Shown piece after piece: positions 1-64,000 of a stretch of DNA of 64,000 nt. The stretch's first letter is position 1; each line of letters begins with the position of its first letter. The stretch covers positions 14,642,197 through 14,706,196 of the forward strand of contig NC_133230.1 of assembly GCF_040436345.1 (NCBI RefSeq), in the 5' to 3' direction. The translations under genes and the position numbers were made by a program. This DNA comes from Pagrus major (lineage: Eukaryota > Chordata > Actinopteri > Spariformes > Sparidae). Under the pieces are notes generated by a model. It did not search any database. It was not told where the DNA came from and saw only the letters and a list, made by a program, of their open reading frames with translations.

Positions 1-732
1 AAATGATTCCTATTCGCTCAGATGTTTATCATAATTTGACCTCCTGTCAGATGTAATCTATGTTTTAGCCTTGATGAAGATGCGAGTGTGCCATGAATAC
101 ACACAGAGTGAAACTGATTCTGCCTTTGTAAAAACCAGAAAATGTCTAAAATGTAAATGTGAATTGCCTTTTGTTAAGAGACTGCACTTGAATGTTATTT
201 CCAATTGAGAGGTTTTAGGAAAACACCAGCTCGAATTAAAAAAATTATATGGTGTGTGTGTGTGTGTGTGTGTGTGTGACTGAATGAATGTGAGAGTGAA
301 GTACATAATGTAGCCAAAACATCCTCTTTTGTACTTGTACTACAAACGTACTCTGATATCTTCCAGTCAGTCTGAACTCCACTGCATTTAGATTTGGATG
401 TTTTATTTTGAAATCAAGAGTCCATTAATGCCCTGTATTTGCAGCATTGTACACACGGTCACCTTGTTTTCCTGCAGGACATCATCTACTACTACTATCT
501 GTTGAATAAAAACATGATTTCTAACAATTGTACAATCTTTTATTTGTTGTGGAAGCAGTGAACTGAATTGCCATGTCATTCATAACTGAGGCGAAGAAAT
601 ATTTTTGTCTTCCTGAGCAAAATAATTCATGAATCGAGAGGCTGTCATCGTTTCCGTTCAGAAAATGAGGGAGAATACCTCCTATTAAAGTGATTTATGT
701 CTGTGATTACAACAACAAGATGAGTTTATTAA
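1..732. other. Intergenic; possible 3' end of an upstream gene
   Basis: No convincing coding exon is visible. An AATAAA hexamer near 505, in a mildly AT-rich context, could be the polyadenylation signal of a + strand gene left of the window, but nothing upstream shows coding character. A (GT)n microsatellite lies at about 252-279. Confidence 0.3.
252..279. repeat. (GT)n microsatellite
   Basis: An uninterrupted run of about 13 GT units. It produces spurious Thr/His-rich reading frames on the other strand. Confidence 0.9.
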
Positions 733-1572
733 TTAAAGGACAAGTTTACCCAAAAATGACAATTCAGTAATTATATACTCAGCCTCGTGCTGATGGAAAG
801 TCAGGTGAAGTTTCGTAGTCCACAAAACATTTCTGGAGCTTCACAGCAAAACAGCGACGCAGCGTTCTCCTAAACAACTGAAGTAGACGGGGACTTGTTT
901 TAAAAATGTGAAAACATACAGGATGAATCCAAGTTTGGCTGAAATCTGCCCCAAGTGGGGAGTATTGGTGAAAATATTGAATAGGTTTGGCCTGATTTTT
1001 GGTGTGAAGTTGGTTAATTAGTTCTGAATGATCAATGGCAATAAAGACAAAGACAATTGGTTAACTGATGCATTCATTTTGTCTTCTTTCTCTTCAGATG
1101 TTAATTTGTTGCACCAGTCAGCTGTAATGGGACTGAGCTCTTCCTTATCCGTATGCGCATGTATGTATGTCCAAGGAGACTGTGATAATGTCCCCATTGT
1201 TTGTTGTGCTGTAGTTGCTTGGGGGAGAAAAAAAGAGGAAAAACAACTGAAAGAAAACATATAATGGCTCCAAACGGCTCGACCCGCTTAATCCAAGTGT
1301 CCTGAAGGCCGGAGATTCTGAGTTGGTTTGGGTTTACGAGCTGGATCCTGTGTTCAGGGTGCGAATAATGTCTTTTCAGATCAATCTGGCCCCAGTCTTG
1401 GAAAAATCGTATGTTTTGAAACAAGTCCCCATCTACTTCTATTGTTAAGAGTAATACTGCGACGCTGTTTCACTGTGCAGCTCGTGAAATGTTTTGTGGA
1501 CGACAAAACTTCACCTGACTTTTAATCGACATAACGACTACATATTCAACTTTGGGTGTGTTTATCCTTTAA
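733..1572. mobile_element. Long inverted-repeat element (family B)
   Basis: The left end starts TTAAAGGACAAGTTTACCC. The right end is its inverted counterpart, ending near tttatcctttaa. Longer inverted similarity follows: the segment with 'cacaaaacatttctggagc', 'caactgaagtagacgggga' and 'cttgtttt' near 820-900 reappears reverse-complemented at about 1,410-1,510. This is a non-autonomous element with long terminal inverted repeats and no transposase. A shorter relative is at 40,115-40,298. The class was recognised as a common percomorph repeat; its superfamily is not assigned. Confidence 0.75.
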
Positions 1573-2049
1573 TTTTTCCAGTTAGAGATGCAAATCTTTA
1601 ATCATCCTGCACATAAACAACAAACAAAGACACTGTACTGTGTGTGTGTGTGTGACCTGAGATAACCCTCGGTGCTGTTTGTTTTGCTCTGCAAGCCTTT
1701 ACAGTCAGATTTTCTTTGCTCGCCTAAAATATAAAGCTGATGTCTGCAGAGCATCTTCATCTGCTCACAGCAGTAATCCCCTAATTATGACACAAGTGGA
1801 TTAATTAGATATGAAGTGAGAACAGTCTGCACTTGTTTCACCTCAGACTCAATATGCACATCCAATTAACGTGTGTTTGCAAATGTACTCCTGATAATCT
1901 TGTATTTTTAAATGAACAGTCGCATTTTTTCACACCGTCCAGGTCCCAAACGGCTTCCATCTCACACAATCACCCAGTAGCCGCTGACGGCTCTTTAGCT
2001 GACGGATCGAGTCCAGTGTTACAGTTTTATTTTCCCCCTTTTTCATTTG

Positions 2050-3210
2050 TTTCTGGAAAAAAAGCAAAGGAGTGCAAGTAAGCCGAATAATTCCTTTCCC
2101 GGTCTGTAACGCTACGGTGCCGCTCGTTCCTAAGTTAGTGCGATCTAAGCTACTGCAAAACGCGTGTGTGTGTGTTTGACTATGCGTTGCTTTAGCTACT
2201 AGCTTGCCTCGCTCTGCCTGGGTCACTTTGCTAGAAAGCTACGCGATAGCATAGCTAACCTCATTCTGCGATACAACCTCGAGACAAGTCGGGACAAGAC
2301 CAGGTCAGTGGCCGGAAAATGTGGCATGTTTTTATGCAAACAACGATTAGTCGGCGTTGTAACGAGCAGAAACTCTTGTTAGTGTGACTGGACATTGAAT
2401 TAGCTCACCCGAGGGGATGTTTTTGTGGAGGGGCAGTGTTATTTTTTATGAGAAAAGGCACTGTGGCTTGGTTGTTGTTGCTAGCTAGCTAATGTTAGGT
2501 GCTGGTTGTCCAGCTCGTTAGCCTTAGCTTTTGGGGTAAAGTGGGGTAGCCAGCGTTTTGTCATTTGAAATTATTACGTTTTGTGAACAACCGTACATAT
2601 TAAATTTGCACACAATGGCTGCTAAGTTAGCCCGTTGTTGGAATATTCGGTAACGGTCGGTTGGTGATGATGGGAGCTAATGTTGAGTGCACAAACGTTA
2701 GCACAGGTTAGCTTTAGCCAATGAAGTCTCACTTTATGACACACCGACGTTAGCTAAAACCGGATATTTGTTTCGGTTGATATTTTTTTAATAATAATTA
2801 CCGATAATTTGCCTACATTGCCTGCGTCTTTACGTGCGAGCAGTGTGACGGCCGGCTGGCTTCGTTAGCGCTCAACCACACAGCCGGTCTGTGAACGTTA
2901 ATATGCACCGGGCCTGTCTCCACCGCCATTTTGTTTTGTTCTCCTAATAAAATCTTTTTTTTTTTCCTGCGCTGTCCTGTTGCCGTCTTTAGACGCCAGA
3001 TAAGCAAACATCTATTGGCGAAAAACGCCCAGTCGCGATGTCGGGGTGTGATTCAAAACGTTGCACCTCGCAGGGATGGAGAGCAATAAGCTAATGTTAC
3101 CGCAAGGTTTCGAAAAAGCATTATGAAACATCAACGCAGTCCCCCTCCCAACGCGAACGCTGAGGCCCCGTGTTAGCCGAGGCTAACGTTAGTTAGCACT
3201 ACAATAAAGG
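2050..3210 (+). promoter_or_regulatory. prrc2a promoter / noncoding first exon region
   Basis: This stretch is richer in CpG than its surroundings and precedes the first coding exon by about 3-4 kb, as expected for a housekeeping promoter with a noncoding exon 1. A YY1-like CGCCATTTTG at 2,924-2,933 is typical of sites just downstream of a start. Candidate donors are CCAG|GTCAGT at 2,303/2,304 and AAAG|GTATTT near 3,208. I cannot choose the start site or donor from sequence alone. Confidence 0.45.
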
Positions 3211-5988
3211 TATTTTAAGCGTCGGTAGCTTCTGCAGTTTGTGGTGTGTGTATATAATGCTGGTTGTGTTTGCTGTTGTCGCAGCCTCCATCTGATTTTT
3301 GCCCAAAGATAAAGGTGCAGCAGCTCCGTGGTCAGAGCTCACGGGTAGCTTTAGCTTTACAAGGCCCCTTTGTGGTGTACGTTGCTGCAGTTGTAGCTCG
3401 GCAGTGTAGCTGCTGCTGGCCCCCGTTAATCCCCATACAACATGTAGTTGACCAGCCATCCCACGACCTAATTTTCTAATCTCATCTGGCTGCTGAGGCA
3501 CGGTGCAGTGCTGCTGTCTGCTCTGCGGATCTGCTTGTTTCATGTGTTTGTTTTACTGTGTGTGTTGCAGGCATCGTGCGTTGTGTCGTAAGGATTATCA
3601 GTGTGCTTTACATTGGACTGTTTTGGGGGGCTTTATATCATCCCTGTATGAATGTGTTGGTTGGCCGAACATAGGCACGGCACTGTTGGTTATCACATTG
3701 CTGATATGAACCTTGTTGCACTCAGGTAGACTTGTTATTCAGGTCTGGTCAGATGGATGGAGCAGTCATGAGTTAAGATTACAACATCACCTTCTGGTTA
3801 TTGAATAATACACTGGTCAGTGTTATATAGAGCATTTGGGAATAAAACAGTCTGACATCAATGTATCAGCCGATATATACACATTTTTTGCAATGATCTC
3901 TCAAATGTGATTTGGATATTTTACAGTTTAACAATACATTTTATTGTCTAAAATGACATCAGGGAAGTGTAGCAGGAAGCTTGGAAATTTAATAATTACA
4001 AATTACCCTAAACATCCTTTTTTTTTTTTTTTTTTTTGCATTATAATCTGCGATTTGAGACAATATCATGGTGTCCTGGTATCACAGCGGTATTACACAG
4101 TTATTGATAGTTACAAGGACACTTAAAAGAAAGACAGTGGAAATGTTAGCTTAGGTTGAATAAAGGCTTTATTATACTTTGACAAAATATTCTCTCCTGA
4201 CAGATATGAAACTTGATATAAACATAAATTATATATATTTGATAACGCTAATACTGTACAATTAAATACCTTTTAGAAAAACAAATGTATACAGTATGAT
4301 AACCATTAATTTTTATACCACAGTATACCTTCAAACTGATATAGCTGGAAGCATATCGGACATCATATCTGCTGATAATATCAACCAGCGGATATATTGA
4401 AGTCTTTGTTTAGCTCTGAAATTGTTCTTCTGGTCATGGACCGTTTTGGATTGGCTCACATCATTTCACCACTTCATTCAAAGCAAATGAAAGGAACGAT
4501 GAACGCTATGTGTACTATAATAATGAAGGAGAGTCATCTGCTCCCTAGTAATTGTTCCTGATGGGAGTTTGTTGCGGTGTGGGGGCGGCAGTTTAACCTG
4601 CTGGTTGCAGCCAAATCACTCTGAATTGGACAGATGTCGGCACAGTGTGTTTTATTGATGTGCAGTAAAATGAGTTCAAGCTAAAGGCCTGGCAGTTGCC
4701 ATGGAGCCAACCCTGTCTCAAGGCAAGGCATAGAAGAATATCATTTATAATGCGTTGCCATAGAAACCGCCGTTTAGCTTAGCTTTTCTTTCTTTTGTAC
4801 GGTGTTAACTCTGATGAGATGTTTAGCCATGCACTGAACTAGGTGTGTCAAGATAAGATACCTTTTACCAACGATTTCTGAGTCCTTCCAGGGCTGAGTC
4901 ACCTGTGTGGCTCCTAAAAAGCAGGTGCAAAACCAGAATGTATTCAGAGGAATGCTGCACAAATGTAGGTGCACAGTAACCCTCACACACTCACACACCA
5001 AGTTTTTTCCTCATGTGTCAGTAAGAGTTATGCTGCCAGGACAGTACAGCAGCAGGTAAACAGTGCAAACAACATGGGTGGGGACAAATACATAGCGGCT
5101 GTGTGTGGGAGTACAAATAGGTCATCCCCAAATACAAAAATGTTTTTATTTGTTTCAGTTTAACACGCTCTGTCGTTATTGTGGAGCAGACACTTTCATC
5201 TCTGTGGTGACTCTCAAAGGGACGACAACACAGCTGGCTTCAAAAATACCTGCAACACAGACAATTCCTTATTTAACCACAGACTGCTGATATTTTGTAA
5301 ACATTGGCCAATTAACCAAACAGTTCAAACCCAGTGGCATGCTACACGACTACAACAACTATTTTAATATGCGTGGACTGGCTGGCCAAAAATGCATAAA
5401 TACAACAAAAGTACATGATCAAAAAGTGACTTAAATGTACCAGGATACTTCGGCTTCGGTGTTGGATTTTGAGGAATACTTTTTTGTAGGACAAGCCTTA
5501 GAAATTGTTGTTGTCTGCATCATAATTTATTCCTACTATGCAGGGTTGTTGTGCCTGTCAAAGGAGAGGCTTTCACACCTGAGTAGTAGCAGAAAATCTG
5601 CCAAGCAGCTCTTTTTTCAAATTATTTTCCCTTTTACGAGAATGTTTCCCTCACACACAAACACCATAATGTGTCATGATTGATTGTCCTGCAATATATA
5701 ATGGTCCACAGAGCTGCCTGTGTTGTGCTACTGTTGTTTCTATGGAAAACATAACTGCAAGTTACTCTGAGTGCCTAATTATACCACACAGATTCAAATC
5801 CCTTATTTGAATCTGTCGGGCCACAGCACAAATGTCCAGGATGTGTTGTTGCGTGCGATGGTTTCTGTTTTGCTAGTTGTTTTGAATGAACGCTTCAACG
5901 CAGGCAACACTTTTACTCTCACTTTCTGAGCAAACCTGGTGTCAAATCTCTGTCTAACTCTCTCTTTTCCTCCCTCGCTCTCCCCCAG
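3211..5988 (+). other. Probable intron 1 of prrc2a
   Basis: No coding exon was found. It holds a T-run at about 4,017-4,037, AT-rich sequence and low-grade interspersed repeats around 3,840-4,390. It ends in a strong pyrimidine tract and acceptor (ctctcccccag, ending 5,988). The next exon carries 37 nt of 5' UTR (5,989-6,025) before the start codon. Confidence 0.5.
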
Positions 5989-6013
5989 TCTCAGGGCTCA
6001 CCATACTCAATGA

Positions 6014-15807
<9,794 letters not shown>

Positions 15808-18410
15808 TTTCAAAACATTTCAGATGAAACCCCACCCTCATTCAAACCACCCTCATACATCTTAATCCCGTTTTGATTTCATGGCTTATCTGTTGGCAGC
15901 CCTAAACATATTAGTGTATTGTACAGTAAATGGAAATGGTATTCACATTCACTTAAGCCCCCCACCCACCACCAACACCACCACCACGGTCACCTCTTTC
16001 CCTTTGCATCAATCTATCTACCGTCCGTTATTGTAAATTTCTCCGTCTGTTCCATCTTGCTCTCCATTCAGTTGTGCCCCTCCCCCCCCTCCTTTTTACC
16101 TCCCCTGGAGAATCTCACCCCCAGTTGGATTTGACAAGCATGTGGTTCTGCGATGGAGGTGCACGTGGTTTTGACAGAAGACATTCACACAGAGCTCCAC
16201 ACACACTCACATATACAAGCACAAATATGACATCTTTACAAACACATGGAACACATGCAGTCGTGTGAGTGCAAAAATGAAAACGTGGGATTAAATTTGG
16301 CGAAAATGTTCAGATCGGGCTAATTTTTATATTTATGTACCTGTGTATATTTCTACCACACTTTGGCCTTGGGTGGTATTCAGTAGTGCAGTTCTGCATT
16401 ACTTCCCTCACAAAGGGAACGAGTGCAGCTTCATCTTTTAACGAGAACAATGTAACATAAGATGTTTTGTTTCTTTGTCTTTTTTTTTTGGCTTTGTGTC
16501 AGTTAAGTTTCAGCCTCTGGGAAATGTGTGTTTTCCTCTACAAAGCAGGTCATTAAAATACCTTTTTACTAAATTACCCACTTCCTCCTTCCGCTGACTT
16601 TTTGGTCTCCTGCGAAGTACGTGTCTGGTTACTGTGATAAGACCCATTGAAGTACTACTGCTCACCTACACTCACATTGATTTGTCTTTAATATCAATGT
16701 TTCTGCTGCTTGTTCAGATAGACGGTGTGATTTTTATTTTTCATTTTTCCCCACAAGTTGTTGACCTGCTTTGGCATTTCATTAGCTTTTGGTTGGTCCT
16801 TTATCATAGTATATCCCCTTTACCTGCAGAAGTTCTGCACACAAAATCAAAATTATCCCAATAGTTTTACGCTCTCATTCATGAGTTTTGTTTACCCTCT
16901 GAAGACTGTATCGATAGCTTGATGGCTTTATTTTAACAACCAATATTTCCTCAGTGACTTCCATTTTTATGGGATAGAAATGTAGGTCATGATGGAATAA
17001 AGGAAAAAAAATGTATGCTTCAAAGGTAATTGTTCTAGTAAGCACTCCTTGTAGTTAAACAAAAATCCATGGTTGCTGTTTTTTTTTTCTTTGTTTTGTT
17101 TTTGGGCAAGTTACATGTGATGCAACAGGACAGGTACTCTGTCTGGGCCCAGAGTACAGAGCTCAGCTGAGTATTGTACTATTACACCCCCCTCCTCCTC
17201 CTCACACCAAGAAGGACTACTACCAAGAGCTCCTTGTCCGAGGAAGTATTTTTGAGTGTGTGTGTTCACGGGATGGCTGTTTTTCAGTACACGGTGGCTA
17301 ACCAGTAGCCCGCGCTAATCGAATTCAGGACAATGCTGAAAGGGTGTCACACCTTCTTACAGTTCACACGGTTTCCAAGATTTCACTCGCAACGAATAAT
17401 GCCGACCTGGAGCGTTGAGGAAATGTTGGATTGATGTAGGATTACACTTTGTATCATAACATAAAAAGACAAATGGCACACGGCTTGAGACAACATCCAG
17501 TGTGAATTAAATCGATTTCTACATCTGCATCAATTCTGTCACTGCTGTAAGTTGGGGTTTGTTTGTTTACTGACAGTCTGAAGATCGTCTCTGGGATGTT
17601 GTGAGTAGGGCATTTTGATGATTTGTGTATGTGTGTGTATGTGCGTGTGTGTGGCATGTGTGTGTTTTCTGGTGTCTGTGTAATAACTGGGGAAGGGGTG
17701 GGGACCAGAGGGTTAACATGAATGGCAAGCACTTTCTGCCTTGTTTGCCCACACTTGATTTAACCAATATTATTAAGACAATTCTACTGTTTTTCTTAAA
17801 TACATCCGCATATATACATTCAGCTGTGTGTATATGAAGAACATGCAGTGGAGAACTTCACCAGTTTTTTTTTTTTGTGTAATTTAAGCATACATTCTTC
17901 TGCAGGCAAGTGAAGTTGGACTTTTATTTTATTTCTCACTGACTTCTAAGCATGAACACACCCGTGGGTGCAGCTCGCCTTGCCTGTTACTGGTTTATAC
18001 ATTGATAGCTGTACACTTAACACTGGCTCAAAGAGTCCTTCATCCCTCCTTAACTCTTAATGTTGATGTGCGCATTATTTTATGTACCCATGTTAAAAAG
18101 AAAACAAAAAGTAGTGTATTCCAGATAAAAAAAATTACTCGAAGATTGTACTATGTTTTCCAGCATTACCAAGGTACCTGGAGTGGTTCAAACTGTTTTT
18201 AGCATTTATGGTTTTATTAATGGAACCGTAATATACACACATGTATGTATATTGGTATGTATCTAAGTTTTTGTCTACCCCAACTTACATTCCCACAAAC
18301 AAATGTTGCCATTTTTAGTTCAAGGGAGCAATGTACAAGCAGAGAAGTGTCTTATTATAATAAAGTTATACAGAGAAGGCAAAGTTAAATAAACTACTTT
18401 TGATTTAATG
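15808..18410 (+). other. prrc2a 3' UTR
   Basis: About 2.6 kb of non-coding, U-rich sequence follows the TGA, with no splice-compatible coding block. Two close polyadenylation hexamers near the end (AATAAA at 18,359 and 18,388) make a transcript end near 18,410 likely. Shorter isoforms could use a GGAATAAAGG context near 16,992. I found no remnant of the mammalian C-terminal half here. Confidence 0.6.
18359..18393 (+). terminator. prrc2a polyadenylation signals
   Basis: Two AATAAA hexamers 29 nt apart (18,359-18,364 and 18,388-18,393), the last strong pair before repeat-rich spacer begins. Confidence 0.5.
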
Positions 18411-18682
18411 GAAAATGTCATCACACGTCTTCTGTCATTCTTCTCGGCTGGACCAAGTGGAAGATTTTCAATAACTGGAGCGAGATAAAAGACCTTTGTC
18501 ACTGCACGTGATCTGACGTGACACGACAGGAACGCGGAGGTGTAACTGACTAATGATGGTGTAACTCTGTAGGTGAGGCACACCTGAGAGGACAATCTGT
18601 CCTCCATTTTTCAGGTAATTACAATTCTGTAGACATAATTATTAGTTATTATGTAAGGACACCACACATCAGAAATATGTAG

Positions 18683-18905
18683 TGATGGAATGTAACAAAG
18701 TACATTTTCTTACTCTACAAGTGTTATTTTGAGGCACTTGTACGTGAGTATTTCTATTTTCTGCTACTTTATACTTAAACTCCACTACATTTATTTGATT
18801 ACTTTAGTGAAGAGTTACTTCGGGTTTACTTGCTGCATCAGAGCCAAAGTAGCACATTTTAAAATGTATTTATTTATTTGCAGTCGGATTAAAGAGAATC
18901 AGAAA
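18683..18905. repeat. Interspersed repeat, family F
   Basis: Contains 'gagtatttctattttctgctactttat', 'ccactacatttatttgatta' and 'agagccaaagtagcacat', which recur at 26,485-26,900, 26,900-27,255 and about 38,760-39,010. An AT-rich interspersed repeat with no coding capacity; its class is not assigned. Confidence 0.6.
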
Positions 18906-19017
18906 ATGGTGAATATGAGATCTGATAATTGTCCAGGTGGATAATTGGTCAACTCAGTATAATTCGTATTATTGAAGCCCGTTTCCAGCAGTTAAAAGAA
19001 AAAAATGTTCCCATGGT

Positions 19018-19205
19018 AAGTCATAGGTAAGAGATAAAGTCATGAGATATAAAGTCAAAATTATTAGATAAAAAGTCATAATTCAGATAAAAAAGGACTA
19101 ATTATGAGATTAAAAACCAAAATCATGAGATAAATCAAAATTATATTAAAAAACATCCTCATTTATCTTGTACTTTTTTTATCTAATAATTATGACTTAC
19201 CCTGT
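19018..19205. repeat. Degenerate 'atgagataaaaagtcaaaatt' array
   Basis: Imperfect tandem copies of a roughly 20-bp AT-rich unit, with a similar array in the opposite orientation at 31,090-31,310. Both are flanked by related sequence (gttcccatggtaagtcat here; its inverse at 31,305-31,330), so the arrays seem to have spread as part of a larger interspersed repeat. Confidence 0.6.
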
Positions 19206-19318
19206 GAATACTTTTTTTTGTAATCAAGGCTAAATATCATTATTTATTTAGTAAATAATCCAGTTTATCCAGTAGTTTATGTCATACATAGACTAATAGA
19301 ACATGTTTAATTCACATT

Positions 19319-19926
19319 TAAAGGTGTACTGTGTAGGATTTACAGTGTTATATTGGCAGAAATGGAGTGGTGTAGCGGTGACGTATTTTTGGAGGCTAAC
19401 ACGGAAGTTACGTCACTCCATTTCCCTCGACAAAAAGCCTTTGAGATTTTTGATTTGGATTTTGGATTATCGCTGAAAATAATCTCTGTGACAAACACAA
19501 GATTATGATATGTTTTGTTCAGCAAGATAATCTTCACACATGAACACCACTTTTGTGATTTTCTAAGCGTAAATTAAACCTCTAGTGAAAAGCTTTTTAC
19601 TTCTAGAGATTTAATTTACGCTTCGTGGTAACGACAGACCTTATTTCACATATTTAACTGAAAATCCATGAAAAAAAACAAAATGCGAACTGATTTCCAG
19701 GTTCTAGGACTACAAACCACTCTACTGAATATAATATTCATGATTATGTTTTTTATTAGTGTATAATCAGCTGAAACTAAGAATTGTTTTGTTTTTGTGA
19801 CCTTAGACTGAGCCTTCTATGTCTACAGAGATATATTGTACTTAGCAGCCACTGTAGGGAGGGTAGGACGAGGGGTATTCAGTTGGTCACTGCTAGATGC
19901 CACTAATCCCTACATACTGCACCTTT
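19319..19926. mobile_element. MITE-like element, family C
   Basis: The ends are inverted: left TTTAAAGGTGTACTGTGTAGG, right ...ccctacatactgcacctttaa. About 608 bp with no transposase. It contains a strong internal hairpin, with 19,565-19,585 pairing with 19,603-19,623. A second copy with less clear ends lies at 31,880-32,420 and shares 'gacgtatttttggaggctaac' and 'ttggattttggattatcgc'. Confidence 0.75.
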
Positions 19927-20039
19927 AATACATAAATCAAAATATAATAATGATAGATTCTGACATTAGAGGCCTTATTACAAAGAATGGGACTGCACAT
20001 GGTGGCCAGTTGCACCTTTTAAATCATGTGTAATACTCA

Positions 20040-20158
20040 CAGCGAACAGTAGGGGGCAGCAAAGCATCATGGGCACTGTAGTCTGCCTGCACCGGAGGAA
20101 GAGGAAGAACGTAACCTAGAGGGTGAACTGGGAGGTGGTGTCCATCTTATTTACACCG
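20040..20158 (+). promoter_or_regulatory. csnk2b promoter and noncoding exon 1
   Basis: GCATCATGGGCACTGTAGT at 20,064-20,082 is the reverse complement of the ACTACAnnnCCCAnnATGC motif bound by ZNF143/THAP11 at many housekeeping promoters. It follows AGTAGGGGGCAGC, which resembles a CTCF core. CCATCTT near 20,142 is a YY1-like core near a probable start. Exon 1 probably ends at 20,158 (ACCG|GTGAGC); an alternative donor (CCGG|GTAAGT) is at 20,218/20,219. The region is CpG-rich and precedes the first coding exon by about 0.65 kb. Confidence 0.55.
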
Positions 20159-20803
20159 GTGAGCTTGCTAAATTTTTGATCTGACGGATTTTTCGGGAGT
20201 ATAAAAGTTGAAAGCCGGGTAAGTTAGCGGAACAGCCCACGTTACTGTTTTGAGGCATGTGGCCGCGGAGGCAGGGGCGGCTCCGTAAAGACCTTATCTT
20301 TGTTGTGAGGCCTGTTGGCAACGATGCGCCATATTGAATTTCATTTTGGGTCCCTAGCCGCTAGCGTTAGCAAGATTTAGCTTAGCGAGCTAACGTCGGC
20401 TACATTAATCATTTGTGGTCGCGGATGACTGAACCATACATTTAAGTTTGGGCTAAACACTAATAAAATACGTTTTGGACGGATTCAACAGCAGTATTAA
20501 TGTACTATGTAAATTTGTGGAACTAGCGGTGTTGAGACGATAACGCTAGTTAGCTAGCTAGTTAGCCATGATCAGGTTTGGGCAATAACTACTGTCTTAT
20601 ACAGTTGCTCTTCTCATGCCAGTCCTTTAATTTCACAAACTTGCACAACTATCATTGAGAAAATACCGAGAAAGGATATATTTAAAGGTATGAATTTGAC
20701 ACCAGAAATTGGTTAGTATTGTGTTATAAAGTGTCAATGTAGTTGATGAATGTATGAATGTATCATAACTTGAGTATTTTCTATGTTTTGTAGGTCTTCA
20801 GAG

Positions 20804-23800
20804 ATGAGCAGTTCAGAAGAAGTGTCATGGATCTCCTGGTTCTGTGGACTGAGGGGGAATGAGTTTTTCTGTGAGGTGAGTTATTCTCTAATATTTGTCA
20901 TCCATGCAGTGATATATAAAAGATGAGTTCAAATTTAAGCTGGAGACTGAACTTTAAACATGTGTAACTCCACGGTAATGAGTCGAGAAGAGCACATTAC
21001 ACTTCTTCTTGACATCTTGCGGTCTCCATGACTGTTACTTTAACTACACAGAGCCCGATCCGACCCTGATCTACAGCTGTATGTTATGTGTCAGCTCCTG
21101 CACGTGAACCAACTTACCTGGTGGTAGGAAATCTTCTTAGTGACCTATGAGCTGGGAACAAAATGGCTTCATGAATGTGTAAAGTAGCAAAAAAACAAAA
21201 GTTAATACAAACTTGAAATCAAAGTTTGTGCAGGGAGTCATGCGGCTGTATTCATGAGTTTATATCCCCTGTATTGACTTTCTGTCTGAATAAATCATGT
21301 TCCTTTGAATCACTTTACACTTGCTTGACGTTATGCTGAGCCATTGAGTTGCTAAGAAGATTAACTGCTATCTTGTGAGTTTGAATACTTTCAGTAACAT
21401 GATCCTCCATCAAGGCTTAACTAGATTATGCTCTAACTACGTAAATAAACCACATTTCAAATTTAGCTTTAAACTTTACTCTCAAGCCCATGTGTACATT
21501 GAAGGAGCGCTGTAATCATCGCTCCTCTTCACACTGGCCCTGAAGAGATTACTTGAGTTTGTGACAGTGGATTTTGAACCCCATGTTCTTCATCGGTATC
21601 ACATTTAGAAGCCAGTATGTACAAGAGCGATGATCACAGTGATAAACAAGTATGTTTATGCATCTAACTCTATGCTGTCCTTTAGAGTTATACGTCACTC
21701 CAAGTTTTTACAGAATAATCAGCTTCTCATGTGATTTCTCCAACCAAAGGTGGATGAGGACTACATCCAGGACAAGTTCAACCTGACGGGGCTCAATGAG
21801 CAGGTTCCCCACTACCGCCAGGCCCTAGACATGATCCTGGACCTTGAACCAGGTCTGTGTACTATTTTCATGCACACACACTTCAGCACTTCAGAATGTA
21901 GTGCAACATTTTTGTTGACTAAAATGTCTGAAATGTCCAAAATGCGTTTGTGGTAATTGTCAAGAGGAGAGAGGGGTGACAGAAATGAGCTGAAAAAAAC
22001 TTTACACAGCTTTAAAAACTGAATGGTGAGACTAAATCGTTATCTGCATCTTCGTTTACCAGCCAACATGTGCAACAAATCAAAAAGTAAGAGTGAAAGA
22101 GACGTTCATCAGTGATCCTGACTGTAACGTGCTGCTCTTTTAATCTGTCATGTGGAGTACCATTGCACATGACGTCTAATAAACAAAGATTAAAGTGAAC
22201 GATTGATCTCGGCATTAGTTTGTTTTAGAGCTGCTGTGGTGCTGTTTTTCAGATGATTTCACCTCCTGGATACCCAGCAGTTCAGATTCCCCCCCCCCCT
22301 CTAACTCACCCTTGTACATTTTAACAGCATCTTTGAAACCATGTGAGTTATATCAGCTGCTGCTCTTCATTCCCTCTCACATCTACTGTTGTTTGTTTAG
22401 GAAACTATCACTTGTCCTCATTCTTGTTCTTAAAAATACATCTAACAAGATCAGTCCTCTGTTGTATTTTCGGTATTCCCTGTCCCTGTCGAAGCTTTCC
22501 CAGCACAGTTTTGCATCTCTGTAAACTGTCAAAAGAAAACGTGGACACCAACGCTGCTCTCTGTTTCCTTCTGTGTGCAGATGAGGAGCTGGAGGACAAT
22601 CCCAACCAGAGTGACCTGATCGAGCAGGCAGCTGAGATGCTGTACGGCCTCATCCACGCACGCTACATCCTCACTAACCGAGGAATCGCACAGATGGTAG
22701 GCGCCAGCTGCGTCAGCAAAAAATCCACTACCCCCGTCTGCATTAGGGAAAATGTTTCTCCATTGCTTTTTTTCTTGATGGGATGGAAAATTATATGCAC
22801 CATGTCAGTTTAGACATGACTGCTGACTCTGTATATTCTGTAAAAGGGGTAGTTTGCAGCCTTTCTAAGCTTCCTGTAACGGAGTCGTAAAATGAGAAGT
22901 ATTTGCCACCTGTGATGATTTTTATCGACTCTTTATGTCCTGGTTTACAACTTGCAGTTGGAGAAGTATCAACAGGGAGATTTTGGCTACTGCCCCCGTG
23001 TCTATTGTGAGAATCAGCCTATGCTTCCTATCGGTGAGTAAAAGGAGAAATTCAAAATTATTAAAATGTTTATCTGACGTTCTGAAACATGTCCTCGCCA
23101 TTGCTGTCAGGATTAATGCCATGCGGTTTTGAATACTGTTCCTATTTTGTTTCCAACAAACCTGCCTTTGATAAACTTCTCAGTTCTCTCGAGATCATTT
23201 TGTGTGTGAAAATAAGTGTGAAAATACCAGGAAGGAAACCGCAAGTGTTTACATGGTATTTGCAGTGATCCAGAGCGAGTCAGCATCATGTGTACAGTAG
23301 ATTTTATTCTGTTCATATCTAAGCTGGTATCTTCCCTCCTCCACAGGTCTGTCAGACATCCCTGGAGAGGCCATGGTGAAGCTGTACTGTCCTAAATGTA
23401 TGGATGTCTACACACCCAAGTCCTCCAGGCACCACCACACAGATGGAGCCTATTTTGGCACGGGCTTCCCCCACATGCTCTTCATGGTTCACCCTGAGTA
23501 CAGGCCAAAGAGGCCCGCCAACCAGTTTGTCCCAAGGTGAGTACGACAGGTCAGACCCAAAGGCGTTCTCCTGTAGATTAACACCAGAAGCTGTCGTCAG
23601 GATGCAGAAGGGAATAATATAATAGTGTGTTAACTGCAGTCAGAATGTTGGATACCACAATCACATAATCAAGTGTTATAATGTGGATGCTTCACATGAA
23701 TTTTTTATAATATTCTGATGTAACTGAGCACTTTATACTTGCACAACACTGTGTATAATGCTGCATTCAGATGGATTCAGGCAGGCAGCAGTAGACAGTA

Positions 23801-24357
23801 GGAAACCAGATGATCATTTAAGTAGACGAGAGCAGGGCAGTATAATCGGATGAAACCGGTAGAGACCACCAGCAACAGAAGACGGCATTGCCATCCAGAG
23901 TTACAACACTTTAACGTCCTCCACGACTGAAATAACAACGGGATGGTAAGTAGCTCGCTCACACAAGGAGAAAACACAGCCGATCTGGAAAATGAGAAGC
24001 GTTTGTTGACAGAAAAGGTCTCATGATGTGACATTCAGGGTGTCGTGATTACAAACAGTCACACATCACTTCTCTCTCCCCAAAAGCAAATACAACACTG
24101 ATCAAATGAAAACAGCCTCGTCCGTTTGAGTGCACATGTTTGTGTTGTGTTGTTTGTGTAGCCTTCGATTCACTCAGGACTTTCCATCGTGTGGTTGACC
24201 AACATAAACAGTGAACAGTGAACAGTGAACGCTCACACGTGTTTGTCAAATGTCTTCTTCCTCCAGGCTGTACGGGTTCAAGATCCACCCCATGGCCTAC
24301 CAGCTGCAGCTGCAAGCAGCCTCCAGCTTCAAGAGCCCCGTCAAGGCCATTCGCTAG
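20804..24357 (+). CDS. csnk2b: Casein kinase 2 regulatory subunit beta
   Basis: Six coding exons (20804-20875, 21750-21852, 22581-22696, 22958-23033, 23347-23536, 24267-24357) join in phase to 648 nt, giving exactly the family's usual 215 residues. Seen: N-terminal [10 protein letters not shown] with the autophosphorylation serines; R47-ALDMILDL destruction-box-like stretch; acidic loop around 55-64; zinc-ribbon cysteines 109 and 114 (CPRVYC) and 137 and 140 (CPKC); the C-terminal segment that contacts the catalytic alpha subunit, ending SPVKAIR. Family role: the dimer at the core of the CK2 tetramer, controlling substrate choice and stability. The only differences from human I notice are near the C-terminus (S for N, A for T), from memory. 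The untranslated start of its first coding exon is at 20,794. Confidence 0.98.
20876..21749 (+). other. csnk2b intron between first two coding exons
   Basis: About 870 nt with no coding block, no RNA gene and no recognised element. Confidence 0.6.
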
Positions 24358-25203
24358 AGCGTCCCAGGACAGAGGAAGAGGAAGAAGAAGAGGAGGAGGA
24401 GGAGGAGGAAGACTCGTATAGAGAGAAGACAGGAAGAATTATCATCAGAAGGGGAGGGGTCACCTGCATTTAACAAAGCTCTTCAGATGCCCCCTCCCCA
24501 CCCTGAAGACTGTATTATTTTGGTTTAGATTAGGGGTAAAGAAAAAGTGTAAAGATTTCTGAGTGTGAGCGAGACATAAAAACGCACAGCCATGATCATA
24601 CACACACACACACACACAGACACACACACACACACAATAAACAAATGCATCCACACACGGGATTTCCATGCACGTCCCTTACCAAACTGACACGACAGGG
24701 AACGTTTCCCCTGGCTTTGTTTGTATTCTGTATTCGGCACAGTTTGGTAAAGGGTGGCGGTGAAAACCCCTCCGTCATTGGAAGCCTCCCCTTCCTCCCC
24801 CAGTGCATGTACACTCAGGCTGGCATCCGCAGAGACAGTTTGGACGGTTGTTTTTTTTTCTTTGTCACTTGTTTTTTTTCTTTCTTACATTTGCTTACAG
24901 GTTTGTCTGTTGAATTTGCCTTAAGATTCAGAGGGAACACCCAGTTTGTTTTTTGTTTTTCCAGAGGCACTCACAACTTCAGTTAACTTTACGTCTTTTC
25001 CGCTGTTAGAGGAGGTAACGTAGATCAAACTAACACGAGTTTTTGTTTTCCCGAATCGTTCAGACAATTGTAATGAGCCTCCAGCTGTCTGTGCGCGTGT
25101 CAAACAACTGTCTGTATTGGTGAAAATATAACCTGTGCTACATTTTTTTGCGAGATGTGTGCCGCAGCATCGTCACCGCCCTTCCCTCGTAGCGTCATCT
25201 CCC
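24358..25203 (+). other. csnk2b 3' UTR (proximal)
   Basis: Begins with a (GAA/GAG)n tract at about 24,375-24,412 and holds a (CA)n run at 24,600-24,636 that leads into an AATAAA at 24,636-24,641, the nearest polyadenylation signal. A later AATAAA at 26,292-26,297 would place two mobile elements inside a longer 3' UTR. Confidence 0.45.
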
Positions 25204-25665
25204 TTAAAGGGACAGTTCACCCAAAATCAAACATATATATTATTCCTCTTAACTCTAGTTTTGTTAATCCATTAGATTTTTTTTGGTGTTTTTTTTTAAA
25301 GAGATGTCTGCCTTCTCCTGGCTCGCGGTGCTCAAAGCGTAGATGTAGACGTCCTTCTGCACAGTGATTCTGAAACTGCTGACGATGAGGTCTGTGGATT
25401 ATCTTGGGTAACCGGGTCATGATTTCTGGAATGAGATTTTGCTGTTGAGTTCGTCGAATGTGTTTTTATTTTGTTTTTTGCACTTTGAGCACCACCAGCT
25501 GAGTGCCATCTAGTTCTGTTTTATTAAAGAGAAGGCAGACATCTTTAAAGTCGACATCTCCTTAAAACTCGGCAACTCATGCCGAAACAATAAGAGGGAT
25601 TAAAAAGCACGACAGGGGAGAGAAAAATATAAATTTGTGGTTTTGGCCGTGGACTGTTCCTTCAA
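25204..25665. mobile_element. MITE-like element, family E
   Basis: Starts TTAAAGGGACAGTTCACCC and ends ...ggactgttccttcaa, an inverted match to the start with one change in the terminal TTAA. About 460 bp, non-coding. An internal 'gagatgtctgccttctc' near 25,302 is also found inverted near 25,530. Its right end runs directly into the next element. Confidence 0.65.
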
Positions 25666-25921
25666 AGAAGTAGCTTGACTTTTTGAGAAATTAGCTTTCT
25701 GGCGGAGAGTGAATGAGATCGATATGAAACGGTGTTGAGCAACTGGTTAGCTTAGCATGAAGGTCGGACATGTGGAAGCAGAAAGTCGGTGAGCTTTAGA
25801 GATTTTATTACGGTTGGACTGAGCCAGGCCAGCAGTCTTTTTGCTAAGCTAAGCTAACCGGTTGCTGGCGTCAGTCTTCTCATCTCACTCTCCATACTTT
25901 TCCAAAATGTCAGACTATGCC
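25661..25921. mobile_element. MITE-like element, family A, copy 1
   Basis: Opens ttcaaagaagtagcttgac and ends near ccaaaatgtcagactatgcc, matching inverted family A ends. It carries the family hallmark 'ggttagcttagcat' and its inverse 'gctaagctaagctaacc'. It shares its terminal TTCAA with the element on its left. Confidence 0.65.
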
Positions 25922-26291
25922 TGTGAAGATCAAGGAGGAGACTCAGAGAAAGAGGACTTTAGACAATCTGAATCCTTCAGCTCACTCCACCACTGCACTG
26001 ATCCCACTGGTGTCTCTCCACAGCACAGTCTCATTATTTATGTTCAGGTTTAGGGACAGTCAGACCACCAGCCGCTCTTTATTTTTCTTTTTGTTAGAAA
26101 CAGTGGAGCAGATACTCGTCTGCCCTCCCTTCACTCTCCACTTTGCTTTCGTGTGACTGGAACAGGTTGTTTTTTGGGGTTTCATGAGACAAGAGAAGCG
26201 GTATTTATGTGTCCAGATTTTAACTAATGTTTGTCTGTGTTCTTGTTGTCTTTCTGCTACTGTGGAAGGGTGAGCAGGATTCAGAATTCTC

Positions 26292-26297
26292 AATAAA
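26292..26297 (+). terminator. Distal polyadenylation signal
   Basis: AATAAA in the context attctcaataaacttct, with a T-rich stretch after it. A candidate distal csnk2b end; it could instead serve no gene. Confidence 0.35.
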
Positions 26298-26484
26298 CTT
26301 CTATTTTCTTTTCATACTCTTTTTGTCCTTTCCTTTTGTCCCAAAGATGTGTTTTTCTTCTCGTCCCTACAGCTGAGTGTGAGCTTCACTGTGTTGAACG
26401 ACGTGTGTGCAGAGTTCAACACTTGAAGGCTGTTTTCACGTTCATTTGAAGCCTCCAGTGTACGTCGACTTTTGATGTTCTTGT

Positions 26485-27255
26485 AATTCACTTGAGTATT
26501 TCTCATTTTTTGCTACTGTTTTACGTCTGCCTCTCATTTTGGAGGCAAATATTGTACTTTTTACTCGCTACATTTATTTGATAGCTGTAGTTACCAGTTA
26601 CTTGTAGATGAGAGGCTGCATTAGAGCCAAAGAAGCACAATAAAAAAGAAAAACACTGGTTCTGGTAATCAGAAATAAGCTATACTGTATATACAGTAAA
26701 GTATAATTTACTTTTAACATGTACTCTTAATACTTAAGTACAGAATATTTATTGCCAGGACATTACCGTTGATACTTGAGTACATGTATGATCAGATACT
26801 TTAATACTTTTACTCAAGTACTATTCGTATGGGTGACTTTCACTTCTACTAATTACTAAAATAATATTTTAACATAATATCTTTACTTTTTACAGTATTA
26901 CATTTGTGTACTTTATACAACACTGCTCATACGTTAACATTTAGTTGATAACTTTAGTTACTTATTACTTTGCAGCTTACATTCTGCATCACAAACTAGT
27001 TACTTTCTTAAATAAATTTTAACAATCAGATTAAAAAAAGAAAAATACTGATTCAAGTAATCTACAAAATGCTGAATATCGTCTCAGCCAGCCCTTAATA
27101 CGCAGATTATACATACATGTATATAAATGAACATATGTGTGATTTACTTTTACTTATATTTTTAATACTTTGGTTACATTTATCACCAGAACATTACCTT
27201 TAATATTTAAGTACATGTAATATCAAATATTTTAAGACTTTTGTACCATTTGTAT
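26485..27255. repeat. Two tandem copies of interspersed repeat family F
   Basis: Two head-to-tail copies (about 26,485-26,900 and 26,900-27,255), each with ctactttactcg/cattta, gttacttattactttgcag-like and 'gattaaaaaaagaaaaatactg'-like segments. AT-rich and non-coding. Confidence 0.6.
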
Positions 27256-30200
27256 GCAGTTCTGCCCTCCAACCACATGGTGTCAGCAGAGAGCTTACGA
27301 CTTTAAATAAAACTTTATTTTTCCACACTTTAACATATGTGTGGCACTACTTGAAGCTGCTGCATTTAAAAAACTTAAATATGAAAATATGAAATGGCGC
27401 GTTGCACATATCTGTACCTGCGTGTGTGTTTGTGTGTGTTTGAGCTTTTGTGTGGCGACAGAGGGGGATGATGGTTGTCTGGCTTCTGGGTGTGGTTCCA
27501 GTGGCATTTCACATGACTCTGAGTAACAGCACTGGTGGGGAAACATTGACAAAAAAACACACACACACAGAGAAAAACAAAGAAACACCATCTGAACTGC
27601 ATTGAGAAGATCACAAGATCTCAGTCAGGCTTCTGCAATTATCTCTAAATAAGGTTTTCAGCCCTTTGACACACTCAGGAAATCTAATAAGCAAAAATAT
27701 AATTTAATTTGAAACTTATGCTGCAGATTTATCCAGTGTGGGTGACAGAAACAAACTTGAGATGAACGGTAGGGAACAGTATGGTATGGCTTCTTTACAT
27801 GTGACTCATGAAAACTGTTTTTCCTCTCTGCACGGCAGCTGTCTTTGGAGAAACGACAGGCAGGGCTGAGCTGTCTTCATGTGGCCGAACCCTGTCAGTT
27901 TTTCCAGAGGGAGAAGAGGAGGACGTTCCTTCATGACTCAGGATAACCTCAAACCACAGCTCGGGACCTGCCCTTCTTTCCCCTCCACCTCCTCCCCCTT
28001 TATTTCACCAAGCCCTTTTAACTTTGAGAGGAGGAATCCCCTGTTTTATATTTATAGTCGCGTCTGCTAACGTCCAGACTTTGTAAAAGAGAGCAGAAGA
28101 TCTTCCTCAAAATGGTCTGCTGAAGAACGAAAAGGTGTCTCTGCAGCGTAATAATCATAAGAAATCTTGCTTTTTGCCACACCCAGCAGCCATATTGCAC
28201 CATTTTCCTCCCAGAGATCTCCCTTCAGGATCCCTCTCCACAGTGGATCCAACTTTAAAAGCCGCAGAGACTCGAGACCACACGAAAAAATATGTCTAAT
28301 TGATAGAAAATATGCCTTTTTCAAGAAGCGCCACTCTCCACATGTGAGGCGTCAGTCTGTGCCGATTTTGGCAAAGACTGTTACAAAATGCTGATCCAAT
28401 AAAACTCTGACTTGACGAGACAAGTTGAAGCTAATAGATGGCAGATTGTTTGGATAACTTCCCCGTCAAGAAAAACATCGAAGCAAAGTGGCTTTTTTAC
28501 GACGCTGATCAGCAAAAAGACCTTTGAATGTCCAAAGATGCACATTTAGCAGCAGTTAAGAGTCTGCATGAACAGATTTGTACGATTTTCCGCATTCCTC
28601 TCTGTTACAAATACTCGATTGGGTCGACTGACTCACATAGCTTTTTTTTTTTTCCTGACTCCTGCTTTGGTTTTGCTTGGCCTCAACCTCTTGTTGGAAA
28701 ACAACCTCGCTCCAAGAAGCAAGTTTTGGTTTTATCTCCAGGATTTCCTTCTATTTTCCCTCAGAACCGTACGGTGGCCCCGAGGGTCAAAATACATTCA
28801 TATTTCACAGAACACAACATTTCGTTATAAACAATGCTCACGGAAAAGGTGGGTCTGACTTTTTGTTTGTGATTGGACAGAACAGGTGCCCCTGACAGCA
28901 GTTAAATGTCATTGAGCCCTAAAGGCGTGCTTGAAAAACTCGGGACTGTAAAAACAACAAAGAAATGACATTGACGGGTCACCAGGGACTTCTGTCCAAT
29001 CGCAAACGACAAATGTTGTCCCAACTTTTCCATGTTTTCTTGAATGTTGTCATTAACTTTGGTACATACACTAATGCCATTCCCGCTTTGGGATGGCGTC
29101 ATTATTTGACGAGTTGGGAATGAGACTCAAAAATCAACTTTTCTCACAAATAGCACCTTTAGGCACAAAAACCTGACTTCCTCGTCTAAAACATCCGCTG
29201 GTTTCACACTTAAAATGTTGAAACGCAGTCCTGAACTGTGGTCACTGGCTTGGCAGCCTTCTTGCCTGTAACTCCACCACCATCCCCTCCACCTCCTGAG
29301 AGTCAGGTTATAAACATGTAATGTAAACGTGATATGACGCGTTTTGTAGAAATATGGCACGTATCACTGGTTTGCAGAAAAGCTGACTGCCTACATTTCA
29401 TCCTGGTGACTGGGCTGCATTCCCATCAGCCTCAGCTTAGTGCTTATATTAGCATGCTAACTAATATTGGCTCCTGGCTGAATCAGCAAGGATTGTTTAC
29501 CGAGCTAACACTATCACTGAGAAGCTGCTGGTTATCAGTTGGTTTGTTAGCTGGCCTTTAGCAACAATTAAAGCTATGTGTCTGGAGTTGCTGTAGGCAG
29601 AGCAGCCGGAGGGCAGCAGGGAGAAAACACAGAAAACATTTTCTCCATAAAACATTTGACCCAGTTTCACCCAAACAACTGAATAAAGTTGTGTTTTTTT
29701 GTACAGTAATCAGCGAGGTCGTTCTTCTTTTTATACATTATGCAGCGTCATATAAATTAAAGATGAAGGCACGCCCCTGGGTGCAGGATGAGTCATCAAC
29801 ATTTCTATTGATTTCCCAGGAAGTTACGTTAAAAATACCTTCAAAAACGGCTCTTGTGCCATTGTTGGGCCTGATACTGGTGTACAGGTGACATATGGAG
29901 CAAGACATATGTCTAAAGCCACTGTGTGTTAATATTTCAACGTATCTGCTTTTGTTCCTCCTCATCTATCTTCAAACTCTCTGGACTTTCCTCTGTGATT
30001 GCGCTGACTGATGGAACAAGGATTAGTTTGGCTGGTTTCTCCCACACTCCCATCTCTCCCAGTGACAATGGTTGAGAAACTCAAGAGGATCTGTGGGCAA
30101 GACAATAGAGGCATTTCAGGGGCCCAAACAGCCTCCCTCTCAGCAAAGTATTTCCAAACGATGACGCTGAAGATACCATTTCATAACTGTTCCCCCTCCA

Positions 30201-31085
30201 GCGGGAAACCAAACCATGCCTCTTTTTTTTTTTTAGAGTCGCATGCAGAGATGACATTGCCACAACAAACGCGCCCACCACCCAGTCATTTTGTGACTGA
30301 TGCGGACAAACAAAACTCAGTAATTACATTTTCATGACTCGACCTGTCAGTGATTTACTAAATGCTTTTGTCGCCTTGCTGCAGAGATGTTTGCAAACAC
30401 TCTGAGACAAACAGAAAAATGCTCTGGGACAAACTCTGGGCGAGACCAGGCTTGCAAATGTGAATCAGTCATTGCAAGTCTCGTCTCGAAATGAAGTCGA
30501 GAAGGAGCCGTTTCCTCACCGCGTCTCATTTATCAGGTCCCAGAAAGAGAGGAAGGACCCACAGAATCCTCACTTTGTTTTTTTAATCTCACACGAGTGC
30601 ATCTGTTTCAACTCGGACGAGCAGAAAACAGTCACACTTGTTTTACACTTCAAGCTATTCAAACGCACTGTTACCCAGAAGACAGGCAGTATTTATATTG
30701 GTGAAAAAATCTATAAAAGGCTAAATACTTGGTACACATAAATCATTTTGAGACATTTCACTGCTGCCTGATCGATCGGCATCTGAAAAGACGGTGTTTA
30801 GAGAAAATCTGGAGGGAAATCGGGCCATATTTCAAGGCAAAACCACATATTTGTCAACCTGTCAGCTAACGTTAGCGTTCAACCATTTGTTAGCTCACGT
30901 TACTGTTCGATCGTGTTACACACAAAAGTAAAATGGTTAAAAGTTAATTTCTAAAATATCTGTGCACATCTTGGACACCTTTATTTAAGCCTGGAAGTAA
31001 AAACACATTGTATGTAATCAAACGGTAACGTTAGCTAGGATGCAGTTGAATGCTAACATTAGCGGTTTACTAACAGTACTAACGG
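27256..31085. other. Gene-free intergenic stretch
   Basis: I see no coding exon with splice sites or family similarity. It contains a short (GT)n at about 27,420-27,450, a possible tRNA-like repeat at 29,160-29,290, and pyrimidine-rich patches. Several open frames of 60-108 codons occur, but they lack coding character and overlap on both strands. Confidence 0.5.
29160..29290 (-). repeat. Possible tRNA-derived repeat, copy 1
   Basis: On the minus strand this reads ggatggtggtggagttacaggcaagaaggctgccaagcc and resembles 47,865-47,955, where a B-box-like GTTCGAGTC is present. A tRNA-derived SINE fragment is possible, but the A-box is not clear. Confidence 0.3.
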
Positions 31086-31089
31086 AACT

Positions 31090-31310
31090 CATGATTTTGA
31101 CTTTTTTCTCATAATTTTGACTTTTTATCTCATAATTTAGACTTTTTTCTCATAATTAAGGCTTTTTCTCATAATTAAGACTTTTTTCTCATGATTTTGA
31201 CTTTTTTTCTCATTATTTTGACTTTTTATCTAAACATTTAGACTTTTTTCCTCATGATTTTGACTTTTTTTTAATCTCATAATTTCTACATTTTAATCTC
31301 ATTATTATGA
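31090..31310. repeat. Degenerate 'tcataattttgacttttt' array
   Basis: About ten imperfect copies of a ~20-bp unit, the inverse of the array at 19,018-19,205. Confidence 0.65.
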
Positions 31311-31879
31311 TTTACCAGGGGAACATTTTTTTCATCAAGCTTAGTTTTCTTGTCTTGTTTTTAACCGGCAGAAATGGGCCTCCATATATCGTCCATTGTC
31401 ACTAAACAATGGAAAAAGCCTACTTGTACCAACACATCAAAATCATTCAAACCAACAAGAGAAATGTATCTTAACAAGAACACCTAAAACATTACAGTGA
31501 GGGTAAAACTCCTCATTCAAACCCTTTGGCTTTAATGTTTGTGATCAATGCATCAAAAACACTACATTATTAACATTCACACAGATACATCGGCTGCATC
31601 GTGTTCAGGTGCTGCTCCCTGTTATGTTGTGATTGTGTGTCACACGCTGAGTTACTGCCTGAAGGAAAACCTGCAGATGATTTGAATGATATCTGAGAGC
31701 TGAAACCACGTCTCACTCTGACTTCCAGGGAACTCACGCATACTTGTTTGTCAGGTGGAGTAAAATATTACCATGAATTTCTAGCGATTGCATAACAGTA
31801 GACTGCGTGTATGTGTCTGCTTCAGTCACTCACTCTGGTAGTTATGTTTAATATTAAAGAGATGGATTAGTTATTCATA

Positions 31880-32420
31880 TAGTGGAACATAGAGCGGTGC
31901 AGCAATGACGTATTTTTGTAGGCTAACCTGGAAGTTAACATCACCCTGGTTCCCTTGTGAAGAAACCTATCGGATTTTTTTTATTGGATTTTGGATTATC
32001 GCCAAAAATAAATGTAAATGCACAAGTTGTAAAGTTAGAGGTAGAATAGTTTGTAACTAAAGTCGTCCTGTAAAGACGGACTGGTCTCCATGTTCGGTGA
32101 CGACAACTTCTGCAGTCTCATTTAGCCACCTGTTAGCAGCCGCCGCTTTTAAGACACGTAAGCGCTTTATAATTTAATTGTGGGACATTTAATGAGGTAT
32201 TTTATGTCGTAGAACAAAACGTGTCAATCTCTTAAACCACAGACCCTATCTCAGACATTTAACAATTAAAAAAAACTGACTGTGAGACGAGGGAGTGTGA
32301 AAATGCTAACCGATTTCCAGGTTTTAGGACTCATTACTACACCGGTCTATAACGTTGATAGTGACTCTTCTCTAGCGCCACATAGTGGACACAGGAAGTG
32401 ACACTGAACTGCTTCATGCT
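31880..32420. mobile_element. Diverged family C element, copy 2
   Basis: Shares 'atgacgtatttttgtaggcta', 'ttggattttggattatcgcc' and the 'ccaggttttaggact' region with the copy at 19,319-19,926. The terminal repeats are eroded. Confidence 0.55.
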
Positions 32421-33680
32421 GTGTGTAAAACGTTCGGTAACTGGAATAACCCTGAGTGAAGAGTACAGCAAGAGAAATATAAGTCTATAATGTATGTGAC
32501 CTTCAGGGTGTCTCATGATGTCTGTGCAGCAGCTCTGCAGGAAGCTTAACCTGTTGAAGCTTCAGGCCGTGATAGACTGGGATACTGCTGCATGTGGTCG
32601 CTCCACATTTGAGCTACAGGTGCACCAGGAGGACAAACAGTAGTTCTCTTAATTTGGTCAGTTACGTCACTGTGGCGGTCAATTTCTAAAAAACAAGAGA
32701 CATTTCTAATCTATGTTTAGATTTTGATTATCTTGATTTTTAAGTTAGTTACTTGTAATCCCATTTCCGGTCGTCTCATACTGAAGATATTTAGTTCTTG
32801 GTGTAGTTCACACTGATTTTGGTTTAAGATTCTATGATTTCATTTTATTTAGCTTTTTCTTTTTCTTTCTCTTTTTCTCTTCTCTATTTACATTTTGTGA
32901 CCTTATTAAATAATAATAAATGCTCTGATTTTGACATTTTATTCCTTGGAGTGGTGTTATTTTTTGTTTTTTTTAATCAAATCAAACTCTAAGAAAACAC
33001 CTTTGAAAACATTGTCATTTTAAATTAATCAATAGTGAATAGGACCATTTAATCCTCCAGATTATCCGGGAATTGTTGACCATTTACACTCGTCAAAATG
33101 AGTTAGGAATGCTGAGATATCTTAAGTGTTTCACTTGATTGTTTATTCTGTGACATATCTACATTTTTATCTGGTGTTTTGCGAATATTTTTAGTCCCCA
33201 AAAGTAATGCGACACATTTTATTTGACTTTTATCGTATATCCATGCACATACACCCATATCCCAGGCTAATTCAGGTGTGCACTTTATTGTTCAACCTAC
33301 CCCTTAAGTAAAAGTACAGAGGTATTATCATCATATCTTAAAAAGCAATGACGTGCTAGCTGCAAAATAGATGAAGTGGAGTTAAAAACTCAAATATTTG
33401 CACGCAGGTAGAAGCAGCCGGTAAGTAGAAGCACAAACAGCCTCAGGATGCGCTTAAACAGACGTCATTACTTCAATAAATATTACTTAGTTACTTTCCA
33501 GCATTTACTGAAATGTCTTAAAAACACATTTCAGTCATTATAACACCAACAAAACACTTTTTTCCCCCATAAAATCACTTATAAGCACCATATTTCACCT
33601 GTGAGTCAAACAGGTGGGAGAGGTTGAGGGGGGGGGGGGGGGACTGGGGGACTGGGTGGTTGTCCCAGGAGACGCCCTCT
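32421..33680. other. Gene-free stretch upstream of ly6-A
   Basis: AT-rich with no recognisable gene. A poly-G run of about 15 bases near 33,629-33,642 lies 80 bases before the ly6-A promoter and could form a quadruplex. Confidence 0.5.
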
Positions 33681-33838
33681 GATTGGATGACGGTGACGTT
33701 CTGATGGGAGGTGGAAGATTATAAATGCAGCGATGGCGGAAACAAACGGCTGGTTGTTTGATGCCAGTTATAACGGTTCGACCCTCCCAGGCACGACGCG
33801 TCTCCTCAGAGTCCAGTTGAGCTTATTCCTCTTTCAAG
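33681..33838 (+). promoter_or_regulatory. ly6-A core promoter and 5' UTR
   Basis: Inverted CCAAT box (GATTGG, 33,681), CRE-like TGACGTT (33,694) and a TATA box (TATAAA, 33,720-33,725), followed by about 90 nt of 5' UTR to the ATG at 33,839. The TATA-to-ATG spacing of 119 nt is close to that of ly6-B, C and D. Confidence 0.65.
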
Positions 33839-36800
33839 ATGAACAGAACCATCCTCCAGATTTTTGCAGTCGGAATCTGCTTTGCAATCGGTAAGAAAAA
33901 ATTTAATATTTACACTTTTTTTTTTTTTTTTTTTTTTTTTCAAATGCACGTTTTTTTGTTATTATTTTCGCGCCGTTAACTCGTGGTTAAACGCCTAAAA
34001 ACAGCCTGTTTATAACTTTTGCTCATATTTGTTAGAGAGAAGGTTTAAAAGCTGTTCCACCACTAAATCCACGGTTTTTTACATGGAGTTTGGTGTGACT
34101 CTTTTGTTGAGGTTCGTTTCCGCAGTGTGCGCAGAAATCCTGTGTTCAGAATGACTTTTTCTTATTATTTATTTAGCTTTTACATCATTAGATAAGTCTG
34201 TTGATTTTTTTTCAGATTTGGCATCTGCATGGAGCTTTTTTTGTGTGTTTTACATGACTTAATTCAAAAAAGGCTCAACTCGACGTTATTTTCCTGTCAA
34301 ACACGTTTTGTTGGAGTTAAAAACGTTATTTAGGTTATGGGAGGTGTGCTCCATGTTTTTAATGTTTGCTGGCTCAGTGATGAAGCTCGGGGCTGTTTGA
34401 CTGGGTGTGTTCATGTCTCACACCAGTGGTGTGTTCACATCCTTTTAGGGCCAGCGGGGCCCCCCATAAAAAATGTGGCCACCCTTTTGATAAATATGAT
34501 AATTTGACTTGTGGTTTGGTTACTGACACGTCATGATGCTATCTTTCCCTGTTTTGTGGTTATTGTTGACTCACTGAGCTCATTTGACTTTTTCAGATTA
34601 GCCCATGTGATAATATCGCCTGTTTGTTTGTCATATTCAAATATCATCGTCACAAACAAAAAAACTGTTGAAATAGCTAGCTTAAAGTAATGATATAGCA
34701 GATGATGGACCTATTTCAAAAATAGGGCTAGTTAGCTACAAAAAGTTGAAATAGTTAGCCAGAGGAAATAGACGAACAGCTAGCTGAAAGTAATAGAAAA
34801 CACTCAGCTAAATGGTTAGCTAACAGTTGAAAAAGTTAGGTAAAAGTGTTAAAATAATGAGTAGTTGCCTAGTTGAAACGGTTAGCTAAAAGTAAAGAAC
34901 AAACAGTTGAAATAGGGCTGGTTAGCTAAAAGTAGGCTAATAGTCGAAGTAGTTAGCTAAAAGTAATGCTCCTGAGCTACAGCCGAACTGTTAACAGATG
35001 AACAGTTAGCTGAAAGTAATGGAAAAACACTTGAAACAGTTAGCTAAATGGTTAGCTAACAGTTATGAATAAACAGTTGAAATAGTCTGCTAAAACTAGA
35101 CTTATGGACAAGTTTTGACATAATTAGCTAACAAAAACGGACACAAAGTTGACACAGCTGAAAGTAGTAATGAGGATTCACTGGTTTTCTGCATCATAAC
35201 TCACAACAAACTAAATATTTGGGGACTGTTATGTGGGCTGAAATTTTAAAGAGGGCGACTGTGACTCTGTTAATCAATAATCACCAGTTTCCTGACATTG
35301 TATAGACGAGGTTTAAGCAACAGATACAACGCAACACAGAATGAGTTACTGATTCCCACAGATGAAGCAGAGTTTACCCTCCTTTGCACATCCCAGGATT
35401 TACTCTAATGCTGTTATTACAGGATGGGGTGAGGCAGCCTGTTTGTGGTACAAAGATGTTCCAGACGTTATTAAAAGGCTGAATCATGTCCCAACCTGCC
35501 GGCTATTGCATGAGAAATTCCTCACCTTGTAAGAATTGAGGCTTTGCCCAAGTTTCAAATTCCACTTCTACAGAGGGTCTGTGCCTGGGGGCACTGCCGA
35601 GGCCATTTGTTGTGCTATTATTGTGTTTTGAGGGCTATTGTAGTCAGGATCCCCTCAGCTGTGTTTTTTTTTTCGTCTCCTGTTTCAAACCACACCCTTT
35701 CTAGTGGCGACTATGATCCCATCCTAGCTGCTTTTACATACAATCCAGTGATAACTCTGACCTTTAAGCCTTCGAATCCGTTAACTTAAATAGTTGTTTG
35801 TGACACTAGTGTGATTCACAAATGCAGATAATTACATAGTGAGGTTTCGAATCTCCCTGTACAAGCGACCATGAGGGATGTTTGTGGGTGTGTGGACTCT
35901 GGCGAGAAGTAGATTTTAGATGGTGGTCTGGTTGGCTTTTGAAGTCAACATGTTACAGGCTACTGAGAGGTTTCCCTGAGCACCCAGCTGCTAGAAAAAT
36001 AGACAAACATATTTTTTTCCTCTGTAATCCAGATGTCAGTAAATTCCTTAAGTTGGGAGGAGAAAGTGCAGAGAGGCTGTTAACTGAAGAAGACCTTCTG
36101 AGATACTTTTTACCCATTGCCTTGTCCAGCTCTATTAAAAGATGTTCTTTCTAATGGACAAACCAGCTAAAAGTAATGAGTTAACAGATTGAATAGTTGG
36201 CTAAAAGTAAATAGGGCTAGTTAGCTTAAAAGTCATAGACAAACAGTTGAAATAGTTAGCCAAAGTTAATGGAAAAGTTAGCTGAAAGTAACAGTACAAC
36301 ACTTGAAACTATTCGCTAAATGTTTAGCTAACAGTAATGAATAAACTGTTGATATAGCTGCTTAAAAGTAGCCAATAATTAGCAAAAAGTAAATGGGGCT
36401 GGTTAGCCAAAAGTAATGGACGAACAGTTGAGACGGTTAGCTTATGGTAATAAACATTGGCTGAAAGTATGGAAAAACTGCTGAAACAGCTGGCTAAAAG
36501 TAGCCTAATGGACAAATGTTTGAAAGTTAGCTAGCTGAAAAGATGAACAGTTGATTTGGTTACTAACACATCATGATGCTATTTTTTCCTGGTTGTTTCC
36601 TGTATTGTTGTTTGTTGACTCACTGAGCTCATTTGACTTTTTCAGATTAGCCCATGTGATAATATCGCCTGTTTGTTTGACATATCCAAACATCATTGGA
36701 TGATGGTTAGCTTAAGGTAATAAACGTTGGCTGAAAGTATGGAAAAACTGTTGAAACAGGTGGCTAAAAGTAGCCTAATGGACAAATGTTTGAAAGTTAG

Positions 36801-39800
36801 CTAGCTGTAAAGATGAACAGTTGAAATAAGGCTAGTTAGCTAAAGGTAATTGACAAGCAGTCAGCTGTAAGTAATGGAAAAACAGCTGAAACAGTTAGCT
36901 AAATGTTTAGCTAACAGTAATGAATAAACAGTTGAAATAGCTGCCTAAAAGTAGCCAATAATTAGCTCAAAGTAAACGGGGCTAGTTAGCTAAAAGTAAT
37001 AGAGGAACAGTTGCGATAGTTAGCTAAAGGTAATGGGCGTTAGCTGACAGTATGAAAAGACAATTGAAAAAGTTAGCTAGCTGAAAAGATGAACAATTGA
37101 AATGGGGCCAGTTAGCTAAAAGTAATGGACGAACAGTTGGAATACTTAGCTAAAGGTGATGGACAAACGGTAAGCTGAAAGTAAGGGAAAAACACTTGAA
37201 ATAGTTAGCTGAATGGTTAGCTAAAAGACATGAATAAACACTTGAAAAGGTTGCTTAAAAGTAGCCATATGGATAAACAGTTGTAAAAGTTAGCTTACTA
37301 AAAAGATGAACAATTGAAATGGGGCTAGTGAGCTATAAGTACTGGACAAACAGCTGAAAGTAGTGGAAAAACACATGAAATGGTTAGCTGAATGGAATAA
37401 ATAACTTAATTAGTTGCCTAAAAGTAGCCTAATGGACAAACAGTTAAAAGCTAAAAATAAATCCAACAAACTCAATCTGAGCTGTCGTAATTAGGCGAGG
37501 CCTATCTGATTAATCTATTAGCCATCTTTCCCTCACAAAGATAGTATAAACTATGTAAACCCAGTAAAATCCAAAACTGACACCAGAATTAACTTCTTAT
37601 GCAGGCTGGACACCCAAATATAAGATCTCTAATGTCATTATCCTTCATCTCATCTCTACCAAACACGTTTTAAGTTATATTTTCTTAATCTGTCAAACAT
37701 TTCCTCTGGCTACTGTTCCCATCAGTCTGGCTGCTCCCATCCTTCAAGGACGTCGTCTCCGTGAGCTTTAAATCAACTTTACATCCAAATGCAAACCAAG
37801 AATATTTGCACAACGCAGCCGACCCTCATTATACTTTATACAAACATGTTTGCGTATTCGTCTCACGCAACGGCGGCACCTCTCAACTCTCAGTTTGGTT
37901 TGGTGTTTTAGGCGCATGAGTCACATTGTGAGTGTAATTTCAGCTTGTTGGTGACTGTTTTTGTTGCACACAGAAACATGAGAATAATACAAAGCTTTCA
38001 AAACATGGACTGATACCCGGGCGTGTTGCTGTTGGTCACAGTTGGATAGATTCATGTCGGTGGTTATGACGAAATGTTGTCACTAGAAACATCACTTGTT
38101 TGAAGAAGAAAGAAACTATTTTGAAGTCCTTTATGAAACAAGGGTGCCCTCAGGGGGGAGGCTTTGGTACTGATACCACACTATCAGCCACATCAGAGCT
38201 CTGATGCATCTGTATTCACTCTCTTGTATTAGAAACTGAACGGCTGATGCTCCAGGGTTTGTAGTTGAGGCGACTGAGCAGTAGAGGGCAGAATAAGGCT
38301 GAGTCTGCACATCGAGGGTGATGAGTAATGTGCCACACCTCAGAGCTCAAACACTCGCAGCATACAGTTGATTACCTTTTCTTTTATTCAGTTTTAGGCA
38401 GAGAAACCCACCAAGTACTCAACTATCATCTTCAAAAGTCACTTTACTGAAGAAACGGTGCTCGTGTAACTTAACTAGACTCATTTATTGAAGTTATTAA
38501 TCGCACCACGCCTTAATTTTAAACTTTTTAAACTTAATTTGAAACAATTTCTGTTGTTTCTTCACATTTAAGCCTGAAAATCTTCATGACTTAGCTCAGA
38601 TATACATGATAAAAAGAACAAAAAGTACAGATTTTGATTGTAAATGCTACATTTTCTCCCTCACATTCACCCCTCAGAAAGTAAAGTATAATTTTCAAGT
38701 ATTATGTATTGCCTTGCTCTTTTTTAAATAAAACAATCAGCCTAGAAAAAAGGATATACATCTTTATAAATACCTTCTTTTTTTTTCCAACTTTAAAGTA
38801 TGTTGTTTCTGCGTCTCTTCCCTTGGAGGAGAAAACTCAAATGCTTTAGTACAACTGTGAGCTACTTCTACTGTTTCTATTTTATCTACATGTCCGACAT
38901 ATACTGTACATTTTACTCCACTACATTACTTTGATTAATAAAGTCACTTATTACTTTGCAGATTGAGATTTTATATACAAAATATATGACTTTAACTCAC
39001 ATTTTATCCACCTGGGCAGGTCTTAATCTACCTGATTTGATAGCCTCATACTGTACGTACTGGAAACTCTGCTGTAGATACATAATGTATATAAATATAT
39101 ATAGATATAACTTGTTAGATATAATATCAATTTGCTGGTTACTGTGACAGTTGGTGTCGGACATTTTTCAGGACTTCCGGCGAGTCGTCCTCACTGAAAG
39201 GCCGTGGCTGCTTTTCTCAGGCGTGTCCTCTATGTTATGCAAGAGTGTAACAGTGTGTGTTTGTTTGTTTGTTTTTCACCTCTTATGGAGAGAAGTTTAT
39301 TTAATTCACGCTAAACAACTTGTAAACAACTGGAGTAAATCAGGGATGCCCCCCAAATTTTGGCCCACCAGATATTTCTTAGTGAAAACCATTAAGAGTC
39401 TAAATAATCGAATAGTTTACTCATTAAAGCTCTTGCCAATTAATGATTTTTATATTTTAAAATAACTTTAAAAGATATATAAAAGGAAGGAAGCCATGTC
39501 ATTTTGTGGATTTAGCATTCAGTCTTTATCAAGTATGTTTTCATCTGTGTGGAGGGTGTTGACGATGGTGTGGTAAGTTTCCAGTCAAGACAGAATTGAT
39601 TTGAACTACCTGCACTTGAACAACACGTACCAGGACGAAGGTTTTTGACGTGCATGAGAGAGAAAAAATGTCACACCTGTACTTTTTACCAACAAATGAA
39701 CCCTGCAGACATGTAGCGCTACATGTAACGTGCCAATCTTATCTGCCTCTTTTATCCAGAACCGGATCTTTTAAAGAAAAGTCCTGTTGTGTCTAGAATC

Positions 39801-42800
39801 TGTTGCAAACAAAGTCTGGCTGTAACTGAACACGATTAGCTTAACTGTCCCCGTGCAACCGCGTTGAACTCCCCTCACCTCCACAGTGATTTTTTTTGCA
39901 GAAATGCAGATTTGTTTTTGCATTAATGACCCAGTAGTGTTTCGAGGATCAGGTCAGACTTGATTTCAGATGTCTCCTCCCAGACAGCAGCCAGGGAAAA
40001 CGGTGACGTGAGCAACATGTCAGTCAGCATTGCAGAGCGATGAAGTCAGGTGCCAGGTGTGGCGGCACCGAGGTCATGTGACACTTTGGTACTCGGTGAT
40101 TTAACTTGTATTGCTGGTTATAAGTGAAAAATCCAGTTATTATCTACTCGACTCATTCTGATGATTTTTAGTCCACAAAACATTTCTGTAGCTTCACAGT
40201 AAAAACAGCTTTGCATAATTGTCCTAATCAACTGAAGTAGATGAAGACTGAGTGGATAATGACTGAATTTTAATTTTGGGGTGAACTTATCCTTTAAGAC
40301 ATGAGTCACAGAACATTATTGCAGAGAAAGTGAGTCAGATATCTGATATCGGTGCATTTTTTTTGACACATTTCTGGAGGTTTTTAGTCAGATAAAGACA
40401 TTTTTCTTTCATCATCTGTTTCATCTTGTATTTTTTTAACTGAATGTTTGAGAATATCTGTTATTAGGAGCAATGAGACGACATGACGGTCGGCAAAAAG
40501 TCTCTAAATTGTGAGCTCTACTTGAACTCAGGTGTAACCGAAACCGGCGTGACAGGGGTGTGGAGCACACAAAGGTGTAGGTGTGTCAGGATTATCCCGC
40601 AAGATTGTGATTGAAATGGCGCTGATCCACAGGATCATATGACTTCTATTTTGTCACATGTTTATGAATCTCTTGACACATTTGTTTGTTTTAATTTTTG
40701 TGCTGGAGTTTAGTAACTTGTGGTGTTTCTCAATTCTCCTCCATTAACTCGTGTTCGTACCGCAGACGTGACATAGGTCGAGCTGAAAATATCACTGCAT
40801 GTGACTCTTGAGTGTGATGTGATGTGTGGACGGTATTACACACAAGTAGAGGAGTTACTCAGCTGGAAAAAATGTTGATCAATTCATGAGTCAGCTCAGC
40901 AAACATGTGAACAATACAGCAATAAATCTTTAGAAAAATAATACTTTTGCTTTGTCAAATATTGAATTAGCCGTCACCTCTACTTGAGTAACTGCTTCAC
41001 ACGTTAGCCTGTGTGAATGAAAACTTAAGCTTCAATGTGAGACTATGCTAACGTGATATTATTCATTATTTCTGAAAGAAGAAGAAATGGCACGTTGTTC
41101 TTCTTAAAGATAAAGATATATGTTTATATCTCCAGATTTTAATTTGAAACTGCATCAAATACCAGCAACCTTAATATGCCTGATGCTTACATCATGGTCC
41201 ATGCAATATTCCTTGAGAAATAAATGAAAATGTCAACAAAAAAAATGGCCTGTCTCTCAATGTTAAGGAAATTGAGGAAAAAATTCCCGGATCCGCACCA
41301 AAACTTCTTGAGGTCTATTCTGGGCCGAGACCGATCCTGCATACAAGTTTCATGGAAATCTGTTGAGTAGTTTTTGTGTAATCCCTGTCGCAAACCAACA
41401 AAACGTCATTTTTCATGTGTTTCCAACGCAAAATTACAATTATGATGAAACTAAGGAAGGAAATTAATGAAAAATATTGTATTTAACAATTTTAGTCAAC
41501 AGATTAAAATAGATGACGAAACAAAAACAGATATTATACATCACATATATATATTTTATCTCATAACATATGTATATGTATGTACGCATTTATATATAAA
41601 CAGTGTTGTAATTCTGTCTCTACAAAATAGCAGCACATCGTCTCTCGACAGACAGATCTGATCGTGTCTACTCGTCTCTTAAAGAGAAACTATAATCACT
41701 CAGTCCGACCTCGTCTTTGTCTTTCTCAGGCTCTTATCAGTCAGTGTTTGTCGGCCTGTCTGTTTGAGGACTATCACTCGGTTCCTTTACACTCAGGCAT
41801 TTTAAAGCTACACCCTCACTTAGTCTGGTATGACCAGCAGTTAACGGTAATGTTAGCAAAGAGTCAGATAAGATACGAAGCCGTTTCCTCTTCTGTCCGT
41901 ACCACCGTTTGCACTATCATGTTGTACTCGCCACTTGTGCGCTTTAAAGTTTTGTTAACCTTTTTTCTTTGGAGAGCCAAAACCTAAAATTTGATGGTGA
42001 GCTCGGGCTAAAAGCAACATGTTGTTCTGTGTTGTTACGACACAAAATGGTACAAGGATCCTAATTAACCTGAAGTGAATGACTTCCTTTGCAAAGTGTC
42101 TCTGCCTGTCGTGCTCGGATTATGAGAAACAATTAATAATAAGGAATCCTGAATATTTTAAGGCTATTTTACCAATTATATGAATCCATGTCCACATACC
42201 AACCCTCATCATGGCGTGCAAATCTGAGATGGGAGGGATTTTCCCTGCTGAGTCTTTAGAGTCATTGCGAAAGGCCTCATCGTACGCTGCAGGAGCTGAA
42301 TATTGTATTAATTTTATTTTTTTTAACAGTTGTGCTGAGAGTTTAGTAATTACGACGTTACAGTTTCGATCTTACAGTGATTTTTACTTTTCCGCTTCAG
42401 GTGGCACTGGTGCAAATTCACAAAATTGAGGCGACATATATGAATTTTATTTAAGAGGAGGGACTAATAAACTTACTCTAACTCTTTTTAATGGTTTTAA
42501 ATCACCGAGTGAATCTTGAGCAAACAATAAAGAAGAACAGGGAACATTACAGACACTTTTTATTGTAGTTTTTAGGATTACCGTGTGTACTTTCCGTCAC
42601 AGCTCCAGTCTCGGCCTCATTCTGTAAACTGGAGCGACTGGTTCCAACAACAACAGTTTCACCAGAGTTCCCTCCAGTTCTTCAGTATCTCCCCTCCCAT
42701 CTAATCATAGAGTAACAAATGAGGTTTACAGGTGCCCATTAGCTCCTCAGGTGTTCCTGAGACACATTATTCTACGATATAAGTATTTTGTATCACCTTG

Positions 42801-45645
42801 ACTGACTTTTGTTGGAGGTTTTGAGCTACAATCCTTTTAGCTGTTGGACCTTTTTGTCTGTATAAAGACACAGCTGGCACGCCGACCGTGTTAAAACGTG
42901 ATTTTAGTGTTATATCTCTAACATTTTGGGACGTGTTAGGGAAGGATTTTAAAAAAGAAAGAAAATCAAAGCAGCAGAGGCCGAGATATCCTGACTTCAT
43001 GTTCCCAATACAGCTCGAAAACACTAAAAATCCTCCTTTTCTGGTAAAAGCCTATTCGGCACAATTAATTATGTCTGTCTCGAAGCACAAACATCTTATT
43101 ATTTCATTACAAAAGTTTTAACCGAGGCTGTTTAAGCAGGGGGATTTTATGAAATCAAACCGACAACCTACGTAAGTTTAAATACACAAAGTGGAGGAAA
43201 AAACATAAAAAAGTTCATTGTTCTGACGCATTTAAAAGCTTTGAATTTCAGACATGGGGAACGACCAAAGTCCGGCCCCTCTTGGCACATCCAGACTGGT
43301 AATTTTAACCAGAATTTGAGACTTGCAGTGTGGTCAGATTGTTTTTGGTGGACACTTAATTCCCACAATCCAGAGCACAAAGGAAAAACACAAAACAAAT
43401 GTTGGACGGTGGCCTGAAAGTTTCAGGAAGATCAGAGAAATTAATTCCCATCAACATAAATTAAATTCCAAACTTTGATTGATGTGCGTGTGCATACCTG
43501 CCTGTCTTAGATCACCTGTTCTCATCACCTGTATGTTGCGTCACACTAATATAAAATTAAGTTTAAAATCAATGAAGTTCCCCATTTTTTTAAAGCTGTG
43601 GTTGTGAGTTAATTGTTGCCATTTTTTATTGCTTATTCGGTAGCTGTGTGATTTTTATTTATTGAAATTTAATTCCTGCGTCCCTTTTTATTTCCTGATG
43701 TTTGAATTTGTTCATGTTGCATGTCGTGCACTGTGCACGTGAGCTCGTTCCAGTTGGCCAAAGGCAAGCTTATGTCAACATAGCATGACTGTAAACCCAG
43801 TTTACCCAGATGCAAACTAATAATTAAATGTTACAGGGTTTAAGCAGGGTTAAAGACTGTGGTAACATGTAGCAGCTGTTAAATGTAACTCGTAAAATGG
43901 CTCAGGTTTGTTTTATGCAGCTGAAAATCCAGAATTTGTCTGAAGGTTTTGCTTGAATCAGAGGAGATGACCTCCAGGTGATACCAAGAGCTGGTATGAC
44001 GTTGACCATTAACCTCCTCTGTATCACAGGTCAAAGGTCACCCACTTGTCTTGCCCACAATTATAGTATAGAGATCCTGTCTAAATGCCAAACTGCACCA
44101 TCTAAGTGGATGGTAAACACTGAAACAGTCTCTGTTCTCAGCAAAAGCTTTAATTTCAGACGAACATGAAAAGATGTTTACTTGAATGCAGACATTTCTG
44201 TTTTAACTTCCTAATTATAGCCTGTTGCTAACCCGACTATTCGTCTTGTTTCCCCGCTCCCTTCCCATCAATCTCTCTCGATAACAGGTCAAGCTCTGCA
44301 GTGCTACAAATGCACCATTGGTGTTGGAGATCTGTGCATTACCAGCACAATCACCTGTGAAAGTGGAGAACACTGCTACAGTGGTGAAGGGAAAGCAGGT
44401 AAGGTGACTAAAAAATCTCACTGGACGACATTCTCAGAAAAGGTTTTCATAGACACTCAGATGACACTCAGCCAGCTCTCAAAGTGCAGCTCTAAAGCAC
44501 AACCTCATGCTTGTGAAAGCATCATTATCAAAATAATTAAACTGGTCGATCAACAGAAAGCTTTGCAAGAAAGCAACCAGAAAAATAAAAAAAACATCCT
44601 CCGTCATTTAATACGCTAGTTAGAAAGTGAACAGAGGTTAAGATGGTTAGCTAAAAGAATTGGATGAACAGTTTAAAAAGTCAACGTAAATTAGCTGTTG
44701 AAATAGTTGGCTAAGAATAATGTGAAACATAGTTTAAGTAGCTGGCTAAAAACTGTTGTAGTTAGCTAAAAGCTGTTGTAATAGTTAGCTCTTTAAATAG
44801 TTGATGTTGAAGTAATGTTTAAAATAGTTAGCTTTAAATAAGCAGTTGTAATAGTTTTCTTAACGTTATAATACAGTTATAATAGTTGCAGATATAGACA
44901 CAAACACATGTGGGGCTTTATGTTTATATCAGGCGTGACAGATCACAGAAGTGCCTCTTACCATTCTGAGATAGTTACTGAAGTGTTTTGAAATGGAGAT
45001 TATGATCGCTGATGTCTGTCTTCACTCACAGTAGATATACTCAAGTATCCACAGGCTCTCCTTTAAGATGTTGGCGTTAAATAATGCTTCCAGTCTAAGT
45101 CTGACAGCTGATTCATAATATCTTGACTGCCTATTTCCAAAATGGATTTAAAGGTTTGTTGTTTGTCCAAAAACAACAATAGCGGCTCCTCAAGTGGTTA
45201 GCATAGACGCTAACATAGCATCTGTTATATCATCACCTGGAGAGTTTAAAAACCCGGGAATCCCCAAAACTTGAGTAAGAAGGTCTTCACCCTTTAGCAA
45301 CATGCAGTGTATGAGTGCATACCACTCACTCTGCAAGCCAACCAACCATTTAAGCCCAACACAAAGAACAATAGACACTAACAGTGATCGTGTGTTTGTT
45401 GTCTCTCCACAGCTGGCGTGGTGGATATCAAGAGGAAGGGCTGTCTAGCAGTGGCCGAGTGCAACAAGACCAAAGATGTGAACATCCCCGGCACCAGTGC
45501 CAATTCTACCACCCTCTACAGTCTGACCAAGACGTGCTGCGACACCGACCTGTGCAACGCCGCGCCCGGTCTGCCCGGGACCTCCGGGCTCAGCCTGGCT
45601 CTGGCCACCGTCAGTGCTCTGTTTGTGGCCAACATCCTGGTTTGA
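33839..45645 (+). CDS. Ly6/uPAR family protein, ly6-A
   Basis: Exons 33839-33890, 44288-44398 and 45413-45645 join in phase to 131 residues. Exon 1 encodes a signal peptide (MNRTILQIFAVGICFAIG). Exon 2 starts the mature chain with LQCYKC, the LxCxxC signature of Ly6 three-finger domains. Exon 3 holds KGC, AEC and TKTCCDTDLCN, giving ten cysteines in family order. N-glycosylation sequons: NKT and NST. The tail (GLSLALATVSALFVANILV) is a hydrophobic GPI-attachment-type signal after a small-residue stretch. Expected location is the cell surface by lipid anchor; the ligand is unknown. Exon 1 lies 10.4 kb from exon 2, far more than in its neighbours; exon size and phase support the pairing, but only a transcript can prove it. 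No one-to-one ortholog is claimed. Confidence 0.78.
33891..34659 (+). other. Start of ly6-A intron 1
   Basis: A T-run at about 33,919-33,940 follows the donor. The rest is unremarkable AT-rich DNA up to a ~140-bp segment (34,506-34,645) that is repeated at about 36,550-36,705. Confidence 0.5.
34660..37470. repeat. Degenerate minisatellite, ~35-bp unit
   Basis: Dozens of imperfect copies of a unit like agttagctaaaagtaatgga + caaacagttgaaat fill 34,660-35,170 and 36,155-37,470. A non-repetitive 1-kb segment separates the blocks. Higher-order duplication is visible: about 36,440-36,540 (gtatggaaaaactgctgaaa, then agcctaatggacaaatgttt) recurs at 36,720-36,830. Short satellites of the same unit are at 44,640-44,860 and 50,965-51,075. 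Confidence 0.8.
37471..40114. other. Gene-free part of ly6-A intron 1
   Basis: No exon recognised. Contains a family F repeat at about 38,760-39,010 and a 'gcagtagagggcagaa' motif at 38,278 of the kind often seen at fish repeat ends. Confidence 0.5.
40115..40298. mobile_element. Short family B element
   Basis: About 184 bp with 'cacaaaacatttctgtagcttcacag' and 'caactgaagtagatg', ending gggtgaacttatcctttaa. These match the left arm and inverted right end of the element at 733-1,572. Confidence 0.65.
41187..41405. repeat. Interspersed repeat with LINE/SINE-like 3' end
   Basis: Contains 'tattctgggccgagaccgat', 'caagtttcatggaaatctgt' and 'gtagtttttgtgtaatccc', followed by 'aaaccaacaaaac'. I recognise this as the conserved end of a widespread fish retroposon, possibly RTE-related. 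The class is tentative. Confidence 0.45.
41406..44287. other. Distal part of ly6-A intron 1
   Basis: AT-rich; no exon, RNA gene or complete element recognised. It ends in a pyrimidine-rich acceptor (ctctctcgataacag, ending 44,287). Confidence 0.45.
44640..44860. repeat. Small array of the 'gttagctaaaag' minisatellite
   Basis: Several degenerate copies of the unit from 34,660-37,470, now in ly6-A intron 2. Confidence 0.6.
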
Positions 45646-45814
45646 CAGCAAACCAGATGACATAGAGTGAATACACACTTATAAAACACACATACAGGCC
45701 TTGTGTGTACTATCCTCAAGGTGTATTGCACTTTTTTAAATTTCGCACGTGTTTATGTCGGTTAAAATTAAATTCCCTCTTTTCTATGTATAATTTTAGT
45801 TGTTATTGGGCAAT

Positions 45815-46228
45815 TTAAAGGAGACATATTGTGCCCTCCGTCTGAAATGTTTTGTTTTAGCTGCCTGTCTCTTTAAGACCTAGTCTGCTCTGATTGGTCA
45901 GCTCACACATGTCTGAACCAGCACCGCTAACAACAACAGGAGCGGCTGTGCTAAATCAATTCGTATGTGCCAAACAAGCCGCCAGGCAAAAACTATATAA
46001 ATGTGTGATGTGGTGACGTAGCGTGATGTCACAAAGTCACAGAATTAAAGGCGGGGCTACTGACGAGGCATTTCAGGAGCAGTGTTTTCTGTAGGAGAGA
46101 GGAGCTTCTGTTGATGCGGACTTGGGCCTTTTTTTTTTTTACTTTAAAGATGTTTTACATGCACAAGAATGTATAAAACAGTGAAGGAAAGAAAAATAAG
46201 AAAAAAAAGCATAATATGTCTCCTTTAA
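45815..46228. mobile_element. MITE, family D
   Basis: Clean terminal inverted repeats of about 20 bp: TTAAAGGAGACATATTGTGC at the left and its inverse gcataatatgtctcctttaa at the right. About 414 bp, non-coding. It lies 170 bp after the ly6-A stop and could be within its 3' UTR. Confidence 0.85.
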
Positions 46229-46408
46229 AATGTAAAACAAGCATGTAACACTGACATCAGAGATGATTTAAAGTCCATATCATATATTTAAACTGCCCTG
46301 CGATTAACTTTCACCACTTGATTGAGCAGTAAGTTAAATTACAGGGCTGTCGGTGTCACCAGCTGAATTACACGCCAGGCATTTCATTGTATAGCTCCAG
46401 TAAATCAC

Positions 46409-46780
46409 TTAAAGGAATAGTCCGACATATTGTGAGATATGCTCATCCACCTTTTGAGCCAAGAGTTGGATGAGGAGGTTGGTACCACCCTTTTTATCTG
46501 TCTGACGCTTAGCTTAGCTTAGCATAAAGACTGGAAACAGAGGGAAACAATTAGCCCGGCTCTGTCTGAAGGCAAAAGGTTTGCCTGTAAGTTGTGTTTA
46601 TCACACAGAGCTTTAAAGGTGTTGTAAGCTTATTGTTTACCATTGGAAAGAGCTAGGCTAGCTGCTTCCATCTGTTTCCAGTTTTTATGCTAAGCTAACC
46701 TTATCGGGCTTCATGTTATCCACACCTACATGAAGAAGGGGAATGTGCATATTTCTCATAATGCTGAACTAGCCCTTTAA
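46409..46780. mobile_element. MITE, family A, copy 2 (best preserved)
   Basis: Inverted ends: TTAAAGGAATAGTCCGACAT at left, ...aatgctgaactagccctttaa at right. Inside are 'gcttagcttagcataaagac', 'ctggaaacagagggaaac' and 'gctaggctagctgcttcc', the diagnostic family segments. This is the best reference copy in the window. Confidence 0.8.
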
Positions 46781-48290
46781 TTTATTGCATTTGACCCACT
46801 GTATTGTCATTTCAGATATAAATATATAGAGATTTCAAAGCTTCTATGAACATTTCATTTATTGGTTTGCTTTGTGTTCACTTTATTAACATGTAGCTAA
46901 CATGCTGTAAATTGTCTCTTGGTTTATGTCTGGTACTGTCTGGAAACATGTTTCTTTTTGACACAAATAGCTTCTACAGTTCTGCGTTTAACCTGTTTTA
47001 TTTTTGATATTTGTGACAAATCCACACTGCACGTTACTCCCTTAAATGTGGGGGTACAAGCTTTGGTTTATCTTTGCTAGTTGAATGTAATATGTAGGGA
47101 GAAGGTAATGAAATTGATTGATTTATATTGAGATTGCAGCAATTTGAAATCTGTCAGGATCGATCTGTTCGACAAGAATCATTAAAGATGAGTTACATTC
47201 CTGAAACTGACTCTTTTGGCATTAGTTTCCGAAAAAGAAAAACGTGTAGACATGAATGTTCGTGTAAAAATTGACAATGTAGACAATTTAAAGAATGCAA
47301 TAAACATCCAAACTGGGGAAAATGACTTCTGTGTGGTGGATATTTGGATTTAGTTTCCTCCTTCCGGTCTTGATGTCACTCGGCTCGTTGTCATCCTGCA
47401 GGACCGACCAGTTCTCCAGGTTTTGGTGCCCCACGGCAGGGAAACCACTGGGCTACTGCTGGCATGAAGGTGCTGTCCCGAAGCTCGGTTTTGGCAGCAG
47501 AACTGACATATTTTGTCTTTGTGCAAATTAAAGATTTAGAGTTGAAACCTGAGAAAATCATCATGAAGGAGGTTTTTCAAATAGTATTTCCTAAGTCAGA
47601 TGTGATCTGGAGGCTTTAGTGAGGTAAAAGTCTGGAGATGGTCGTGAGAAAATTGTGTTTTTAAAATATGAACCAACGTCCTTATGTTACTTAGTGGTTT
47701 TCTCCAGATTTTCTCATCAGTAGAGGGATGAAATACCGTAGACTCGACCCTTATCGTCAGAATAAATGGTAGAAACTTAAATATTTGAATTGCCATGATC
47801 ACGGATGGAGATGGACCGACTTTTTCTGTAAAAATTGTCAGTTTTGAAGCCACAAAAACGACTAGAACTTAATAATATCCAGTGGTGAGACTCGAACAGT
47901 CGGCTGTTTGGCAGCCTCGTTGGCTTGTTATAACGCCACAACCATCCCTTTGTCAACTGGTTGGTTGGTTAATGTTGAGAAAATAATCATTCAATCATCT
48001 TTCAGGAAGATTTGATGCTTTTCTGCGTCACATCTGACAGTAAACTGAATATTTCTTGAAGCCACTTTTTGCATTTTTACCTTTTTTTTCTGAGGGTTTC
48101 AATCAAAACAATGGAGATTGAGACTGAGACTAGAACCTGAAAGACGGGCTGCACCTCTCGTGGTATTCACTGAGCTCTTTCTCAACACATCATCGTTGAC
48201 ATCCCTCGTCTTTACTGGCTGATCACCTGAAGGAATGCTGATGAAGACAAAAGGCTTGAAAACCCCCCTTTTTCCCCTCCCATCCACCTG
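46781..48290. other. Intergenic, ly6-A to ly6-B
   Basis: AT-rich with no gene. An AATAAA at 47,299-47,304 could end a long ly6-A transcript. A tRNA-like repeat lies at 47,865-47,955. Confidence 0.5.
47865..47955 (-). repeat. Possible tRNA-derived repeat, copy 2
   Basis: On the minus strand: ggatggttgtggcgttataa, then gaggctgccaaacagcc, then CTGTTCGAGTCTCACCACTGG, where GTTCGAGTC resembles a pol III B-box. Related to 29,160-29,290. It is not a foldable tRNA gene as far as I can see. Confidence 0.35.
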
Positions 48291-48298
48291 TCACACTG

Positions 48299-48415
48299 TA
48301 TAAATCCCCGGCCTCACCACACAAGCTCATCAGTTCGTACTTCACTCAGCATCTGATCACCTGAGAGGATTTTTTTGTCTTAAAGCCGAAACAAGAACCG
48401 AACCGACACATCAAG
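48299..48415 (+). promoter_or_regulatory. ly6-B core promoter and 5' UTR
   Basis: TATA box (TGTATAAATCC, TATAAA at 48,299-48,304) 117 nt upstream of the ATG at 48,416. Confidence 0.65.
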
Positions 48416-49958
48416 ATGGGAAAGATCCTATTTGGAGTCATTGCAGTTGTTGCATCTATCATGCTGGGTAAGTTTTGACAAAAACATCTGGCAAACCTTC
48501 TGGCAGTGGTTAAGATATTTTAAGACTTTTTGACAAAAATAGGAGGAAACTCTTGTCTTCTCTGTTTTGTTTAAAGCTTTGATATATGTGTATATATATT
48601 GAAATTATATAAATAAGACAAGAATGCAAATATCACAGGTAAATTCAACTGTCAAGTAATTTTGTCTGCAAAAAACTGCATTCTTATCGCAAAATCTTCA
48701 TCTTCATCACACGATGAAGTTACAAATTTCAGGTTTTCTGAAGCGACTTTTTAAATCAGTTGTCGGTTCAACTTTATTATTGAAAAAAAAACTATTTTGA
48801 AACTTGAAATTCCCTTTAACTTCCATCGAATTGGGCTGAAAACAAAAAATCTTGGAAGCAAATATCTCAATATGCTTCAGCAACCAGAGGAAATTGTGAC
48901 ATTGTTGTCTTTGTTTGATTTGATTTAGGTTGAACCGACCATTTTTAAACAAAATTACACTAAAAAGCTACTTTAAGTCCCCACTGAATACCATCCTTTC
49001 ACACCTAATATTTTCCTCACCAGTAAAGATTCAGATCATCTTGGCATCTCCCGATGTGTCAGTTAGAGATTGATTGATGTATTGAAACCTGGGCGCGGTC
49101 CAGCGATGTTTAGTCACAAACAACACTGGGTGTGGTGGTAGTACAAAACACTTGCTGCTGTAAAAGTAAAGTACATTACACAGTTTTCGAGGTGTGTTCA
49201 TGTTGATATCAAAAATATGAACCACTGAAATCAATTAAAGCAAGAAAAGTCGGTGTTTAACGTGTGTTAAGCTCATTTCCTTCAAATATCTGATGACTAC
49301 TGTGGAAATTCAGTACACACAATATGAAATATTGATATTTGTATTCATGTGCATGTGTATTTGTGTGTTTCAGTGGAGTCCCTGACCTGCAACCAATGCC
49401 AGTTTGGCGTGTTAGGTTTCTGCCTCAGCAATACTGAGGTAACCTGTGCAACCAACACCAGCCAGTGCTTCAGTGGAAAAACAAGTAGGTCTCCTCCTGA
49501 TTGCCTAAAAGCTCACACCCTTCCCATTTAAACATTACATCACAGCACAGGCATGATTCAGTTAAAAACACTCCCAAATAAGTCTGAAAGTGAGAGAAAG
49601 TGTATTTTTAAAGCATGTTAACACATCAGCAGCACAAGTAAATGTAGTTAAATGAAGTACCAGTACCTTAAAAATGTGTTATTGTCCTTCCTCTTTCTAA
49701 CACGACCATTTCTCCTCAGCCTTCCCATCAATCTCCTCCGCCGTGGGCTTCAACACGCTGGGCTGCATTGAGAGCACTTCCTGCAACGTTACCACCAACA
49801 ACACCATCATTGGTGTCGAATACAAGTCCGTGGTCACCTGCTGCGAAACAAACACGTGCAACACTGTTGCGCTAAGCGGCGCCCCGTCCACCAAGATGAC
49901 CTTTACCGCCGCCATCGGTGCAGCCGTCCTGGCCTCCGTGTGGGGAAGCATGCTGTAA
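48416..49958 (+). CDS. Ly6/uPAR family protein, ly6-B
   Basis: Exons 48416-48467, 49374-49484 and 49720-49958 give 133 residues. Signal peptide MGKILFGVIAVVASIML; mature start VESLTCNQC. Exon 2 adds GFC, TC and QC; exon 3 adds LGC, TSC, VTCCETNTCN, making the ten Ly6 cysteines. Sequons include NTS, NVT and NNT. The tail (MTFTAAIGAAVLASVWGSML) is a GPI-type hydrophobic signal. Exon sizes 52 and 111 nt are identical to those of the other array members, and intron phases are all 1. Expected to be a glycosylated GPI-anchored surface protein; the partner is unknown. A likely end signal is AATAAA at 50,312. Confidence 0.88.
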
Positions 49959-50311
49959 CATGTCTCTTCCTAAATCAACAAAACAGCAGCGGCCGACGTT
50001 TACAGGACCAACAGCAACATCCAAAATAGACCATTTGGACATTATGAGTTTATAAGTATGATTATTTATATGCTCATGTGCTGTAACACTCTTTATTTTC
50101 CATAACCATAAGGTCTTGTCATGTCAAGGAATAACTTCAAGCTATATAACAACTAAGGTGACCATCGTGGGAGTTGAACAATGGGATGTTTCAGGGAAAC
50201 ATTGAGTTTGTAAATCTTCCAGACCGTTGTCTTGCCTTTTTTTTTTTTTTATTGTATTTTATTTATCCTTTTAACTACTTTGTGTCTTACAGGACAAAAC
50301 TTTGTTGTGAA

Positions 50312-50317
50312 AATAAA
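50312..50317 (+). terminator. ly6-B polyadenylation signal
   Basis: AATAAA in tgtgaaaataaagaaaatc, about 350 nt after the stop. Confidence 0.5.
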
Positions 50318-50339
50318 GAAAATCTTTTACACTTATTCC

Positions 50340-51343
50340 CTCTGCCACTTGCTCTTGCTTCAACAACATCCATCCTTTAATACTTGCTTATCCTTTGAGG
50401 GTCTTTACTGACCAGTGAAAAGTAGCTGTAAATAAAAACTGTTAAAATAATAGATCGTTTGGTATTAAAAACTTTTTACCACACGCCTGCCCTAGCCTGT
50501 TAGTAGTGCTACGCTAACCAAGACATAAAGTTAGCTCTACAATTTAGGTAAAAATGAGTATTAAGTGTCCCAAAATAACAACCAGCAGTGCAGGTGAAAA
50601 GCACAGACGTCCCTCCGACCCCCCAAAAGTAACGTTCACATAACAAACAGCATTTGGTTACAGTGTAAACAGGCAAAACCTCCCAGCGAACCAACAATGG
50701 GTATCAGCTGTCACCATGTCACCATTGGCAGTGAAACGCCAAACCCACGCCAAACTGATCACTAAAGCATTGATCACAGCTTCTGACAAATATTTACAAT
50801 TCATTAAAGACACATTAACAATGTGAGCTGTCTTATCTTAAAATGAGTGTTTCCTCCTTTACCAGAAGCTGCGCAAAACGTGCCACCGCCCTCCAGTCGG
50901 CTGTCAGATGTAGCAAAAACTTTCAGCTTATTATTTCAGTGGTTGTAATGTATCCATTGCTCTGGGCTAAAAGTAATGAATACATAGTTAGCTAAAAGTA
51001 ATCATAAACAGTTTAAGTAGTTAGCTAAAAGTAATGAATAAACATTTGAAGAAGGCAAAGTTAGCTCAAAGTACACTAAGCGATTAAATGTCCAGATCTG
51101 TCAGTTCAGCCCGGCACTACTTGACCAAACCAACCTATATGTGGATGATTCAGTTGTTTAAAAGTGTAACAGTTTCATTTCATATAGGCCTGATTAAAGT
51201 GTTAAATAGGCCCAGCGAGGGCTGGAAACGGCTTTTCTAAGGTCTGTACTGTAAAAGCTTCAGTTCATTTTGCAGGAATGCCCCGCCCCTGACAAACTTT
51301 CTTATCACTCCTGTTGATGTGGATGACTGATTACTCCCTAGAG
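50340..51343. other. Intergenic, ly6-B to ly6-C
   Basis: No gene seen. A few copies of the 'gttagctaaaagtaatga' minisatellite unit lie at about 50,965-51,075. Confidence 0.5.
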
Positions 51344-51474
51344 TATATAAGATGTTGACCATGAGTCATTGTTCCCTCAAACCTCAATCCAGAGCTTTTG
51401 AAACAGTCAGATCTTAACAAACCGAGACTTCTCGCTGGTATATTTCACCTGTAGGAACATCCAAGAACATCACG
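51344..51474 (+). promoter_or_regulatory. ly6-C core promoter and 5' UTR
   Basis: TATATAAG (TATATAA at 51,344-51,350) 131 nt upstream of the ATG at 51,475. Confidence 0.6.
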
Positions 51475-54218
51475 ATGAACACATTTCTGTGGAGCTGTGG
51501 AGCATTACTGATGCTGTTTGTTACAGGTAGGAGTGTTTTTTTTACTGTATTTCTTTAGATGGAGATCATCACCTTTCTGTGTTTTGCTTAAATCAAGGTC
51601 AGTAAGATTTTAAGCTTGTTAAATCACGTTCAGGAATTATTTGAAAGGTTCTCACGCTTCTGAAACTCACGAGAAATTCATGAAAAACTTTTTTTTTCGA
51701 CAACTGCAAGTCTTAAATTCACAAACTCTTAATCTTATTGGACCCATGTAGTCTCCATACACTGTGTAGAAATGGGATATGCTGCCATGATACGTGTTGT
51801 CAGAGCAGGACTGTGCTGTAATTTAGTTTAATTACATTTTTAATTTGCGATGTTATTTGAAGCAAGCAGAAGGAAAGGCCTATACGCACCTATACTCGAG
51901 AAACATCGAGAGAAAATCACATCAGCTCATCGTATTTTATTTGCATTTTTTGACCAAAAACACTGTTTCTATGTTTATCTTGAAAACAAGTTGCTGCTAA
52001 ATATAATGTTTTAATTGATAATCATGATGATAATGATGATGATTGGTTGGAGGAAGAAACCTGAAAACAGCTCAAAATTTGAGCAAATATAAACCACAAC
52101 TTTCTTTATGTAGCTCAAGAATATGTATGTGTGCTGTTTCTGTTGCTTGCATCAAAGTCATATCCTGGATTGAAGATAATGATCTTTAGCGAGTGTTCAC
52201 CTTGACAGGTTATGAAAAAAAAGTGAATGTGTACTTTGTGATTACAGCAGGTGATTGTTTGACAAAGGTGGAACTTAATGCAGTCAGATATTTGTGCCTA
52301 TTGACTCAACTTTGTTTCCTTTGTTGTGTGATAAAGGATTTATACTCCGAGATCCAAAAACATTTCTTCTTTACAATTTTCGTTTTGTTGTCGTCTCCTC
52401 TCACAGTGGAGTCCCTCAGATGTAACACCTGTGATGTCAGCATCCTCGGCTCCTGCCTCGGCGCAACTCCTGTAAACTGCTCCACAACTCAGAACATGTG
52501 CTACAGCGGCGTTGCCAGTAAGATGAACAATGGATGCCCAATGATTTAATAATAATTCATCCACCTCTGAAATACTTCATGACCACAGAGACATAAAAAA
52601 CAGGGAAATTGGAAATTGAAAATTGATTTCTTTTCATTCTGAATTAATGAATTTTGAATTCTGGCTTACCTTGTCAAAAAGCTGCTAAATCTCAGAGATT
52701 TTAAATAATTTGGTTTTCAATTCAAACTTTTAAATTCCCAATGTGCACCGTATACCGTCAGATGCTCTCGTACTCCAAACGTAATAAAACAAAAAATGTA
52801 GACAGCAAAACAATCAAATTTAAAGATACTTCACAATCAACATCACAACAATCTAACATGTTATATCACATGTGAAAAACATGTAAAATTAACTTACATA
52901 ATGAATAAATTCACTCGCCACACGTTTATCCACATGTACATATCGAGAGGAAAAACATACTTTAATAGCAGTGATAACATTTAAAGGAATGACTGACTGA
53001 ATAAATGAGTTAATGTTGTTCCTGTTGAAGGAAATAATTGATTAAATGGTTGATAGATGAGAAATAAACTGATTGATGCAAAGACTGTATCTTCTCAAAT
53101 AAAAAATGTCAAAATAGAAGCCGGGTCTCAAATAATGGCCGGGAAAAAACAAGGATGGATAAACTTCTGGTGGCTGTCATATTATGTATAATAATGTATA
53201 TTTTGAATTCTTATTAATGTTAATAAATTCAAGTTAGCATGCTAACTTGAAAACTAGCTCTGGAGTTATGCTGCCCCCTGTGGTTTTGGAGCTGCCGTTG
53301 ATTTCTGGCAATATTCTACAAACTACACCTTTAAGCATTGTTGAACATCTTTTATGATTAAGTAGGTTTGAAACAACGCGTTGCTCAAACAGGTCTTTGA
53401 AAAGATGACTGAACTGGAAAAGTTTGAGGGTTACTTATTTCAAGGCTAAAAGTCATAACAGCAAATGTGTGAGTGTTAAAGTTAACAATCCTGTTTTTTG
53501 GACTCTCTAATCAGATTGATTTCAGTTGCATGGAAGAAATATTGTCTATGTAACCACAGCTAATGAGTTTTTCACAACACCTACCAGGAAATGTTTAACA
53601 ATAAAGCCCTAAAGAAATGCTAGAGGGCTTTTCAATTTGAAATGGATACAGGAAGTGAAAATAGATTCAGGTTTCCAGGAATGCCGGACATCCAGATTAT
53701 GTTTCTGTGGCCATGTGGTTATCTACCATCACATATTATATTTCACATATGAATAACTGAATGACAGATGCTTTATTTGCACAAGTATATTACGTTTAGC
53801 TAGAATTTAGATTATATGTATCAGAACAATCAAATTTAAAGAGATCAGAATCAGCTGTCAAAACTTCTGTGTAAACCTTCTTCAGGTCATTAACATACCT
53901 AAATTCCCAGACACAAAATTGAGCTCATGACCTCTGTGCTCTCAGTTTATGAAAAAATAATCACACTAAAGATACCATGTCTCGTCTTTCCTGCTTCCAG
54001 CGTTTACTGGTGACCAGTTGCCAGTCCATGCAAAAGGCTGCATAGAAGCAACTGCCTGCATAAATGTGACGAATGTGCCCATCCTGTCCATTAACTACAC
54101 CATCATCAGGCACTGCTGCACCACCGACCTGTGTAACGCAGCCGCCTCCGTCCAGCTGCCTCTGACTGCAGCTCTGGGAGCTGTGCTGGTTGCTCTCTGG
54201 AGCCAATGGGTCCTTTAA
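51475..54218 (+). CDS. Ly6/uPAR family protein, ly6-C
   Basis: Exons 51475-51526, 52407-52517 and 54001-54218 give 126 residues, the shortest of the array. Signal peptide MNTFLWSCGALLMLFVT; mature start VESLRCNTC. Exon 2 adds GSC, NC and MC; exon 3 adds KGC, TAC, RHCCTTDLCN. Sequons: NCS, NVT, NYT. The tail SVQLPLTAALGAVLVALWSQ is close to those of ly6-D (SIQLPLTAALGAAVMAIWS) and ly6-E (SVQLPLTVAIFAAILSSLWG), so C, D and E are probably the most recent duplicates. The exon 2 donor is GCCA|GTAAGA. Intron 2 (1.5 kb) is AT-rich with no recognised element. The role is inferred only from the fold family. Confidence 0.88.
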
Positions 54219-54477
54219 AGAGGCAGAAGAGGAGGAAGAAAATGGGATGCTGCACATTTTCATTTAAAATGTCATCACTTTTGTCCTTTGATTTCTTGAA
54301 TATACTTAAAATAGCACTTGCAATATGTCAACGTCCCCATGTAACGCATTATAATTCACAATTCGCATACATTTAAACACCTCGTAAGCTAAAAATGAGA
54401 CATGCACAAGATATACAGGCTAGATTTTGTTGTGAATCATTTTATATTCATTCAATCCTAAAACTGATTATTGCTAA

Positions 54478-54483
54478 AATAAA
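54478..54483 (+). terminator. ly6-C polyadenylation signal
   Basis: AATAAA in gctaaaataaattatttcc, about 260 nt after the stop. Confidence 0.5.
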
Positions 54484-54584
54484 TTATTTCCATTTTAGTT
54501 GTGTGTGTTTATTGGAACTCTACTTTCTGATTCATATGATGGGATATGATAGATGATAACCAAAATAAGCATTTCAGCATTTTG

Positions 54585-54735
54585 AGGAATTTTAATTTGT
54601 CGCTGTCTTGCTGAGAGTAAGATGAGAAGATTCATACTGCTCTAATGTTTGTATGGTAAAAATGAAGCTACTGCCAGTAGCTTTTAGCTTAGCATAAAGA
54701 CTGGAAACAAGGGGAAACAGCTACAGTTTATTTAA
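54585..54735. mobile_element. Family A fragment, copy 3
   Basis: 'cttgctgagagtaagatgagaagat', 'agcttagcataaagactgga' and 'aaacaaggggaaacagct' match the left half of family A; the right half is missing. It is followed at about 54,733 by another repeat beginning aaaggtaaaatatgtaagaa. Confidence 0.6.
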
Positions 54736-55179
54736 AGGTAAAATATGTAAGAATTCTGCATTAAAATGTCTAAAAACGACTAGATCTTTGTTATATTGAC
54801 CACAAAATCATTGTTTACTCACCCCAAACAGCCAGACCACTTAACTGTACATTAGCCGGAAGCTAACATTAGCAAGCAACGACACACCCCCAGGTTGTGT
54901 GTGAGTGTCTGTGTGTTTAAACTCAGGTCAACTCTCACTGAATTCAGCACTCACCAGAGACTCTGGTTCTCTCTCTTCTTTTTCTCTCTCCGTCACGTTG
55001 TTACTGTACGTTTCCCCTCCAGCTCCAATCAGTCAACATTATAGTAAATATAATCTGACACGGCACCTGACTCTCACCTCCAGAGCTAGCCAGCTAGCTA
55101 CCTTTGTTGTTTTGTAAAAACCGACTAACGATCACAAGAAAACTTGATCTGACATTTGGTAAATGCTTTTCGCCTTATT

Positions 55180-55549
55180 CACTTACTTGCCCAGTGTGAG
55201 ATGATATTGATAAGGCTGTCCGTTCTGTGTGATGCTACAGCCAGCAGCCAGTTAGCTTAGCTTAGCATAAAAAATGAAAACAAAAAACTGTAAATTTGTT
55301 TTTTTCAAATGAGATACATGTTCATTAGTAATCTTTAGAGGTGCTGGTAGATGACTTATGGACAGAGCCAAGCTAGCTGTTTCCCCCTTGTTTTCAGGCT
55401 TATGTTAAGCGAAGCTAATCAGCTGCTGCCTGTAGCTTCAAATTTAGCCTCCCGTACAAAAATGTGAGTGGTATCAATTTTCTTATCTAACTCTTTATAA
55501 CTCAAATACGTTTCTGAAAACATTGAACTATTCTTCTAAAAAAACATAA
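55180..55549. mobile_element. Family A element, copy 4
   Basis: 'gctacagccagcagccagttagcttagcttagcat'-type sequence (starting near 55,237) through to 'gaactattcttctaa' at the right end. The left terminus is eroded. Confidence 0.6.
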
Positions 55550-56007
55550 TTAATAGCAGGTGTTTTCAGGACTTTTAAACATTTTTTATACTTTCTGCTT
55601 GTTAGTTTTGTAATAATTTCTATGATTATATTATTTTTATACCCTCAAATAAAGGGAGTGTCTCCTCTTTGACAACAAACAATCCCAGTATCTGTTGCAT
55701 AATCGTCTATTATTGACTGAAGCTTTGGTCTCTGTTGAAATCCGAAGCTTTTATGATGTTTCTTTACAATAAGCCAGGAGTTCACAAAGGTTCAAACACG
55801 TGTGTGGACAAACACAGTAATGAGACTCTGATCAATCGTCTCTTTTCACTTATTGTTTGGCTTTTTAATAGAACCACTTCACTCTTCAAACAAACCTCTG
55901 TTTAGTTTGTTTTTGTGAGAATAAACCAGCAGTTGACAAATGAAAAACCCCGTCCACATTATTCTGTCCTCAGTGACCGATCCGAGCCTCTAATGGCACA
56001 TCTTTGA

Positions 56008-56134
56008 TATAAAAGCAGATCGCCAGAACTGATGAAGCTCACTGGAAACCCACTACAGACACTCGCTGTTGAGCCTTTTCAACTTTGAGATCTTCTTATT
56101 TGTGCTGATCATTTTACATTTGTAAAAGAGCAAG
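56008..56134 (+). promoter_or_regulatory. ly6-D core promoter and 5' UTR
   Basis: TATAAAA at 56,008-56,014, 127 nt upstream of the ATG at 56,135. Confidence 0.65.
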
Positions 56135-59100
56135 ATGAAGAAGTTGATCTGGGTCTTTGCAGCATTGATGGCAATGTTTGTTACAGGTAAGAGCATCGAA
56201 CAGGAGGCACTCTTGAGGAACATTATATCCAATGCTTTTACTTCAACGTGATCACCAGTGACAACTTTGAATCTTGTCTTTTCAGATGTTTAATGACGCA
56301 GTTAAAATGTGTTGATACATGTCACATGAGGAAGACTTTTTGGGCTTTTTTAATATTCTGTAAGGTTAAATCAGCTTCCAACCAAAGGTCACAAAGCTTC
56401 CTAAGACGATACTGTAGCTAACACCGAGGACACAAAGGTGATTTGGGGTTTTAACTGCACCAAGAGTTTAGATTCAGATATTTTCATACACTAAATCAAT
56501 CTGAAGACATGAAAAGAAGAGATTTAGTACTTATAACAGTGTAGAAAATAACTATTATGACACCATAAGGAAGAAATTAGATGACGTTATAACAAAGGTG
56601 TACAATCTCGGTGTCATCTTTGACTCAGAGTTATCTTTTGACACTCAGGTGACTAAAGTGGTGCAGTCCTGCTTTGCCCAACTGAGACAGCTAACGAAGA
56701 TCAGGTCATTCTTGTCCTCTGCAGACTTAGAAAAGGTTATCCATGCTTTTATCTCCTCCAGACTGGACTACTGCAACGCACTTTATTCTGGTATCAGCAG
56801 GCGAAACATCCAACGACTGCAGCTGCTACAAAATGCTGCTGCTAGGTTTTTAACACGTACTAAGAGATGTGACCACATTACACCAATCCTTGCTGCCCTT
56901 CACTGGTTACCTGTGAGTTTTAGAATTGATTTTAAGATTTTACTGCTTGTTTTTAAAGCCTTGAATGGTCAAGGTCCTGCCTATATTTATGATCTGCTGA
57001 CTCCTTATGAGCCTGATCGCCGCCTGAGATCCTCCAGCAGGGCCCTCCTAATGGTTCCAAAATCTCGACTTGTCACTAAAGGTGACCGGGCCTTTGCTGT
57101 TCGGGCCCCTCGGCTATGGAACTCCCTGCCTGGAGATCTCAGGCAGGCAAACTCAGTATCCTCTTTTAAATCTCTTCTTAAAACTCACTTTTATACTATG
57201 GCCTTTTCTTAATTGATGGTAATTGCTGTAACTATTTAAATTGTTTTAAATATTATATCTCTGTTTGGATTTTAACTAATTATTTTATCTGTTTTATTGT
57301 AAAGCACTTTGTAACTTGTTTTTGAAAAGTGCTATATAAATAAAGTTATTATTATTATTATTATTAATCACACTTTAACGCTTAGTAAAGGTTTGACAAT
57401 GATAATAGGTAAGTTAGTTAAACTCATAAGGCTTTTATTAACCTTTTTAGCAAGCTATACACTGTTAACACGTTTCCTATAAGTTCTTATAAATGTCTTC
57501 TAACAATAAATGTGAGTATTATGTTATCATTAACACTTATATAGTGTTATTGTTAATAAGCATCTTGTATGGGTTACTTGCAGAGCCTTATTCCCGATTT
57601 ACTAATGCTGTTTAAAGAAAGTAGTCCCTTCCCTTGTTTCTCTCTTCTATTTTGCTCTCCTAAATCTCTCCTTTCCTCTGGATCACAGGTGAGTCCTTGA
57701 CCTGTAACACCTGCAAAGTGTGGTTTGCAGGTAGATGTCGTTACAAATCGACTGAGACCTGCAGCGACTCTGAGCCCAACTGCTACTGGGGAAAAGTGGG
57801 TGAGTATCATTTTTGTAATCATCTGCTGTCCTCTTCAGTCCATTAAAAAACCTAGAGTGTTGGATGTGTGTTAATGTCTGTAATTAGAATGGCCCTGGTG
57901 TGTCCGGAGCAATTTTCTCAAACTATGTGATGCCCAAGATAAAAAAAACCTGCCTTGACAGCAGAGACCGAGGTGTGGCCGGGCATAAAACACACCTGAG
58001 CACTTGAAACTGATTTATTTAACTCTTTTGGGCTGGGTTTGGGTGCAGGTGGACGGCTCAGACAGGCACTTAAAACATTTTTGAACCAGTCAGCTGATTT
58101 TCTGACTACGTGACTCATGAATGCAGTATTGTTTTGGAGGTCAATAGATTAGCTTCTTGCAACACTTACATGTGCCAACAAAGAGGCCTTTCAAAAGAAT
58201 TGTTGTTTTAACTTCATTACAGAAGCAATAGTTGCCAGTTCAGCAGGATTGTTAAATAAACAGGCTATGTTAAATAGGCAACACAAGCAAATCGAACGGT
58301 AAGAGACCAAACATGAAGGCTAGGCTAATCTAATGTCTTTATTTTAAAGGGAAAGGTCGAAGTATTTCAAGTAAAACCTTTTTTGCTTCCCTGCTGAGAG
58401 TTAGAGGAGAAGATTGACACCACCCTCATGCTTATGCGCTAAATATAGCTAAGCTAGCAAGCTGCCAGTTAGCTTAACTTAGCATAAAGAGCTAGCCCAG
58501 CTCTGTCTAAAATATCACTCTCTAACTAGTTGTAGCTTATTTAGCTGAACACAAACAGACGTGTAAAAACAACAAGTAATAGATAAACGGGAGACTCCAG
58601 GAAGTTAGCCTACTGCGCCTTGTTGTTGTTAGCTAAGAAACTGTTATAGGCCTGGTTAGCCTAGCATGAAACTTCTAGTTAACAACATTTTTGGTTATGT
58701 ACAGATTAAACAAATACATACCGTATGTATAATTGAGCTTTTAAGAGCTAGCGGATTAATTTAATGTGGAAAGAGCCAAGCTAGCTGTTTTCCAGTCTTT
58801 AGGCTTAGCTATGCTATGCTAATATGCTAACTGTCTCCTAGTTGGCTCTAGCTTCATATTTCTGGTATCAATCTTCTCGTCTAACTATCAGAAAGTGAAC
58901 CATATTTTAGTATACTGTTAATAAAAGGGTATCACTATATCACATACTTTTGATTTGTAGGTGCTTAAAAATGCTAAGCAGCAGTAGCATAGGCTACATT
59001 CCCACAAATAGGCCTAATTTATGTCCTAGAGAACAAAGTCAAAGGTGAAAAATGTAAAATAGTGCTACTTAACCTTGAAGTAACCAGACTCAGTAAAGCC

Positions 59101-59820
59101 AGAGTTTATGTTTGATGTCTGTGAGTCAGTCTGCAGCACTTTAACACTCTGTACCTTCAGCCTTTGTTGCTGTTGCTATGACTTGCCTGTGTTGTGAAAG
59201 GCCACAACTCAGCACAATCCCTGTCTTTGCACAAGCAAATAGTATAAACCCTCTAATGGCACACACACAACCATGCAGAGATCCAGTTCGGGCCAACTGG
59301 GGTTAGACATAGTACACATAGCCAACATATAAGCGTATAAAATTCAACACATTGTTACAGATAAAATCATTAGCCTAGTGTTGCCAACAGTTGTGGTTTG
59401 CAAACCTTCCTTAAAAGGAAGCAAAATCAGTGTGTCATTGGAGCCTCTGGACTAAAATACCAGTGGTGGCCCCACCCAGAGATAAATGGATGGATGGATG
59501 GATGGATGGATGGATGGTGTCAACGTGTACTTTTTATTTTCTATGTTTGAATCTAACAAAGGCTGCTGATCTTCATGTCCCCCTATTCAGCCTTCAACAA
59601 CACTCAACTGAGCATACTGAACCAGGAGACTCGAGGATGTCTGGACTCTTCGCTCTGCAACCAAACTGAATCCGGAGCCCTCCTGACTGCTGGATACACC
59701 ATCACCAGGACCTGCTGCAGCACTGCAGACCGCTGTAACGGAGCCGCATCCATCCAGCTTCCTCTCACTGCTGCGCTGGGTGCTGCTGTAATGGCCATTT
59801 GGAGCACTAGAGGCCTGTAA
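56135..59820 (+). CDS. Ly6/uPAR family protein, ly6-D
   Basis: Exons 56135-56186, 57689-57799 and 59591-59820 give 130 residues. Signal peptide MKKLIWVFAALMAMFVT; mature start GESLTCNTC. Exon 2 adds GRC, ETC and NC; exon 3 adds RGC, SLC, RTCCSTADRCN. Sequons: NNT and NQT. Hydrophobic tail SIQLPLTAALGAAVMAIWST, as in ly6-C. Exon 1 ends LFVTG-like ATGTTTGTTACAG, nearly identical to ly6-C exon 1, supporting a recent duplication. Intron 1 contains a truncated LINE and intron 2 a family A MITE; both are on the outside of intact splice sites. Expected to be a GPI-anchored surface protein. Confidence 0.88.
56597..57367 (+). mobile_element. 5'-truncated L2-like LINE
   Basis: An open frame of ~200 codons (56,598-57,212) encodes the C-terminal part of a non-LTR reverse transcriptase ORF: NLGVIFDSELSFDTQV, SRLDYCNALYSG, LQLLQNAAARFLT, HWLPVSFRIDFKILLLVFKA, and APRLWNSLPGDLR. 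It ends with a short UTR and (ATT)n tail (about 57,344-57,367) after gctatataaataaag, typical of L2/CR1-group elements in fish. The catalytic part of the reverse transcriptase and the endonuclease are missing, so it is dead. It lies in sense in ly6-D intron 1. Confidence 0.9.
58344..58925. mobile_element. Family A element, copy 5 (expanded)
   Basis: Left end ttaaagggaaaggtcgaagt; 'ctgctgagagttagagga', 'gttagcttaacttagcata', 'gagctagcccagctctgtct'; inverse half 'ggctctagcttcatatttct', 'aatcttctcgtctaactatc'. Located in ly6-D intron 2. Confidence 0.65.
59487..59517. repeat. (ATGG)n microsatellite
   Basis: About seven ATGG units, 70 nt upstream of the ly6-D exon 3 acceptor. Confidence 0.9.
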
Positions 59821-59965
59821 AAGAAAGAAAGAAAGATACTCCCATTCTTGTAGCTTTTGGGGGTTTTATAAAAATATATTCACAGTATAAAAGCATTAAC
59901 ATGTAATGACATATTATAATCACATGAAAACCTTTACTGAATGTAGAAAGATGAGGTGAAAACAT

Positions 59966-59971
59966 AATAAA
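59966..59971 (+). terminator. ly6-D polyadenylation signal
   Basis: AATAAA in aacataataaaacttg, about 145 nt after the stop. Confidence 0.5.
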
Positions 59972-60229
59972 ACTTGTTTGTGCTCAGACTTAATGAGTTC
60001 TTCTTGATGTTTTGAGCTGAGGGGTAGGTAGGAGTAATGACTTCCTCCTCGTTGTACTGGAACACAAAACCTGATAAACCTCATTCTTGCAAGTTGTTCT
60101 CCATTCAGTCGCTCTCACCTGACGATTGTCATTGCCTTTTTCTTATCCCACTCGAGTGAGACGCTTAGTTGTACCTCTGAAGTTTATTTTTAAAAAAAGG
60201 AGTCTCTTCACCTCGTAACCCCGAGAAGG

Positions 60230-63200
60230 ATGAACAACCTTTGCAAAGCAGTGATCGTCCTGAGTGCCTTCATTGCAGCGGGTAAGATGAGAATAACATT
60301 TAATTTCCGAGGTGAAAAGTTTGTTTTAGTTTTATTTATTTGTTAAGCACAGTCTAACACTGTATAAGACTAATGTTGGGCAAAATAAACGACTGTTATT
60401 TTCTTTCTTTCATTTTTAATTTAAACTAGTACAACAGGTTTATTATGATGGACAGAAATAAATGTTCAGGACTAAGTGTTTTTTTAGCCAAACCAATAAC
60501 GATGAGTGGTTACATTAATGCTGTTCATTATTAAGTGTCTGGCCGAACACTAATTGCCGCAGGTCTAAACAGGATTTACCGTTCAAATGAACCTCAAAGC
60601 AAACCAGATTTTCAGAAATGATATTAAGAAGGAAGTCTGTAGACAAAAACAAAAGAAAAACCCAAAAAGAAGAATCAGCGTATTATCTATTTGCCTAAAA
60701 TATAGAGATGCATGAACTCTCTAGAAATGAAAGAAAGTGTGTAAAGAAGAGACTGAAAAGAAAACAACAGAGGAAGCCTTCGGAAAACTAACATTTCGTT
60801 TCTGGGAATAACAGTAGATCAGATACAGACGATGGCATTCGTTAGTGAGTTGTTATCTTTGCTCGGTACTCTTTCGTTTTCTTCCATACATGTTCCAGTC
60901 GCTTCCTGCTTCAGCGTAAGAGACTTTTCAAGTATCAACAATGCTTACATTCAGATTTTTTTATAACTTGAGTACTTTTTAAGATATTGTGCTTTTTTGC
61001 AGTGTAGGTAAATGGAAGCAATGGACATAAAATGCATACTGTACATACATACTGTACATTAGAGACGACTCGAGTCATTGTGACTCGCACACGAGTTGAC
61101 TCAAGTCACTGCTGACATGACAGAAAATGACTTAAGACCTGACTTGGACTTGGAGCTAAATACTCTGGGATTTACTTGCGACTCAGACCAAATGACTCGA
61201 GTCACATGTCTGCTGTACACACTGCACATACCTCGGTACTGTATTTACTCTACATACATACTGTACAAATATTACTGGCACACACACACAGACTGTATTT
61301 TCTATTTACTGCCTCTACTGTACAGGAGTTAACCTTCTCTTGGCTGTAGCTTCGTATTAACAGACAGATATGGGAGTGATATTGATCTTCTCAACCAACT
61401 CAACAAGGAAACAAGTAGGCATATTTCAAATGGTTCTGTTTAATTGTTAGGTCATCCTTCAGTAGACTACCTGGAAACTGTAATTTGTGTACTCTTTGAT
61501 GTGTATTTCATGTCACATAAGACAAAGATTTCTGACTCTTTTGGACTTTCTTTTGTCCGATTCTTCCAAATAGACCTGAAAGACCCAGATGTGTTTTAAT
61601 AGGGCACGTTTCAGCATTTTAGATATATGATCCCACCATTTAAAGATGCTGTGATGTGTTTTACTTTGTTTTCGTTTTACTTTGTTATTTGTTTATAAAT
61701 TTTCTTCAGAAAATGCAAATCATTTACTTAAAACTGCATTTAAATAACATTTGGTACTACCAGAACATTTTATAAACAAAAACAAAGTAAAACACATCAC
61801 AGCATCTTGTCTTTAAATGGTGGGATCATATCTAAAATGCTGAAACGTGCCCTATTAAAACACATCTGGGTCCTTCAGGTCTATCTGGAAGAATCGGACA
61901 AAAGAAAGTCCAAAAGAGCCAGAAATCTTTGTCTTATATGACATGAAATACACATCAAGAGTACACAAATGACAGTTTCCAGGTAGTCAACTGAAGGATG
62001 ACCTAACAATTAAACCATTTGAAATATGCCTACTTGTTTCCTTGTTGAGATGGTTGAGAAGATCAATATCACTCCCATACCTGTCCGTTAAATATGAAGC
62101 TACAGCCAAGAGAAGGTTAACTTAGCTTAGCTTAGCTTAGCACAAACACTGGAAACAGGGGGAAAGAGCTAGCCTGGCTCTGTCCAAATCTGACTCTAAT
62201 GTTTTTCTTCTGTCTTTCCATTAAACAGCACAAAGCCTGACCTGTCGCCAGTGCGTCATTGGTATATTTGGGTCGTGTTTCTTTGGGAGCGACGTCACAT
62301 GTAATAATGGGACCGAGAGCTGCTTCACTGGAGAAGCACGTAAGGAAACCGACTGCATCACTCTGAAGACACAACAAAGATTGAGCCGCCATTTTTGACA
62401 GCATACTAGGCTAGCTGTTAAATATGTCACTGTAAAATGTATTCATCAGGCACAAAAGACAAAACTGAATAATCACGTAAGCTAATGTTACGCTGAATGC
62501 TAACAAAGCATCGGCTAATCATTCATAGGCTAATTAATCTCCCACTATCTAGGTAAATAAAACACATATTAGCTTACCTTTGCGGGTGACAGTCTATTTG
62601 CTGTTGATGACATCACACACCAGTCCCTGATTAGCCTAGCCTATGTAGCAACACATTAGCCTCAGATAGCTTACATATAGCTAGCTTGTTTAGCAGCTAA
62701 CTAAATTAACAAATCACAAACCAGCTGAACTAAAAATTATACCATCCAAGAACGACCAAAACGGAGTCAGATTACGTAAAACTACATCTCCCACGTGCCC
62801 CACAGATTGGAAAACAAAATGGCGGCTGTAACATTGTCAGTTGAGCTCCACAGCTAACTGACAATGTTACGGCCGCCATTTTGTCCAATCTGTGACTGAG
62901 CAAACATCCACAGGCGGCTGTTAGATTGTCATGAAAGCGTAATTCTTGGATTGTATAATTTTTTTTAGTTCAGCTTGTTTGTGAATGTCGATTTGTGATT
63001 TAGTTAGCTGCTAAACAATGGAGAGGATTAGCCTTCCTTAAATTTTTACATTTGCTGACATCCATCTGTGTTTTCGATCCTCTCTAGAGTTCAACGCCAC
63101 CGGGGCAATCAGCCTGCACATCCGCGGCTGCCTGGACACGGACCTGTGTGGGAGAACGTTGTCTGGCAGCCTCCTGGGTGCCGGCTACACCAGCAGCTTC

Positions 63201-63311
63201 CAGTGTTGTACAACCAACCTGTGTAATGGAGCCACTTCAGTCCAGCTCCCTCTGACGGTGGCCATCTTTGCTGCCATCCTGTCCTCTCTGTGGGGCTTGT
63301 GGGAGATGTAG
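60230..63311 (+). CDS. Ly6/uPAR family protein, ly6-E
   Basis: Exons 60230-60281, 62229-62339 and 63088-63311 give 128 residues. Signal peptide MNNLCKAVIVLSAFIAA; mature start AQSLTCRQC. Exon 2 adds GSC, TC and SC; exon 3 adds RGC, DLC, FQCCTTNLCN. Sequons: NGT and NAT. Tail SVQLPLTVAIFAAILSSLWG, then LWEM and stop. No clear TATA box lies at the spacing used by the other four genes (only a GATAAA at 60,072). Intron 1 carries an 0.8-kb palindrome ending next to the exon 2 acceptor; intron 2 carries a foldback repeat. The last codons, stop and first 3' UTR bases have an inverted copy in intron 2. Expected to be a GPI-anchored surface protein. Confidence 0.87.
61328..62121. repeat. Large inverted repeat (palindrome), ~0.8 kb
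   Basis: The left arm (61,328-~61,699) and right arm (~61,771-62,121) are reverse complements with only scattered differences, both ending in GTTAAC. The loop is about 70 nt. Shared examples: 'ggacaaaagaaagtccaaaa' (right) against 'ttttggactttcttttgtcc' (left), and 'atagggcacgtttcagcatt' (left) against its inverse on the right. The outer ~100 nt of each arm is family A MITE sequence; the inner ~250 nt is not. Confidence 0.93.
62015..62190. mobile_element. Family A fragment, copy 6, at the exon 2 acceptor
   Basis: 'gaagctacagccaagagaag', 'ttagcttagcttagcttagc', 'gaaagagctagcctggctct' match family A. It forms the right end of the palindrome and stops less than 50 nt before the ly6-E exon 2 acceptor at 62,228. 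Confidence 0.65.
62691..63013. repeat. Foldback element with inner hairpin
   Basis: Outer arms: 'tagcagctaactaaat' (62,691) pairs with 'tttagttagctgcta' (ending 63,013), continuing through 'caaatcacaaa' / 'tttgtgatt'-type matches. An inner hairpin at 62,801-62,894 pairs cacagattgg...caaaatggcggc with gccgccattttg...ccaatctgtg. Intermediate segments do not pair. Confidence 0.8.
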
Positions 63312-64000
63312 TTTTACACAATCTGACTCCGTCTTGGTCGTTACCCTAAATTGATATACTACTTTTAAATCTGTATGTAATCAAGAGATCATTTTCATAA
63401 AATCCACAAAGCATTCAAATCACAATGATTAAAACAATTCATTAATACTTTTCTGCCTTGTGTCATTATTATTATACACATTGAGATCATATGATCATTT
63501 TATGTTGTTTACTTTATGTGACCTTGAGGGATTTCACATTTTGCAGTTACATTTTTAGCTATATTCTACTATTATTAGTCTAATTTTATTTAAATTTGAC
63601 TACTTTTTGCCAAAAAAATTAATAAATCAGTATTTCAACACCAGAATTAAATTCCTAGCAGTATGGTTAGGCATCTAAAAAAGCTTTTAGAGACCTAATT
63701 TCCTAATAATTTCCTAAGAACTATGTAACCTATAGCGAAATAGCGATGTAGCTGTGTGAGTTATTCTAGTTAATGAGTTGTGATGAGTTTAAAAACCCTT
63801 GCAAAAATATTATATGACATGACACACAATATTTTAGAGATTTTTTTGGAGTGGAGGTGCTGTGGATCAGTGGTTAACTTCTCATAGTTTCACATCAAAT
63901 ATCCCCGCTGACAGAAAGTTCTGTGCTTTTGTAGCCTATTAAATGTTTTCCTTTATCAAAACATGCTTCCCTGAATAATAGAAACTTCCAGAAACGCTGC
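63312..64000. other. ly6-E 3' UTR and downstream flank
   Basis: AT-rich, no further gene seen. An AATAAA at 63,621-63,626 is a candidate ly6-E end signal. Whether the array continues beyond the window cannot be told. Confidence 0.5.

Follow-up and report, generated by a model that had tools for sequence, protein, structure and literature searches.

The window, a stretch of 64,000 nucleotides, carries five Ly6/uPAR (LU) genes, G1 to G5, which lie head-to-tail on the plus strand and span positions 33839–63311. Read from the DNA alone, all five adopt the same arrangement of three coding exons separated by phase-1 introns, with the LU domain divided over exons 2 and 3. Specifically, G1 opens with a 52-nt coding exon for the signal peptide (33839–33890, donor TCG/gtaaga), continues through a 111-nt exon 2 that holds the first half of the LU domain and five cysteines (44288–44398), and ends in a 233-nt exon 3 that contains the second half of the domain, a GPI-type tail and the stop codon (45413–45645). 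The same 52- and 111-nt lengths recur in the other four genes on the same strand, with exon 3, stop included, measuring 239 nt in G2 (48416–48467, 49374–49484 and 49720–49958), 218 nt in G3 (51475–51526, 52407–52517 and 54001–54218), 230 nt in G4 (56135–56186, 57689–57799 and 59591–59820) and 224 nt in G5 (60230–60281, 62229–62339 and 63088–63311). GT is present at all ten donors and AG at all ten acceptors, the introns range from 235 to 10,397 nt, and the joined exons form an open frame to the stop in every gene, predicting precursors of 131, 133, 126, 130 and 128 residues for G1 to G5, respectively. This reading of exons and splice sites bears out, in five of five genes, the original prediction of 52-nt and 111-nt exons, phase-1 introns and ten cysteines, and both outer bounds given there, 33839 and 63311, prove exact.

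The exons were delimited by separate searches. For exon 2, an AG-111-GT pattern was sought around each LxCxxC motif with the length fixed at 111 nt beforehand, and the single exon 2 returned per gene is accordingly a check on the 111-nt figure without a listing of alternatives. A scan over 34 kb for start codons that precede a hydrophobic segment and a donor in phase 1 gives eight rows, five of which are 52-nt exons, one ahead of each exon 2. An alternative first exon for G1 at 40658–40712 was rejected as weaker, lacking the common start context and having a poorer donor. Several in-frame acceptors are possible for exon 3 of G1 (four), G3 (five) and G4 (four listed), and the first was chosen each time. 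In the excerpts from which the literature is cited here and below, the LU gene archetype comprises three exons, with the signal peptide in the first and the LU domain across the next two, together with phase-1 introns and an occurrence in small clusters (PMC6600238, PMC4839075). Because three exons and phase-1 introns are the textbook Ly6/uPAR structure, the architecture of the array is ordinary, and the exact recurrence of 52 and 111 nt in five genes is what tandem copies under selection for frame and fold would be expected to show.

At the protein level, each mature domain contains ten cysteines in the Ly6 order, and an eleventh lies in the signal peptide of the G1, G3 and G5 precursors. The gaps between successive cysteines are 2-7-7-6-(18 to 21)-5-18-0-(4 or 5) in G2 to G5 and 2-7-6-5-17-5-24-0-4 in G1. 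Two gaps within exon 2 of G1 are each one residue shorter than in the other genes, and the constant 111-nt length of this exon therefore masks a two-residue shift in G1. The domain begins with LxCxxC in all five proteins and closes with CC-x4-CN in four, the G4 spacing being x5, one residue longer. Additionally, every protein has a single LU domain, two to three N-glycosylation motifs in its mature part and, as judged by eye, a hydrophobic C-terminal tail of the GPI type.

Membership of the Ly6/uPAR family is supported by Pfam UPAR_LY6, which exceeds the cut-off over the whole protein in G1 (E 3.8e-8), G2 (2.8e-7), G3 (1.2e-9) and G5 (8.7e-7), with no match in G4. Activin_recp in G1 and Toxin_TOLIP in G3 also pass the cut-off, with weaker scores than UPAR_LY6; both are related three-finger families, and cross-matches are common in this fold. 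When a profile of four genes is compared with the fifth, scores range from 39 bits for G1 to 79 bits for G5, and G4 reaches 60 bits against the profile of the other four. On this profile comparison, G4 is homologous to G1, G2, G3 and G5 despite the absent Pfam match. An AlphaFold model of G4, built from two sequences, is of poor confidence (mean pLDDT 47.9); its top matches in the PDB are the LU structures uPAR, LYPD6B, LYPD3 and GPIHBP1, none of the 293 fold matches reaches E 0.001, and at such low confidence fold matches carry little weight.

Upstream of the coding exons, a TATA motif lies 117–131 nt before the ATG in four of the five genes (G1 at −119, G2 at −117, G3 at −131 and G4 at −127); G1 has two extra TATA motifs at other distances, and G5 has none in the 260 nt upstream. 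At the local frequency, TATAA within a 15-nt window has p 0.027 and its occurrence in four of five genes about 3e-6, values to be read with a window that was picked after viewing the data. Exon-level profiles compared with six-frame open stretches of at least 15 residues across the whole window reveal no sixth or degenerate Ly6 copy, each profile giving five strong matches and the best other match having E 0.083; a motif search likewise finds no further Ly6 copy.

The five proteins have diverged extensively. Aligned with their tails, the mature sequences are 32–45% identical across all pairs; within G2 to G5, identity is 43–45% in three neighbouring pairs and 39% in the other three, and G1 is the outlier at 32–37% to each of these. 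Such a distribution may perhaps reflect stepwise duplication that left neighbours most alike, a pattern that one in 12 orders gives by chance. In the mature domain, each of the ten pairs has a dS that either reaches at least 1.03 or exceeds what can be calculated, with dN at 0.64–0.88; both are estimates in the Nei–Gojobori style and rough at such distances. Such far-diverged or saturated synonymous sites show that the expansion is not recent. Plus-strand self-BLASTN matches are confined to exon-3 stretches and dispersed repeats, and the resulting lack of common introns, together with the high or saturated dS, excludes a recent expansion. The lineage-specific expansion that was originally proposed for this fish is possible, but not as a recent event.

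A separate observation concerns the GPI-signal tails at the ends of exon 3 in G3 (54001–54218) and G4 (59591–59820), where 17 of 26 codons are alike, as against 32 of 82 in the mature domain (Fisher p 0.024, for the most extreme pair, picked after looking). A tail that is more alike than the mature domain is the opposite of the expectation for a cleaved signal. Recent gene conversion of the tail was considered and rejected, as the synonymous divergence of the tail is also high and the pattern is absent in pairs that include G1.

Two other genes lie upstream of the array on the same strand. The nearer is csnk2b, followed from an internal coding piece to its stop (21735–24357) and identified by Pfam CK_II_beta on three open frames; the stop at 24357 is presumed, its last exon having been read by the C-terminal sequence of the protein and the position counted by hand. 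From this position, 9.5 kb separate csnk2b from the start of G1 at 33839, placing G1 downstream. Farther upstream is a prrc2-type gene (7154–15807, plus strand), which comprises a BAT2_N domain at 7154–7396 (Pfam E 6.9e-31) and a long open frame ending at 15807; the open frame at 12685–15807 has no Pfam match, and prrc2a is a candidate name, given from position alone. In the gap between csnk2b and G1 (25.4–33.8 kb), none of nine open frames exceeds the Pfam cut-off, a search that short exons could escape; the sub-cut-off matches there are the BTK motif and 7tm_2, in two open frames. The CK_II_beta matches and the gene models agree with the predicted adjacency of the array to csnk2b, with the array on the downstream side and on the plus strand.

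The locus is very probably an old tandem array, adjoining csnk2b, of genes for GPI-anchored three-finger receptors. We infer that each gene is expressed from its own promoter and spliced as modelled, giving a small cell-surface protein. The signal peptide would come from exon 1, and a single Ly6/uPAR domain, its three fingers held by five predicted disulfides, from exons 2 and 3 combined. The hydrophobic stretch that closes exon 3 would serve as the signal for a GPI anchor, positioning the mature, putatively N-glycosylated proteins on the outer membrane. Through their variable and diverged fingers, the proteins may each engage different binding partners; known roles in the superfamily are complement control, channel modulation, gamete binding and Wnt modulation. 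The array itself would go back to ancient tandem duplications next to csnk2b, which perhaps proceeded step by step, and the copies would since have drifted apart with frame, intron phase and cysteines held constant. In other respects, the array is an ordinary receptor-family cluster.

The position beside csnk2b invites comparison with the mammalian MHC class III region. Mammalian CSNK2B precedes LY6G5B on one strand, and chimeric transcripts join the two genes (PMC2562388, PMC3626593), in agreement with the adjacency of CSNK2B and LY6G5B on which the original prediction drew; the array and csnk2b are alike to this pair in neighbour, order and strand. Transcripts that retain intron 1 or are fused to the gene upstream are a feature of LY6G5B and LY6G6D. 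The mammalian class III cluster (LY6G5B, LY6G5C, LY6G6C, LY6G6D, LY6G6E and LY6G6F) likewise consists of LU genes, most of them with three exons, in the sections available of PMC4839075. The five array genes all read in one direction; for human LY6G6E, by contrast, transcription in the reverse direction is described as theoretical (PMC2562388). A further point of agreement is the linked prrc2-type gene, since BAT2 stands in the human class III gene list and, in zebrafish, a bat2-like gene and two ck2b loci are located on chromosome 19, with a third ck2b on chromosome 23 (PMC1309616). Together, these positional features argue for the reading that we hold first, though tentatively, namely that the class III LY6G5/LY6G6 genes have their fish counterpart in this array, with an ancestral Ly6 gene next to csnk2b and a separate expansion in each lineage.

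In the excerpted part of a 2005 zebrafish MHC survey, LY6G5B, LY6G5C, LY6G6C, LY6G6D and LY6G6E are marked as not found, and the survey leaves undecided whether class III LY6 genes are confined to mammals or have diverged beyond recognition (PMC1309616). A survey in which these five genes are marked as not found fits the earlier remark that genes with such short exons are easy to miss. No teleost Ly6–csnk2b locus appeared among the papers listed by searches of the open-licence literature, and a term search of three MHC papers (PMC10751288, PMC12619710 and PMC4810163) returned no mention of ly6 or csnk2. The csnk2b-linked array is a candidate answer to the question left by the 2005 survey. Moreover, its position downstream of csnk2b provides a concrete locus for testing the origin of the class III LY6 genes in other vertebrates, and the array supplies models of genes whose short exons may escape annotation.

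Comparison by sequence points in part elsewhere. Against PDB sequences, among which there may be no LY6G chain, the array profile matches LYPD3 best (8.6e-8), followed by CD177 (5e-6), TEX101 (3.2e-4) and uPAR (6.1e-4); G1 alone matches BMPR2 and then PSCA, and G3 alone matches TEX101 best. A second comparison set comprises eight proteins, entered as provisional sequences without recourse to a database, and three PDB domains, with LY6G5B, LY6G6C and LY6G6D as its class III members. Within this set, the array profile scores 36.6 bits for SPACA4, 27.9 for Bouncer, 26.8 for TEX101, 26.7 for LY6G6D, and 25.9 and 16.5 for the second and first domains of LYPD3, respectively, and lower values for PSCA (14.6), LY6G5B (9.0), CD59 (7.2), LY6G6C (3.9) and LY6E (−1.9). 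Taken singly, G1, G2 and G3 match SPACA4 best, G4 matches LY6G6D and G5 matches TEX101, and eight of the nine cysteine gaps of G1 equal those of the provisional SPACA4 sequence.

These scores bear on the class III reading in both directions. The provisional LY6G6D sequence, the best match of G4, agrees with the array in the five residues that separate the first and second cysteines of exon 3, but it contains eight cysteines as against the ten of the array. LY6G5B, the direct neighbour of CSNK2B in mammals, and LY6G6C offer weak sequence support for kinship, again on provisional sequences. The phylogeny proposed as a check was run on 16 LU domains and left the array unplaced, none of the 13 inner branches being supported and the array being set apart by a branch of its own in 9% of 200 bootstrap replicates. 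Orthology of the array with LY6G5/LY6G6 is, as far as the sequences can tell, not favoured. Order and strand agree with the original link to these genes, but descent does not follow from the nearest matches, which are LYPD3, CD177, TEX101 and uPAR, or from the unsupported tree.

A somewhat doubtful but still plausible alternative assigns the array to the branch of SPACA4/Bouncer and uPAR/LYPD3/TEX101, the site beside csnk2b being either a separate arrival or the former home of that branch. Its best evidence lies in the PDB matches, all four of which belong to the uPAR/LYPD3/TEX101/CD177 group (human 19q13), and in the provisional SPACA4 and Bouncer sequences, which score above the three LY6G members tried and, like each array protein, have a single LU domain. 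Gene structure argues the other way: in the excerpts available, Spaca4 of the mouse and bouncer of zebrafish both consist of a single exon, and one exon likewise encodes each mature Bouncer protein of medaka (PMC8488580, PMC10267171). Because their LU domain occupies one exon and that of the array is split over two by a phase-1 intron in all five genes, direct orthology with SPACA4/Bouncer is disfavoured. The affinity, as judged from profile scores on provisional sequences, is a lead only. The preference of G4 for LY6G6D and the unsupported tree likewise weigh against this branch. Domain number differs as well, with at least two LU domains in uPAR, LYPD3 and CD177 and one in each array protein; TEX101 is given one LU domain in the same excerpts (PMC4839075), yet it matched the array profile in two stretches. 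The Ly-6 cluster of zebrafish chromosome 21 resembles the array in being contiguous and in its ten-cysteine LU domains, but the portion available describes seven proteins with two LU domains each (PMC6600238), as against one here.

A further reading is that a Ly6 array beside prrc2a–csnk2b was ancestral to bony vertebrates and gave rise to both the mammalian class III LY6G genes, which stayed in place, and the intronless SPACA4/Bouncer fertilisation genes, which left and lost the intron within the LU domain, an outcome that we regard as improbable. If it were true, the fish array would be the intron-bearing stem of the egg–sperm recognition protein Bouncer, with G1 closest. Least probable of all is that some of the five genes are pseudogenes or unexpressed relics, as the missing Pfam match of G4 and the missing TATA motif of G5 might suggest, since five of five keep intact reading frames, splice sites and cysteines despite the far divergence of their synonymous sites.

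Several repeats and other features are located within the introns and spacers of the array. A degenerate minisatellite-like repeat of gttagctaaaagtaatg units occupies 34512–37453, within the 10.4-kb first intron of G1, and occurs again at 50985–51079, upstream of G3. Intron 1 of G4 contains a 235-codon open frame (56505–57212) with no Pfam match, which may be akin to a LINE reverse transcriptase in its C-terminal portion. In intron 1 of G5, nested palindromic arms of 131, 79, 59 and 32 nt, 96–97% complementary, extend over about 800 bases (61327–62122) and resemble a foldback element. An inverted copy, 61 nt long and 89% alike, of the segment 63282–63342, which covers the last part of G5 exon 3, its stop codon and the beginning of the 3′ UTR, lies in intron 2 (62751–62811), next to a 29-nt palindrome with arms within 62814–62884. 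The G5 pre-mRNA could thereby form a foldback across exon 3.
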